A DNA stretch of 52,819 nt from Halobacteriales archaeon QS_4_66_20 (GTDB taxonomy: Archaea; Halobacteriota; Halobacteria; Halobacteriales; Haloarculaceae), in assembly GCA_003021015.1 (NCBI GenBank), contig PXRK01000047.1, positions 1-52,819 of the forward strand, in the 5' to 3' direction. Under the pieces are notes generated by a model, which saw only the letters and a program-made list of their open reading frames with translations, searched no databases and was not told the DNA's origin. The translations under genes were made by a program, and so were the position numbers. Below are positions 1 through 52,819 of this stretch, piece after piece. Each line of letters opens with the position of its first letter. The first letter of the stretch is position 1.

Positions 1-105
1 GGCAGACGACCGAAGGGAGTCTGCCGGTGCCCCCGAGTCGAGCAGCCGGGGGCTTCCTGCATCTACGAGTTCTTCAATTTCTTCCCCGAGGTACTACCGG
101 CGCGG

Positions 106-1290
106 TCACAGCTCGCCGTTCATCGCCGCGAACAGCCGTTCCTTGAACCGCTGTCGCGTGACGCCGCCGCCGGGACCGATCCCCTCCAGGTGTTCGGTGG
201 AGATCTGGCCGCCGCCCATGCGGGCGTGGCCGCCGGCGCTCGACATCGGGACGTCCTCGACGGCGGCTTCGAGCGTCTTGCCCATGTGGACCCGGTCGTC
301 GTTCGAGCGCCCCGAGAGGTGGATGACGCCGTCTTTCTCCGCCAGAACGACGACCGCGTTGACGCCCTCCAGCCGCCGGAGTTCCTCAGCGGCCTGCGGG
401 ATCGCGTCGACGTTGGAGACCCGGCCGACGTCGCTGACGGCGAACGCCGACCGGATTTCGCGTTCGAGGATCGCCCGCGCCTTCACGTCCAGCGACTCAG
501 CGTCCATGTCGGGGTTGGCGATCCGGTCGAGTTTCCCCTCGTCGACGCCGTCGTAGAGGTATGACGCGGCCTCGAACTCGGCCGGCGAGCAGCCGTTCGT
601 GAGGTTTTTCGTGTCCGACTGGATGCCGTACAACAGCGCCGTCGACACCTGCGGGTCGAGCGCCCCGCGGGTGCTGTCGAGGTCCGCGAGTTCGTCGGGG
701 CTGACGGGCGTGTATCCCAGCGACTCGAAGTACTCGCTCAGGATCGTCGCGCAGGCGCCCGCGTCCGTCCGGACGTCGGTGAACTTCCGCCCGGTGCCGA
801 CGCCGGGGTGGTGGTCGACGACGGCGAGCGGTTCGACGGCCTCGGCGTCGGAGAACCCGCGCGGCCTGTTGTGATCGACGAGCACAATCTCGTGTTCGGT
901 GATCTCGCCCGCGTGCTCGATCTGTTCGAAGGTGGCGTCGAGCACGGTCTGGAACGCCCGGTTCTCCTGGTGGCGGATCTGCCCTGCGTGGTACAGCGTC
1001 GTTTCGGTGTCCTGTCGCTGCGCGAGCGCCCCGATTGCCAGCGCACACGACATCGCGTCGGGGTCCGGCCCCGGGTGCATCAACACCCCGACCGCCTCCT
1101 GGTCGCCGAGCAGGCGGGCGAACTGCTGGCCCGGCGTGCGCCGGAGGTACCGCACCAGCGCCACCCCGGCCCCGGCCAGGACGAGTACCGCGACGACCAC
1201 CCCCGCGGCCAGAAGCGGCTCCTCCCGAAGGGTCGACGCAAGCGAGTCGAGGTTGCCCCCGACTGTTCTGACCGCGTCGACTGAACCCAT
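106..1290 (-). CDS. Membrane-anchored DHH/DHHA1 phosphoesterase
   Basis: A 394-residue protein of the DHH superfamily, which hydrolyses short oligonucleotides, cyclic dinucleotide products or phosphoadenosine phosphate. One transmembrane helix (about residues 27-47) would anchor it with the catalytic part in the cytoplasm. The metal-binding signatures HPGPDPDA near residue 72 and VDHHPG near residue 158 are present, and a glycine-rich DHHA1 end (SSAGGHARMGGG) is near residue 355. The ATG start has an AT-rich TATA-like stretch about 30-37 bases upstream. A membrane-bound DHH protein without PAS or GGDEF parts is common in haloarchaea. The exact substrate cannot be read from sequence. Confidence 0.9.
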   Translation of the reverse strand: MGSVDAVRTVGGNLDSLASTLREEPLLAAGVVVAVLVLAGAGVALVRYLRRTPGQQFARLLGDQEAVGVLMHPGPDPDAMSCALAIGALAQRQDTETTLYHAGQIRHQENRAFQTVLDATFEQIEHAGEITEHEIVLVDHNRPRGFSDAEAVEPLAVVDHHPGVGTGRKFTDVRTDAGACATILSEYFESLGYTPVSPDELADLDSTRGALDPQVSTALLYGIQSDTKNLTNGCSPAEFEAASYLYDGVDEGKLDRIANPDMDAESLDVKARAILEREIRSAFAVSDVGRVSNVDAIPQAAEELRRLEGVNAVVVLAEKDGVIHLSGRSNDDRVHMGKTLEAAVEDVPMSSAGGHARMGGGQISTEHLEGIGPGGGVTRQRFKERLFAAMNGEL

Positions 1291-1367
1291 ACGGCTACCC
1301 GTCGCTCCGCAGACAGATGAATATTTCTCTCACACTCACACTCCCGTCCCCAGCAGTCTGAAGGGTT

Positions 1368-2270
1368 CTATCCATCATTTTCTGTCACGTACCGCTCGAT
1401 CGCGTCCCGATACCCTTCCCGGAATGTCGGGTAGCGAAACTCGTAGCCGAGTCCGTGGAGTTTGTCGTTGGCGACCCGCTTGTTCGCGCGGATCCGCCGC
1501 CGCGCCGACGGCGAGAGGTCGTCCGACTCGAGCCGGTCCGCGACCGTCTGCTTCGGCGGGGGTTCGACCCCGCACTGCTCGGCGAGCCAGTCGGCGAACG
1601 TCCACTTCTCGACCGGTTCGTCGTCGACGACGTTTACGACCTCGCCGCGCGCCACGCCGGCGGCGAGCAGGTGGGCGACCGCGCCGGCGGCGTCGTCGCG
1701 GTGCACCACGTTCAGGTACCCCTCGGTGACCGGCCCGTCGAGGTACCGCTCCAGCCGGTAGCGGTCGGGCCCGTACAGCCCGCCGAACCGCGCGACGCTC
1801 CCGTCGACGCCGAGGGCAGCTGTCCGGTCGAGCGCGAGCCGTTCGGCCTCGATCAGGAGCTCCTCGCGCTCGCTGTCGGGATCGAACGGGGTCTCCTCGT
1901 CGACCCAGCCGCCGTCGTGGTCGCCGTACACCCCGGTGCTGGAGGTGTAGACGTACCGGTCCGGCGGGTGCTCGCGGCCGCAGAACGCCTCGATCGTAGT
2001 TCGCTGCCCCTCGACGTACGTCGCCCGGGCAGCCTCGACCCCGCGCCCGCCGGCGCTGGCCGCGAACACGACCGCGTCCGCGTCCGGCACCCGCTCCAGG
2101 GCGTCGGGATCGGTCACATCCGCCTGGACGCCGGTGCCGCCGGCCGCCTCGACGGCGTCGACGCCCGCCTCGGAGCGGCGGACGCCAACGACGTCGTACG
2201 CGTCCCGGACCTGGCGGACGAGTTCGAGGCCGACGTACCCGCAGCCGAGGACGACGAGTCGGTCGGTCAT
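1368..2270 (-). CDS. NAD(P)-dependent SDR-family epimerase/dehydratase (YeeZ-like)
   Basis: A 300-residue extended/atypical SDR. The N-terminal dinucleotide-binding motif GCGYVG is at residues 9-14, and the SSTGVYG active-site-like motif is near residue 105. The sequence resembles the YeeZ/sugar-nucleotide epimerase-like group, whose reaction is mostly unassigned. The ATG overlaps the stop of the upstream DUF5791 gene (ATGA overlap), so the two are co-transcribed. The reading frame stays open far upstream through DUF5791 in another frame and into the export membrane protein gene. That long open frame is accidental, and the start at 2270 is chosen from the motif and the overlap. Confidence 0.88.
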   Translation of the reverse strand: MTDRLVVLGCGYVGLELVRQVRDAYDVVGVRRSEAGVDAVEAAGGTGVQADVTDPDALERVPDADAVVFAASAGGRGVEAARATYVEGQRTTIEAFCGREHPPDRYVYTSSTGVYGDHDGGWVDEETPFDPDSEREELLIEAERLALDRTAALGVDGSVARFGGLYGPDRYRLERYLDGPVTEGYLNVVHRDDAAGAVAHLLAAGVARGEVVNVVDDEPVEKWTFADWLAEQCGVEPPPKQTVADRLESDDLSPSARRRIRANKRVANDKLHGLGYEFRYPTFREGYRDAIERYVTENDG

Positions 2271-2680
2271 TGGCGGCCCGCGATGAACGCGTGGAGGATC
2301 GCGTACTCCGCGAGCGTCAGCGGGTACCGACCCTCGACTTTCTGCTGGATCTCCCTGGGGTCCATCGCGTCGTCGATCCCTGCCGCCAGCGCCTCGACGT
2401 CGAGCACCGCCGTCGACATCCCCATGAGCAGGATGTCCCGCGCCTCCGCCTCGATCGCGTCCGCCGGCGGTCGATCGTCGTCGAGCGCGAGGATCGCGGC
2501 CGCTTGCTCGACGGTCACTCCGGCGGCGTCGCCGTTCGCCGCCGCCTCGACCGTCCCGCGGTCGAGCCCCGTCTCCTCGACCGCCGTCTCGACGCCAGCC
2601 TGGTCGATCGTCTCGGCGAGTACCACCCCGTAGGCCGACTCGAGCGACGCTGGCGAGCGCTCGCCGGCGTCCCCGAATTC
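2267..2680 (-). pseudogene. DUF5791-family protein lacking its normal start
   Basis: The residues match the small haloarchaeal DUF5791 family (function unknown), with the conserved block DILLMGMSTAVLDVEALA and the end QQKVEGRYPLTLAEYA. The family-like N-terminus (SPASLESAYG) lies inside the 99-bp repeat. Upstream of that repeat the frame meets a stop with no ATG between, and the sequence changes to the export membrane protein gene. An internal GTG at 2626 could give a 119-residue protein. I infer that the native start was lost at the repeat junction, by a genomic rearrangement or an assembly error. The 3' end overlaps the SDR start. Confidence 0.7.
2582..2680. repeat. 99-bp exact direct repeat, copy A
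   Basis: These 99 bases are identical to 3222-3320, 640 bases further on in the same orientation. The flanking bases differ immediately on both sides, so the repeat is exactly 99 bp. It begins (minus strand) with GAATTC and encodes the N-terminal part of DUF5791. In this copy the reading frame continues correctly into the rest of DUF5791, so this is probably the native position of the sequence. Confidence 0.97.
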
Positions 2681-3221
2681 TGACCGTCGCGGCGACGAGC
2701 GCCCGCCCGGCGCGGTACCCGACCAGCGAGCGGTCGATCCCGCGGGTCAGGCCGGTCGACAGCGCGGCCAGCAGCACCGCCAGGAAGAGGACGTACAGCC
2801 CCACCGGCGCGCCGAGCCACGCCAGCGACTGCCCGCCGCCGGGGAGCAGGTCGCCCCCGCTCATGCTGTCGGCCAGCCCGACTGTCGCGCCGGCGACCAG
2901 CGGCCCGAACACCGTACCAGTCGAAGCCAGCGTCCGACAGACGTGGTCCATGCTGTGGCGCGCCTCGGCCTCGATGCGCTGGAGGTCCTCGAGGTGGTCA
3001 CTCATCGCCAGCAGGGCGTCCCCCGCGGGCCGCCCCTCCTCGCCGGCTAGCGCCACGAGCGCCATGCTCCCCCGGAGGCGACGGCTCGGGACCGCCGCGA
3101 GCGCGCCGTGCCGGCCGAGGAACGCCTCCCGAACCCCGACCTGGAGCTGTTGCTGGCGGGTGACGCCGCGTTCCAGTACCGCGCCGGTCTCGTCGTCGAG
3201 TTCGTCGGCGGCTCGGGCCAG
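2681..3221 (-). pseudogene. Type II/IV secretion F-family membrane protein, C-terminal fragment
   Basis: About 180 residues typical of the second half of archaeal TadC/GspF-like proteins: a cytoplasmic helical region (residues such as LARAADELDDETG and SMDHVCRTLASTG) followed by two hydrophobic segments. It begins at the edge of repeat copy B and ends at the edge of copy A without its own stop codon. It is separated from the N-terminal fragment (3321-4293) by the repeat and lies in a different frame from the continuation of that fragment. With the N-terminal fragment it would make an otherwise normal F protein with a central piece missing. Confidence 0.75.
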
Positions 3222-3320
3222 CGCCGTCTCGACGCCAGCCTGGTCGATCGTCTCGGCGAGTACCACCCCGTAGGCCGACTCGAGCGACGCTGGCGAGCGC
3301 TCGCCGGCGTCCCCGAATTC
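3222..3320. repeat. 99-bp exact direct repeat, copy B
   Basis: Second identical copy of the sequence at 2582-2680. Here it sits in the middle of the export membrane protein gene, where it replaces an unknown length of coding sequence and breaks the frame. A GTG at 3332 could restart translation through the repeat into the C-terminal fragment, but the product would start with DUF5791 residues. Confidence 0.97.
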
Positions 3321-4293
3321 CCACGAGCGCACCGGCGACGCCGGCCGCGACGCCGAGCAGGAGCGCGCTGCGGGTCCGGTCGGTTACGTCGGGGTGGCCG
3401 GCCGTGACGTCGGGCGGCGGGAACGCGACCGGGCGCCGCGCCAGCAGCCAGGCCGACGCGACGAGCAGCGCCGCCGGCAGGAAGACGTTGTAGACAAGCA
3501 CGACCGACAGCGGCGTGATCGGGACGTCGGCGACGCCGGCGGCCGGCAGCAGCGCGACGAGCGCGATCGGCAGCAGGATGCCAAAGGCGTACAGCGCGGT
3601 CGCCGGCGTCCGGATCCGTGCGGCGAACTCCTGCATCCGCTCGCGGGTGCCCTCGAGGACGGCCGCGAGCGCCCGGTCGAGCAGGCGGCCGCGGTCGCGC
3701 GCCGGCGTCGCCCCGGCCGCCGTGACGAGGGCGAGCGAGCGGCGCAGCGACGGGAACCGATCGGCCCAGGCGTCGCCGAACGTCAGCAGCCCCGAGCGGG
3801 CCGTGTTGCGGGTCCGGCGGACGTGCCGGGCGAGTTCGTCCGCGAGCACACCCTCGCCCGAGCGGGCCGTGAACTCGGCTGCGCGCTCCGGTGTGGGCGA
3901 CAGCCGCATGCTCAGCACCGCCCGCGCGACCAGGTCCGGCGCCGCCCCGAGCGCGCTCGTCCGCCGGGCGGTCGCCAGCAGCCCTGGCGTCGCGTGGACG
4001 CCGTGGATTGCCCCCAGCGCCAGGAGCAGCGCGGCGACCGTGCCGGGGAACCGGAGCGACGCCGGGACGAACAGGAGAGCGAACCCGCAGGCCGCGCCGA
4101 CGAGGATGCCCGCACCGTAGCCGGCGCGGACGAGTCGTGCCGGGGGCAGCTTCCACCCCACGAACCGCAGGTGCTCCCGGAGGTCGTCGCTCGGCTCGAC
4201 CGGCCACGGGTATAGTCGCGCGAGGGTGGCAATCGGCGAGACGGCTGCGACGAGGGCGCGCAGCGGCCGTCGTCTGCGGCGGGTGCCGCTCAT
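3321..4293 (-). pseudogene. Type II/IV secretion F-family membrane protein, N-terminal fragment (TadC/GspF-like)
   Basis: About 324 residues from an ATG that overlaps the stop of the secretion ATPase (ATGA overlap), as expected for an E-F gene pair. The fragment holds two membrane helices near residues 65-105, a soluble T2SF domain (about 115-230) and two further helices (about 235-295). This family forms the inner-membrane platform of archaeal pili and pilus-like machines and works with the ATPase next to it. The normal frame ends at the 99-bp repeat; reading on gives an arginine-rich out-of-frame tail. As assembled the platform protein is broken, so the pilus system would not work unless the junction is an artefact. 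Confidence 0.8.
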
Positions 4294-6281
4294 CGTTGCC
4301 GCTGCCCGTGCGAGGCAGTTACTGCGTCGCCACCCGTCGCCCCGCGCTCGGCGAGCGCCCCGAGCAACCGCCCGCGTGCGGCGAGGGTCTCCCGGAGGTC
4401 GGCGTACGATTCGTCGGGGTCGGCGAGTGCAGCCAGGAGGACGCTGTTGCCCCGGTCGACCCGGCCGGTGGCCGTCAGTCCTGCGTCACTGCGCTCGAAC
4501 AGCGGTTCGAACGCCGGGTCCTCGCCGCCGACGACCTCCTCGATGGCCCGGACGCGCCGGCTGCCGGCCGCGGTGCGTTCGAGGGTCACGACGAGGTCGG
4601 TCGCGCCGAACGACGACGCGGGGACGCCGAGGTCGCTGACGACCCGTTCGTACACGTCGGCGCCGCCGTCGCCGTGGATGGTGCCCAGAACCGCCTCGCT
4701 GTTCGCGCCGACGCGCATCGCCTCGTAGAGGACGGCGGCCTCCTCGCCGCGGACCTCGCCGACGATCAGTGCGCCGTCGCCCAGCCGGAGGGCGGTGCGC
4801 AGCGCCGCTGTGGGTGACAACTCCTCGCCGTCAGTGCTGGTCCGCAGCGCCTGGATGTCGCGGCCGGCGGCCTGCAGCGACGCGACCGGCAGTTCGGGCG
4901 TGTCCTCGATGACGACGGTCCTGACAGTCGGCGGCAGTTCCCAGGTGAGCGCGCCCAGCGCCGTCGTCTTCCCGGCCCCCCGGGAGCCGGCGAGCAGGAT
5001 CGACCGCCCGCGCTCGACGGCGACGGAGAGCAGCGCTGCCGCCCGGCGGGAGACGGTGCCGTTCGCGATCAGCGCCGGGAGCGTCCAGACGGTGCAGTCC
5101 TGCGCCCGGAACGCGAAGGCCGTACCCTGGCTCGGCGGCTCTGTGACGCCTGCGATCCGGACCCGACGGTCGGCGATCCCGGCGGTCGCGTCGAGCGTCG
5201 GGTCCGCCCGTGAGAACGCCCGGCCGCTCTCCCGGCGGAACTGCGAGGCGAGCGCGGCGACGCCGGTTTCGGTGAGCCTGACGTTGGTCACCAGCGTCTG
5301 GCCGTCGACCGTGACCCGCAGGCAGTTTTCGGGCGCCGGCGCGGTGACGAACACGTCCGAAAGGGACGGGTCGGCGAACAGGTCCTCCAGAAGGCCGTAC
5401 CCCCGCGTGTGCTTGCCGAGGACGGCGGCGATCCGCTCGGTCCGAACCTCGTCGCCGTCGTGGTCGTGGGCGCCGTCGTGGTCGTGGGCGCCGTCGGCCT
5501 GTTCGGGCGCGTCGCCATCGTCAACGACCGCCCGGACGGCCCGGCCCGGTGCGCGGTCGCCGCCCTCGAACTCGCCGGTCGCGAGTCGCCGGTACGCCGT
5601 CGAGAGGACCTCAAGCTCCGCGCCCGAGAGCTGCCGGTCGAGCGGATCGAGGTAGTACCGCGTCGGGCCGGTTTCGGGTGTGTAGTGGCGGACGGTTGCC
5701 CCCGTGTCGAGTTCGCGCACGGTCGCCAGTTGTGCGGCCGCCGGCGGCGCCGTCTCGACGCGCCAGCGGCTCACTGCCGGCCCGACGTACGGCGCCAGTG
5801 CCGTCTCGTAGCCCGCGGCCCTGGCGGCCAGTTCCGCGAGCCCGGTTTCGGCAGCGACGTCGGGGGCAGGACCCGCCCGACCGGTCGCCTCGCGAGCGGC
5901 CGCGAGCGGGTCGCGCATCGCCCGCTCGGCCAGCCGCTCGTCGTGGAAGCGCACCGCTTCGGCGAACCGCCCGGCGGCGACCAGAAGCGCCGCGGCGTCG
6001 TCCTCGTAGGCACGCTCGACGCCCGCGGCCTCCGTGCGGACGGTGGTCGCGTCGCGGTCGGTCAGCGCCTCGACGACGACCGCCCGGCAGTCCTCGCTGT
6101 CTTCGAGGCGGCCGTCGTGGGGGCACGACTCGGCGTCGACCACGAGCGTCTCGCCGTCGAAGGCGGCCTCACAGCCACAGCCGTCCGCCTCGGGCTCGCC
6201 CAGGACCGCCGTGAGCGACCCGGCGAGGCTCTCCGGGACCGCATCGAGCGCGTCGTCGGGGGCCGGCGTGCGAAACCCCAT
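4290..6281 (-). CDS. Type II/IV secretion (pilus) ATPase, GspE/TadA family
   Basis: A 663-residue hexameric secretion ATPase that would power assembly of type IV pilus-like fibres at the cytoplasmic membrane. Visible motifs are Walker A GSRGAGKTT (residues 433-441), an Asp-box region (VIEDTPELP), Walker B-like ALIVGEVRGEE (about 504-514) and the His box TIHGDG (about 534-539). The N-terminal half carries a Cys/His cluster and a haloarchaeal extension. A short HDHDG repeat is found near residues 266-276. The gene lies 3 bases after the DUF7310 gene and overlaps the F-protein gene, so the three form an operon. Confidence 0.93.
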   Translation of the reverse strand: MGFRTPAPDDALDAVPESLAGSLTAVLGEPEADGCGCEAAFDGETLVVDAESCPHDGRLEDSEDCRAVVVEALTDRDATTVRTEAAGVERAYEDDAAALLVAAGRFAEAVRFHDERLAERAMRDPLAAAREATGRAGPAPDVAAETGLAELAARAAGYETALAPYVGPAVSRWRVETAPPAAAQLATVRELDTGATVRHYTPETGPTRYYLDPLDRQLSGAELEVLSTAYRRLATGEFEGGDRAPGRAVRAVVDDGDAPEQADGAHDHDGAHDHDGDEVRTERIAAVLGKHTRGYGLLEDLFADPSLSDVFVTAPAPENCLRVTVDGQTLVTNVRLTETGVAALASQFRRESGRAFSRADPTLDATAGIADRRVRIAGVTEPPSQGTAFAFRAQDCTVWTLPALIANGTVSRRAAALLSVAVERGRSILLAGSRGAGKTTALGALTWELPPTVRTVVIEDTPELPVASLQAAGRDIQALRTSTDGEELSPTAALRTALRLGDGALIVGEVRGEEAAVLYEAMRVGANSEAVLGTIHGDGGADVYERVVSDLGVPASSFGATDLVVTLERTAAGSRRVRAIEEVVGGEDPAFEPLFERSDAGLTATGRVDRGNSVLLAALADPDESYADLRETLAARGRLLGALAERGATGGDAVTASHGQRQR

Positions 6282-6284
6282 GGC

Positions 6285-7289
6285 TCAGAGCAGGTCCCGG
6301 ATCCGCTGGAGGGTCCCCGCCTCGCGATCCCCGTCGCCCGCCCCGACCAGCGGATCGTCGGCCCCGTCGGGCAGAACTTCCCCATCCTCCCGGGTAACGG
6401 AGCCCTCGCCGTCCGTAGCCGGCGGGTCGCTCGCCGCCAGCGCCTCGACTGTCGGAGCGCCCGGCGTCGTGTCCGTCGGCTGCTGTGACAGGGAGTGCTG
6501 GCCGCCGGTGTTCGGCGTCGCGGAGTGGCCGGTCGTGGACGACTCGTCAGTGTGCGGTCGGCCACAGGAGTCACAGCGATGATCGCTGGCTTGCGTGCCA
6601 GTACCGCTGCCCCGCTGCCCTGTCTCGCGTTGGCCGCCGATTTGCTGCTGGGTCCCGTGCCGGCTGTCGGCTGGCTGCTGGCTGGCCGCTGGCTGCCGGC
6701 TGATCCGCTGGCGGTCGGTCGCTTGCGGAGCCTGCTGCTGGCCGCCAGTTGCCTGCGGAGTCTCAGACCCGCGGCCAGTTGCTTGATTGCTGGCGTGCGC
6801 TGCGTCGGTGGCGTGCTCCTCGCCGGTGGCGTCGCCGTTGCCGGCGCGGGCGGTCGACTCCGCCCCGTTCGCCGCCGGCGTGCCGTCGGTGTGGCCGCTC
6901 GTTCCCCACTCCCACTCGTCCGCCGGATCGTCGTCGTCCGGTTCGTCGTCGGCTGTCGCAGCCTCCGGCGTGGAGGGGGGTTCCGGAGCACTGCCGGTCG
7001 TGACCGTCCCCGAGAGGCGGTCGTCGAGTGCTTCGGCTTTTGCCAGCGCGGCGTCCGCGCGCTGTTCGACGTCGGTGTTGACCGAGCGAACGTTGCCGAC
7101 GTAGCCGCGGAGTGCCTGGGTCGCTGCTTCGAGCTCCTCGATACGGTCTGCGAGGTCCGCGACGTCGGATTCGAGCGTCTCCAGTCGGTCGAGCGCAGCG
7201 GCCTCGTCGGCGACCGCCGAGAGGTCGTGCTCGCCGTCTGTCACCGCCCGTTCGAGCGCCTCGACTCGTTCCCTGAGCGCGTCGTCCAT
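6285..7289 (-). CDS. DUF7310-like coiled-coil protein with Q/T/S-rich linker and CxxC knuckle
   Basis: A 334-residue protein. Residues 1-90 form a heptad-rich coiled coil (leucine/alanine/glutamate pattern, block ALRGYVGNVRSVN). A long low-complexity segment rich in Gln, Thr, Ser, Gly and Asp follows, with several QQ and QQQ runs. A CDSCGRPH zinc-knuckle-like motif lies near residue 230, then an acidic tail ends in RIRDLL. It is the first gene of the pilus ATPase operon and is most likely an accessory or assembly factor of that system. The start at the ATG 7289 is chosen because the coiled coil begins there; the upstream open frame has no family features. Confidence 0.8.
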   Translation of the reverse strand: MDDALRERVEALERAVTDGEHDLSAVADEAAALDRLETLESDVADLADRIEELEAATQALRGYVGNVRSVNTDVEQRADAALAKAEALDDRLSGTVTTGSAPEPPSTPEAATADDEPDDDDPADEWEWGTSGHTDGTPAANGAESTARAGNGDATGEEHATDAAHASNQATGRGSETPQATGGQQQAPQATDRQRISRQPAASQQPADSRHGTQQQIGGQRETGQRGSGTGTQASDHRCDSCGRPHTDESSTTGHSATPNTGGQHSLSQQPTDTTPGAPTVEALAASDPPATDGEGSVTREDGEVLPDGADDPLVGAGDGDREAGTLQRIRDLL

Positions 7290-7336
7290 ACGGCCGGTGG
7301 TCCCGTTCTGGTACTTGAACCCTCGGTCGATGCTCC

Positions 7337-8101
7337 TCACTCGAACTCGGGGTCGCGGTCGTCGAGGAACGCGGCGACGCCCTCCTCGTGGGCGTCGGTG
7401 CCGTACGCCTGGACCTGGAGCATGATCTCGTGGTCGATGGCGTCGGGCCACTGGCGGCCGAGGTTGTCGTGGATGGTCTGTTTCGCGAGGCCGATCGTCT
7501 CGGTCGGCCGGTCAGCCAGCGTCGCCAGGAGGTCGTCGACGCGCTCGTCCAGTTCCTCCGGGGGAACGGCCCCGTTGAGCAGCCCGAGGTCGGCGGCCTC
7601 GGCGGCCTCGAAGAACTCGCCGGTGAACGCCAGGCGCTTGGCGGCCCGGAGGCCGACGAGTCGCGGGAGGAGGAAGGAGCCGCCGGTGTCGGGGATCAGC
7701 CCGACGTGGACGAACGCACAGGAGAACGTCGCGTCCTCAGTGGCGTAGGCAAAATCCGACAGCGCCGTGATCGCGAGGCCAGCGCCGACGGCGTCGCCGT
7801 TGACCTTCGCGACGATCGGAACGCGGCACTCGAGCATCGCCTCGACCACCCGGCCGAGCGTCTCGTGCACCCGGTCGTACGCTTCCCGGGGCGTCTCCTC
7901 GCGCTCGGCCATCGACTGGATGTCGCCGCCGGCGCTGAACGCCTCCCCCTCGCCGGTCAGCATCACGGCGTCGTGGTCCTCGACGTTCGCGCCCTCGACG
8001 GCCGAGGCTAGCTCCTGGGCCGCCTCGGGCGTGAACGCGTTCATCGACTCGGGCCGGTCGAACGTGATCCGTAACTGCCCGTCCACCGTTGTGACGTCCA
8101 T
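7337..8101 (-). CDS. Enoyl-CoA hydratase/isomerase family protein (PaaG-like)
   Basis: A 254-residue crotonase-fold protein that acts on CoA thioesters in fatty-acid or aromatic-acid breakdown. The oxyanion-hole segments are FSAGGDI (about residues 55-61) and GDAVGAG (about 103-109). The active-site block reads GLIPDTGGSFLLPRL, which carries an Asp where classical hydratases have Glu, as in PaaG-type isomerases. The length is normal for the family. A TATA-like box (gagttaag, minus strand) lies about 27 bases before the ATG. It appears to be a single-gene unit. The substrate is not resolved. Confidence 0.9.
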   Translation of the reverse strand: MDVTTVDGQLRITFDRPESMNAFTPEAAQELASAVEGANVEDHDAVMLTGEGEAFSAGGDIQSMAEREETPREAYDRVHETLGRVVEAMLECRVPIVAKVNGDAVGAGLAITALSDFAYATEDATFSCAFVHVGLIPDTGGSFLLPRLVGLRAAKRLAFTGEFFEAAEAADLGLLNGAVPPEELDERVDDLLATLADRPTETIGLAKQTIHDNLGRQWPDAIDHEIMLQVQAYGTDAHEEGVAAFLDDRDPEFE

Positions 8102-8455
8102 ACCCCGACTGGTTCGGCGAGTCTCTTAACTCTGGTTTCCGCCCTGTTTCTGCCGACATCGCGAATCCACGTCGGCGCGCGCTGGCGAGCGTGCTCGAAC
8201 GAACTGAGAGCCGCGAGCCGACACCGTGCGAGGGATGAGCACCGCAGCGAACGAAGTGAGCGAGGAGCGCAGTCGGGTGGGGAGGGTGTGGCTCTCGTCC
8301 GGGTGGATTGATAGTGATTGTTGTGACTCGTTAAACGGGCCGGCCGTCATCGGCGGCGTAGTACCTCGGGCGGCAGCACGACCCCGAGGTCCGGTTGTGC
8401 GGACGGCCGCCCCACCGCCCCTGGTTCTTTGTCGGCCCGGTCCAAAGGGGGGTCC
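8102..8455. other. Intergenic region with a solitary MITE end
   Basis: No gene is supported here. At 8312-8336 there is one end of the TNA-type element (TAGTGATTGTTGTGA...), preceded by TGA at 8309-8311, but I find no matching right end. Further left are the short purine-rich GAACGAAGTGAGCGAG-type repeats common between haloarchaeal genes (about 8240-8270). Confidence 0.6.
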
Positions 8456-8638
8456 ATGTCCGATCAGTCCGGGGGCCGTGCCCCCGACCGGAGCGAGAAG
8501 CTCTACCCAAACGCCGGCGGCGGGGAGACGGGCGGCCGGGACGTCTCCCGGCGCTCGCTGCTGGCCGGCTCTGCCGCCGTCGGCGCGACCGTCACCGCCG
8601 GCTGTCTCGGCGACGACGAGGGGGGAAACGGCGACGGT
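8456..8638 (+). pseudogene. Truncated Tat lipoprotein gene (N-terminal remnant)
   Basis: From ATG 8456 the first 61 codons encode a hydrophilic leader, a twin-arginine signal (SRRSLLAG) and a lipobox ending TAGC, then the usual acidic/glycine spacer of a haloarchaeal lipoprotein (LGDDEGGNGDG). After that no mature domain follows: the frame runs out of phase through the next gene's promoter and coding region. I read it as the 5' remnant of a lost exported protein. The parent family cannot be named from the signal peptide alone. The remnant lies just upstream of the SDR gene and may still carry a promoter. Confidence 0.6.
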
Positions 8639-8678
8639 CACTCCGTCCTTTTTGTCCCCAGCGACCGAACCCGCACCC

Positions 8679-9374
8679 ATGCCACGCACAGCAGTAATCG
8701 CGGGAGTCGGCCCCGGACTCGGGGAATCGCTCGCCCGAAAATTCGTCGACGAGGGCTGCCAGGTCGGCCTGTTCGCGCGGTCGGCATCGTCCGTCGAGGA
8801 CCTCGCCGACGACCTCGGGGAGCACGCACTGGCCGTCCAGACGGACGTCACGGACCGGGAGCAGGTCGAATCGGGCTTCGAGGCGGTCCGGGAGGCGTTC
8901 GGGCCCGTCGACGTGCTCGTCAACCACGCCAGCGGTGGCGCCTGGAAGGGACTCCGGGAGATCGACCCCGGGGAGTTCGAGCGGGCGATAGCGGTCGGGC
9001 CGGCGGGCGGCCTGCACTGCTCGCAGGAAGCCGTCGCCGACATGCAGGAGGAGGGCGGGACGATCATCTTCACCGGCGCGACGTCGGCCGTCCGGGGCCG
9101 CGGCGGTGCGATCGGGTTCAGCGCCGCCAAGTTCGCCGTCCGCGGGATGGCCGAGTCGATGGCGCGCGAACTCGGCCCCGAGGGGATCCACGTCGCCCAC
9201 GTCGTCATCGACGGCCAGATCGCGACGCCTGGGGCGGTCGCCGGCACGGATCGCGACGCGGAGGAGTTCCTTGACCCCGACGCCATCGCCGACTCCTACT
9301 GGCACCTCGTCGAACAGGAACGCTCCTCGTGGACGCTGGAACTCGACCTGCGCCCGCACGTCGAGGAGTTCTGA
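8679..9374 (+). CDS. SDR-family oxidoreductase
   Basis: A 231-residue classical-type short-chain dehydrogenase. The cofactor motif GVGPGLGE (residues 9-16) corresponds to TGxxxGxG, NHASGG lies near residue 87 (NAG-type motif), and the fold is otherwise normal. The active-site Tyr-x-x-x-Lys is replaced by FSAAKFA (Phe in place of Tyr), so the usual proton donor is missing. The ATG at 8679 is chosen because the Rossmann motif follows at once; the frame is open further upstream. The gene is probably a single-gene unit. The substrate is unknown and the catalytic mode may be atypical. Confidence 0.85.
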   Translation: MPRTAVIAGVGPGLGESLARKFVDEGCQVGLFARSASSVEDLADDLGEHALAVQTDVTDREQVESGFEAVREAFGPVDVLVNHASGGAWKGLREIDPGEFERAIAVGPAGGLHCSQEAVADMQEEGGTIIFTGATSAVRGRGGAIGFSAAKFAVRGMAESMARELGPEGIHVAHVVIDGQIATPGAVAGTDRDAEEFLDPDAIADSYWHLVEQERSSWTLELDLRPHVEEF

Positions 9375-9436
9375 CGGCCGTCGAGGCGTTCTGACGATCA
9401 CGAGCGACCGGAGAGCCCGGGTCCCCGGTGAATCAC

Positions 9437-9703
9437 CTACTCGGGCGACCACTCGCAGGCGTCGCCGAGCGCGAGGTCCCGCTCGTCGATGTACGCCGAC
9501 AGGCAGGCAAAGTTACAGAAGTAGGTCGGCGCACCGCAGTCGGCGGTGCAGTCCCGCACGCAGATCGGATCGTGCTCGAAGATCGGCGATCCACAGTACG
9601 CGCACGATTCGTCGGTGTCGGGGGTGTCGATCGTCGTCGCCATGGCTGTCACGAGGAACGCGAGCAAGAAGACGATTGCGTTGTACTGCACCGCCTTGTT
9701 CAT
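9437..9703 (-). CDS. DUF7576-like small membrane zinc-motif protein
   Basis: An 88-residue protein with one N-terminal membrane helix (about residues 7-24) and a Cys-rich domain: CAYCGSP, then CVRDC, CGAP and CNFAC, a pattern that could bind one or two zinc ions. It matches the small haloarchaeal DUF7576 proteins by eye. The ATG at 9701-9703 abuts a MITE: the element starts in the base triplet that makes up the start codon. Any promoter must therefore lie inside the element or beyond it. An upstream in-frame start at 9835 would translate MITE sequence and is not credible. Confidence 0.7.
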   Translation of the reverse strand: MNKAVQYNAIVFLLAFLVTAMATTIDTPDTDESCAYCGSPIFEHDPICVRDCTADCGAPTYFCNFACLSAYIDERDLALGDACEWSPE

Positions 9704-9921
9704 ACTGGTGGCTGTACGTACGTGAAAACTCGAATTGAGAATCCAGGCGGAACGGGTCTGTCTCCGCAGATAGACAGCCAGACGTGATTCAGTTACGCTA
9801 TGCCGTCCCAACTCCCGTTGTTCGGGCCATGACACAGCCGATGGACTGTCCTGGCACTGGACGGAGTCACGTCTGGCTGTCTAGCAGAGACTGGCGAGTA
9901 AAAGAATTACAGCCACCAGTA
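9703..9921. mobile_element. MITE (TNA type) interrupted by a second element
   Basis: Terminal inverted repeats TACTGGTGGCTGTA / TACAGCCACCAGTA bound the element, with TCA on both sides (9700-9702 and 9922-9924). Without the insert it is nearly identical to the element at 37096-37204. It contains no open reading frame for a transposase. A second element (9773-9881) sits inside. Confidence 0.9.
9773..9881. mobile_element. Nested 109-bp MITE
   Basis: Inverted repeats of about 18 bp (GACAGCCAGACGTGATTC versus the complement of GGAGTCACGTCTGGCTGTC, one mismatch) bound this piece. TA is present on both sides (9771-9772 and 9882-9883), while the uninterrupted relative at 37 kb has a single TA at this point. 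This is direct evidence of insertion with a 2-bp duplication. Non-coding. Confidence 0.88.
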
Positions 9922-9985
9922 TCAGCGTCAGGTGGGCGTGGATCGCGTCGGTCACGTCCGCGACGGTGCCGCCGGCGCTGCGCAT
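9881..9985 (-). CDS. Possible 34-residue single-helix membrane peptide ending in MITE sequence
   Basis: From ATG 9985 a short frame encodes a hydrophilic start followed by a clear hydrophobic helix (HLTLILVAVILLLASLC). The last dozen residues and the stop lie inside the MITE at 9703-9921. It resembles other tiny haloarchaeal membrane peptides, but there is no second line of support. It may be a chance frame or a gene whose 3' end was replaced by the element. Confidence 0.28.
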   Translation of the reverse strand: MRSAGGTVADVTDAIHAHLTLILVAVILLLASLC

Positions 9986-10126
9986 CGCGACGCCGACCGC
10001 GTTCCGGCTGCGCGGTCCTGATCGCTGGCCCGACGGTCCGACAGCCGACGCCCCGGACGCCGCTGGTCGATTCGGGTTACCGCGGCGAAACCGGCCGTTT
10101 TTGCCCTGTCCGGTCGAACCACACCC

Positions 10127-10672
10127 ATGACCGACTGGCGAGCGACACTCGAACAGGAACGCGACGCGAAAGACGACTTTTTCAGCGAACACCCGCACTC
10201 GCCGATCCCTGACGACGAACGGTCGTCGTTCGAGGGGCTGCGGTACTTCGAGCCCGACCCCGACCTGCGGTTCGAACTCGGACTCGACAGCTTCGTCGCG
10301 TCGTCGACGATCACCGTCGAGACGACCCAGGACCGCAGTCAGCATTACGAACAGATCAGCGAGTTCTCGTTTACCGTCGACGGGACCGACTGCACGCTGA
10401 CCGCCTTCCAGTCCGCCGGCGAGGATGAAGAGAGCCTGTGGGTGCCGTTCCGCGACGAGACCAACGGCGAGGAGACCTACGACGCCGGCCGGTACCTCGA
10501 CCTGGGGCCCGAGGAGCGCACCGACGACGGCTGGGTGCTGGATTTCAACCGCGCGTACAACCCCTTCTGTGCGTTCTCGGACGCCTACGAGTGTCCGCTG
10601 GTGCCGACCGAGAACTGGCTCGATGTCCGCATCGAGGCCGGCGAAAAGTACCCGCCGCGTGTCGAGGAGTAG
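10127..10672 (+). CDS. DUF1684 domain-containing protein
   Basis: A 181-residue cytoplasmic protein of the DUF1684 family. The family hallmarks are visible: an N-terminal W-RATLEQERDAKDDFF segment, and the C-terminal block DFNRAYNPFCAFSDAYECPLVP followed by ENWLDV. The biochemical role of the family is not established. The ATG is preceded by a T-rich stretch about 27 bases upstream (ccgtttttgccc). The gene converges with the folate gene downstream, 30 bases between the stops. Confidence 0.88.
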   Translation: MTDWRATLEQERDAKDDFFSEHPHSPIPDDERSSFEGLRYFEPDPDLRFELGLDSFVASSTITVETTQDRSQHYEQISEFSFTVDGTDCTLTAFQSAGEDEESLWVPFRDETNGEETYDAGRYLDLGPEERTDDGWVLDFNRAYNPFCAFSDAYECPLVPTENWLDVRIEAGEKYPPRVEE

Positions 10673-10702
10673 CGGCGGTCCGACTACGGTTTTTCCCGTC
10701 GG

Positions 10703-11413
10703 TTAGGACTCCGGCCGCAGCCGCTGCAGGATCGGGATCTCCTTGATCTTCTCCTCGCTCAGTTGCGCCCAGTCGATCCCGTCGGGTTTCTCCGTCGGGC
10801 CGTCCGTCCGGATCGACCGCTCGGGCGTCACCAGCCAGCCCATCGGCACGTCCTCGGTCGTCGTCGGCACGTCCTCGTCGACGACCTGGCGCTCGTGGAC
10901 CGTCGTGACGGTTGTCGTCGCGTCGTCGACCAGGTCGAACGCCCGGAGGATCGCGAACTCCAGGTCGCTGTAGCCTTCGCCTTTCCCGACGCGGGCGCCC
11001 TCGTCGGTGACGGCGACGCTGCCCGACACCACGAGGTCGACCGGCTCCATCTCCCCGGGGCCGACCTGCACGCCGGCCTCCGCGGAGCCGCCGACAGTCG
11101 TCGCGTCGTCAATATCCTCGACCTCGTCGGGAGCGAGCCGGAGAAAGCAGTCCGCCTCGCGCAGGCGCGGGACGGCCATGTAGAGGGTCTTGCCCGCCCT
11201 GAGTGCCGCCCGCCGGACCGGCAACTGGGGGGCGTCGGGGTTGGCTTTCACGACGTCCGCGTCTTGCCAGGCGTCGAGGTCGGTCAGCCGCTCGGCGGCC
11301 TCCTTTGCGCCCGCAAAGTTCGGGATGCGGCCGTGGGGCGGGAACGGGAACCGCGCCTCGCCACTCTCCTCGAGGTCGTCCCAGACGCGCTCGCGGAGCT
11401 TCTGCTTGTCCAT
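10703..11413 (-). CDS. 5-formyltetrahydrofolate cyclo-ligase
   Basis: A 236-residue enzyme that converts 5-formyl-THF to 5,10-methenyl-THF with ATP, returning a storage folate to the active pool. The N-terminal basic substrate region (KQKLRERVWDDLEE) and the family core (RVGKGEGYSDLEFAIL, near residue 150) are present. Length and order fit archaeal members. A TATA-like element (gagttattc) lies about 25 bases before the ATG on the minus strand. The dihydrofolate reductase gene is 1.6 kb away, so two folate genes lie close together without forming an operon. Confidence 0.88.
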   Translation of the reverse strand: MDKQKLRERVWDDLEESGEARFPFPPHGRIPNFAGAKEAAERLTDLDAWQDADVVKANPDAPQLPVRRAALRAGKTLYMAVPRLREADCFLRLAPDEVEDIDDATTVGGSAEAGVQVGPGEMEPVDLVVSGSVAVTDEGARVGKGEGYSDLEFAILRAFDLVDDATTTVTTVHERQVVDEDVPTTTEDVPMGWLVTPERSIRTDGPTEKPDGIDWAQLSEEKIKEIPILQRLRPES

Positions 11414-11451
11414 GCGCCCCGTTGGTCCGCCCCGAGAATAACTCCCCCCGT

Positions 11452-11685
11452 TCACTCGGCGATCGCGTCCGCCAGCGCCCGGCCCGCATCGGTCAGGTCG
11501 GTCCCCTCGTCCTCCCGGGAGACGAACCCGGTGTCCACCAGCTTCGGAACGTGGACGTGGTACAGCCGGAGGTGGATCCGCTCGACGGACTCCGGTTTCT
11601 CCCCCTCCGTTCTGTGTGCGAGGTGGCGAGCCAGCGTCGACAGCCGGTTCCGTGACGGACTCGGGACTGACGGCCATCCGAACCC
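11452..11685 (-). pseudogene. C-terminal remnant of a haloarchaeal HTH regulator (DUF7344-like)
   Basis: Reading the minus strand to the stop at 11452-11454 gives about 64 residues resembling the winged-helix end of small haloarchaeal regulators: LSTLARHLAHRTEGE, then RIHLRLYHVHVPKLVD and TGFVSREDEGTDLTDAG. Upstream the frame is open only to a stop at 11686-11688, with no ATG or GTG in a suitable place, and the first part of the domain is missing. It looks like a gene that lost its 5' end. It lies between the folate gene and the CinA-like gene, 38 bases upstream of the former's start. Confidence 0.6.
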
Positions 11686-11715
11686 CTAACAGGGCCCGTC
11701 ACCTACACCGGCCGA

Positions 11716-12462
11716 ATGGAAGTCGCGCTGATCACGGCCGGGGAGGAACTGCTCGCGGGCGACACCGAGAACACGAACGCGACGTGGCTCGCCCAGCGGC
11801 TCACCGAGCGCGGCGTCACGGTCACGCGGATTCTCGTCATTCCGGACGACCGCGAGACGCTCACCGAGCACGTCCGGGCGTACAGCGACCAGTGGGACGC
11901 AGTGATCGTCACCGGCGGCATCGGCAGCACCCCCGACGACGTGACGATGGAGGCGGTCGCGGACGCGTTCGACCGCGACCTGGTTGTCGACGACCTCGCG
12001 CTGGAGGCGGTCCGCCGGCGCCTGGAGGAACTCCACGAGCGGGTGCCGGACCTTGAGGTCGACGTCGACGAGCGCGCCGAGGCGAGCGTCCCGGCGGGGA
12101 GCCGTCCGCTGCTCAACGAGGAGGGGCTGGCGCCGGGCTGCGTCCTCGAGAACGTGTACGTTCTGCCGGGGATCCCCGGCGAGATGACGGCGATGTTCGA
12201 GTCCGTCGCCGAGGAGTTCGACGGCGAAACGGTCTCGGAGACGTTGTACACCGTCGAACCCGAGTCAAACATCGTGCCGGCGCTCCGGGACGCCCGCGAG
12301 CGCTTCGGCGTGAGCGTCGGCTGCTACCCCGACCGGGAGGCGCGGTTCAACCGGCTGAAGCTGACGGGCACCGACGCCGACGGCGTCGCGGAGGCGACCG
12401 CGTGGCTGCGCGAGGAAATCGACGCGAGCGAGACGCCCGTCGAGCGCGACTGGGTCGAATGA
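11716..12462 (+). CDS. CinA-like molybdopterin-binding-domain protein
   Basis: A 248-residue protein with the MoCF-binding fold of MoaB/MogA and the N-terminal domain of CinA. The motif VTGGIGSTPDDVT (about residues 65-77) is the typical ligand loop, and EELLAGDTENTNATWLA near the start matches the CinA family. The C-terminal CinA deamidase domain is absent, as is usual in archaea. Family members act on nucleotide or pyridine-nucleotide derivatives; the exact job here is not known. The ATG lies about 15 bases after a short AT-rich stretch. Confidence 0.88.
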   Translation: MEVALITAGEELLAGDTENTNATWLAQRLTERGVTVTRILVIPDDRETLTEHVRAYSDQWDAVIVTGGIGSTPDDVTMEAVADAFDRDLVVDDLALEAVRRRLEELHERVPDLEVDVDERAEASVPAGSRPLLNEEGLAPGCVLENVYVLPGIPGEMTAMFESVAEEFDGETVSETLYTVEPESNIVPALRDARERFGVSVGCYPDREARFNRLKLTGTDADGVAEATAWLREEIDASETPVERDWVE

Positions 12463-13027
12463 GCGCCAGCGGCGAAAACGGGCGGGCGGGGCGTCAGCGA
12501 GTGGACGGCCGGAGCACCGGACGCTCACCGGGTCGAAAACAGGTGGGACAAAAACGGGGAGCTGGGATACAGGAGCTCAGGCGGACTGGCCCGCCGCGTC
12601 CCCGTAGCACGGCGGGCTGTCCGCTAGACGGTCTCCGGGCGTGACCGGGCACGGTGTCACAATCCCGGCACCTGCACTAATGTTGGGACACCTCATTGTT
12701 ATCCGGCTACTGCGTCCATCTCCGCGGTATAATGGCTGCGTTTACCGCCGAACTAGTCACCCCCTACTCCCGAACGATACTCGTTCGACAGGCTCGCGTC
12801 CCGCCGAACGGTAACTCAGTCACTTGGGCGCAGTCTGCCGGTAGGCGAATCATACGGGTCGGATCGCCATTTTCAGCAACCCGGATAGAGCCGTCTACTC
12901 CCGATACCAGCGGTCCGGACGAAGCCGCCCGCTCCGGACACCAGCAGTCCGGATGGAGCCGCCCGCTCCAGCCGCAAACAGCTCGGCCGGGACAAACGGT
13001 ATGGCCGTCGGGACCGGACCGTAGCGT
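12463..13027. other. Intergenic region without supported genes
   Basis: About 565 bases with only low-quality open frames. I see a short imperfect direct repeat near 12910-12970 (GTCCGGA[C/T]G[A/G]AGCCGCCCGCTCC twice) and an AT-richer patch around 12680-12735. No tRNA-like fold or RNA gene is recognisable by eye. Confidence 0.6.
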
Positions 13028-13516
13028 ATGGAACTCGTTTCGGTCGCGGCCGTCGCGGACAACCTGGCCATCGGCCAGGACGGGGACATCCCGTGGGAGA
13101 GCATCCCCGAGGACAGGGAGCAGTACCGCTCGCGGATCGCCGACGATCCGGTGATCCTTGGGCGGCGCACGTTCGACTCAATGCGCGACGACCTGCCCGG
13201 CAGCGCACAGATCGTCATGAGCCGCTCCGAGGAGGCGTTCGACGTCGAGACGGCCCACCATGCCGCCGACGTTGAGGAGGCGATCGACCTCGCGGACGAA
13301 CTCGGCGACGACGCCGCCTACGTCATCGGCGGTGCGGCGATCTACGAGCTGTTTCTCCCCCACGTCGAGCGGATGGTGCTGAGCCGCGTCCCCGGCGAGT
13401 ACGAGGCCGACACGTTCTACCCCGAGTGGGACGACGACGAGTGGGAACTGGTCGCTGAGACGCCGTACGATCGGTTCACGCTCCAGGAGTGGGAGCGGCG
13501 CCAGGAAACATCGTAA
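13028..13516 (+). CDS. folA: Dihydrofolate reductase
   Basis: A 162-residue enzyme that reduces dihydrofolate with NADPH for thymidylate, purine and methionine synthesis. Visible family features are [20 protein letters not shown] (Met20-loop region), the helix with the carboxylate-binding Arg, [11 protein letters not shown] (NADPH site), and [14 protein letters not shown] near residue 98. The length is normal for haloarchaeal DHFR. It may be the hdrA/hdrB-type enzyme; the symbol is used only for the general function. It stands alone, with a MITE 80 bases downstream. Confidence 0.93.
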
Positions 13517-13598
13517 CTACGAGCGCTGCGTCGAAGAGAATCTTCGCTGCAATGAGGACAGATCCGTCGCAAAAAAACGGAGATTCGCTACGCGATCA

Positions 13599-13707
13599 TA
13601 CTGATTGTTGTGAGTCGTTACCGCCGGGGAGTCACAATTCGTGGGGCTCAGCCCGCGAACCAACCGTTCACGTGAGGTGGTCCCGAAAATAATCACAACA
13701 ATCAGTA
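13599..13707. mobile_element. 109-bp MITE (TNA type) ending at the aconitase stop codon
   Basis: Inverted repeats TACTGATTGTTGTGA / TCACAACAATCAGTA bound the element, with TCA on both sides (13596-13598 and 13708-13710). The right TCA is, on the minus strand, the TGA stop of the aconitase gene. No coding capacity. Confidence 0.92.
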
Positions 13708-15681
13708 TCAGTCGTCGCTCGGCGCGGCGGCGCCGTCGCCCTCGTGCTGCTGGCGGACGTACGGCAGCCGGCCGCCGGCCGCCAGGATCGCGCGCTCGCG
13801 CTCGCTGGCGTCCAGCACGGCGGTCGCCTCCCAGTCGTCGTTCACGCGGACGGTGAACTCCTTCTGACCGGAGCGAACGCCGGCGTTGACGTCGTCGACG
13901 ATCTCGATGTCGTCGCCCTGGTCGATGTTCTCGTAGGTCTCCTCCTCGATGAGCAGCGGGATCAGCCCGAAATTAAAGAGGTTCGCGCGGTGGATGCGGG
14001 CGAAACTCTGTGCGAGCACGCCCTCGACGCCGAGGTGCATCGGACACATCGCCGCGTGCTCGCGGGAGGAGCCCTGGCCGTAGTTCTGGCCGGCGACGAG
14101 GAAGCCCCCGTCGGAGCGCTTTGCGCGGTCGGCAAAGGTGTCGTCGACCCGCGAGAGGGTGAACTCCGAGAGCCGCTCGATGTTCGAGCGGTACATCAGG
14201 ATCTCCTGGGTTGCGGGGATGATGTGGTCGGTCGTGATGTTGTTACCCATCTTCAACAGCGCCGGCCCCTCCAGTTCGGACTCCAGGGGGTCTTTCAGCG
14301 GCACGTCGCCGATGTTCGGCCCCTTGATGAGGTCGTCGTCGGGCGCCTCGTCGGGCGCGATGAGGTCGGCCGTCGAGGCGTCGAACTGCTCGGGCATCTC
14401 CAGGCCGGGGTCCTCGAGATCGCCCAGTTCCTCCGCCAGGTCGCGCGGGTCGACGATCTCGCCCGCGATCGCGGAGGCGGTCGCCACTTCCGGCGAACAG
14501 AGGTAGACGGCGTCGTCTTCGATGCCCGACCGGCCCTCGAAGTTGCGGTTGAACGTCCGCAGCGAGACCGAATCGGAGGCGGGCACGTGGCCGTTGCCGA
14601 TACACGCGCCGCAGGTGGCCTCCGAGAAGTTCACCCCGGCGGCCATCATCTCGGCGACCCAGCCCTCGCGGGCCAGCAGTTCCGAGGACTGCTTGGAGCC
14701 GGGGGCGACGATCATCCCGGTGGTCTGGTTGACCGTCCGCCCTTCGAGCATCTTCGCGGCCGGCAGGATGTCCTCGAAGGCGCCGTTGGTACAGGAGCCG
14801 ATGATGACCTGGTCGACCTCGATCCCTTCGACCTCGCGGACCGGAACGACGTTGTCCGGCATCGACGGCTCGGCGATCAGCGGTTCGAGCGCCGAGAGGT
14901 CGACGACGACCTCGTCGTCGTACTCCGCGTCCTCGTCGGGCTGGAGCTCGACGTACTCCTCGGCCCGCCCGAGGCGTCCGAGGTAGTCCCTTGTGTGCTC
15001 GTCGGTCGGGAAGATCGAGGTGGTCGCGCCCAGCTCGGTCCCCATGTTGGTGATCGTCGTCCGCTCGGGGACCGTCAGCGTCTCGACGCCCGGGCCTGTG
15101 TATTCGAGCACCTTGCCGACGCCGCCCTTGACGGTGAGCCGCCGGAGCAGCTCCAGGATGACGTCCTTGGCGGTCGCCCACGCGGGGAGTTCGCCCTCGA
15201 GACGGACGTTGACGATTTCGGGCATCTCCGTGTAGTAGGGTGCGCCGCCCATCGCGACTGCGATGTCGATCCCGCCGGCGCCGATGGCGAACTGGCCCAT
15301 CCCGCCCGGCGTCGGGGTGTGCGAGTCAGAGCCAAGCAGCGTCTTGCCCGGCGCGGCGAAGTGTTCCTTGTGCACCTGGTGGCAGATGCCGTTGCCCGGC
15401 CGCGAGAAGTGCGCGCCGAACGTGCCGGCAGCAGAGCGGAGGAACCGGTGGTCGTCGGTGTTCTTGAAGTCGAACTGGTACGTCTGGTGGTCGCAGTACT
15501 GGGCGGCCAGCTCGGTCTGGACTTCGTCGATCCCCATCGCCTCGAACTGCAGCCAGACCATCGTGCCCGTCGTGTCCTGCGTGAGCACCTGGTCGACCTC
15601 GAGGCCGATCTCCTCGCCGGGTTCGAGTTCGCCCTCGACGAGGTGATCCTCGAGGATTTTCTCGGTGAGTGTCTGTCCCAT
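13708..15681 (-). CDS. acnA: Aconitate hydratase
   Basis: A 657-residue aconitase (citrate to isocitrate in the citric acid cycle). The three iron-sulfur cysteines are in the SCTNG and ATCGACIGNGH motifs, the substrate-binding region reads GSDSHTPTPGG, and the swivel domain has the GQNYGQGSSREHAA block. The length matches the shorter aconitase type seen in haloarchaea. The start ATG at 15681 is chosen from the homologous MGQTLTEKIL start and a T-rich TATA-like box about 30 bases upstream. Its TGA stop is one copy of the border repeat of the adjacent MITE. Confidence 0.95.
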   Translation of the reverse strand: MGQTLTEKILEDHLVEGELEPGEEIGLEVDQVLTQDTTGTMVWLQFEAMGIDEVQTELAAQYCDHQTYQFDFKNTDDHRFLRSAAGTFGAHFSRPGNGICHQVHKEHFAAPGKTLLGSDSHTPTPGGMGQFAIGAGGIDIAVAMGGAPYYTEMPEIVNVRLEGELPAWATAKDVILELLRRLTVKGGVGKVLEYTGPGVETLTVPERTTITNMGTELGATTSIFPTDEHTRDYLGRLGRAEEYVELQPDEDAEYDDEVVVDLSALEPLIAEPSMPDNVVPVREVEGIEVDQVIIGSCTNGAFEDILPAAKMLEGRTVNQTTGMIVAPGSKQSSELLAREGWVAEMMAAGVNFSEATCGACIGNGHVPASDSVSLRTFNRNFEGRSGIEDDAVYLCSPEVATASAIAGEIVDPRDLAEELGDLEDPGLEMPEQFDASTADLIAPDEAPDDDLIKGPNIGDVPLKDPLESELEGPALLKMGNNITTDHIIPATQEILMYRSNIERLSEFTLSRVDDTFADRAKRSDGGFLVAGQNYGQGSSREHAAMCPMHLGVEGVLAQSFARIHRANLFNFGLIPLLIEEETYENIDQGDDIEIVDDVNAGVRSGQKEFTVRVNDDWEATAVLDASERERAILAAGGRLPYVRQQHEGDGAAAPSDD

Positions 15682-15830
15682 AGCGTCCCAATCTCCGCTA
15701 TCCGGAGGTAAAAAAGGTGCTGTTGCGTCAGTTACCTCGTCCACGCGGGCGGTCCCCGCCCGATCGGGGTCGTTTCGTGGGCGCTCGCCGGACCGGTAGC
15801 GTTTTGCACGCCTGCCTCCCACAGCCGGCC

Positions 15831-16301
15831 ATGTTCAAAAGCGGCCAGTTCGTCGCCGACCACCTCGGCGACCTCCGCCCGGCGCAGGTACAGCCCAACG
15901 GTGTCGACCTCCGGCTCGGCGCCGTGTTCGAACAGACGGCCCCCGGCCGGATCGGGCGCGACGACACGGCGATCGGCGACCGGCGCGAGATCGAACCGAT
16001 CGACGGCGTCTACCGCCTCTCGCCCGGCGGCTACGTCGTCCAGTACGCCGACCGCGTCCGCATCCCCGAGGGCCACGTCGGCTTCCTGTACCCGCGGTCG
16101 TCGCTGCTGCGCAACTCCTGCATGCTCGACACGGCGGTGTGGGACGCCGGCTACGAGGGCCGCGGCGAGGGGCTGCTGGAAGTCCACCACGGGATCGAAC
16201 TCGAACGGGACGCCCGGATCGCCCAGCTCGTCCTCGCCGAGGCGAACCACGAGTCCGAGTACGACGGCGCCTACCAGGGCGAGAACGTTGACGGCCACTG
16301 A
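15831..16301 (+). CDS. dut: Deoxyuridine 5'-triphosphate nucleotidohydrolase (dUTPase)
   Basis: A 156-residue trimeric dUTPase/dCTP-deaminase fold protein that removes dUTP to keep uracil out of DNA. The motifs QPNGVDLRLG (residues 25-34), YPRSSLLRNS (about 88-97) and WDAGYEGRGEG (about 106-116) are all visible. The length and the lack of a deaminase Glu context favour dUTPase over dCTP deaminase, though the families are close. The gene diverges from aconitase with 149 bases between starts. Confidence 0.85.
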   Translation: MFKSGQFVADHLGDLRPAQVQPNGVDLRLGAVFEQTAPGRIGRDDTAIGDRREIEPIDGVYRLSPGGYVVQYADRVRIPEGHVGFLYPRSSLLRNSCMLDTAVWDAGYEGRGEGLLEVHHGIELERDARIAQLVLAEANHESEYDGAYQGENVDGH

Positions 16302-16524
16302 CACAGATATGTATTTCCCACCTGTTCAAAATATTACTACACCTTTTATCCATTTGAACATCAGAGTTATCCGTGCGGGGTGTTAACACTGCCTGCCGGT
16401 GGGGGGATACCCGGCCTGTGCCTCTGACAAGTCTCAACCGGTCTCCCCCTCCAACCGGCCTCATACTGTCGGTCTATGGGATGGCAAGATACGCAAACCG
16501 GTGTATTCACCGGGGTGGTTCTGT
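16302..16524. other. AT-rich intergenic region with an 8-bp inverted repeat
   Basis: An AT-rich patch lies after the dUTPase stop, unusual for this GC-rich window. It holds TGTTCAAA (16323-16330) and its complement TTTGAACA (16353-16360) around a TTTTAT box. It could be a promoter with an operator or a weak hairpin. No coding frame is supported. Confidence 0.45.
16464..16506. mobile_element. Short MITE derivative (43 bp)
   Basis: The left end (TACTGTCGG) and a right segment (CGCAAACCGGTGTAT) match, in opposite orientation, the elements at 18679 and 42353. TCA flanks both sides (16461-16463 and 16507-16509). It is an internally shortened, non-coding copy. Confidence 0.7.
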
Positions 16525-17145
16525 TCACGATGTCTGGGAGTACTGCTCGACCCACTCGTCGAGCGTGATGCCCATCGCGGCCTGCGTGATCGCGTTCGAG
16601 GACGCGGAGTTGGCGCTCTTGAGGAGTTCGGCCTCAAGGGTCCGCTTCGGGACCTCGCCGAGGAAGTGCGGGATCGCACGCTGGACCGAGAGCGGGCAGC
16701 CGACTTCGTGGGCCAGCGCGTAGCCTGACAGCGAGTGGGGCACCTCCTCGCTGGCGTACGTCCCGTCGGGGTCGTCGAGGGTGTCGTCGTCGACGTGGTC
16801 GACGTACTCGTAGCACTTGCCGACGTCGTGGAGGAGCGCGGCGGCGACGACCGTGTCGATGTCCGGGTCGGCGCCGTGGAAGTCGCGCTGCTGTCTGGCG
16901 GCGTCAACTGCGATGCGGGTCACGCCGCGGACGTGCTCGACGTTCGAGACCTCGTGGATGTTCCAGGCGTAGGGGACGTCCTCGATGTCCCGCCAGCCGC
17001 CGCGCTCCAGCGCGAGCACCCACGCCTCAATCACCTGCTCGCGCAGGGAGTCGCTGTCAATCTCCTCCAGTTCGGGGAACGCGTCCTCGACCTGGCCGGC
17101 GTAGTCGGTCTCGACGGCGTCGGTCCCGGAGTCATCCTCGGCCAT
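16525..17145 (-). CDS. HD-domain metal-dependent phosphohydrolase family protein
   Basis: A 206-residue HD-superfamily protein. The HD motif is ALLHDVGK near residue 105, with an upstream His in NVEHVRGVT and the downstream basic/acidic residues of the fold (SLSGYALAHEVG). Family members hydrolyse nucleotides or phosphoesters, and the substrate is unknown here. The ATG at 17145 lies 2 bases after the stop of the EthD-type gene, so both form one transcript. A GTG at 17151 would overlap that stop and is a less likely start. Confidence 0.85.
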   Translation of the reverse strand: MAEDDSGTDAVETDYAGQVEDAFPELEEIDSDSLREQVIEAWVLALERGGWRDIEDVPYAWNIHEVSNVEHVRGVTRIAVDAARQQRDFHGADPDIDTVVAAALLHDVGKCYEYVDHVDDDTLDDPDGTYASEEVPHSLSGYALAHEVGCPLSVQRAIPHFLGEVPKRTLEAELLKSANSASSNAITQAAMGITLDEWVEQYSQTS

Positions 17146-17147
17146 CC

Positions 17148-17909
17148 TCACACCTCGTCTTTGACGACGCGCTCGCGGCCGATGAATCGAGGCCGCTCGT
17201 CGATAGCGAGGAAGTTGTCGACGTCCTCGCGCGCGTCCTTGGCCTTGCCCTTCTCGGGGTCGTAGTCCCGCGAGCCCTCGCTGCCCAGCGCGTCGTAGAG
17301 TTTCTCCAGGTCCTCGAAGTACAGTTCGGCGACGCCGTCGAACTCCGCGTGTTCGGGGTCGGCCGGAAGGACGGTGTTGTACTTCACGACGCCCTCGATT
17401 TCGCGGGCGATTGGGGTGTGGTTGGTCTGCCAGTACTCGACGAACTCCTCGTGGGTCATGCCGTCCTGGCGGACGAGAAACGCCGAGTGCTTGTAGAGGC
17501 CGTCGGTGTCACCGGACTTCGTCGGGTTGCTAGTGGGGCTTTGCTCCACGCTGTCGCCGTCGACCTCGTCTTTCTGGACGGTCTCCTCGCCGATGAAGCG
17601 GGGGCGCTCCTCGATCGCGAGGAAGTTGTCGACGTCCTCGCGGGCCTCCTTCGCTTTCCCCTTCTCGGGGTCGTAATCGCGGGAGCCGGGGCTGCCGAGT
17701 GCGTCGTACAGCGCGTCGAGGTCCTCGAAATACAGTTCGGCGATCCCGTCGAACTCTGCGTGTTCGGGTTCGGTCGGGAGTACCTGGTTGTAGCGCACGA
17801 CGCCCTCGATCTCGCGGGCGATGGGGGTGTGGTTCGTCTGCCAGTACTCGACGAACTCCCCGTGGCTCATCCCTTCCTTTCGGACGAGCAACGCGATATG
17901 TTTGTACAT
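17148..17909 (-). CDS. Tandem EthD-domain protein
   Basis: A 253-residue protein made of two EthD-like ferredoxin-fold domains (about residues 1-112 and 136-250). They are roughly four-fifths identical to each other, sharing long blocks such as EFVEYWQTNHTPIAREIEG and SRDYDPEKGKAK, joined by an acidic/serine linker. EthD domains form dimeric alpha-beta barrels and occur in accessory proteins of oxidative breakdown pathways. Here the two halves may form a pseudo-dimer. A TATA-like box (gtttattg) lies about 27 bases before the ATG. It is followed by the HD-domain gene in the same operon. Confidence 0.85.
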   Translation of the reverse strand: MYKHIALLVRKEGMSHGEFVEYWQTNHTPIAREIEGVVRYNQVLPTEPEHAEFDGIAELYFEDLDALYDALGSPGSRDYDPEKGKAKEAREDVDNFLAIEERPRFIGEETVQKDEVDGDSVEQSPTSNPTKSGDTDGLYKHSAFLVRQDGMTHEEFVEYWQTNHTPIAREIEGVVKYNTVLPADPEHAEFDGVAELYFEDLEKLYDALGSEGSRDYDPEKGKAKDAREDVDNFLAIDERPRFIGRERVVKDEV

Positions 17910-18036
17910 CAGGGCTCACTTCACCTGGCAGGCCAATAAACCCGGGGAACCCTCTCTCGGAGCCACGTTACCAGCACCCACTCGAACGCGGAGGCGAAGA
18001 GTTTTAACGCATCTGTCGCGTATTTGCGGTTATATT

Positions 18037-18585
18037 ATGCAGCACGTGAAGGTTCCAGACGACCGCATCGGGGTTCTCATCGGTCGTGGTGGCGAGACGA
18101 TGCGCGAGATCGAGGAGCGGGCGGAGGTTCGGCTGGACATCGACTCGGAGTCGGGCAACGTCCGCATCGAGATGGTTGGCGACCCGGTCACCGCGCTGAA
18201 GGGGCCGGACATCGTCAAGGCGATCGGCCGCGGGTTCGCGCCCGAGGACGCGCTGGAACTGCTGGAAGACGAGATGATGATGTTCGAGATCATCGACATA
18301 GAGGCCGCGGCGCGCAACAAAAACGACCTGCGGCGCCAGAAGGGCCGGCTCATCGGCGAGGACGGCCGCACCCGGGAGCTGATGGAGGAGCTCACCGGCG
18401 CCTCCGTGGCGATCTACGGCTCGACGCTGGGCGTCATCGGCGGCCCACAGCAGGTCGAAGCCGTCCGCGAGGCCGCCGAGATGATCCTCGACGGCGCCCC
18501 GCACGGCTCGGTCTACTCGTTTCTCGAACGCAAGCGCAATGAGCTGAAACACAAGGGCATGGAGTATCACCAGTACCACGGGTGA
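18037..18585 (+). CDS. KH-domain RNA-binding protein (archaeal Dim2/Krr1-like)
   Basis: A 182-residue protein with two KH domains. KH1 has the loop IGRGGETMREIEE (residues 14-27). KH2 has RLIGEDGRTRELMEELTGA (about 109-127). The domain order and the end VYSFLERKRNELK match the archaeal homologue of Dim2/Pno1, which binds the 3' end region of 16S rRNA during small-subunit maturation. The ATG at 18037 is preceded by gttttaac about 30 bases upstream, consistent with a leaderless transcript. Confidence 0.9.
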   Translation: MQHVKVPDDRIGVLIGRGGETMREIEERAEVRLDIDSESGNVRIEMVGDPVTALKGPDIVKAIGRGFAPEDALELLEDEMMMFEIIDIEAAARNKNDLRRQKGRLIGEDGRTRELMEELTGASVAIYGSTLGVIGGPQQVEAVREAAEMILDGAPHGSVYSFLERKRNELKHKGMEYHQYHG

Positions 18586-18678
18586 CGGCGCCCGCTGGGC
18601 GACTCCCTCCATGATGCGGACTGCGACGATCGGTTGTACGTGGAGAGTTCTACCCCGGAACCGTGCTGAAACGTGTGA

Positions 18679-18728
18679 ATACGCCGGTTTGCGTGTCTTG
18701 CCAGTCCACAGAGTCACGTCCGAGACTA
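18679..18728. mobile_element. Short MITE derivative
   Basis: Carries CGGTTTGCGTGTCTTGCC and AGAGTCACGTCCG, shared with the element at 42353-42404 and, in reverse, with 16464-16506. TGA precedes it (18676-18678). The right border is degraded. Confidence 0.65.
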
Positions 18729-18767
18729 TCCGCACAGCCTTTTACCCCGCGCCGAGTACTACCGGAT

Positions 18768-19166
18768 ATGTCCGACCGTCCCAGTCCATTCAGCGAGATC
18801 GAACAGCTGATCGACGAGTTCACGCAGTTCGGCAGCCCGCTCGACCGCTCGGTGGCCGTCGACGTGATCGACAGCGACGACGAGATTCTCGTGGTCGTGG
18901 ACCTGCCCGGCCGCGATCCCGACGGGATCGACGTCCAGCTGGCGGACAACCGCAAGCTCCAGGTCGCGGCCGGCACGCTCGCGACCGAGCACGAGGGCCG
19001 GTACGTCACCCGCGAGCGCGCGACCGACACCGTCGAGCGGACGATCCAGCTGCCGGCGGCCGTCGACGAGGAGGGCACCGAGGCCAGCTACGACCGCGGC
19101 GTCCTCACCGTCCGGCTGCACAAACTCACCGGCAGCGGCGACGGCACCGAGATCCCCGTCAACTGA
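18768..19166 (+). CDS. Hsp20/alpha-crystallin family small heat-shock protein
   Basis: A 132-residue ATP-independent chaperone that keeps unfolding proteins soluble. The alpha-crystallin domain covers about residues 25-115, with the characteristic strands (VDLPGRDPDGIDVQL) and the YDRGVLTVRLHK motif near residue 107. The C-terminal IxI/V-type tail appears as EIPVN. A box cttttacc lies about 27 bases before the ATG. Haloarchaea usually carry several Hsp20 copies; this is one of the shorter ones. Confidence 0.9.
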   Translation: MSDRPSPFSEIEQLIDEFTQFGSPLDRSVAVDVIDSDDEILVVVDLPGRDPDGIDVQLADNRKLQVAAGTLATEHEGRYVTRERATDTVERTIQLPAAVDEEGTEASYDRGVLTVRLHKLTGSGDGTEIPVN

Positions 19167-19167
19167 T

Positions 19168-19238
19168 CGCGGCGGACGGGCCCTGGCAATCATTCGCGGC
19201 GGACGGGCCCTGGCAATCATTCGCGGCGGACGAGCTCT
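19168..19238. repeat. 27-bp tandem repeat, about 2.6 copies
   Basis: The unit CGCGGCGGACGGGCCCTGGC + AATCATT occurs perfectly at 19168-19194 and 19195-19221, followed by a diverged partial third copy to 19238. It starts right after the hsp20 stop. No coding frame. It may act at the 3' end of the transcript. Confidence 0.85.
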
Positions 19239-19346
19239 GTTGATTACTTCCGGCAGACGGGACCGCGAGGCGCTATAAGAACTGAAAACCAGGCAGAAGC
19301 ATTGAAGTGCGGCCAGCAGTCAGTACTCATCGGGAACCACGCCGTG

Positions 19347-21062
19347 ATGGGCAGCGTCCTGGGACAGATCGAACCAGCAGCGATCAACTACGTAGCGGTG
19401 TTCGGGTTCGCCGCGCTGGCCTGTTTGCTCTCGGTCGCCCGGGCCCGCGAAATCGAGGCGCCCGACGTCCGCCGCGGGCTCGTGTGGCTGCTGTGGACGA
19501 CCGGCTGCTGGGCGCTGTTCCAGATCGGCTTTCTGGTGCTGCCCGATCCGCTTCAGGAGCCGGCGTACACGCTCGGGCTCGTGCTCGGTTTCGCGACGGT
19601 CTGGGCGTGGCTGTACTTCTGCTCGGCGTACGCCGGCCGGGGTTTCCACCGGAACACGGCGCTCCGACGGCTCGGCGCCGGCACGTTCCTCGGCGTCGTC
19701 GCGGTCAAACTCACCAACCCGATCCACGGCCTGTACTTCACGACGCGGGACGCCAGCGAGCCGTTCGCCCACATGGCGATCGAACACGGGCTGTTCCACT
19801 GGGCGGTCACCGGCCTCTCGTACGTGCTCGCGACGGTCGGCATCTTCGTCCTGTTCGAACTGTACTTCGAATCCGGCTACGATACCCGGCCGCTGGGCGC
19901 CCTGACGGGGCTGCTCGCACTCCCGGTCACGTTCGAAGTCGTCGCGGTCAGGAGCGACCTGTTCGTCGACATGATCTACGCACCGCTGGGCGTCGCCGTG
20001 TTCGTCATCGGCGTCCTGTTCGTCTACGAGCGGCGCTTTCTGGCCGTCCAGTCGACCGGCGAGGACGACGACGCCGTCGTGTTCCTCGACGACGAGGGCC
20101 GGATCTGCGACGTCACCCCCGCCGCAGTCGAGACGTTCCCGGCGCTCGGGGGGGCGGTGGGCGACCCGCTCGCCGACCGGCTCCCCGAGGTCGCCGCGGC
20201 CATGACGAACGGCGAGGAGGTCGTCGCCCACGAGCGGGACGACGAGACGCAGTACTACTTCGTCTCGACGAGCGCCGTGACGCTCGGCAACTCCGAGGGG
20301 ACGCTCGTCCTGTTTTCCGACGTCACGACCGCCGAGCGGCGCCGCCGGGAGCTCGACCGCCACAACACCCAGCTGGAGGGCTTTGCGAACGCGCTGGCCC
20401 ACGAACTGCGGAACATGCTACAGATCATCGACTGGCGGCTGGCGCTGGCCACTGACCGCCTGGACGAGGGGACCGTCGAACACGAGTCCATCGAGAGCGC
20501 GCTCGCGGCCAACGAGCGGCTGGCCGACCGCGTCGACGATTTCACGACGCTGGCCCGCTACGGCCAGACCGTCGAGCGGTTCGAGACGGTCGCACTCGGC
20601 GCGGTCGCCGAGAACGCCTGGTGGCACGCCGACACCGGCGAGATGAGCCTCGAGATCGACGGCGATGGGGAGATCGAGTCCGACCCCGGCCGCCTGCAGG
20701 AGCTGTTCACCAACGCCTTCCAGTTCGCCCGCCTCAACGGCGCCGACACGGTGACGGTCGACCTCTTCGAGGACGGGTTCGCGATCGCTGACGACGGCGA
20801 GGCGCCGGGTGAGGACGCGGCGGGCTACCTCGAGTTCGGCGAGTCCGTCCCCGACGCCAAGTCGGGCATGAAGCTCCCGAACGTGCGCACGTTCGCGCGG
20901 GTCCACGGCTGGCGGGTCGCCGTCGACACCAGTTACCAGGCCGGCGTCAGACTCGTCGTCGACGAGGTGACGGTCGACCTCGATGGCGATGCCGGGAACG
21001 AGGACGCGGCCGAGAGCGAGGATGCGGCCGACCGTAAGGGTGCGGCTGGGGCCGACGGGTAG
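19347..21062 (+). CDS. 7TM-type sensor histidine kinase
   Basis: A 571-residue membrane kinase. Residues 1-220 contain seven hydrophobic segments, like the histidine-kinase 7TM sensor region of haloarchaea. A small PAS-like domain follows (about 225-330), then a HisKA helix with ALAHELRNMLQI (probable phospho-His in HELRN) and an HATPase domain. The ATP lid is unusual: the D-box reads IADDGEAP and the G2 box SGMKLPNVRTFARVHGW instead of GLGLA. The protein ends in an acidic low-complexity tail. ATG 19347 is preferred over an upstream TTG at 19302. No response regulator lies beside it. Confidence 0.85.
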   Translation: MGSVLGQIEPAAINYVAVFGFAALACLLSVARAREIEAPDVRRGLVWLLWTTGCWALFQIGFLVLPDPLQEPAYTLGLVLGFATVWAWLYFCSAYAGRGFHRNTALRRLGAGTFLGVVAVKLTNPIHGLYFTTRDASEPFAHMAIEHGLFHWAVTGLSYVLATVGIFVLFELYFESGYDTRPLGALTGLLALPVTFEVVAVRSDLFVDMIYAPLGVAVFVIGVLFVYERRFLAVQSTGEDDDAVVFLDDEGRICDVTPAAVETFPALGGAVGDPLADRLPEVAAAMTNGEEVVAHERDDETQYYFVSTSAVTLGNSEGTLVLFSDVTTAERRRRELDRHNTQLEGFANALAHELRNMLQIIDWRLALATDRLDEGTVEHESIESALAANERLADRVDDFTTLARYGQTVERFETVALGAVAENAWWHADTGEMSLEIDGDGEIESDPGRLQELFTNAFQFARLNGADTVTVDLFEDGFAIADDGEAPGEDAAGYLEFGESVPDAKSGMKLPNVRTFARVHGWRVAVDTSYQAGVRLVVDEVTVDLDGDAGNEDAAESEDAADRKGAAGADG

Positions 21063-21098
21063 TCGAGTGGGCAGGCCGAGGAAGAGCGGCCATGAGTT

Positions 21099-22196
21099 CT
21101 ACACCAATCCGATCAGCCCGAGGAACGCAAAGAGGAGATCGCCGTACGTGAACGCGACGACGAGGCCGACGAACAGTGGGACGATGAAGGGGATGCCGGG
21201 CGAGATCCAGATCACGTCGTCGTCGGCGAGCGTTTCCAGGCCGCCCCGGAGCACCTCGGGCGACGTGCCGTAGGCCGTCCCCTCGATGTCGTCGAGGAAC
21301 GCCTCGGCACCCCACGGGTCGTCGTACGCCTCGCTGCCGTCGCCCGCTTCTCGTTCCTCGTCGCCTTCGTCAGATGGTGTTGCGTCGAGTGATTCCTCGG
21401 CCGGCGTGCCGCCGTCGGTCGCCATCGAGCCGTCGCCGGGCGGGTTGGGCTCGTCGGGGAGGGAGGCGGGATCGCGAAACGCGTCGGGATCGTCGCGGAG
21501 GTCGGCAAGGGTGCAGCCGCGCCACTGGAGGTACATCCGCAGGGCGTCCAGATCGAGGCTGCGCCAGCTGAAGTACGACCGGAGGCCGGACAGCGAGCGG
21601 TCGTCGGTGAGCTTCCGGTCGGAGAAGTCGAGCATGGTGCCGTACTCCTCGGTGGCCCGCTCCCAGGGGATCGGTTTGGCGACGAACATACCCGGCGAGA
21701 CGTATCCCGAGACCGCGTTTCTGCCCGCCAGCGCGACGGGGTAGAGCGCGCCGATCAACACGGTGTTCGAGAGGATCGTCAGCGAGAACACGCCGACGTC
21801 GGTGACGACGATGGGGAGGTCGGCGAGTGCTCCGTTGACGCCGAACGCCGCGAACTCGTAGTCGGGGTAGGTCGGGAACAAGAGTGCGACGACCATGAAC
21901 GCTTTGGCGTCGGCGCCGCCGAAGCCGCCCATGAGCCAGAACAGATAGGAGAGCGGGATCAGGAAGCCGATGGAGATGGCGGTCCGGATGAAAAACTGTC
22001 GCTGGCGGAACGAGGCGACGTCGCCCGTGAGGAGCGTATACACCTCCCAGACGAGCAGGAGGAGCGCGAGGGCTGCCAGCGGGTACCAGGTCCTGTTGGG
22101 CACGCGGCGAGTTTTGATGTCGCGCCAGGCGAGAAAGCCGAAGGCCGGCACCACGAGCAGCCTGAGGATGTCGGGAACCGCGGCGAACTCGGTCAC
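21099..22196 (-). CDS. pibD: Prepilin peptidase, A24 family (PibD-like)
   Basis: A 365-residue membrane aspartic protease that removes the class III signal peptide from archaellins and pilins. The catalytic aspartates are in WRDIKTRRVPN (about residue 25) and GGFGGADAKAF (about residue 95, the GxGD-type motif). Six or so membrane helices are present, plus a long acidic cytoplasmic insert (about 180-315) before the last two helices, as in haloarchaeal PibD. It would process pilins for machines such as the one at 3.3-7.3 kb. The gene converges with the kinase gene, 36 bases between the stops. Confidence 0.92.
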   Translation of the reverse strand: MTEFAAVPDILRLLVVPAFGFLAWRDIKTRRVPNRTWYPLAALALLLLVWEVYTLLTGDVASFRQRQFFIRTAISIGFLIPLSYLFWLMGGFGGADAKAFMVVALLFPTYPDYEFAAFGVNGALADLPIVVTDVGVFSLTILSNTVLIGALYPVALAGRNAVSGYVSPGMFVAKPIPWERATEEYGTMLDFSDRKLTDDRSLSGLRSYFSWRSLDLDALRMYLQWRGCTLADLRDDPDAFRDPASLPDEPNPPGDGSMATDGGTPAEESLDATPSDEGDEEREAGDGSEAYDDPWGAEAFLDDIEGTAYGTSPEVLRGGLETLADDDVIWISPGIPFIVPLFVGLVVAFTYGDLLFAFLGLIGLV

Positions 22197-22315
22197 ACTC
22201 CCGGATGTGACGCGCCGGGAGTTAGGGTTTGTGGCTTTCGGGGTAGAGGTGTGTCGAGGACGAACTCGCCGGTTTGCCCGTGACTCTTAAGAGTGTATCC
22301 CGGGACCACACCAAC

Positions 22316-23356
22316 ATGGAGTACACCACCCTCGGTCCGACCGGAACGCAGGTCTCGCAGCTGGCGCTTGGTACCTGGCGGTTCGGTCGGGAATCCAGCG
22401 GCGTCGTCGAGACGACGCGGGAGGAGGCCTACGACCTGCTTTCGGCGGCCTGGGATCGCGGGATCAACTTCATCGACACCGCAAACCGGTACGGCAACCC
22501 TCACGGGACGGCCGAGCAGTACATCGGCGACTGGCTGGAGTCCTACGACCGGGAGGATTTCATTCTCGCCTCGAAAGTGTACTTCCCGTTCAACGGCCGC
22601 ACGGGCGGCGAGCGCGAGCCCGGCCCCAACGACAGCGGCCTCGGGCGCAAACACGTCCGCGCACAGATCGAGGGGACGCTCGACCGCCTGGGGACGGACT
22701 ACCTGGACCTCTACTACATCCACCGCTGGGACGAGGCGACGCCGATCGAGGAGACGCTGGCGACGCTGAACGACCTCGTCCGCGAGGGGACAGTCCACTA
22801 CCTCGGTGCGTCGACAATGGCCGCCTGGCAGTTGACGAAGGCACTCTGGACGAGTGACGTCAACGGCTGGGAGCCGTTCAAAGTCACACAGCCGCTGTTG
22901 CACGCGGGCTACCGCGACGACATCACCGACTACCTCGACGTCTGTATCGACCAGGAGCTTGCGGTCTGCCCGTATTCGCCGCTAGCCGGCGGCTTTCTCA
23001 CGGGGAAGTACGAGCGGACCGGCGAGGATCCGACGGCTTTCGAGGGACCGGACGGCGCTCGCGGCGACATCTACGGCTCCTTCGAGGAGTACTACCTCTC
23101 CGAGCGGGGCTGGCACGTCCTCGACGAGATCCGCGCCATCGCAGACGAGGCCGACGCGACGCCCGCCCAGGTCGCACTCCGCTGGCTGATCGAACAGCCC
23201 GATTTCACCTGCGTGCCGATCGTCGGCGCCAGAACCGTCGACCAGCTCGACGAGAACGTCGGCGCCGTCGACGTCTCCCTCTCCGACGACCAGTTCCAGC
23301 GGATCATCGACGCCCGCTACGCCGAGTCCGGAACACGCTACGGCCACCGGTGGTGA
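22316..23356 (+). CDS. Aldo/keto reductase family oxidoreductase
   Basis: A 346-residue NADPH-dependent TIM-barrel reductase. The active-site residues appear in order: Asp in NFIDTANRYG (near 55), Tyr of the same motif, Lys in ILASKVYFP (near 87) and His in DLYYIHRWD (near 130). The C-terminal cofactor region VPIVGARTVDQL is also clear. The sequence resembles the large AKR subgroup related to potassium-channel beta subunits and YhdN. The physiological substrate is unknown. A palindromic CTTAAG box lies about 27 bases before the ATG. Confidence 0.9.
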   Translation: MEYTTLGPTGTQVSQLALGTWRFGRESSGVVETTREEAYDLLSAAWDRGINFIDTANRYGNPHGTAEQYIGDWLESYDREDFILASKVYFPFNGRTGGEREPGPNDSGLGRKHVRAQIEGTLDRLGTDYLDLYYIHRWDEATPIEETLATLNDLVREGTVHYLGASTMAAWQLTKALWTSDVNGWEPFKVTQPLLHAGYRDDITDYLDVCIDQELAVCPYSPLAGGFLTGKYERTGEDPTAFEGPDGARGDIYGSFEEYYLSERGWHVLDEIRAIADEADATPAQVALRWLIEQPDFTCVPIVGARTVDQLDENVGAVDVSLSDDQFQRIIDARYAESGTRYGHRW

Positions 23357-23482
23357 CGCGACAGACCATCGCGTCACGAAAATACTGATCGCCACGTCAC
23401 TAACACCACCTAATTCAGCGACGGAGTCCACCGGCAAACTTCGCCGGTCACGGCGAGGTAGGTAATCAAGGCGAAAGACCGA

Positions 23483-23490
23483 GTTTAAGT
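23483..23490 (+). promoter_or_regulatory. TATA-like box of aspS
   Basis: GTTTAAGT is centred about 27 bases before the aspS ATG, the spacing expected for a leaderless or near-leaderless archaeal transcript. Confidence 0.5.
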
Positions 23491-23513
23491 TACGCGGAGG
23501 GGAACTGACCCTC

Positions 23514-24818
23514 ATGGAATCACGCACGTACGCGGCGGATGCGGCGCCGGGCGACAGCGTCACCGTCGCCGGCTGGGTGCACGAGATCAGGGACCTCGGC
23601 GGGATCGGCTTTCTCATCCTCCGGGACACGACCGGGAAGATCCAGGTCAAGTTCGAGAAAGACGGGATGGCCGACGACCTGGTCGAGACGGGGCTGGACC
23701 TCCACCGCGAGAGCGTCGTCGCGGTCGGGGGCGATGTCGAGGAGGAGGACCGCGCCCCGACCGGCGTCGAGGTCGTCCCCGAGAACATCGAACTGCTGGC
23801 CGAGGCCGACCCCGAACTCCCCCTCGATCCCTCCGGGAAGGTCGACGCGGAGCTGTCGACCCGCCTCGACAACCGGACGCTCGACCTCCGGAAGGCGGAG
23901 GTGCAGGCGGTCTTCGAGATCCGCGCGGAGCTGCTGCGCTCGGTCCGCGACCAGTTCCGCGCCCTCGGCTGTACGGAGATCAACACGCCCAAAATCGTCG
24001 CCACCGGGACGGAGGGCGGCACGGAGCTGTTCCCGATCACGTACTTCGGCCGCGAGGCGTTCATGAACCAGAGCCCGCAGCTGTTCAAGCAGCTGATGGT
24101 CGGCTCCGGCCTCGAACGTGTTTTCGAGATCGGCCCGATCTTCCGCGCCGAGGAACACAACACGCCGCGGCACCTCAACGAGGCGACGTCGATCGACTTC
24201 GAATCGGCGTTCTACGACGAGCACGACGCGATGGACGCCTGCGAGGCGGTCGTCATTGCCGCCTACGAGGGCATCGCGGAGAACTGCCAGGACGAGCTTG
24301 AGGCGCTGGGGATGACCGACTCCTTCGAGGTGCCCGACGCCGGCTTCCCGCGGCTGTCCTACGAGGAGGGCATCGAGCGGATCAACGCGACGGGTGCGCT
24401 GGACGAGCCGCTGGTGTGGGGCGACGACCTTCCGACCGAGGGCGAGCGCGCGCTCGGCGAGGAGATCGGCGAGCACTACTTCATCACCGAGTGGCAAAGC
24501 GAGATCAAGCCGTTCTACATCATGGACAAGGAAGACGACCCCGAGCTGTCGACGGGGTTCGACCTGATGCACCCGCGGCTGGAGCTGGTCTCGGGCGGGC
24601 AGCGTGAGCACCGCCACGACCACCTCATCGAGGGGTTCGAACAGCAGGGGCTCGAACCCGAGGCGTTCGAGTACTACACGAAGATGTTCCGCTACGGGAT
24701 GCCGCCCCACGCCGGCTGGGGCCTGGGCGGCGAGCGCCTCGTCATGACGATGCTCGGGCTGGACAACATCCGCGAAGCCGTGCTGTTCCCGCGAGACCGG
24801 CAACGCCTGTCGCCGTAG
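23514..24818 (+). CDS. aspS: Aspartate--tRNA(Asp/Asn) ligase, archaeal type
   Basis: A 434-residue class IIb synthetase. An N-terminal OB-fold anticodon-binding domain (about residues 1-105) is followed by the catalytic core. Motif 2 is [15 protein letters not shown] and motif 3 is [11 protein letters not shown], close to the end ([11 protein letters not shown]). Length and architecture match archaeal AspRS. If no AsnRS exists in the genome it would be non-discriminating and work with GatCAB; the sequence alone does not settle this. The stop is followed by a second copy of the last codons about 137 bases downstream. Confidence 0.95.
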
Positions 24819-24919
24819 GCGACGGCGCGCCCGTCGAGTGGGAGCTCGTCACGAGCGTCGCGACGTGACGGTGTCGCCGGCGCTTTGCGCCGGCTGCAAG
24901 CGATTCCTTCGGAATCGCC

Positions 24920-24945
24920 CTGTTCCCGCGAGATTGCCAGCGTCT
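24920..24945 (+). repeat. Second copy of the aspS 3' end
   Basis: CTGTTCCCGCGAGA is identical to the last codons of aspS at 24783-24796, followed by 8 of 12 matching bases; the block reads LFPRDCQRL. Between the copies are two GC-rich hairpins (around 24876-24895 and 24900-24917). It looks like a remnant of a duplication or of an insertion at the end of aspS. Confidence 0.7.
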
Positions 24946-24947
24946 GA

Positions 24948-24990
24948 CACTGATTGTTGTGAGTATTTTCGGTACCACATCGCAATCAGT
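24948..24990. mobile_element. Short MITE derivative
   Basis: The left end CACTGATTGTTGTGA and the right end CAATCAGTA are inverted copies of the TNA-type termini, with only about 20 bases between them. TGA precedes it (24945-24947). It is internally deleted relative to the 109-bp copies. Confidence 0.7.
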
Positions 24991-25042
24991 ACACACCCGG
25001 ACGAAGGGAATACAGCTTTAGGGCGTCGGGACCGCAGTAGGG

Positions 25043-26746
25043 ATGATGCGCGGGTCGCGGCTGGTCACGACCGAACGGGTGGTGTGCTTTGCGTCGCCGA
25101 GAAGCGACGCTGCCGTCGATATGCTCGCGGACGCGATGGACGCCCACGACGCGACGCTGACGGTCAGGCCCGTCGGCGAGTCGCTGACGCCGGACGACTG
25201 GATCCCGGAGAAAACCCTCGGGATCACGATCGGTGGCGACGGGACGTTCCTCGCGGGCGTCCGTGCGTTCGCGCCGCGGGCGATCCCCTTCTTCGGGGTC
25301 AACACCGGAACGCTGGGGTTTCTCGCCCGGACCGACCCCACCGACCTGCCTACGGCGCTCGAAGAGATCTTCCGGGGCGAGGCGTCGGTCTCCGACCGGC
25401 AGCGATTCCGGGTGACCGGTCCCGGTGTCGAGGCGACCGGGATCAACGAGGTGACGTTCGAGCTCCCGATGCCGGAGGACCCCGTCGGGCGGAAAGTCTG
25501 CCAGCTCGAGGTGGTCGCCGGCGGGGAGTACCTCGGGCGCTACGAGGGCACCGGCCTCGCCGTGGCCGCCCCGACCGGTAGCACCGCGATGGCGCTTTCG
25601 GCCGACGGCCCGCTGCAGTACCCGCCGGGCAACCGCACGCTGCAGGTCGTCGGCCTGCACACCAACCGGCTCGGCTTCCGGCCAGTCGTGCTCGACGCCG
25701 ACCGCGAGGTCCGCATCGCCGCGGACAGCGCCGTCCGGGTGTCCATCGACGGCGGCCGGCCGCAGGTCGATGCCGACGCCGGCGACGCCTTCCGGATCAC
25801 CGGCGCCGACGAGCCGGCCCACCTGGTCTGGACCGCACAGGACGCCCAGTTCTTCGACGCGCTGGCCGGCAAACTCGGCTGGGGGAACCAGCAGGACCGC
25901 CCCGAATCGCCGCGGCCAACCTGGGCGGCTGACGCCGCCGACGACTCCCCACCGCCGCGCGCCGAGCGCGCTCGCCGTGCCGCCCGCGAGGCGGTCTGTG
26001 CCGCGGGCGAGGCCGTCGATGCGGCGGTCGGCCGGGTCCGGCAGGAGGGGGCCGCCCCCCTGCAGGCGGTCGAGGACGCGCGCCAGGGTAGCGAACGGAT
26101 CCTCGCGTCGGTGCTCGACCGGTCGTTCCCCGGGGTCGACCTCCGCTCCCCCGACGGAACGGTGCGCGAGGGCGACGGCGACCGCGACGGCGGAGCTACC
26201 TGGCTCGCCGCGCCGCTTGACGGCCGCACCAACGCCGAGCGCGGCAACTCTCACTACGCCGTTTCGGTCGCGCTGCTGGACGGCGGCCCCGTCGCCGGTG
26301 CCGTCGCCGCACCGGCGTTCGACGACGTGCTCAGCGCCCGCCGCGGCACTGCGCCGGTACGGGGCAGCCTCGACGACGACGCCGACGACGACGTCCCGGT
26401 TGGCCCGACGCCACGCGACGACCTCGACGGTGCGGCAGTTCTCGTCGAGGGGGAGCCGCCGGATGGGCTGGCTGGGACGCTCGCCGGTGCCGGCGAAATC
26501 CGGCGGCTGGGCAGTCCGGCACTCGCGCTCGCGCACGTCGCCGCCGGCCGCGCGGACGCCTGCCTGCTGACGGACGTCGACGCCGCGACCGTCGCAGGCG
26601 GCTGCTGTCTCGTCCATGCGGCTGGCGGTCAGGTGACGACGCCGGACGGCGAGTCGTTCCACCTGCGGGGAGTCGACGCCGGCGACCGCGTGTCGCTGCT
26701 GGCATCGAACGGACCGCTACACGAGGCGCTGCTGGCGACGCGCTGA
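25043..26746 (+). CDS. NAD kinase fused to a degenerate inositol-monophosphatase-like domain
   Basis: A 567-residue two-domain protein. Residues 1-280 form an ATP-NAD kinase (NAD to NADP), with GGDGTFLAG (64-72), FGVNTGTLGF (about 84-93) and a PTGSTAMALSADGP loop (about 178-191). Residues 300-567 resemble the FIG/IMPase superfamily, but the metal-binding DPxDG motif reads APLDG (390-394) and the upstream acidic EE pair is absent. The C-terminal half is therefore probably not an active phosphatase, at least not of the usual kind. Fusions of NAD kinase with an IMPase-type NADP phosphatase are known in methanogens in the reverse order. The start at the first of two ATGs is uncertain by one codon. 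Confidence 0.85.
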   Translation: MMRGSRLVTTERVVCFASPRSDAAVDMLADAMDAHDATLTVRPVGESLTPDDWIPEKTLGITIGGDGTFLAGVRAFAPRAIPFFGVNTGTLGFLARTDPTDLPTALEEIFRGEASVSDRQRFRVTGPGVEATGINEVTFELPMPEDPVGRKVCQLEVVAGGEYLGRYEGTGLAVAAPTGSTAMALSADGPLQYPPGNRTLQVVGLHTNRLGFRPVVLDADREVRIAADSAVRVSIDGGRPQVDADAGDAFRITGADEPAHLVWTAQDAQFFDALAGKLGWGNQQDRPESPRPTWAADAADDSPPPRAERARRAAREAVCAAGEAVDAAVGRVRQEGAAPLQAVEDARQGSERILASVLDRSFPGVDLRSPDGTVREGDGDRDGGATWLAAPLDGRTNAERGNSHYAVSVALLDGGPVAGAVAAPAFDDVLSARRGTAPVRGSLDDDADDDVPVGPTPRDDLDGAAVLVEGEPPDGLAGTLAGAGEIRRLGSPALALAHVAAGRADACLLTDVDAATVAGGCCLVHAAGGQVTTPDGESFHLRGVDAGDRVSLLASNGPLHEALLATR

Positions 26747-26805
26747 GTAGCGCGAACGCCGTTTCAAACAAAAAACATTTACCGCGAACACCTGAGCGTT
26801 TGTCC

Positions 26806-27198
26806 ATGCACCGCCGCCAGTTTCTCCTCGGAACGGGGTCCCTCCTCGGGGGTGTAGCCGGTTGTTCGGCTCTCTCATCCGGTTCGTCGATGATCGATCT
26901 AACCCTGTTCAACCAAACTGACACCCCATACACTGTCGAGATGGATCTGTTCCAGGCTGACGTGCAATCCCGTAGCGATGCGAGAGTGTTTACGGGGAGA
27001 CTCGACGTGCCAGCAGGTGGGGGAACGCGACGGAACGAGATCACCGAGGCCGAGCCGCTTCTCATCCGGTACGGGGCCTACGAAGAGAACAGTAGACTGA
27101 CCGATCAGGATCACTCCCACTACTATCCGCCGGGAGGGGACGACAGTCTGACGTTCGACATCCAGCAGTCTGGCACCGTCACCAGGAGAAACTCGTAA
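26806..27198 (+). CDS. Small Tat lipoprotein, function unknown
   Basis: A 130-residue predicted lipoprotein. It starts HRRQFLLGTGSLLGGVAGC, a twin-arginine signal with a lipobox Cys at residue 20. The mature part looks like a single beta-rich domain, with alternating hydrophobic residues (MIDLTLFNQTDTPYTVEM and DSLTFDIQQSG), the pattern of a small immunoglobulin-like or DUF-type haloarchaeal surface domain. No catalytic motif is seen. An AT-rich box (acatttacc) lies about 27 bases before the ATG. Confidence 0.75.
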   Translation: MHRRQFLLGTGSLLGGVAGCSALSSGSSMIDLTLFNQTDTPYTVEMDLFQADVQSRSDARVFTGRLDVPAGGGTRRNEITEAEPLLIRYGAYEENSRLTDQDHSHYYPPGGDDSLTFDIQQSGTVTRRNS

Positions 27199-27288
27199 GG
27201 GCTTTCCCGAGACATCAGCGCACGCGAAGAGTTGCTCGGCGGAGCAACCGCCGAAACACTTACGACGACAAATTCAAAATAAATTCAC

Positions 27289-27483
27289 ATGAGTAGAACG
27301 TCGATCACTGTCGATGCAGTCACGAAAGAGCGACTGGATCAGTTAAAACGGGACGACGAAACGTGGGACGAATACCTGCTCCGGATCAGCGAGCCGGAGG
27401 AGCCGATCGAGGCCGGTGCGTGGTCGGACGAGGAGGCGGACCGGGCAAAGGAGTCGATCCGGAAGTCGCGGGAGAACTGGTGA
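27289..27483 (+). CDS. vapB: VapB-type antitoxin
   Basis: A 64-residue protein with an N-terminal ribbon-helix-helix-like DNA-binding segment (SITVDAVTKERLDQLKRDD, then WDEYLLRI) and an acidic C-terminal tail with a charged helix, as in haloarchaeal VapB/DUF7557 antitoxins. It should bind and block the PIN toxin downstream and repress the operon. Its TGA stop overlaps the toxin ATG by one base (TGATG). The upstream region is AT-rich (caaattcaaaataaattc), unusual for this window, and may hold promoter and operator. Confidence 0.82.
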   Translation: MSRTSITVDAVTKERLDQLKRDDETWDEYLLRISEPEEPIEAGAWSDEEADRAKESIRKSRENW

Positions 27484-27878
27484 TGACCTTTCTCGATAGT
27501 TCGACAATCATCGAGTACCTGCGCGGGAACGGGACCGTCATCGAGTATCTCGACGAACGTCGGCCGTGGTGGACCTCGACACTCTGTGTCTTCGAGGTCT
27601 TGAACGGTCCTGCGGGATCCGCGGATTTCGATCCGGTGGAACAACGGCAACGGTTCGGCGGCGTTCAGGCCCTCGAATTCAACGAACAGCTCGCACTCGA
27701 AGCCGCACGGCTGCAGCACGCAGCTGTCCGTGATAGCCACGAGCTGTCCCATCGCGACGCGATGATCGCCGCGACGGCTCGCTCAACCGGCGACGAGTAC
27801 GTCGTCGCGGACAGCGACTTCCAGACGGCCCCGCTGGAGGACGTCATGGAGGTCACGAACCTCCAGGGCGACGAGTGA
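27483..27878 (+). CDS. vapC: VapC-type PIN-domain toxin RNase
   Basis: A 131-residue PIN ribonuclease. The acidic metal-binding residues are visible: Asp in FLDSSTIIEYL (residue 5), Glu in VFEVLNG (about 38), Asp in HRDAMIAATA (about 89) and Asp in VADSDF (about 108). VapC toxins cleave tRNA or rRNA when the antitoxin is degraded. The ATG overlaps the antitoxin stop. The length is complete for the family, so this pair looks functional, unlike the truncated pair at 34.8-35.3 kb. Confidence 0.88.
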   Translation: MTFLDSSTIIEYLRGNGTVIEYLDERRPWWTSTLCVFEVLNGPAGSADFDPVEQRQRFGGVQALEFNEQLALEAARLQHAAVRDSHELSHRDAMIAATARSTGDEYVVADSDFQTAPLEDVMEVTNLQGDE

Positions 27879-27893
27879 CAGTGACGGGTCCGA

Positions 27894-28946
27894 TCACCCC
27901 TCCTCGACGTCATCGAAAAAGCCTTCGACGTCGTCGAGTTCGAGGACAAACTCGGGGTCGAACGCGGTCGCCGGGGTGTGGTAGCCAGTCAGGTTCGCGT
28001 CGTCACTCTCCAGCCGGCCGGCAGCGGTCGTCGCGGTGTCGACCGTCAGCGCGTACGTCTCCGGCGTGACGAGCCGCGAGGTTACCGTGCGCTCGCCGTC
28101 GGTGGCTTCGCCCCAGACGTACGTCCGGCCGCGCTCGCGCTCCTCCTCGGAGGGTCCTGTGGCGAGCTGTCGGCCGAGCGCCTGCAGCCCGCGCTTGGCC
28201 GGTTCGACCGAGAGCAGCGTCGAAACGGGCCCTGAGAGTTCCACCGCGCGGGCGGCCAGCTCGGGCATCGCCGTGTACACCTCGACGTTCTCGATGCCGG
28301 TCGTGTAGTAGGCCGTCGAGACGTCGCCCCAGGGGATCCTGACAGCGTTTTTCGGGCCGTTACCGAAGTCGATGGTCCGGCTCTTGCCGCCCAGCGGCAC
28401 CTCCTCGATGACGCCGTCTCGGCGGACTTTCCCGCCGGCGCTTGCGTGTTCGATCGCCGACGCGACCGTGCCGCCGGACACCGACGTCGGCGCCTCGAAG
28501 CCGAGTCGAAGGTGGGTCGCGCCCTGCAGGCGATCGTGGAGGTGCCCCGCGAGGCAGTCGGTCGGCACCACGTCGAACCCGGCGCCGGGGAGCAGGCACA
28601 CCCCGGCCTTCTCGGCCTCCCGGTCGCGCTCGGCGAGCGCATCGAACACCGGGAACTCGCCCGTGATGTCGAGGTAGTGGGTGCCCGACTCCAGGCAGGC
28701 CTCGACGAACGGCTCGTAGGTCTCGACGAACGGGCCGGCGCAGTTCAGAGCCGCGTCGACGCCGTCGAGGTTGTCGGCGGCATCCTCGGCGGGGAATACC
28801 CGCGACTCGGTGCCGAGCTGGATCCCGACGCCGCGGGTCTTGGTCCCGTTGCGCCCGGCGACAATCACGTCCATGTCCCGATCGACCGCCTCACGAGCGA
28901 TCAACTCACCCGTGTAGCCGTAGGCCCCGTAGAGCAGGAGAGTCAT
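27894..28946 (-). CDS. Saccharopine dehydrogenase-like / trans-acting enoyl reductase family protein
   Basis: A 350-residue NADP-binding oxidoreductase. The N-terminal Rossmann motif is GAYGYTGELIA (residues 7-17), followed by a second conserved region ALNCAGPFVETYEPFVEAC and YLDITGEFPVF. The family includes saccharopine-dehydrogenase-like reductases and the trans-acting enoyl reductases of lipid synthesis. In haloarchaea the substrate is unknown. The start ATG at 28946 is chosen because the Rossmann fold begins at once; longer frames run into the MITE. Confidence 0.85.
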   Translation of the reverse strand: MTLLLYGAYGYTGELIAREAVDRDMDVIVAGRNGTKTRGVGIQLGTESRVFPAEDAADNLDGVDAALNCAGPFVETYEPFVEACLESGTHYLDITGEFPVFDALAERDREAEKAGVCLLPGAGFDVVPTDCLAGHLHDRLQGATHLRLGFEAPTSVSGGTVASAIEHASAGGKVRRDGVIEEVPLGGKSRTIDFGNGPKNAVRIPWGDVSTAYYTTGIENVEVYTAMPELAARAVELSGPVSTLLSVEPAKRGLQALGRQLATGPSEEERERGRTYVWGEATDGERTVTSRLVTPETYALTVDTATTAAGRLESDDANLTGYHTPATAFDPEFVLELDDVEGFFDDVEEG

Positions 28947-29019
28947 ACTCGCCGGTTCGGGGCGCCCGCTAAAATACCCGCCGGCCGCGTTTCCCGAGGA
29001 GATCGCCCGGGGAAACATA

Positions 29020-29122
29020 TACACCTGGACGGGATTCGCTGGCGATCTACGACGGTACTACGAGGAGTCCCGGCCGGCCACCGAGTTGGACGGATTTCCC
29101 GACAGAGTCACGTCCGACAGTA
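29020..29122. mobile_element. Diverged MITE ending at the PurO stop codon
   Basis: The right end AGAGTCACGTCCGACAGTA is followed by TCA (29123-29125), which is the TGA stop of purO on the minus strand. The left end (TACACCTGGACGGGATTC) is an imperfect inverted copy and its border repeat is degraded. Confidence 0.7.
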
Positions 29123-29752
29123 TCACTCCCCGTTCACGACAGCTGTTTCGAACCCGCCGTCGGCGACCGCGACGCCGGCAGCACAGACCCGGTGTTCGTA
29201 CTCGTGGTCGTACAGTTCGCGGGCCGCGCCGGCGGCGTCGGCCGCGTCGAGATCGAACGGTTCGGGCGCGTCGCGCTCGTAGGTGGCCACCAGCGTCGGT
29301 TCCTCGACTGCCTCCACCACGAGGGCGTCGCGACGGACTGTCCCGACGACGGCGCCAGGTTCGTCCCCCACGGTCGGATCGTCGGAGTCGTTTCCGACAG
29401 TCGGGTCGTCTGTAACGCCGACGACGCCGGCGATGCGGGGGGTGTCGTAGTCGTCTTTCTCGAAGTCGAGCGCGAGTAGCGGTTCGGCGATGGCGTCCCG
29501 CGCCGGGTAGCCCAGCGCGAGCTTTTCGGCGATGGGATCGACGTGCGAGCCGTTGCCGATCACTGCACCGCGGTCGGTCAGCCGCAGGCAGTTGTAGCCG
29601 ATGTAGGGGTTGTCAGTCTCGGGCGCGTCCGGCGTCGGGCCGACCGTCACCGCCCCATCGCGTTCGGTTGTCTGCCTGTTCGGGAACGACCGCGAGGAGA
29701 CACGGTAGGCGCCGACCCGGGGGCCGGCGACGAGAACACGTCCAACGTACAT
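29123..29752 (-). CDS. purO: IMP cyclohydrolase, archaeal PurO type
   Basis: A 209-residue enzyme for the last step of de novo purine synthesis (FAICAR to IMP), in the form used by archaea instead of the bifunctional PurH. The N-terminus [10 protein letters not shown] and the motif [13 protein letters not shown] are diagnostic, and [11 protein letters not shown] near residue 49 also fits. A haloarchaeal acidic insert with a DDPTVG-type repeat lies around residues 115-130. The TGA stop coincides with the border triplet of the MITE. Confidence 0.9.
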
Positions 29753-29827
29753 GCCCGAGGGTTACCGCGCGGGGGTAAGTTGCTGGCGGTTCGCGCCGGG
29801 GCCGCGTAAATACGAGTCACACGGTGG

Positions 29828-30202
29828 TCACTCGTCGAGGCGGGCAGCGGAGCTGAACGCGAGCCAGTTGCCCTGGAGGAACAACAGTAGGGAGACGCCG
29901 GCGACCCAGATGGCGTCGATGGCGGCGATCATGACGAACATGCTGAGCAACACGATGATGATCCCGCTGGTCCCCCTGAGCCGCGGGACGAGGATGAGGT
30001 AGATCGCGTACCAGATGCCGAACAGCACGAGCAGCCCGAACCCCGCGAAGAACGTCGACTCGGCGACGAACACGCTCGCGAGGATGATCGCCGCGAGGAC
30101 GCCACCCCGGAAGAGCGAACTCCGCAGGAACGTCATCGGAGCCACCCGTGCGCGCTGTTCGATCCCATCAGTTTCCCTGATTGTCCTACCAATTCGCTCC
30201 AT
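29828..30202 (-). CDS. Small multi-helix membrane protein, function unknown
   Basis: A 124-residue protein with four hydrophobic segments (about residues 34-47, 49-68, 78-100 and 102-115) and an acidic last few residues. No motif is recognised. Two starts are possible: ATG 30202 gives a 22-residue basic leader, and ATG 30136 gives 102 residues. The gene diverges from the PH-domain membrane protein with 47 bases between starts, which suggests shared control. It could be a partner of that protein, but this is inference only. Confidence 0.65.
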   Translation of the reverse strand: MERIGRTIRETDGIEQRARVAPMTFLRSSLFRGGVLAAIILASVFVAESTFFAGFGLLVLFGIWYAIYLILVPRLRGTSGIIIVLLSMFVMIAAIDAIWVAGVSLLLFLQGNWLAFSSAARLDE

Positions 30203-30211
30203 GTGTATTAA

Positions 30212-30220
30212 CTTTTTATA
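30212..30220 (+). promoter_or_regulatory. TATA box of the PH-domain gene
   Basis: CTTTTTATA ends about 30 bases before the ATG at 30250. The AT-rich stretch is shared with the divergent small membrane protein gene. Confidence 0.55.
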
Positions 30221-30249
30221 CCATCGTGAGAAATAGAGCCACGAACGAT

Positions 30250-31530
30250 ATGTCGACCAGCAGTCCGGCGGCACGAACGTACAGCCCGGTCGCCTTCGCG
30301 GTCACGCCGGGCAGCGCCGCTCGCGGCGCGGTGCTCGGCGTGGTGTACATGCTGTTGTTTCCGATCTACTACTTCGTCGTCCAGCAGGCCGCCGAGGGGA
30401 CGGCTGCCGAGGCGTCGCTCGACGTCCTCCCGAACACCATCGGGTGGGGCGGGCTGATACTCCTGGGGCTGCTCGTGCCGATCATGCTGACGCTGTTGCT
30501 GGCGCTGCTGGGGTACGGCCGCCGCTCCTACGAGGTCGGCGACGAGGGGATCACCGAGCGGCGGGGGATCCTCCTGCGCTCGAAGACGTTCGTCAGCTAC
30601 GACGACCTCGAAGGGGTGTCAGTCACGCGGTCGCGCGTACAGTCGACGTACGGCGCGGGGACCGTCCGCATCACCGACGTCAACCAGGACGACGAGGAGC
30701 AGGTGATGAAGATGAGCTACGTCCGGAACCCGGGGGACGTCGCGACGAACGTCCTCCGGCACGTCACGGACGTCACGGGGTCGACCGACAGCCGCCTCGA
30801 CACCACCAGCGTCGAGGAACTCGACGTCGACTCGGCGAGCATCTCCGGCACCTCCGCGGACACGCTGGCGGCGGGGACGGGCGGCCGGTACCTGATGCCG
30901 ACAGCCGTGTTACACCCCCGCCCGGAGGCGGCGGCCATCCACGGGCTGGTGCTCGGCCTGGCCTACGGCGTCCTCGGCGCCGGCGTCCTGTACTACTTCC
31001 GCGACCTGGTGGTCTCGATCACCGGACTGGAGAACTCCCTGTTACTCCTGGCGACCGTCGCCCTCAGCGCCGTCGCGGTCGCGGTCGCCGTCGCAGTCTC
31101 GCTGTACTGGGCGTACGACCGGACCCAGTACGAACTGTACGAGGACCACATTACGGTCGTCCAGGGCGAAAAGACGACGACGTTCTCGACGGACGACGTC
31201 ATGGCCGTCACGCTCAAAGACGAAGGGATCGCGTCGCTGAAACGCGGCGTGTGGTCGCTGCTCGCGTTGACGGACCACGGCCACATCAGGCTGCGCGACA
31301 AGCAGGGCGACGTTGTCGTCGAGTTCGCGTTCATCGCGAACCCGACGGCCGTCTACGAGGCACTCGACGACTGGCTCTCGTCGGACGAGCTGCACGGCGC
31401 CGGGGACCCGACCGTCCAGGAGCGGCGGGACGCTCCCGTGGACCCGACTGTCCAGGAGCAGCGGGACGCTCCCGTGGACGCCGACGACCCCGTCGGGGCC
31501 ACCGACAGCACCGGCGACGGCGGCGAGTGA
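30250..31530 (+). CDS. Membrane protein with two PH-like (bPH/YdbT-type) domains
   Basis: A 426-residue protein built as two copies of a unit: two membrane helices followed by a bacterial PH-like domain. Helices are at about 27-48 and 63-82, with domain 1 to about 175. Helices are at about 230-250 and 262-285, with domain 2 to about 378. The domain signatures (YEVGDEGITERRGILLRSK and YELYEDHITVVQGEKTTTF) are typical of YdbS/YdbT-type proteins, which sit in cell envelopes and whose function is poorly known. The C-terminal tail contains a 36-bp tandem duplication coding for PTVQE[R/Q]RDAPVD twice. Confidence 0.82.
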   Translation: MSTSSPAARTYSPVAFAVTPGSAARGAVLGVVYMLLFPIYYFVVQQAAEGTAAEASLDVLPNTIGWGGLILLGLLVPIMLTLLLALLGYGRRSYEVGDEGITERRGILLRSKTFVSYDDLEGVSVTRSRVQSTYGAGTVRITDVNQDDEEQVMKMSYVRNPGDVATNVLRHVTDVTGSTDSRLDTTSVEELDVDSASISGTSADTLAAGTGGRYLMPTAVLHPRPEAAAIHGLVLGLAYGVLGAGVLYYFRDLVVSITGLENSLLLLATVALSAVAVAVAVAVSLYWAYDRTQYELYEDHITVVQGEKTTTFSTDDVMAVTLKDEGIASLKRGVWSLLALTDHGHIRLRDKQGDVVVEFAFIANPTAVYEALDDWLSSDELHGAGDPTVQERRDAPVDPTVQEQRDAPVDADDPVGATDSTGDGGE

Positions 31531-31558
31531 ATCGCGGGCCGCGCACAGAACGGCATCA

Positions 31559-31667
31559 TACGGTCGTTCGTGATTCGTTACCGCTACGGTGTCACAGTTC
31601 GTGGGTCACAGCCCGGCAAACGCCCGATATGACGAGGCAATCCCGAAAATAATCACAACAATCACTA
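31559..31667. mobile_element. 109-bp MITE ending at the MFS stop codon
   Basis: TCA on both sides (31556-31558 and 31668-31670). The left end TACGGTCGTTCGTGA and the right end TCACAACAATCACTA are from two subtypes, so it looks like a hybrid of the elements at 39645 and 13599. The right TCA is the TGA stop of the MFS gene. Confidence 0.9.
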
Positions 31668-32939
31668 TCAGTCGGCCAGCACGGCGCGGCGTTTCGGCGT
31701 CGCCACCTCCTCGACCTGCGTCAGCACGAGGAGGGCACCGGCGGCGGCGAGCGTCGCCCCGAGCACGAACGGGACGGCGAAGCCGAACGCGACCAGAAAG
31801 CCCGACAGCAGCGGGCCGACGGCGACGCCGAACCCGAACGCCATCGTCAGGATCGACAGCGTGGACCCGGACTGCCCCTCCGAAGCGATGTCGCCGGCCA
31901 GCGCCAGCGCCGGGGCGAACACCATCGCGCCGGCGACGCCCTGTGCGAACCGGGCGAGAAACATCAGCCACGGGTCGAGGATGAACCCCTGGGCGAGCGT
32001 CGTCGGGATCAGCAGCACGGTTCCGGCCACGATGAACGCCTTCCGGCCGTAGAAGTCCGTCGCCCGACCGATCGGCGCCTGGAGGAGGATCTGTGCGAGC
32101 ACGAACGCGGCGAACTGCAGCCCGAACATCTGCGGACCCTGGTCGAGGCGGGCGTTGACGATCTCCCCGAGCGTGGCAAAGAGGGCGATGCCGACGGCCA
32201 TGAAAAAGGAGACGACCCCGAGCGTGAACACCGGGTCCAGCAGGTGCCGGCCCGACCGGTCAAAGACGGCGAACTCCGTGTCGTCGGCGGCGTCGGTCGG
32301 CGTGATGTCGGGATCGCGGATCAGCACGAGGATGAGGACGAAGCTGAGCGTCGCCGTGAGCGTCGCGAGGTAGAAGGCGGCGTCGAACCCCGTGAGCGTG
32401 AGGGCGAGGCCGGCGACCGCGAGGTCGTAGGGGCCGGCATCGACGACGACGCCGGCGGCGATCGGGCCGGCGCCGAAGCCGATCAGCCGGAACGTGTTGT
32501 AGGTGCCCATGTTGCCGCCGCGGTTGCCCTCGGCCGCCAGGTCGTTGACCAGCGCGACCGTCGTCGGGATGATGAACGCGCCGGCGATCCCCTGGAGCGT
32601 CCGGAGCGCCAGCAGGTGCCAGTAGGCCGTCGCCAGCGTGTAGGCGAAACTCGCGGCGCCGAGGATGCTCAGCCCGATCAGGACGAAGATCTTCCGCCGG
32701 CCAGTCCGGTCCGAGAGCCGGCCCGTGAACGGCTGCAGCGGGCTGTTGACGAAGCCGAACAGCGAGAGGACGACGCCGGTGAGCGCCACCTCGGTCAGGC
32801 CGAACGTCGACCCGGCGACGAAGTCGCTGGCGATGAACAGCGGCAGCACGACGATCAGAAACGAGTTGCCGACTGACTCCGCCATCCGGGCCAGCGCCAG
32901 CGCGAGTACCTGTGGATCGACTCCCAGCGGGTTCCTCAT
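31668..32939 (-). CDS. MFS transporter, 12-helix drug/metabolite type
   Basis: A 423-residue major-facilitator protein with twelve predicted helices. The loop 2-3 signature GRLSDRTGRRKIFV (about residues 72-85) and its counterpart in the second half, GRATDFYGRKAFIV, are clear. The helix 5 motif (GFGAGPIAAG) resembles the drug-efflux subgroup. The substrate is not predictable. ATG 32939 is chosen because the first helix follows; upstream codons are not typical. The TGA stop is a border triplet of the adjacent MITE. Confidence 0.88.
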   Translation of the reverse strand: MRNPLGVDPQVLALALARMAESVGNSFLIVVLPLFIASDFVAGSTFGLTEVALTGVVLSLFGFVNSPLQPFTGRLSDRTGRRKIFVLIGLSILGAASFAYTLATAYWHLLALRTLQGIAGAFIIPTTVALVNDLAAEGNRGGNMGTYNTFRLIGFGAGPIAAGVVVDAGPYDLAVAGLALTLTGFDAAFYLATLTATLSFVLILVLIRDPDITPTDAADDTEFAVFDRSGRHLLDPVFTLGVVSFFMAVGIALFATLGEIVNARLDQGPQMFGLQFAAFVLAQILLQAPIGRATDFYGRKAFIVAGTVLLIPTTLAQGFILDPWLMFLARFAQGVAGAMVFAPALALAGDIASEGQSGSTLSILTMAFGFGVAVGPLLSGFLVAFGFAVPFVLGATLAAAGALLVLTQVEEVATPKRRAVLAD

Positions 32940-33140
32940 CGGCGAGCCAGCACCTCCACGTACGCGACCATACGAGCACGTTTGGCTTGGCGAGGAATAC
33001 AGTTGTGATCCCGCTCTCGGGATCGTTCGGACGCCGGGACCGGATCGCGATTGCCGCGCCACTCCAGCGCCGTCGGCGACCGCGTCGCGAGTACCGCCAG
33101 AAAAACAAGCGTTATGCCCGGCGCCCGGTTTCGTTCGCGC

Positions 33141-34730
33141 ATGAAGCTACTCGTGACGGACCCGATCGCGGACGCGGGCATCGATCTGCTCCGGGAGTCG
33201 GGTCACGAGGTGGAGACGAGCTACGATCTCGCCGGCGAGGAGTTACTCGCTGCAGTCGAGGGGGTCCACGCGCTGATCGTCCGCTCCGGAACCGAGGTGA
33301 CACGGGACGTGATCGAGGCCGCCGACGACCTCGTGATCGTCGGCCGGGCGGGGATCGGCGTCGACAACATCGACATCGACGCGGCGACGGATAACGGCGT
33401 CATCGTCGCCAACGCCCCGGAGGGCAACGTCCGGGCCGCCGCCGAGCACACCGTCGGGATGACGTTCGCGACCGCGCGCTCGATCCCGCAGGCCCACGAG
33501 CGCCTGACGGGCGGCGAGTGGGCCAAAGGCGAGTTCCTCGGCAGCGAGATCACCGACAAGACGCTGGGTATCGTCGGTCTCGGGCGCGTCGGCCAGGAGG
33601 TCGCCAGACGGCTGGGCAACCTCGGGATGGAGCTGATCGCGTTCGACCCCTACATCAGCACCGAGCGCGCCGACCAGCTCGGCGCCGAACTCGTCCCCGA
33701 CCTGGCGGCGTGTCTCGACCGCGCGGACTTCCTGACGATCCACACGCCGCTGACCGACGAGACCGCCCACATGATCGCCGGGGAGGAGCTCGCCAAGCTC
33801 GAGGGCGGCTACGTGGTCAACTGTGCCCGCGGCGGCGTCGTCGACGAGACGGCGCTCGCCGAGGCTGTCGAGGACGGTATCCTTGCCGGCGCCGCGGTCG
33901 ACGTGTTCGCCGACGAGCCCGTCGACCCGGACAGCCCGCTGCTCGATGTCGAGGATGTCATCGTCACCCCGCATCTGGGTGCCTCCACCGAGGCAGCCCA
34001 GGAGAACGTCGCCGTCTCGACCGCCCGGCAGGTGGTCGCCGCCTTCGACGGCGAGCCAGTCACGAACGCCGTCAACGCCCCCTCGATCGACGAGAGCACG
34101 TACCGGCAGGTCGAACCATACATCAACCTCGCGGACACCGCCGGCAAAATCGCTGTCCAGCTGTTCGACGACCGCCTCGAGCGGGTCGAGGTCACCTACG
34201 CCGGGGACATCGCCGCCCAGGACGTCGATCTCGTGACCGCCAGCGCCCTCAAGGGGGTGTTCGAGCCCCTCGAGTGGCAGGTCAACGCCGTCAACGCGCC
34301 CCGGATCGCCGAGCAGCGGGGCATCGACGTCGTCGAGACCAAATCCCGCCAGTCCGAGGACTTCCAGTCGCTTGTGACCGTCACCGTCGAGAACGCCGAC
34401 CGCAGCGTCAGCGTCTGTGGGACGCAGTTCGCCGGGGAGGACCCCCGGATCGTCCGCATCGACGGCTACCGCGTCGACGCCGTCCCGCACGGCCACATGC
34501 TCGCCGCGCGCAACGAGGACACTCCTGGCGTCATCGGCTTCATCGGTACCGTGCTCGGCGACCACGACATCAACATCGCCGGGATGTTCAACGGCCGCCA
34601 GACGATCGGCGGCGAAGCGCTCTCCGTATACACGCTTGACGACCCTGTCCCCGACGACGTCCTCGCGGAACTCAACGCCGACGAGCACATCATCGACACG
34701 AAGTACATCTCGCTGAACAACGGCGAGTAA
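33141..34730 (+). CDS. serA: D-3-phosphoglycerate dehydrogenase
   Basis: A 529-residue enzyme, first step of serine synthesis (3-phosphoglycerate to phosphohydroxypyruvate, NAD). The NAD motif GLGRVG lies near residue 146, and catalytic Arg, Glu and His are in NCARGGVVDE, in the region after VDVFADEP, and in TPHLGAST. The protein has the long form, with an intervening domain (about 315-450) and a C-terminal ACT domain (VIGFIGTVLGDHDINIA) that may sense serine. The length is normal for the type 1 long PGDH. Confidence 0.95.
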   Translation: MKLLVTDPIADAGIDLLRESGHEVETSYDLAGEELLAAVEGVHALIVRSGTEVTRDVIEAADDLVIVGRAGIGVDNIDIDAATDNGVIVANAPEGNVRAAAEHTVGMTFATARSIPQAHERLTGGEWAKGEFLGSEITDKTLGIVGLGRVGQEVARRLGNLGMELIAFDPYISTERADQLGAELVPDLAACLDRADFLTIHTPLTDETAHMIAGEELAKLEGGYVVNCARGGVVDETALAEAVEDGILAGAAVDVFADEPVDPDSPLLDVEDVIVTPHLGASTEAAQENVAVSTARQVVAAFDGEPVTNAVNAPSIDESTYRQVEPYINLADTAGKIAVQLFDDRLERVEVTYAGDIAAQDVDLVTASALKGVFEPLEWQVNAVNAPRIAEQRGIDVVETKSRQSEDFQSLVTVTVENADRSVSVCGTQFAGEDPRIVRIDGYRVDAVPHGHMLAARNEDTPGVIGFIGTVLGDHDINIAGMFNGRQTIGGEALSVYTLDDPVPDDVLAELNADEHIIDTKYISLNNGE

Positions 34731-34837
34731 ACTACAGGTGACTGACCTGCTGACTTGCTTAGTGTACCACGGCCAGACCCCCCTGAACCAGCACATGTGG
34801 AGTAACATGTATTGCGGGGAAGCGAGTACGTACGCAT

Positions 34838-35107
34838 ATGGCAGCTGAAGAAGGACCTGAGGAAACGAAAGTGAGCGACCGGGGGATGGTCACAATTCCG
34901 GCGTCTCTTCGCCGTCGCCTCGACATCGAGCCCGGCGACAAACTCCGGTGGGAAACTGATGAAGAGGGGAACCTCTCCGTCGAGATCGTGAAGCAGCGCT
35001 ATGGTGCTTTCGACGACTTCGAGCCGGTTCCGATGGGCGGCGACGGATCTGAAACGCACGACCTCGCCGGTCACGAAGACGACCCCGCGTTTACGGAGAG
35101 TAACTGA
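34838..35107 (+). CDS. AbrB/SpoVT-type antitoxin
   Basis: An 89-residue protein with a swapped-hairpin AbrB domain at its N-terminus (KVSDRGMVTIPASLRRRLDIEPGDKL). The acidic C-terminal half should embrace the PIN toxin. Upstream are two ACATGT hexamers (34794-34799 and 34805-34810) and a gtacgtac palindrome (34826-34833), good candidates for autorepression sites. The TGA stop overlaps the toxin ATG. The toxin is truncated, so the antitoxin may now be an orphan regulator. Confidence 0.85.
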   Translation: MAAEEGPEETKVSDRGMVTIPASLRRRLDIEPGDKLRWETDEEGNLSVEIVKQRYGAFDDFEPVPMGGDGSETHDLAGHEDDPAFTESN

Positions 35108-35307
35108 TGGCGGTTGCAGTCGTCGATACGGGCGTTCTTGTCGGGATGGCGGACGCCGACGATGAGTACCACGACACAGCTATGGAGATCGTCCGTAGGA
35201 TGGACCACGGCAACCTCCCGACCGGTCGGGTCACAAACTACATCGCGCTCGAAACGCTCAACTGGATACACAACCGGAAGCGCCATCAGAAGGCTGTAGA
35301 GACATAG
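35107..35307 (+). pseudogene. PIN-domain toxin, truncated at the C-terminus
   Basis: Only 66 residues remain of a PIN domain that normally has about 130-140. The first metal Asp (VVDTGVLVGMAD) and the Glu region (NYIALETLNWIHNRK) are present. The two C-terminal acidic residues (usual DAxI and DxDF motifs) are missing. The frame stops at a TAG after KAVET, 21 bases before a MITE pair begins at 35329. Without the second half the nuclease centre is incomplete, so the toxin is very likely inactive. Confidence 0.8.
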
Positions 35308-35328
35308 CAGAAACCGAAACCGGCGTCA

Positions 35329-35517
35329 TACTGCCGGACGTGATTCCGTTCCCACCCGGATAGCGCTCAGCAGCTGAGACAACCGAAACCCCAGTCTGAT
35401 AGTGATTATTGTGACTGTGTACCGGGTCGACCGCACGCAGTCGCACGGTCGATCCCGGAACGACTCACAATAATCCTATGAGCATCACTCGAAGTAACAG
35501 AGTCACGTCCGGCAGTA
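35329..35517. mobile_element. MITE with a nested MITE, ending at the mfnA stop codon
   Basis: Inverted ends TACTGCCGGACGTGA / TCACGTCCGGCAGTA, with TCA on both sides (35326-35328 and 35518-35520). The right TCA is the TGA stop of mfnA. Without the nested piece at 35400-35478 and one TGA it is 107 bp, near the 109-bp norm. Confidence 0.9.
35400..35478. mobile_element. Nested 79-bp palindromic MITE
   Basis: The ends TAGTGATTATTGTGA / TCACAATAATCCTA are flanked by TGA on both sides (35397-35399 and 35479-35481). The interior is itself a near palindrome around a CGACCGCACGCAGTCG core. It belongs with the element at 49546-49625. Confidence 0.88.
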
Positions 35518-36501
35518 TCAGTACCAGTCCAGATCGGCGACGAACGAGCGGAGCATCGAGCGGGTGACGTGGGGCATGCAGACGATGCGGAGTTCGCCCG
35601 ACCCGGTCTTGGAGACGCGCCAGCCCCGGTCGCGGAGTTCGTCGGTCATCGGCACCGAGAGGTCGGCGGTCACGAGCGGGAGTTCGGGGCCGAACACGTC
35701 GTGGCCGCGGCTGGCCAGGGCGTCCGCGACGGCGCTGGCGACGCCGGCGCCGCTGCGGGTGCCCGTGAGCGTGATCTGTGCGGTCGACTCCAGGTACGGC
35801 GTGTCCACGGCAAGGTCGTCGAACAGCGACTCCGAGCGCGCGAGCAGGCCGCCCGCAGGCACGGCCGCGCGGCCGGCCTTGTGCGGGTCGATCGTCAGCG
35901 TGTCGACGTCGGCGTGGCCGAAGTGCCAGTCGTGGTCGGTGAACGGCAGGTAGAACCCGCCCCAGGCGGCGTCGACGTGGCACAGCGCGCCGGCGTCAGT
36001 CGCCAGCTCCGAAAGCGCCGGGATCGGGTCCACGACGCCGTACTCCGTCGACCCCGCGACGCCGACCACCGCGACGGTGTCGTCGTCGATCAGTTCCGCC
36101 ACGGCGTCGGCATCGGCGCGGTGGTCGACCGTCGGGGCCGTCCGCAGTTCCACACCCAGCAGTTCGGCCGCCTTCCGGAAGCTGAAGTGGGCGCTCGTCG
36201 GCGCGACGACGTTCGGCTCGTCGGTGTCGGCGCGGTTGCGGGCGATCCGCACGGCCTGGATGTTCGACTCGGTGCCGCCGCTGGAGACGTACCCCGCCGG
36301 CTCTGACAGGCCCGCGATAGCCCCGAGCTTCTCGACGGCCTCCGCCTCCAACCCGGCGACCGCCTCGTAGGTGCCCGGGTCGCCGGGGTTCGTGGCGAGG
36401 AACCGCTCGGCCGCCTCGCGTGCCCGCGGGTGCGGCTCGGTGCACATCGACGTGAGAACCCGATCGAAATCCTGCGGCTCGGCCCACTGCGCCTGCTGCA
36501 T
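35518..36501 (-). CDS. mfnA: L-tyrosine/L-aspartate decarboxylase (MfnA)
   Basis: A 327-residue PLP enzyme. The PLP lysine is in [16 protein letters not shown], and the cofactor region [12 protein letters not shown] (about residues 70-81) and [13 protein letters not shown] are typical of group II decarboxylases. Archaeal MfnA makes tyramine in methanogens; in haloarchaea the likely product is beta-alanine from aspartate for coenzyme A. The start at ATG 36501 matches the family N-terminus ([14 protein letters not shown]). A TATA-like gattaaccg lies about 25 bases upstream. The stop coincides with the MITE border triplet. Confidence 0.9.
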
Positions 36502-36530
36502 GTGAGGAAACAGGTGGTGAAAACGGTTAA

Positions 36531-36737
36531 TCATTTCGAGGTCGGTTTCCCAGGCGGCCTCGCCGACGTCGCCGTTCGGCCCTCGATGTGGATCCAGCCG
36601 ATCAGCGGGAATCGCGGCTGCTGGAGCGCGACTGTGACTGCGAAGCCGGCGACGCCCAGCGAGAACAGCACCCCCGGGTACTGCCGGGCCAGCACGCCAA
36701 TCCCGGACGACGGTAACAAAGTGGACAGAACTTTCAT
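36531..36737 (-). CDS. Possible 68-residue membrane protein
   Basis: From ATG 36737 a short frame encodes one hydrophobic helix ([15 protein letters not shown], about residues 24-40) within a sensible haloarchaeal composition, ending 29 bases before the mfnA start codon on the same strand. The start overlaps the divergent HTH gene's first ATG (36736), so both cannot use these starts freely. It may be a real small gene in the mfnA transcript or a chance frame. Confidence 0.4.
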
Positions 36738-37095
36738 GACACTGGAACGTGAGAGTCCGACAATGGAAGCTGAAACGGCGTTAAATCGGCTGGCGTTCAA
36801 GCGAGGGGGTAAGATATTCTCCGCGCTGAGCACCCGACACAGGCGGGTGACGCTGCTGTTGCTCCACCGGGACGGGGTCAAACGCGAGTCCGACCTGCTC
36901 GTTCGCGAGAGTACCGAGGACGACGTCGAACACGATCTCATCGCCAACCACCTGCCGGAACTGGAGAAGGCAGGGTTCATCGAGTGGGACAGAGAGACGG
37001 GGACGATCTCGAAAGGGCCGCGGTTCGACGAGATCGAGCCGGTACTGGAGCTGATCGAGAACCACCCCGACGAACTGCCGCCGGGCTGGCCCTGA
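36736..37095 (+). CDS. HTH transcriptional regulator, DUF7344-like
   Basis: A 119-residue winged-helix protein: [16 protein letters not shown] starts the domain (about residues 29-44), then a charged helix and the wing ([23 protein letters not shown]). This pattern is typical of the small haloarchaeal regulators with ArsR-like folds. A second ATG at 36763 ([10 protein letters not shown]) avoids overlap with the divergent frame and may be the true start. The TGA stop (37093-37095) is the left copy of the TGA duplication of the MITE downstream. Confidence 0.8.
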
Positions 37096-37204
37096 TACTG
37101 GTGACTGTACGTACGTGAAAACTCGAATTGAGAATCCAGGCGGAAAAGGGTCTGTCTCCGCAGATAGCAGAGACTGACGAGTGAAAGAATTACAGCCACC
37201 AGTA
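37096..37204. mobile_element. 109-bp MITE inserted at the regulator's stop codon
   Basis: Ends TACTGGTGACTGTA / TACAGCCACCAGTA, with TGA on both sides (37093-37095 and 37205-37207). The left TGA is the stop codon of the HTH gene. It is the uninterrupted relative of the element at 9703-9921, which proves the borders of the nested insertion there. Confidence 0.93.
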
Positions 37205-37271
37205 TGAGCCCGGCGGCGTGCCGTCGGGTCAGGCGGGGAGCTTTTACTCCAGTGCCACGAACGGCGCACCG

Positions 37272-37922
37272 ATGGGAACCGTGCGACGGGTAGCGAGCGT
37301 GCTCGCCCTGATTGCCCTCGTGAGTGTGTTCGCGTTACGCCCGCTGCTCGCAAACCCTGCAGTCGTCCCCGCCCTGGACGGCGGGCTGTCCGACCCACGG
37401 ACCCTGTTCGTCCTCCCGCTCGTGCTCGTGGCGCTGCTCGTGGCGGGTCTCAGGATCAACACGCTGCTGGACGACGATGGAACCGGGACGCAGTACCAGC
37501 CGGTCGAGAAGAACAGCTGGGCCGAGGACGAACAACGGGACGGCGAACTGCGGGACGACGTAGCGGGTGAGACGGAGCGGCCCGGGAACACCGCGTTTCT
37601 GTCCGGCCAGGGCGGCGCGCGCGATCGCGACTTCGAGATCGAGGAGCAACCGCCGGACGCCGAACTCCAGGGCCACCTCGAACACCTCGAGGCGGAGCTC
37701 GGCGACGACGAGACGGTCAGACACGACCTCGAGACCCTGGAGGAAGTCGTCGAGGAGACGGAAGACGAACAGAGCCTCCCCGCCCGCTGTCCGCACGAGC
37801 ACTGCGGCGCCGCCTGGCGGGAACGCGGGATCGTCGGCATCAACACGGGAAACTACGAACTGCTGGACGACGGAACGACGGTGCTCTGTCTTGCGTGCGA
37901 ACGGACGGTTTCGCTGGAGTGA
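37272..37922 (+). CDS. Membrane protein with acidic coiled region and C-terminal zinc ribbon, function unknown
   Basis: A 216-residue protein. Two membrane helices at about residues 6-24 and 42-62 are followed by an acidic, helix-rich region (about 85-165) with a likely coiled coil (HLEHLEAELGDDETVRHDLETL), and a four-Cys ribbon (CPHEHCGAAW ... CLACERTV) at the end. I do not recognise a named family. The ATG 37272 is chosen because the first helix starts there; an upstream in-frame ATG at 37218 lies close to the MITE. It is followed 66 bases later by the PLD-like gene. Confidence 0.7.
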   Translation: MGTVRRVASVLALIALVSVFALRPLLANPAVVPALDGGLSDPRTLFVLPLVLVALLVAGLRINTLLDDDGTGTQYQPVEKNSWAEDEQRDGELRDDVAGETERPGNTAFLSGQGGARDRDFEIEEQPPDAELQGHLEHLEAELGDDETVRHDLETLEEVVEETEDEQSLPARCPHEHCGAAWRERGIVGINTGNYELLDDGTTVLCLACERTVSLE

Positions 37923-37988
37923 GACGCGGCAGCCCGAGCCCATAGACGGGGCGAGCATTTATACTCGATGCCGGGCTCAGCGTGACCC

Positions 37989-39638
37989 GTGCTCCCGGTC
38001 CTGATCGCAGCAGTACTGGTAGCGAGCCTCGGTGCCGGAGCGGCCGCGCCGGTCGGCAGCCAGCCGGTAGTGCCCGGCAGCCACCCAGGATCAGTCGACA
38101 GCCAGCCGCGGATCGTCGAACTGTATCCGAACCCGGCGGCCCACGGCGACGACGGGGAGTTCGTCAGACTGTGGGTGCCGCCGGAAGCTGACCTCGGCGC
38201 GTACGCGCTCGCCGACGACCGCGTGCGCGTCCCACTGGCGACGAACGGGAGCGAGGGGCCGCCGCAGCCGCCGCCCGGCGGCGGGTACGTGACGCTCTCG
38301 ACGCAGCCGAACCTGACGGCCACGCTGACCGATAGTCGCCCGTCGGGGATCGATGACCGGCTGCAGCTAGCAAACGGGGGCGACCAGCTCCGACTGCTTC
38401 GCGGCGGGACTGTCGCCGACGAGGTCACGTACGACCGCGCACCCGAGGGAGAGGTGTACAACGCAACGACCGGTCGCTGGCAACCGCTCGCCGCGACGAA
38501 TCGCCCAGTCGTGACGGCCGGCAACGCTACCGTCGAAGCGTTCGTCCTGCCCGACGAGCCCGACCGAACACTGGAGGTGCTACAGAGCGCCGAGCGCCGG
38601 ATCCTGCTGGCCGGGTACACTCTCTCCTCACAGCGGGTCGTCGACGCGCTGCTCGCGGCGAAGCGCCGCGGTGTCAGCGTCGAGGTGCTGGTAGAAGGAT
38701 CGCCAGTCGGCGGGCTGTCCGAGAGGGCTGCCGCAGCGCTTGACGAACTCGCCGCCGCTGGCATCCCGGTCCGCGTCAGCGGCGGCGAACGGGCGCGGTA
38801 CCGGTATCACCACGCCAAATACGCCGTCGTCGACGGCCGGGCGCTGGTGACGACCGAGAACTGGAAACCGTCCGGCGTCGGCGGCCGGTCGAGCCGCGGC
38901 TGGGCGGTGCTCACGCCGCAGGATCGGATCGTCTCGGGGCTCGTCGAGACGTTTCGCGCCGACGCTGGCTGGGTTGACGCGATCCCCTGGACGGAGTACG
39001 AGAGCAGGACTGTCGTCGAGGACGAACCGGCGAGCGGGGAGTATCCCTCGTCGTTCGACGCCCGGTCCGTACCGGTCGAGCGGACGCGACTGCTCGTGAC
39101 GCCCGACAATGCGGAAGGAGAACTAATCGGGCTCCTCGACGGCGCCGAGGAGTCGATCGCCATCAAGCAGGTCCGGATCGGCAGCCGCGACTTCCGGCTT
39201 CTGGAAGCCACACTCGATGCAGCCGAGCGCGGCGTCGAGGTGCGCATCCTGCTGTCGAGCGCGTGGTACGTCCGCGATGAGAACGAACAGCTGGCCGCCT
39301 GGCTCCGCGAGCAGGCCGAGACGGGGGACCTCCCGCTGTCGGTCAGGCTGGCCGATCCCGACGGCGACTTCCAGAAGATCCACGCCAAAGGCGTCATCGT
39401 CGACGGGGAGACAGTCGCGGTCGGCAGCGCCAACTGGAACGCGAACTCGCTGCAGGAGAACCGCGAGGTCGTGCTGATGCTAGAAGGCGAGGCGATCGCG
39501 GGCTACTTCGAGGCAGTGTTTGACGCCGACTGGGACGACCGCGGCGGCCAGCGGCTGCCGCTCGGCCTCGCGCTTGCGGTCCTGGCTGGGGCAGTGCTGG
39601 CAGTCCTCGTCGCCGCCCGACTCACGTTCGAGGGGTGA
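37989..39638 (+). CDS. Exported phospholipase D-like protein with lamin-tail domain
   Basis: A 549-residue surface protein. It has an N-terminal signal helix (about 1-19), a lamin-tail-like beta domain (about 40-150, starting RIVELYPNPAAHGDDGEFV), two PLD domains and one C-terminal anchor helix (about 522-545). Both HKD motifs are present: YHHAKYAVVDG near 278 and KIHAKGVIVDG near 465. It could act as a phosphodiesterase or nuclease outside the cell. The start is GTG. The upstream zinc-ribbon membrane protein gene is on the same strand and may be co-transcribed. Confidence 0.85.
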   Translation: MLPVLIAAVLVASLGAGAAAPVGSQPVVPGSHPGSVDSQPRIVELYPNPAAHGDDGEFVRLWVPPEADLGAYALADDRVRVPLATNGSEGPPQPPPGGGYVTLSTQPNLTATLTDSRPSGIDDRLQLANGGDQLRLLRGGTVADEVTYDRAPEGEVYNATTGRWQPLAATNRPVVTAGNATVEAFVLPDEPDRTLEVLQSAERRILLAGYTLSSQRVVDALLAAKRRGVSVEVLVEGSPVGGLSERAAAALDELAAAGIPVRVSGGERARYRYHHAKYAVVDGRALVTTENWKPSGVGGRSSRGWAVLTPQDRIVSGLVETFRADAGWVDAIPWTEYESRTVVEDEPASGEYPSSFDARSVPVERTRLLVTPDNAEGELIGLLDGAEESIAIKQVRIGSRDFRLLEATLDAAERGVEVRILLSSAWYVRDENEQLAAWLREQAETGDLPLSVRLADPDGDFQKIHAKGVIVDGETVAVGSANWNANSLQENREVVLMLEGEAIAGYFEAVFDADWDDRGGQRLPLGLALAVLAGAVLAVLVAARLTFEG

Positions 39639-39644
39639 CGGTCA

Positions 39645-39753
39645 TACGGTCGTGCGTGACTCGGTACCGCTCTGGAGTCGCGCGTTGCGCGTTGCAGCCC
39701 GTGCACCCACCGATACTGGGTCCCAGCGCCGAAAATACTCGCGCACGACCGTA
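39645..39753. mobile_element. 109-bp MITE ending at the DHH gene stop codon
   Basis: Ends TACGGTCGTGCG / CGCACGACCGTA. Border triplets are TCA (39642-39644) and TTA (39754-39756); the latter is the TAA stop of the DHH gene. One triplet has probably mutated. Confidence 0.85.
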
Positions 39754-41673
39754 TTAGTGCTCGTCCGGCAGCGCTGTCGAACTGCCGAGCGCCTCGTCGA
39801 TCTCGGCGTCGGCCATTTTCTCGACGAGTGCGTCGATGACGGCCTCGCGCATCCCCTCGACGAACTTGATCGAGCCGACGACCAGGTGGCCGCCGCCGCT
39901 GACACCGCCGCCGGGCACCTCCGACTGGAGTTCGGCGACCATCTCGGGGATGTCCAGGCGGACGCCGTCCGAGCGCAGGACGGCGAAGTCCGGCCCGTAG
40001 CCGATGGTGATCACCGGATCGCCCGTCTCCTCGACTTTCCGGTCGTGGATCTTGCCGGTCGTTTTGCCGGGCGCGGGGTAGGTGAACCGCTTGGCGTGGT
40101 TCTCGACGTCGATCCGGTAGAGGTGCGCGCCGTTGTCGAGGTCCTCGTGGGTGACGTGCTGCATCGCCGCGTCGAGCTGGTGGTCGACGTCGCGTTCGGC
40201 GCGCTCGGCGAGCAGGTCGACCAGTTCCTCGTGGCGCCCCCGGTCATCGCAGTTGACGTACAGCAGGTCGTTGACCAGCTCGCGGCCGGCGTTGTACTTG
40301 AGCCAGTAGGTCGCGTAGTCCAGCGCCTCGCCGATGTCGAGCAGGCGCGCCTCGTCGTAGCCTGCCTCGCTCGCGAGGTCCAGGTACTGCCCCATCGCTT
40401 CACCCTCGGAGCGGTCCGACAGCCCCGCCACAGCGGGGACGTGGGACAGCTCGTCGGTGAGCGACGGGTCGATCATCCGGGCGACCTCGACGCACATCAT
40501 CCCGGTCGTGATCCGGTAGTCCTCCCCGTGCAGGTACGGGTTGACGTGCTGTTCGACGAGCCCCTCGACGGCCTCGGGGTCCGGGTGGTGGTGGTCGACC
40601 ACGAGGATCGGCACGTCGTAGTGGGCGAGGTTCCGGTAGGCCGGCGTGTCCTCCTCGGTGCTGCCGTTGTCGAGCATCAGAAAGAGGGGGAGCTTCTGGC
40701 CGTGGCGTTTGCGGTTCTCCAGGGCGAAGTTCAGGTCGCGGGTGACGTCCTCGAGTTCGTAGAACGGCGCCTTGCTCGGCAGCCGCTTCAGCAGGTGCCG
40801 AGGGGCGTCGGGGTCCTCCCAGGTCTCGGCGATGAACCGTTCCAGCGCGTACTGGAGCGGCACGCTCGCACACAGCCCGTCGCCGTCAGCGTGGTGGCGA
40901 ATCCGGATCGGCCGCCCCTCGAGGACAGTCTCGCGGAGCCGCCGGGCGACGTCCGTCAGGTCGTCCCGCAGCGTCTCGAACGCCGGCCAGTCGACCAGCG
41001 GGTCGACCGCCGCCGGTTCGACCGTCTCCGCGCGGGCCTCCCGAAGCCGGTCGTCGACGCGTTCGCGGGCCTGGCCGGCGAGGACGCGGAGGTCGTCGAC
41101 CTCGATCTGGTGGTGGTCGTTGCGGGACTCGACGGTGCCGGTGACCCGGACCACGTCGTCGAGGACCACTTCGCCGTAGGCCCGGACGCCCGCCTCCTCG
41201 AACGCCGCGGCCGGGAGCACGCCGCTCCCGGTGCGGATCTGGAAGATTGTCGGGCCGCCGGTCTGCTTGATCTGGACGACGTTCCCCTCGACGTGTGCCG
41301 TCTCGCCGGCGTGGTCGGCGAGGTCGGCCGCGTCGACGCGGGGGCCGTGCCCAACCGACGCCGTCTGGTACTCGGTGAGCTGTACTTCGGTAAAACTCAT
41401 GTCGCCGTCCTCGCGGACCTCCGCGAGTTCGACAACGAGGTCGTCACCGACGCCGTAGCTGTCGACCAGATTCGAGACGTGAACGAGCCCCGATACTGAC
41501 TCGGAGAGGTCGACGAACACGCCGTACTCGACGACGCCGTTCACCGTCGCGAGGTAGCGTTCGCCGGTTTCGATGTCGTCAAGCGTGCACTGCGGATCGA
41601 GGTCGTAGACTGTCGAATCGGAATCAGCCGCGAGGTCGGTACCGTCGTCCCCGGTACCGTTGGGTGTAGACAT
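39754..41673 (-). CDS. S1-OB-DHH phosphoesterase (archaeal RecJ/GAN-like)
   Basis: A 639-residue protein. An S1 RNA-binding domain (about residues 35-95, GVVEYGVFVDLSESVSGLVHVS) and an OB-fold (about 112-185) precede a DHH core with HHADGDGLCA and VVDHHHPDP, and a DHHA1 end with GGGVSGGGHLV. Archaeal members of this group act as 5'-3' exonucleases or associate with the replisome (GAN) or with RNA decay. The stop TAA is a border triplet of the MITE. The gene is divergent from ribL. Confidence 0.88.
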   Translation of the reverse strand: MSTPNGTGDDGTDLAADSDSTVYDLDPQCTLDDIETGERYLATVNGVVEYGVFVDLSESVSGLVHVSNLVDSYGVGDDLVVELAEVREDGDMSFTEVQLTEYQTASVGHGPRVDAADLADHAGETAHVEGNVVQIKQTGGPTIFQIRTGSGVLPAAAFEEAGVRAYGEVVLDDVVRVTGTVESRNDHHQIEVDDLRVLAGQARERVDDRLREARAETVEPAAVDPLVDWPAFETLRDDLTDVARRLRETVLEGRPIRIRHHADGDGLCASVPLQYALERFIAETWEDPDAPRHLLKRLPSKAPFYELEDVTRDLNFALENRKRHGQKLPLFLMLDNGSTEEDTPAYRNLAHYDVPILVVDHHHPDPEAVEGLVEQHVNPYLHGEDYRITTGMMCVEVARMIDPSLTDELSHVPAVAGLSDRSEGEAMGQYLDLASEAGYDEARLLDIGEALDYATYWLKYNAGRELVNDLLYVNCDDRGRHEELVDLLAERAERDVDHQLDAAMQHVTHEDLDNGAHLYRIDVENHAKRFTYPAPGKTTGKIHDRKVEETGDPVITIGYGPDFAVLRSDGVRLDIPEMVAELQSEVPGGGVSGGGHLVVGSIKFVEGMREAVIDALVEKMADAEIDEALGSSTALPDEH

Positions 41674-41912
41674 ATCGCCCTGTATGACGCTTGTCCGTTT
41701 TTAAGCTTCGATATGCGTCTGCGGTCGACAGGCTCGGACGGCCGCTTCGGAACCCTTGTAAGGGGCCGGAACCGACGCCAGTACATGGGAGCCGTCCGCC
41801 CGAGCAGTGCGCAGTTCGGCACGCGGCCCGGCCGCTCCGCACGCGATTGGCCGGGACTCGCCGAGCCCCACCGACAGCGTCCCGCCGGCGAGCGGGACGG
41901 CGGGGACGAGCG

Positions 41913-42344
41913 ATGAGCCGCGTGGTCGCACAGGGGACGTTCGACATTCTGCACCCGGGCCACGTCCACTACCTGCAGGACGCCCGGTCGATGGGCGACA
42001 CGCTCCACGTGATCGTCGCACGGCAGTCGAACGTGACCCACAAACCCGACCCCGTCGTCCCCGGACCCCAGCGCGTCGAGATGGTGGCGGCGCTGGATCC
42101 GGTCGATCACGCGCGGCTCGGTCACCCCGAAGACATCTTCGTCCCGATCGAGGAGATCGATCCGGACGTGATCGCCCTCGGTTACGATCAGCACCACGAC
42201 GCCGAAGCGATCGAGTCCCAGCTCGCCGAGCGCGGCATCGACTGCGAGGTCCAGCGAGCGTCCGCGCGCGAGCGGAGCGCCGACGAACTCCTCTCCTCCG
42301 GCGAAATTATCGAGAGGATCCTCGCCGAGCGCGGCGAGGGCTAA
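41913..42344 (+). CDS. ribL: FAD synthase (archaeal RibL)
   Basis: A 143-residue nucleotidyltransferase that makes FAD from FMN. The HxGH-type motif is [14 protein letters not shown] (residues 8-21). The rest of the cytidylyltransferase core fits, except that the typical ISSTxI block is replaced by [13 protein letters not shown]. The start at ATG 41913 is chosen because the family begins a few residues before GTFD. An unexplained GC-rich stretch of about 240 bases separates it from the divergent DHH gene. It lies directly upstream of a flavin-dependent (LOV) sensor gene on the opposite strand. Confidence 0.85.
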
Positions 42345-42352
42345 ACGTGTGA

Positions 42353-42404
42353 ATACACCGGTTTGCGTGTCTTGCCGTTCCACAGAGTCACGTCCGGCTG
42401 TATA
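42353..42404. mobile_element. Short MITE between convergent genes, ending at the LOV kinase stop
   Basis: The right end AGAGTCACGTCCGGCTGTATA is followed by TCA (42405-42407), the TGA stop of the kinase. The left end (ATACACCGG after TGA at 42350-42352) is a degenerate inverted copy. Related to 18679-18728 and 16464-16506. Confidence 0.7.
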
Positions 42405-43886
42405 TCAATCCGCGCGGTGCCGAGGGACGGTGAGCGTGAGTTCGATGCCGCGGGGCTCCGCATCCTCGACTGTGAACTCCCCGCCGACGCCCCTGACGAC
42501 CCAGTAGATGAACCAGAGACCGAGCCGGTCGGCGTGGTTCAGCGGCGTCTCGCCAGTCTCCAGCACGTCGAGTTCCTGCTCCGGGATGCCAGGGCCGTTG
42601 TCCTCGATCTCGACGGAGATCCAGTCCGCCGACTGGCCGGCGATCCGGATCTTCACGACCGGTTCGGGCGTATCGTTGTGCTTGATCGCGTTCTCGACGG
42701 CTTCCTCGATCGCGGCCATGAACCGCGGGACAACAACCCGGCAGGGGTCGTCCTCCGGCACAGTCAGGCGGAACGTGGCGTCGGGGAACCGGTCCCTGAA
42801 GGCGCCGACGAGCTGTTCCAGCCCGTCGGTCAGATCAGTCGGCTCGGCCGGCGCCGGTCCGGAGAGCGCCGTGTCAACGTCTCTGACAGTGTCCGCGAGG
42901 CCCACCAGGTCCGTCGCGGTCGACTCGATGGCGTCGAGTGACTCGGGGCGGTCACCGTCGTACTCGTCCTGAAGCAGTTCGGTGTGGCCCTCGATCACGT
43001 TCATCTTGTTCCGGAGGTTGTGGTTGAGCACCCGGTTCAGGACCTCCAGCCGGCGCTCCCTGATCTTCCGGTCGGTGATGTCGGTCTGCAAGCCGACAAA
43101 GTACGTGACCGCCCCCGTGTCGTCGCGGAGCGGCGTGATGTCGAGCTTGTTCCAGAACGACGCCCCCTCCTTCCGGTAGTTCAGGATGTCGACCGAGACC
43201 GGCCGCCCGTCGTCGACGGCCTCACGGATCTGCGCCCGCGTGTCGGGGTCGGTCCCCTCGCCCTGGAGGAACCGGCAGTTCTCGCCGATCACGTCCTCGT
43301 ACCCGGTGAGGCGCTCGAACTGCTCGTTGCAGTAGATCAGCGGGTTGTCCTCCCGGCTGGGGTCGGTGATCGTGATGCCGACCGTGGCTTCGTCCATCGC
43401 CCGTTCTTTCAGTTTCAGGTCCTCGACCGTCTGTTCGAGCTGTGCCTCCCGCTCAGCAAGCCGTACGGCAGTCTGGCGCCGCTCGACCAGGTTCCCGATC
43501 CGCGACAGGAGCGCCGCCTTCTTCACCGGAAGTTCGATCACGTCGTCGACGTACTCCCTGGCTTCCGCGGTCGCCGTCTCGGGGGCATCCTCGCCGACGA
43601 GCAACACGAACGGCAGGAAGACGGGGTTCGAGGTGTCCCGCCGCGGCTGGAGGGTGCCCGCGACCCTGTTGAACTGCTCGAGGTCGAACACGCAGCAGTC
43701 GAACTCCGAGTTCAGCGTCTCCACGTCTGTCGTCGTCTCGACCTGGTACCGCTCGCCGAGCGTCTCGACCAGCAACTCGCGGTTCCGCCCCGCCTCCATG
43801 AACAGCAGCACCCGTGGGTCGTCGGGGGTACCCTCGCCGCCCCCGGGACGGTCGTCCGACCCGGCAGGCCCCGAATCCGATGACAC
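42405..43886 (-). CDS. LOV-domain sensor histidine kinase with N-terminal receiver-like domain
   Basis: A 493-residue cytoplasmic kinase. Residues 24-135 form a receiver-like domain. Residues 165-272 match a complete LOV photosensor: the photoactive Cys in GENCRFLQG (Cys204), with the flavin-contact residues Asn236, Asn246 and Gln267 all kept. A HisKA-like helix with phospho-His 289 (NHNLRN) and an HATPase domain (N-box near 398, DNGPGIP at 429-435) follow. It should bind FMN and respond to blue light. The start is GTG. It diverges from the KaiC-like gene with a 78-bp shared promoter region. The stop is a MITE border triplet. Confidence 0.9.
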   Translation of the reverse strand: MSSDSGPAGSDDRPGGGEGTPDDPRVLLFMEAGRNRELLVETLGERYQVETTTDVETLNSEFDCCVFDLEQFNRVAGTLQPRRDTSNPVFLPFVLLVGEDAPETATAEAREYVDDVIELPVKKAALLSRIGNLVERRQTAVRLAEREAQLEQTVEDLKLKERAMDEATVGITITDPSREDNPLIYCNEQFERLTGYEDVIGENCRFLQGEGTDPDTRAQIREAVDDGRPVSVDILNYRKEGASFWNKLDITPLRDDTGAVTYFVGLQTDITDRKIRERRLEVLNRVLNHNLRNKMNVIEGHTELLQDEYDGDRPESLDAIESTATDLVGLADTVRDVDTALSGPAPAEPTDLTDGLEQLVGAFRDRFPDATFRLTVPEDDPCRVVVPRFMAAIEEAVENAIKHNDTPEPVVKIRIAGQSADWISVEIEDNGPGIPEQELDVLETGETPLNHADRLGLWFIYWVVRGVGGEFTVEDAEPRGIELTLTVPRHRAD

Positions 43887-43910
43887 GATACACAGCTATA
43901 TGCGGGGTTC

Positions 43911-43938
43911 GCTTATAATTGTACCGTCCATTTATATA
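43911..43938. promoter_or_regulatory. Divergent promoter pair of the LOV kinase and KaiC-like genes
   Basis: TTATAATT (43913-43920), read on the minus strand as AATTATAA, lies about 25-34 bases before the kinase GTG. TTTATATA (43931-43938) lies about 27-34 bases before the KaiC-like ATG. Both fit leaderless haloarchaeal transcripts. The two boxes are only 10 bases apart, so binding of TBP/TFB to one is likely to interfere with the other. Confidence 0.65.
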
Positions 43939-43964
43939 GAACACCGACGAAATATAGTCATCCC

Positions 43965-45443
43965 ATGGCATCTCCGTTGACTGACAGGCTATCGACAGGA
44001 ATCAAAGGGTTAGACGAGATCCTCGACGGCGGGCTGATCCCGGCCCGGAGCTACGTGCTCCGCGGCCGTGCGGGAAGCGGGAAGACGATTATCGGGTTCC
44101 ACGTGCTCGCTGCCGGGATCGCCGAGGGCGAGACGGTGCTGTTCATCAACCTCGAGGAGGACCTGGACGATCTGCAGGCCAACGCGGCCGCGCTCGGGTT
44201 CGACACGGGTGCGATCGAGTTTCTGGACCTGAGCCCGACCGCGGACGTGTTCACCGAGGACCAGTCCTACGAGGTGTTCGAGGCCGCGGAGGTCGAACAG
44301 CAGCCGCTGACCGAGGAGATCGTCGAGACGGTGACCGAGGTCGACCCGGACCGGGTCGTGGTCGACCCGCTGACGCAGCTCCGCTATCTCACGTCCGGCG
44401 ACTACCAGTTTCGCAAACAGCTCGTGGGGTTCATGCGGTTTCTCAAAGGCCAGGGCGCGACCGTCGTGTTCACCGTTCAGGACACCGCGGACCTGCCGAC
44501 CGACGACATCGAGTTCATCACCGACGGCACGATCCTGCTCGAGGCCGGGCGCCACGGCCGGACGATACAGGTACCGAAGTTCCGCGGGTCCGCAACCAGG
44601 GACGGCGAGCACGCCTACCGGATCACCGACAGCGGGATGGAGGTGTACCCGGCCCTCCAGCCGGGTCCTCACGGCGCCGACACCAACAGGGAGGACGTCC
44701 CGTCGGGCGTCCCCGGGGTCGACAAGCTACTCAACGGGGGGCTCGCCCGCGGGACGGTGAGCATCATCAGCGGGCCGACCGGCGTCGGCAAAACCACGCT
44801 GGGCACGCAGTTCATGAAGGAGGCGGCCGAGCGGGGCGAGCGGTCCGTCATCTACCTGTTCGAGGAGAACGAGGGGACGTTCAGGAACCGGTCGAACGCG
44901 GTCAACATCCCGGTCGACGACATGATCGAGCGGGGAACGCTGCAGGTCCGCGAGGTGGAGGCCCTGGAGCGGTCGCCACAGGAGTTCGGACGGATGGTCC
45001 GTGAGGACGTCGAGGACGAGGACGCCGAGATCGTCATGGTCGACGGCATCGCGGGCTACCGGCTGACGCTCCGGGGCGCCGACGACGCGATGCTCCAGCG
45101 GATGCACGCCCTGGGCCGGTACCTCAACAACATGGGCGTGACGACGATCTTCGTCGACGAGACGAAGAACATCGTCGGCGAGTTCAACGCCACGCAGGAG
45201 AACATCAGCTACCTGGCGGACAACATCGTGTTCCTGCGCCACCTCGAACTGCAGGGCGAACTGCGGAAGGCGATCGGCGTCCTGAAAAAGCGGACGAGCG
45301 ACTTCGAGCGCACCCTCCGCGAGTTCGAGATCACCGAGCGCGGGATCACCGTCGGCGAGCCGTTCACGCGGATGCGCGGCATCCTCAGCGGCACACCGGA
45401 GATGGTCGACAGCGAAGAGGACACCGGCGGGCGCGAGCGATAA
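43965..45443 (+). CDS. KaiC-like double RecA-domain ATPase
   Basis: A 492-residue protein with the two-domain layout of cyanobacterial KaiC. CI has Walker A GRAGSGKT (34-41) and catalytic EE (64-65). CII has Walker A GPTGVGKTT (270-278) and EE (300-301). The C-terminal region ELRKAIGVLKKR and REFEITERGITVGEPF also follows KaiC. At the CII autophosphorylation site, Ser415 occupies the place of Ser431 and Tyr416 that of Thr432. Haloarchaeal KaiC homologues show daily expression changes, but KaiA/KaiB are usually absent, so a true clock is not implied. The gene is divergent from the LOV kinase. Confidence 0.9.
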   Translation: MASPLTDRLSTGIKGLDEILDGGLIPARSYVLRGRAGSGKTIIGFHVLAAGIAEGETVLFINLEEDLDDLQANAAALGFDTGAIEFLDLSPTADVFTEDQSYEVFEAAEVEQQPLTEEIVETVTEVDPDRVVVDPLTQLRYLTSGDYQFRKQLVGFMRFLKGQGATVVFTVQDTADLPTDDIEFITDGTILLEAGRHGRTIQVPKFRGSATRDGEHAYRITDSGMEVYPALQPGPHGADTNREDVPSGVPGVDKLLNGGLARGTVSIISGPTGVGKTTLGTQFMKEAAERGERSVIYLFEENEGTFRNRSNAVNIPVDDMIERGTLQVREVEALERSPQEFGRMVREDVEDEDAEIVMVDGIAGYRLTLRGADDAMLQRMHALGRYLNNMGVTTIFVDETKNIVGEFNATQENISYLADNIVFLRHLELQGELRKAIGVLKKRTSDFERTLREFEITERGITVGEPFTRMRGILSGTPEMVDSEEDTGGRER

Positions 45444-45496
45444 CGCGGCTAACGCGCCGGCGCAAGCGATTGCCGGAACAGCCAGCGGGGTCGCCG

Positions 45497-46018
45497 CTAC
45501 GAAACCACGGTTCGGATCGGTGGGGACAGAAACACGCGCTCCCCGTCCTGCATAATCCGGACGAACAGCTGCCCTTCGCCCGCCGAACGACCGTAGATCG
45601 TGACGAGGTCGTCGACGACTTCGACGTCGACGAGGTCCGCCGACGTTTCCTCCCCCCGGCCGACGGCAAGCTGGTAGGTCTCGTCGTCTCCCAGCGGGAT
45701 CTCGTCGCGGTCCCGGTCGACGGCGACCGCCCGGAACGACCGGGAGCCGTCCAGCGGAATCTCCAGGGGCTGCATGTGCCAGTGCCTGTTGTCGCCGTGC
45801 CAGTGGATGACCACTACCTGTTCGCCGCTCTCGACCTCGACGAGCTCCATCGGGAAGTTCGAGCTGAGCGCCGTCCCGTCGAGCTTGAGGTCCGGGTGGA
45901 TCTCCTCCTCGGTCTCGGTCGGCTCGTCGCCGTCCTGTCCCCCGCCGCCGACACAGCCGGCGAGGGTCGCCGTCGCGGCCCCGAGTGCGCCCGCGAGGAC
46001 CCGTCTGCGCGACGACAT
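45497..46018 (-). CDS. His-rich Tat lipoprotein, probable metal-binding protein
   Basis: A 173-residue predicted lipoprotein: SRRRVLAGALG signal, lipobox Cys at residue 22, then an acidic spacer and a single beta-rich domain. It holds a striking motif HWHGDNRHWHM (residues 72-82), which could bind copper or iron. No named family is recognised. The ATG overlaps the stop of the P19-like gene (TGATG), so it is the last gene of the metal cassette. A GTG one codon earlier is an alternative start. Confidence 0.75.
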   Translation of the reverse strand: MSSRRRVLAGALGAATATLAGCVGGGGQDGDEPTETEEEIHPDLKLDGTALSSNFPMELVEVESGEQVVVIHWHGDNRHWHMQPLEIPLDGSRSFRAVAVDRDRDEIPLGDDETYQLAVGRGEETSADLVDVEVVDDLVTIYGRSAGEGQLFVRIMQDGERVFLSPPIRTVVS

Positions 46019-47277
46019 CACGGCACCTCGACGCCCATCGACGGCATCTCAATGAACGCTGTTTCGTAGCCGCGGTGTCTGGCGACCTGCGGCGGCGATT
46101 CGACGACGAGTTCCAGCTGCTCGCCCGACGCGAGGTCGCCCGCGATGCCGTAGTGGTGGCCCAGTTCGCTGTCCAGCGTCTGGACGAGTTCGCCCTCCAG
46201 GGCGCCCTCGACCGACAGCGCCATGTCCGCCAGCGGCACGCGGTTGTACGGTGTCCGGGGCGAGACGAGCAGATACCCCGACGATCCGTCGGTCAGCCGC
46301 GTCTCCGTGAGGTACCTGACGACGAACGCCGCGTCGCCGCTGGTCGGCGTCCCGAGGCCCTCTCCCGGGTACGCGTCGGCCGGCTGGAGGTCCGAAAACG
46401 GCATCGACATTTCCATGCCACCCTCGCTACCGTTGCCGTCGCCCTCACCGCCGTCGTCCATCCCGCCGCTGTCGCCGCCGTTATCGTCCATGCCGCCCAT
46501 GCCGGCCATCGGATCGAGCGCGCCGGGTTCGCCCCACCGATCCTCGTCGAGGTACTCGACGCCGTTGACGACGGACTCCTGGAACTCCTGGTCGAACTCG
46601 AACTCGAAGCGCACCGTCCGGGGTTCGGTGAACCGGTCCGCGAACTCGCCCGTCTTGCGGACGGTGTCGCCGCCGAGCGGCGTCAGGTCGAACTCGACGG
46701 TGTAGGTCCCCTGCTCGGGCAGCGGGACGTTGTCGCCGAAGTGAAACCCCATCGTCTGGGAGATCATCGGCCACGGGGCCCGCTGGTCGACGAGGCCGCC
46801 GTCGCGGGTGAGCCGTAGCTGTGCGCCGGTGTCGACCGGGAGCACCTCCCCGGTCTCGGCGTCCCAGACCGTCGCCATCAGGTGGACGCCCGTCGAGTCC
46901 GGCGTGACCGCCTCACGTTCGGTGCCGCTGACGAGCCAGAACTTGTGGGGGTAGGTGAGCATCGGCATGACGGCGTACTCCCCCGCCTCGACCGTCTCGA
47001 GGTGCTCCATCGACTCCCGGTGTGTGGGCAGATACACCGCGTCCGGCGGGTCCTCGACCGACGGCGTCGTCGGCGCGTTCGAGGAGTTGACGACGTCGGG
47101 TGAAGATGGCTCGCCGTCGCCTTCATCGCCGTTCGTCTCGTTGCCGCCGTTCCCGTTGCCGTCCTCGTCGTCGCCGCCGATGCAGCCGGCGAGTGCGCCC
47201 GTCGTGGCCGCGCCGGCCGCGAGGAACGCCCGCCTGGAGAGCCGATCCGTCCTGCGTCCTGGGGAATGTCGTGTCAT
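46018..47277 (-). CDS. P19/Tpd-like metal-binding Tat lipoprotein (DUF7350-type)
   Basis: A 419-residue exported lipoprotein. Its twin-arginine signal is LSRRAFLAAG, with lipobox LAGC (Cys 32). The middle part (about residues 80-230) resembles the P19/Tpd iron-transport-associated fold (GEYAVMPMLTYPHKFWLVSG, GFHFGDNVPLPEQGTYTV). A Met/Gly/Asp-rich loop (GGMDD, GGMEMSM) lies near 265-300, and a second beta domain forms the C-terminus. P19 proteins bind copper with iron or manganese at the cell surface. It sits 19 bases after the Dyp-like gene and overlaps the His-rich lipoprotein gene. Confidence 0.78.
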   Translation of the reverse strand: MTRHSPGRRTDRLSRRAFLAAGAATTGALAGCIGGDDEDGNGNGGNETNGDEGDGEPSSPDVVNSSNAPTTPSVEDPPDAVYLPTHRESMEHLETVEAGEYAVMPMLTYPHKFWLVSGTEREAVTPDSTGVHLMATVWDAETGEVLPVDTGAQLRLTRDGGLVDQRAPWPMISQTMGFHFGDNVPLPEQGTYTVEFDLTPLGGDTVRKTGEFADRFTEPRTVRFEFEFDQEFQESVVNGVEYLDEDRWGEPGALDPMAGMGGMDDNGGDSGGMDDGGEGDGNGSEGGMEMSMPFSDLQPADAYPGEGLGTPTSGDAAFVVRYLTETRLTDGSSGYLLVSPRTPYNRVPLADMALSVEGALEGELVQTLDSELGHHYGIAGDLASGEQLELVVESPPQVARHRGYETAFIEMPSMGVEVP

Positions 47278-47296
47278 GTGATCGACTGACCTCTCG

Positions 47297-48565
47297 TTAG
47301 GCCTCCGGCAGTGCCCGGTCCTCGCGGGGCGGGAGCAGGAAGTTGCCGCGCCGCCGGACGAAGATATACTGGAGGATGCCGTTGTTGAGCCGCTGGCCGA
47401 CGCCCTCGCCAGCCAGGTCCTCGCCGGCCATCGTCGTCCTGACGCGGACGAACTCGTCGATCGACCGCTGCAGGCTCAGGAAGTGCACGCCCGGCACCTC
47501 GTTGTCGACGGTGTTGAAATCGCGGCGCAACAGCGGCGGCGTCCCGTCGTCGTCCCGTGCCCGGGCGGCCTTCTGGGCGTGCCCGACCATGCCGCGCTCG
47601 CGGGCGTCCCGTTCCGTGCGCTCGGCGATCTCCCCGGCGACGCCCGTCGACGTCCCGAGTTTCTCGCCGACGTCGCCGGCCAGCCCCTCCTCGCCGTGCT
47701 CCGGGCTGTAGATCTTCGAGACCCGCTGGGTGTGGCTGTCCTGCTCGAACCACGTCTGTAGTTGCAGCGTCAGCGACTCGACGTGCATCGTCGTGCCGCC
47801 GGCGTACGGGCCGTCCCGGATCGTCACGCGGTCCTCCGGCGCCTGGCTCTCGGCGAACCCGGACCGAAAGCCCATGAAAAACGGCGCCTCCTCGGGAACC
47901 GAGTCGGGGACGCCGTCGAGGCCGGTGTGCTGGGCGGGCAGCCCCGGCCCAACGAACCCGGTGCGCCGCGGCTCGGCGCGTTCGAACACCCCCTCCAGGG
48001 TCGCCTCCATCGCGACGCCGTTGGGCTCGTCGACCTCCCCGAGCAGCGCCTCTTCGGCCTCCAACACGACGGCGGCCTCGTCGCTGGCGAGGTGGACCAC
48101 GGCGTCGAACCCGTCGAACTCGGGTGATTCGAGGGTCGTGATCGCTTCGGGGTCGGGGACTGGCTGGTCGGCGCCGACCTGCTCGAAGTAGGCTGGCGAG
48201 TAGCCGACGGTGAACAGCAATCCGGCGGGATCGTAGGCGTAGGCACGTTCCAGCGATCGGAACGCAGTCTCGACCGTCTTGCGAACGTCCGCGTCGGGAG
48301 TGGTTGCCAGGTTCAGCGCCAGCACCACGTGGTGTTCCGGCGGTCGCGGGTTTCCGTCCTCGTCCGTCCCGAGGGCGTCGTTCCAGGCGTGCTGGCGGGC
48401 GGGCCGTTCCGCGGGGTCGCCCGTCGGGGCGCCGCTGCCCCCTTCGTCCCCACCGCCGTCGCCAGTCAGATCGAGACACGCAGAGAGGGCGGCCGTCCCG
48501 CCGACGGCGACGAGCGACCGGAGGTAATCGCGTCGGGAGACCTCGTCAGGGTCGGGAAGCTCCAT
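47297..48565 (-). CDS. Dyp-type peroxidase-like Tat lipoprotein lacking the distal Asp (DUF7405-type)
   Basis: A 422-residue exported protein with Tat signal SRRDYLRSL and a lipobox Cys near residue 30. The fold follows dye-decolorising peroxidases. The proximal heme His appears to be His329 (MVGHAQKAAR), followed by LLRRDFN. The distal GxxDG motif, however, reads GFRSG (232-236), with Ser235 in place of the catalytic Asp. It may bind heme without normal peroxidase activity, for example to handle heme or iron as proposed for EfeB. A TATA-like stretch lies about 27 bases before the ATG. It is followed by the P19-like gene. Confidence 0.75.
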   Translation of the reverse strand: MELPDPDEVSRRDYLRSLVAVGGTAALSACLDLTGDGGGDEGGSGAPTGDPAERPARQHAWNDALGTDEDGNPRPPEHHVVLALNLATTPDADVRKTVETAFRSLERAYAYDPAGLLFTVGYSPAYFEQVGADQPVPDPEAITTLESPEFDGFDAVVHLASDEAAVVLEAEEALLGEVDEPNGVAMEATLEGVFERAEPRRTGFVGPGLPAQHTGLDGVPDSVPEEAPFFMGFRSGFAESQAPEDRVTIRDGPYAGGTTMHVESLTLQLQTWFEQDSHTQRVSKIYSPEHGEEGLAGDVGEKLGTSTGVAGEIAERTERDARERGMVGHAQKAARARDDDGTPPLLRRDFNTVDNEVPGVHFLSLQRSIDEFVRVRTTMAGEDLAGEGVGQRLNNGILQYIFVRRRGNFLLPPREDRALPEA

Positions 48566-48659
48566 CGGCTGAGCGTAGGGCGCTCACACTCTTTCATATT
48601 GCGGTCAGTGTCCCATCGGGACACACACGGCCAGGGTTTAAATCCAGGAGAGCCGGGTA

Positions 48660-49472
48660 CTACTGGCCCGCGCCCCCGAGCCCATCCCAGAACGGGAGCC
48701 CGGGATGGGGGATGTGGACGCCGAGGCTCATCAGCCCGTGGGCGAACAGCACGTAGCCGAGCGCGAGGAAGACCACGCCCAGCACCCGGTGGAGCCGGCG
48801 CCGGTGGACCGCGTCGACGCTCTCGATGATCGTGCCGTAGGCGAACACCGCGGGGATGGTTCCGACCCCCAGCGCGGCGAGTGCGACGGCGCCGGCGACC
48901 GGCGACCCGCTGGCGAATGCGTACAGGTACGCCGGGTAGAGGATCGGACACGGCAACAGGCCGTGCATCGCTCCGATGCCGACGATGCCGGGGCCGCTGG
49001 CAAGCCGTTCGACCCATTCGGTCAGCCGGCTCATGATGCGACCCGTCCCTGGCAACTGAACTCCGACGGAGATCCGCCCGAGGACGTACTGACCGCCGAT
49101 GACGATCACGGCCGCACCGATCAGGACACCGACTACGCCACGGACGGCCTCCGCCGTGGCCGTGACTTCGCCGAGGCCCAGGAAGACGAGGCCGCCGAGC
49201 GCGCCCATCAGCGTCCCCAGTAGGGTGTAGCTCGCCGCTCGGCCGAGGTTGAACAGCGCGTGCTGGCGCACCTCGAACAGCGTGAGGTGGGAGCCGCGGA
49301 CCCGGCGCTTGTGGGCCGCAGTCTCCGCGCCGCCGTCGGCACGCGTCGGGTCCATCTTGCTCGCGTAGATCGTCACGAGCGGGCCGCACATCCCGATGCA
49401 GTGTGCTCCCCCGAGTAACCCGACGAGGAAAAACAGCGCGACGTCGGTGCCGAACAGTTCCGGGAGTGCCAT
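48660..49472 (-). CDS. Sulfite exporter TauE/SafE-like membrane protein (DsbD/CcdA-like, metal associated)
   Basis: A 270-residue membrane protein with six helices. GGAHCIGMCGPLV (residues 21-33) near the N-terminus and HGLLPCPILYPAYLYA (about 170-185) are the paired Cys/His/Pro motifs of the SafE/CcdA-like group, which often accompanies copper or iron uptake and cytochrome assembly. Residues 41-70 form a charged cytoplasmic loop. It is the most upstream gene of the cassette, with 94 bases to the next gene, so a second promoter is possible. Transport of electrons or a metal across the membrane is inferred from context. Confidence 0.82.
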   Translation of the reverse strand: MALPELFGTDVALFFLVGLLGGAHCIGMCGPLVTIYASKMDPTRADGGAETAAHKRRVRGSHLTLFEVRQHALFNLGRAASYTLLGTLMGALGGLVFLGLGEVTATAEAVRGVVGVLIGAAVIVIGGQYVLGRISVGVQLPGTGRIMSRLTEWVERLASGPGIVGIGAMHGLLPCPILYPAYLYAFASGSPVAGAVALAALGVGTIPAVFAYGTIIESVDAVHRRRLHRVLGVVFLALGYVLFAHGLMSLGVHIPHPGLPFWDGLGGAGQ

Positions 49473-49545
49473 CGGACTCGCTTCCGACTTGGGCGTCTCG
49501 GCACATAGGCCCGTTGGTCCATTCCGGGGACCGGGAATTCGCTCA

Positions 49546-49625
49546 TAGTGATTATTGTGAGTCGTTCCGGGATCGACCGCGGTACTGCGTGCGGTCGACC
49601 CGGTAAACAGTCACAATAATCACTA
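49546..49625. mobile_element. 80-bp palindromic MITE ending at a stop codon
   Basis: Ends TAGTGATTATTGTGA / TCACAATAATCACTA, with TCA on both sides (49543-49545 and 49626-49628). The interior (CCGGGATCGACCGC ... GCGGTCGACCCGG) is also self-complementary, so the whole element can fold back. The right TCA is the TGA stop of the gene at 49626. Confidence 0.92.
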
Positions 49626-50597
49626 TCACTCCTGCATCTGTGTTCCCGTACTAAAGCTAGTGAGATCGTCGATACGCTCTTCGAGAGTTTCGATTTCCCG
49701 GCGTAGTTCGTCGGACTCCGCGTCGTCACTGGCCGCGAGTCGATCTTTGAGTCCCTGGAGGCGCGACTCCTTGGCGTCTTCATCGACTTCTGCCTTCCTG
49801 ACGTACTCGCTTTCCGAGATCTCGTAGACGTCCGACTCAGCCAACTCCGTCACCTCCAGTGCCTCGGCTACTTTACGAGAGTCGACACTCATGACCCGGT
49901 CACGGTCGATACCGACCTCTTCCAGCATGGTCAACACTTCCTCCTCATCCCTGAGCGACCGGTTGCGACGCGACGTTCGCTGAACAGACCCGTACTGGCC
50001 GTGGACGGGCTGGTCGTGATGAAGCCTGTTGAGCAGTACCTCGGTGATATCTTGGCGAAGTTCGTTCGCGTTCCGCTGGACGTCCGAACAGAGCGTGTAT
50101 ATGTTCACCAGCGCATCTGTTTCCAGCACCGTGAGATCAGACATTTCGTGATGCTCTAGGGCGTCGATAAGGAGCAAGGCGTCGGAGTACACGTCGATTC
50201 CATCGGGTTCGATACGTTCATTCTCGCTGGCATCCGATTCGTCCCTCACCAGTTGCGTATCAGTCACATTTTCTTTTTCAGCTATGACTCCACGTTCTTC
50301 GTCGATCTCAAAACGAGGATGCAGACTCAGTACCGCCGGGTACGGATCGGCATCGACTGGAAGCCGGTCGAGTTCGAACTCGTTGTTCGAGTCCTGAATC
50401 CGCCGGTAGAGCGTCTCGAACTGCTCGCGCTGAAGCGGTCGTCGCTCTCCACTGTCGGGGAACGTGATAATGACGCGATGTTCTTGCACGTCCGCGATGC
50501 GGAACTGATCGTGAGAGAGCGGCGTGATGAGTTCGGCACCGTCGGACAACTCGTCGAGTTCGTCGAGTAGCGTGTGCCAACTGGCGCTGAACGGCAT
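49626..50597 (-). CDS. Conserved hypothetical protein with C-terminal coiled coil
   Basis: A 323-residue acidic protein. The first half (about residues 5-100) looks like a folded alpha/beta domain (LLDELDELSDGAELITPLSHDQFRIADVQEHRVII, read in two parts). The second half is helical and highly charged and ends in a coiled coil (about 265-315). I do not recognise a family with known function. ATG 50597 is preferred over a longer GTG/ATG frame to 50687 because the folded region starts there. Codon use is less GC-biased than in neighbours (more A/T third positions), which suggests recent acquisition. Confidence 0.7.
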   Translation of the reverse strand: MPFSASWHTLLDELDELSDGAELITPLSHDQFRIADVQEHRVIITFPDSGERRPLQREQFETLYRRIQDSNNEFELDRLPVDADPYPAVLSLHPRFEIDEERGVIAEKENVTDTQLVRDESDASENERIEPDGIDVYSDALLLIDALEHHEMSDLTVLETDALVNIYTLCSDVQRNANELRQDITEVLLNRLHHDQPVHGQYGSVQRTSRRNRSLRDEEEVLTMLEEVGIDRDRVMSVDSRKVAEALEVTELAESDVYEISESEYVRKAEVDEDAKESRLQGLKDRLAASDDAESDELRREIETLEERIDDLTSFSTGTQMQE

Positions 50598-50819
50598 ACC
50601 GAACCGTAGCGCGTGCCCGGATAAAACAGTCCGGTCGTGACCGACCGTTTTTGTATCAGCAGACTGGATGGAAAGTATGATCGACACTGAGTCTCTTCCC
50701 GACCGGCCGTTGACCGAGGGCGAGTTCGAGGATTTTGTCGAGACACGAGGTTGCGAACCATCACCGAACGAACAGTCGTCCTCTGCGTTCGAGGCAGTGA
50801 ACCCGAGGAACTCGGCGAA

Positions 50820-51011
50820 TTACGCGGGCGGTGCGGCGTTCTGCTTGCGCGTGACGTAGCCCGCAATCCGGTTGCGGACGCTCTTCGATTCGATGTTAGT
50901 CAGTTCCGCGACCAGTTCCTTGTTGTGCTCGAAGTCCGGTCCCCAGGCGTCCGGGTATCGTTCCATCAGTATGCGTCCCGTTTTCTTGACGTAGGCAGGT
51001 TTGATGGCCAT
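50820..51011 (-). CDS. rps17e: 30S ribosomal protein S17e
   Basis: A 63-residue archaeal/eukaryotic-type small-subunit protein. [19 protein letters not shown] starts the protein and [19 protein letters not shown] forms the conserved end. The length matches archaeal S17e. The longer upstream frame is not translated: ATG 51011 gives the family N-terminus. It diverges from alaX with 99 bases between starts. Confidence 0.95.
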
Positions 51012-51110
51012 CGTTGCCACCACGTAGCCGGAGGCCCCTCTAAAATGATTCGACTTGGGCCGTCCGGGTGTATACGCTTTTGCCCCCGGCGCAACAATGG
51101 GTGGATACGC

Positions 51111-51836
51111 ATGACAGAGCTGCTGTATCTCCCGGACGACGACCGGACGACGCAGTTCTCCGCGACGGTTGCGGAGGCGACCGACGAGTATCTCGTCCTC
51201 GACGGGACGTACTTCTACCCGGAGGGCGGCGGGCAGCCGGCGGACCGGGGCGTCATCGAGTGGGAGGGCGGCCGTGCGACCATCGGCGACGTCCGGAAGG
51301 ACCATGGCGACGTCCACCACCTGATCGAGTCGCTAGACGGCCAGCTTCCGGCGGCCGGCGATGCAGTCGAGGCGGAGATCGACGCCGAGCGACGGCAACG
51401 TCTCACCCGGATGCACACCGCTCAGCACGTCGTTTCACGCGTCGTCCTCGACGAGTACGGCACGACCACCGCCGGCAACCAGGTGTACCCCGACCGATCC
51501 CGGATCGACTTCGAGCCGGCGTCGTTCGACGAGGCCGACCTGCGCCGGATCGAGGAGCTGTCGAACGAGGCCATCGAGCAGGACCTCCGTGTGACAAAGG
51601 AGAACCGGCCACGGGACGCCGTCGAGCGCGAGGTCGACGAGGGACGGGCCCTGCTCGATCTGATCCCGGACTCGGTCGATCCCCTCAGGGTGGTCGAGAT
51701 CGAGGGGTTCGACATGTGTCCCTGCGGCGGCACGCACGTGAACAGCCTCGGCAAGGTCGGCCGGGTCCGGATCACCGACTGCTCCTCAAAGGGCGACCAG
51801 GTACAGCGAATCGAGTTCGAACTCTCGGAGCCGTGA
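51111..51836 (+). CDS. alaX: Alanyl-tRNA editing protein AlaX
   Basis: A 241-residue free-standing editing domain that hydrolyses mischarged Ser- or Gly-tRNA(Ala). The zinc ligands are in HTAQHV (HxxxH, about residues 103-108) and in CPCGGTHV (CxxxH, about 203-210). The GGGQPADRG segment near the start (about 39-47) is the N-terminal glycine-rich motif of the long AlaX type. ATG 51111 is chosen because the frame upstream runs antisense through rps17e. Confidence 0.92.
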
Positions 51837-51862
51837 TCCTCGGGCAGTGCCCCCGCTATTCA

Positions 51863-52017
51863 TACTGACGGACGAAAATCCGCCGGATTTTCGCCCGCCA
51901 GTATTGAACGGGTGATTCCGCGTTGTTCGGGCCGCTCGTCACCGGACTGGCGTCCGGTTCCTCACGCCCCTCTGCCTCTATCAGTTGCCCGGACAATAGT
52001 TCACGTACGGCTGTATA
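51863..52017. mobile_element. 155-bp MITE-like element ending at the regulator's stop codon
   Basis: TCA on both sides (51860-51862 and 52018-52020), with left end TACTGACGGACG and right end CGTACGGCTGTATA, weakly inverted. The left 42 bases form a strong hairpin (ACGGACGAAAATCC / GGATTTTCGCCCG) that could also terminate alaX transcripts. Confidence 0.65.
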
Positions 52018-52608
52018 TCAGGCGCCCTCGCTCAACTCCTCGTACTGCTGGACGAAGTTGTCCCGACAGGAGGGACAGCAGAAGTGATAGGTGGTGCCGT
52101 CGAGGGTCTCCCGGGTCCCCTCGGCGGTGACGGAGTTGCCACACTCGACACACTCCAGGTCGAGTTCCGCCTGGCCGATGTTGGGCTGCCAGGCGGTGTC
52201 CGCGAGCAGCCCCACGTTGTAGTCGCTGACGAGATCTAGCGGGAGTGCCTCGGACAGCAGTTCGCCGACCTTGCCCTCGCCGGCGAACGCCGTACAGACG
52301 AGTCTGTCGTCGGCCGTCCGGAACACGTGGTCGACGAAATCCCGGGGAACGAGCTGTTCCTGAACATGCGTGCTCGATCCCGGCTCACAGTCGACAGTGA
52401 CGATGATCGGTTGACCCTCCTGCAGCAGCCGACGGTCGAGGTCGACTGTGAACCGGCGGAGCAGCCCCAGTTCCCGGAGGCGCTCGACGCGATCCGAGAC
52501 CGCCGGCGCCGAAAGCTCTACTTCGGACGCGATCTCGCGGTAGGGACGCCTGCCGTCCTCGAGCAAGAGCCTGAGTATCTCCCTGTCGGTGTCGTCGAGT
52601 CCGCGCAT
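52018..52608 (-). CDS. AsnC-type regulator with C-terminal TRASH metal-binding domain
   Basis: A 196-residue regulator. An AsnC-like HTH (about residues 4-52: DTDREILRLLLEDGRRPYREIA) is followed by an alpha/beta middle part and a TRASH domain with CVECGNS and FCCPSCRDNF (four Cys, about 153-185). In haloarchaea this type controls copper export ATPases and chaperones. No copper ATPase is inside the window; it may lie just beyond, or the protein may act on the cassette at 45.5-49.5 kb. The TGA stop is a MITE border triplet. Confidence 0.88.
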   Translation of the reverse strand: MRGLDDTDREILRLLLEDGRRPYREIASEVELSAPAVSDRVERLRELGLLRRFTVDLDRRLLQEGQPIIVTVDCEPGSSTHVQEQLVPRDFVDHVFRTADDRLVCTAFAGEGKVGELLSEALPLDLVSDYNVGLLADTAWQPNIGQAELDLECVECGNSVTAEGTRETLDGTTYHFCCPSCRDNFVQQYEELSEGA

Positions 52609-52721
52609 GAGGGAAGTATCGCGCGTCGATCAAAAGCAAGTTTCGACGGAGCGCAGGCGGCTTCGGATATACACCCGGACGTTATTTGCCTCAGTCATCT
52701 CGACACAACTCGGGACTGTCA

Positions 52722-52819
52722 TAGTGATTGTTGTGATTATTTTCGGAGTCGCATCGCATTCTCGGGAGTTTCACGGGCTGACACCGGAGTCTGATGGGTC
52801 GACAGCGGTAACGACTCAC
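52722..52819. mobile_element. MITE cut by the window end
   Basis: The left end TAGTGATTGTTGTGA after TCA (52719-52721) continues to the last base, which ends in CGACTCAC. The next bases should read AACAATCACTA, and a 109-bp copy would end at 52830. Confidence 0.75.

Follow-up and report, generated by a model that had tools for sequence, protein, structure and literature searches.

MITE-like elements in a Halovenus-group genome and the frequent occurrence of one family on stop codons

The closest known systems to the elements considered here are prokaryotic MITEs and the small mobile repeats (SMRs) of Haloquadratum walsbyi. In eukaryotes, the Tourist-like or PIF-Harbinger MITEs are short and make 3-bp T-W-A duplications. 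Prokaryotic MITEs are described as short, noncoding, high-copy, intergenic sequences with terminal inverted repeats and target duplications that occur in nested clusters, and the term 'stop codon' is absent from the main text of the review that describes them (PMC10969869). The haloarchaeal elements SMR-A and SMR-B, of about 110 or 80 bp, have prominent inverted repeats and many copies; according to their description they have no known related transposon, make no target duplication and insert in other mobile elements, with SMR-A favouring IS605-type elements and PATEs (PMC3119063). The IS1031 group of the IS5 family makes 3-bp TNA duplications, and a published end from this group (ISLrh) begins GAACCTGTC (PMC12016507). 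In the open literature that we searched, no report of transposons settling on stop codons was found.

The window, i.e., the whole stretch of 52,819 nucleotides that was analysed, belongs to a Halovenus-group draft genome that harbors a superfamily of inverted-repeat elements of about 50-130 bp with T-N-A target duplication. The elements and element ends found in the window are collected in Table 1, with gene identities assigned via Pfam; the DHH match lies slightly under the Pfam cut-off, and the gene at 49626 has no match. The initial annotation had counted nine elements with perfect 3-bp repeats and nine genes whose stop codon forms an element border. The duplications are real, but the window holds seven two-ended elements with identical T-S-A triplets, along with an eighth whose triplets are unequal. 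Similarly, six of the nine stops adjoin two-ended elements (aconitase, MFS, mfnA-like, DUF7344, DHH and the gene at 49626), while the purO stop adjoins a solitary C-type end, and at the PAS kinase and the TRASH regulator two extra bases, TA, lie between a C-like end and the stop. The family-B copy at 37093 is an uninterrupted version of the sequence that the nested element at 9773 interrupts.

Table 1. Elements, solitary ends and bordering stop codons in the window
Positions	Strand	Feature	Flanking triplets	Bordering gene
8309..8326	+	solitary family-A end, TGA + TAGTGATTGTTGTGA, no partner seen		
9700..9924	.	family-B element holding a nested element	TCA duplication	off any stop
9773..9881	.	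C2-type element nested in B, ends GACAGCCAGACGTGA	TA repeated on both sides	
13596..13710	.	family-A element, 115 bp	TCA duplication	13708-13710 = TGA stop of aconitase (13708-15822, -)
24945..24981	+	truncated family-A element, single clear end (TGA CACTGATTGTTGTGA)		
29108..29125	-	solitary family-C end	TCA 29123-29125	stop of purO (IMP cyclohydrolase, 29123-29752, -)
31556..31670	.	chimeric element, left end family D, right end family A	TCA duplication	stop of MFS gene (31668-33062, -)
35326..35520	.	family-C element	TCA duplication	stop of mfnA-like decarboxylase gene (35518-36534, -)
35397..35481	.	family-A element of the 86-bp type nested in the C element, right end minus one base	TGA duplication	
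37093..37207	.	family-B element	TGA duplication	37093-37095 = stop of DUF7344 (HTH) gene (+)
39642..39756	.	family-D element	TCA left, TTA right	39754-39756 = TAA stop of DHH/OB-fold gene (39754-41673, -)
42388..42407	-	solitary C-like end, TA, then TCA		TCA = stop of PAS histidine kinase gene (42405-43886, -)
49543..49628	.	family-A element, 86 bp	TCA duplication	stop of gene 49626-50687 (-)
52001..52020	-	solitary C-like end, TA, then TCA		TCA = stop of AsnC/TRASH regulator gene (52018-52608, -)
52719..52819	+	family-A element cut by the contig end	TCA at left	

Across the whole genome, 378 end matches were found for family A (against 1 control match), 362 for C/D and 135 for B, and in family A 77 elements measure exactly 115 bp and another 37 measure 86 bp, lengths at which the control has 0. 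The termini of families A-D take the common form TNA followed at the boundary by TA..G....., and lengths are mostly 114-115 bp, with family A additionally occurring at 86 bp. As MITEs are, these elements are short, lack a transposase gene, have terminal inverted repeats, exist in many copies and are flanked by a target site duplication. We take them to be, probably and jointly with the whole account given below, non-autonomous DNA transposons of the MITE kind that fall into four or more families (A, B, C and D). Some copies were also seen inserted in other MITEs of the same superfamily.

For scoring, 93 family-A copies were assembled from the loci of the 115-bp matches listed (77 exist), all 37 of the 86-bp loci and a few extra copies inside these. 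Two could not be oriented, 4 with short flanks and 13 with near-identical flanks were dropped, and a further 4 lying in called coding sequences were removed to leave 70 scored copies, or 66 where equal triplets were also required. Filters for triplet equality, flanks and duplicates reduced the B/C/D set from 57 copies to 53, and removal of 4 in coding sequences left 49; the family-A set of Halovenus salina went from 47 to 44 and, with 4 in coding sequences removed, to 40. The scored copies are a part of all copies, and the gene calls behind them come from a home-made codon model rather than a standard gene finder.

The proposed 3-bp TNA duplication is borne out by identical flanking triplets and by empty sites in relatives. 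Identical direct triplets flank 86/93 A, 54/57 B/C/D and 45/47 H. salina A copies. Within the 93 A copies, the triplets are TCA/TCA in 45, TGA/TGA in 40, TAA/TAA in 1 and unequal in 7, one of which would suit an inverted repeat; 86 copies, one of them with unequal triplets, have C or G in the middle of both triplets. A family-B copy of SW_7_65_23 is missing in the window's genome, where the empty locus, at 98% identity, carries one triplet; a family-D copy in SW_10_66_29, inserted where an A element has its TCA border, has an empty counterpart with one triplet; and the A copies at two further loci (L066 and L081) are empty in SW_7_65_23, at lower identity, again with one triplet. Two neighbouring A copies have one TCA in common.

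That insertion at stops would exceed the expectation from TNA sites holds for family A in two genomes and fails for families B, C and D. In the window's genome, 34/70 scored A copies are at stops, against 18.5 expected from the TSA sites of the same gaps, and in H. salina 23/40 are, against 13.7 expected under uniform TSA use, with the H. salina insertions located at different genes from those in the window's genome. For B/C/D the count is 12/49 against 13.4 expected, i.e., no excess, and the stop shares of the two groups differ (Fisher p 0.012, with the A set being the 66 copies with equal triplets). Depending on the set, 43-58% of A copies lie exactly on a stop (39/91; 34/70; H. salina 23/40). 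A frame running unbroken to the A border meets an in-frame TGA or TAA in 36/38 cases (from 89 elements), and in H. salina such frames meet an in-frame TGA in 25/29.

The idea that the duplication keeps the stop is borne out in the sequence at the element borders. The common A terminus supplies TAG-TGA in frame after the rebuilt stop, and five empty relatives end at the same codon, namely those of aconitase (G018, TAA), L066 (SW_7, TAA), L081 (SW_7, TGA), L011 (L274, TAA) and mfnA (H. salina, TGA). Some empty relatives terminate 1-5 codons off. Two loci scored as empty in a relative are occupied there, one with a damaged A end (L118) and one with a mutated TGA (L131). In one SW_10 orthologue the TGA has been mutated to CGA and the gene ends on the element's own TAG.

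We propose that a predicted transposase would move all four families, cutting T-N-A (nearly always T-S-A) with the 3-bp stagger that the duplications and empty sites suggest, and duplicating the triplet. Family A recognises the palindrome GWC-TSA-GWC. Where the TSA is a gene's TGA stop, the triplet left next to the gene restores its stop, the common A terminus adds its in-frame TAG-TGA behind it, and the protein stays unchanged. Family A can often occupy the final triplet of a gene because the duplication re-creates the stop and the element's own end adds spares. Copies inside coding sequences are depleted, at 4/74 for A where about 60% of the motif weight falls, and would mostly have been lost, presumably through selection; this loss and an extra stop preference specific to family A would together give the share of scored A copies found on stops. 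The whole account, comprising MITE-like families, T-S-A duplication, the palindromic A target, the rebuilt stop, loss from coding sequences and the extra A preference, is in our view probable.

The palindrome itself is seen in two species. In the window's genome, the base frequencies are about 0.7 for C at -1, 0.66 for G at +1 and 0.57 for G at -3, alike at stop and non-stop sites, and H. salina has the same motif with C at -1 reaching 0.93. It is quite possible, though we lean the other way, that this nine-base target alone gives the stop bias and that what is left over is a modelling artefact of a crude motif, the gene calls and other MITEs in the gaps. When the motif weights are taken from the non-stop insertions, 27.9 of the 34 are expected instead of 18.5, and GWC-TSA-GWC accounts for about half (48-61%) of the A stop excess in the window's genome. 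Nonetheless, the motif-based expectation stays below the observed count in every version, with 34 observed against 25.5 and 27.9, 32/66 against 24.8, and 23 in H. salina against 17.3. The motif by itself predicts too few insertions at stops, so the mechanism as proposed lacks one component. Unoccupied TGA stops match the motif only slightly better than intergenic TGA (mean weight 143 versus 120).

Beyond the motif, H. salina retains a strong further preference for stops, with a coefficient of about 3 and an LR of about 18. In the window's genome this preference is weak once other MITEs and GC are controlled: LR is 3.75 there with other MITEs masked and 2.0 or 2.8 with GC modelled, and the residual is not significant with both steps included. 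Pooled, LR is 17-22, and B/C/D of the window's genome, run through this pipeline as a control, show no effect of stops. A target signal that extends beyond the nine bases may underlie the extra preference. More tentatively, the A target could include gene ends, with GWC-TSA-GWC joined by a further feature of stops, be it a longer stretch of sequence, the structure of the DNA or a connection with the ending of transcription or translation; family A would then be a safe-harbour element that, via its duplicated TGA and built-in TAG-TGA, could fill stops genome-wide harmlessly.

Less likely is a pile-up at stops produced by survivorship, whereby elements insert at any TNA without targeting and selection removes the rest. 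Insertions in called coding sequences are indeed scarce (4/74 for A, 4/53 for B/C/D and 4/44 in H. salina), and TGA stops are by construction TNA sites that survive insertion. However, in the same intergenic gaps family A picks stops at nearly twice the TSA expectation, and B/C/D show no stop excess despite the same genome, a similar size and the same duplication. Nor is A excluded from divergent gaps, which hold 15/36 of its non-stop copies.

IS1031 had been suggested as the source of the transposase. Derivation of the elements from an IS5-family element of the IS1031 type is improbable: the duplication length fits, but the ends start with TA and not GA (compared by eye with one published end), and a profile search for DDE_Tnp_4 (PF13359) detected no gene in any of 18 genomes of the genus. 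DDE_Tnp_1 (PF01609) matches occur in 13/18 of these genomes, and none of the 29 loci retrieved, a part of the matches listed, has its transposase between these ends; the single DDE_Tnp_1 gene of the window's genome is likewise without them. The search for an insertion sequence with the same ends, covering PF01609, PF13359 and end pairs in the retrieved stretches, thus came back empty. The 25 end pairs spaced 420-3500 bp apart in the loci retrieved looked like neighbouring MITEs. No long pair came from 19 H. salina stretches around ends lacking a partner at exact spacing, nor from one stretch around a 513-bp pair; the latter proved to be an A copy of 115 bp into which a different sequence had inserted, and three other stretches held short end pairs of 114, 225 and 115 bp. 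Viral contigs, scanned with the C, D and B ends, contained 23, 1 and 1 matches respectively, which we judged to be chance, as were single hits in Bacteria among the listed genome-contig matches. Plasmid searches returned one nearly full A match, on the H. salina plasmid NZ_CP112975.1, and a 31-base match in Natribaculum luteum with no annotated transposase within 3 kb; the D, B and C queries returned nothing useful.

The least probable explanation, that these are domesticated 3'-end elements retained because their hairpin ends or protects transcripts, can point to strong folding (mean -44 and -48 kcal/mol for at most 12 copies each, with z -4.7 and -8.9 relative to shuffles preserving mononucleotide content only) and to 17/23 scored A insertions in convergent gaps lying at a stop, but the folding follows from the near-palindromic sequence, elements at stops point either way about equally often (13:13 and 8:5), T-runs of at least 5 on the gene strand occur in 1/39 elements at stops, B/C/D have no stop bias and the H. 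salina elements occupy different genes. The hairpin is real; the terminator role first attached to it is not upheld. Non-stop 115-bp copies have an uneven orientation of 21:7, a count that includes duplicated composites.

High-copy transposons usually survive by avoiding genes, and family A is instead often found at gene ends; it would thereby reach a safe harbour by a route that is written in its sequence and open to testing. Many genes of one haloarchaeal genus may bear a 112-nt hairpin right behind the stop, a matter for both 3' UTR evolution and annotation. The presence of A and B/C/D within one genome is also a natural experiment that helps to part targeting from survivorship.

Compared with Tourist-like or PIF-Harbinger elements, the middle base of the triplet is here mostly C or G, and no DDE_Tnp_4 gene was detected in the 18 genus genomes searched. 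With IS1031 the elements have in common the 3-bp TNA duplication and differ in their terminal bases (PMC12016507). They resemble prokaryotic MITEs in each of the features listed at the outset, and depart from the description of these in that no parent transposon was found here, the target is a 9-bp palindrome and the insertions take exact stop positions (PMC10969869). Like the SMRs, they are haloarchaeal, come in many copies of similar length with prominent inverted repeats and insert in other mobile elements (PMC3119063). Our limited search for a related transposon found none. Unlike the SMRs as described there, they duplicate TNA, and family A is set apart from SMR-A by favouring stop codons.

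The source genome of the window, a 2.89 Mb haloarchaeal draft, carries four families (A to D) of short inverted-repeat elements flanked by T-N-A triplets. Whole-genome searches with up to two mismatches found 378 family A ends (control 1), 362 C/D ends (control 4) and 135 family B ends (control 0). Typical lengths are 115 bp for A and D and 114 bp for B and C, with an A short form of 86 bp and truncated-length versions of C and D that go down to 50 bp. A de novo search for TNA repeats around a 16-bp inverted repeat, run on stretches of this genome that had mostly been picked for family A and hence not an unbiased sample, yielded 99 pairs, 97 of them in clusters with reference ends beginning TA. 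Thirteen of 19 other genomes (16 of the same genus and three of other genera) had at least one match to a family A end, with high counts in G018, G016, G013 and G002, the last taken as Halovenus salina, which would make the group Halovenus or a close neighbour of it; no match to these ends was found in G007, G014, G017 or the three other-genus genomes. Among the matches listed, the MAGs SW_7_65_23 (SW_7) and SW_10_66_29 (SW_10) carry family A. At the inner end of A, TTGTGA predominates in the window's genome, and TTGCGA or TTGCGG among the matches listed for G013, G004 and H. salina; this difference by lineage, with the spacing constant at about 115 bp, hints at co-evolution with each lineage's transposase.

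Seven two-ended elements in the window have identical flanking TSA triplets (TCA or TGA), one further element has unequal triplets (TCA/TTA), and several solitary ends are also present. The initial annotation had named nine stop codons as element borders. Six of these do form the border of a two-ended element. The purO stop adjoins a solitary end; at the PAS kinase and TRASH genes, TA lies between the stop and a C-like end.

Elements, repeats and empty sites in the window and in related genomes (L numbers, loci; G numbers, other genomes)
Feature	Location	Observation
C2-type element	window 9773-9881	Ends GACAGCCAGACGTGA; nested inside a family B element; appears to repeat TA only, not TNA
Family B copy	window 37093	Uninterrupted version of the sequence entered by the 9773-9881 element
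Chimera	window 31556-31670	Family D left end and family A right end, not close inverted repeats of one another; TCA duplication nonetheless perfect
38-bp sequence GTGAATAC.CCGGTTTGCGTGTCTTGCC	window 16473-16510, 18675-18712, 42349-42386	C-like ends lie beside at least two of the three copies, which may be internal parts of a longer C subfamily
C-like ends	window 42388, 52001	At the PAS kinase and TRASH genes
300-bp direct repeat	window 17152-17451, 17563-17862	83% identity
Tandem 27-bp units	window 19154-19261	Upstream of a long gene
Neighbouring A copies	C2:85579-85776	One TCA common to both
Family A match	H. salina plasmid NZ_CP112975.1, 15231-15349	G002 A copy at 15235-15349
115-bp A copy, H. 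salina	L275, G002:C1:1957900-1960300, 953-1465	Split by a roughly 400-bp insert of unrelated sequence, its ends close to GTTCAGATAAG
B copy	SW_7 L190	Empty site in window's genome: single TCA, flanks 98% identical
D copy at TCA border of A copy	SW_10 L118	Empty site in window's genome: A copy without the D copy
A copy	L066	Absent from SW_7: 82% identity, small gaps; TAA replaces TGA
A copy	L081	Absent from SW_7: 77% identity, small gaps
B copy	SW_10 L117	Empty site in window's genome: CGA in place of TGA
B copy	G006	Facing site in window's genome: some junction bases absent

The TNA triplets are duplications, as originally claimed, a reading borne out by both triplet identity and empty sites. 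Among 93 A copies, the flanking pairs were TCA/TCA in 45, TGA/TGA in 40, TAA/TAA in one and unequal in seven; identical triplets flank 54 of 57 B/C/D copies and 45 of 47 H. salina A copies. Thirteen empty-site alignments comprised six between loci, five pairing an element with an uninterrupted copy of the repeat it had entered (e.g., the L020 A copy nested in an A copy), and two that were too poor. A transposase cutting with a 3-bp stagger would duplicate the triplet in this way.

Family A insertions have G at -3, W at -2 and C at -1, mirrored on the other side (GWC-TSA-GWC), alike at stop and non-stop sites, and in a conditional choice model each match at -1/+1 is worth about 2.7 log-odds. 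The H. salina insertions have the same motif; B and C/D share the -1 C and the +1 G, with the -3 G weaker or replaced by T. Mean motif weight is 143 at unoccupied TGA stops, 120 at intergenic TGA and 58 in CDS. The margin of unoccupied TGA stops over intergenic TGA is thus slight, and the sequence around stops does not suffice to account for insertion there.

With stops scored by a codon-usage gene caller, one border is a stop codon in 39 of 91 orientable A copies. After removal of short-flank and near-identical-flank copies and four in called CDS, 34 of the remaining 70 lay at stops, compared to 18.5 expected if every TSA site within a gap were equally likely to be chosen, and 27.9 once a motif trained solely on non-stop copies was applied (P 0.0026). 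Leaving out nested or adjacent copies gave 30 of 53 (25.7 expected, P 0.02), an alternative run set the 34 against 17.8 (uniform) and 25.5 (motif), and a 13-position matrix gave 32 of 66 against 16.2 and 24.8, such that the motif covers 48-61% of the excess in this genome. For H. salina, 23 of 40 A copies were at stops versus 13.7 under uniform choice and 17.3 when motif weights were taken over from the window's genome (P 0.0009). The proposal that insertion at stops exceeds TNA-site frequency therefore holds for family A in both genomes but not for B/C/D (12 of 49 at stops, where uniform choice predicts 13.4 and the A motif 14.2).

A single model with motif terms gave stop coefficients of 1.46 ± 0.49 for A in the window's genome, 2.88 ± 0.76 in H. 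salina, 1.79 ± 0.37 pooled (LR 19.7) and -0.27 ± 0.58 for B/C/D. Masking other MITEs lowered the first to 1.01 ± 0.50 (LR 3.75), further addition of GC to 0.79 or 0.91 (LR 2.0 and 2.8), and a nearness-to-stop term gave 1.37 (LR 5.75). Under these variants, the H. salina coefficient remained near 3 (LR about 18) and the pooled LR was 17-22. Together, the gap tests and coefficients show that family A prefers stops. In the window's genome the motif accounts for roughly half the excess; the preference beyond the motif is clear in H. salina and not secure in the window's genome. When the 39 stop genes of the window's genome were compared with the flanks on the gene side of 47 H. salina copies, no clear orthologue turned up, only three weak matches (at most 46%).

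Independent of any null model, a frame test showed an unbroken coding frame reaching 38 borders among 89 A copies, with TGA or TAA in frame at 36; the corresponding figures were 25 of 29 borders from 47 H. salina copies and 13 of 16 from 57 B/C/D copies. Spare in-frame stops were seen directly within the element sequence. Few copies interrupt a reading frame. Called CDS holds about 60% of the motif weight versus four of 74 A copies, and purifying selection presumably acts against coding copies. The lack of a stop excess among B/C/D copies of the same genome speaks against survivorship as the sole source of the family A excess. The suggestion that the elements serve as hairpin terminators is not supported. 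They fold strongly, but those at stops show no orientation bias (13:13 among 115-bp and 8:5 among 86-bp copies), and few T-runs of five occur, inside one of 39 elements at stops and in the 80 nt behind three of 39, versus one of 44 for other window genes.

Relatives of the occupied genes were also compared. The aconitase stop is occupied by an A copy in the window's genome, G006 (L295) and SW_10 (L153), and in the G018 aconitase (95% identical) that codon is a TAA with no element. The G016 gene has TGA there, followed by a D-like end with no right-hand end seen, which suggests a second, independent insertion, and a distant G016 aconitase copy (54%) ends at the same codon. Four more empty relatives keep the stop position (L066/SW_7, L081/SW_7, L011/L274 and mfnA/H. 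salina); other empty relatives, including all five of the DHH gene, end one to five codons off. In SW_10, the TGA of one gene has become CGA, and the gene now ends on TAG, the element's first codon.

The elements behave like MITEs, and the IS5-family IS1031 group had been put forward as a possible supplier of their transposase. IS1031 makes a duplication of the same length (PMC12016507), but neither the ends nor searches for PF01609 and PF13359 transposases support this origin; we therefore file the elements as MITE-like, with no parent assigned. They also behave like the small mobile repeats of Haloquadratum, which measure about 110 or 80 bp and have no known mover; in contrast to those repeats, which are reported to lack a target duplication (PMC3119063), the present elements duplicate a TNA triplet.
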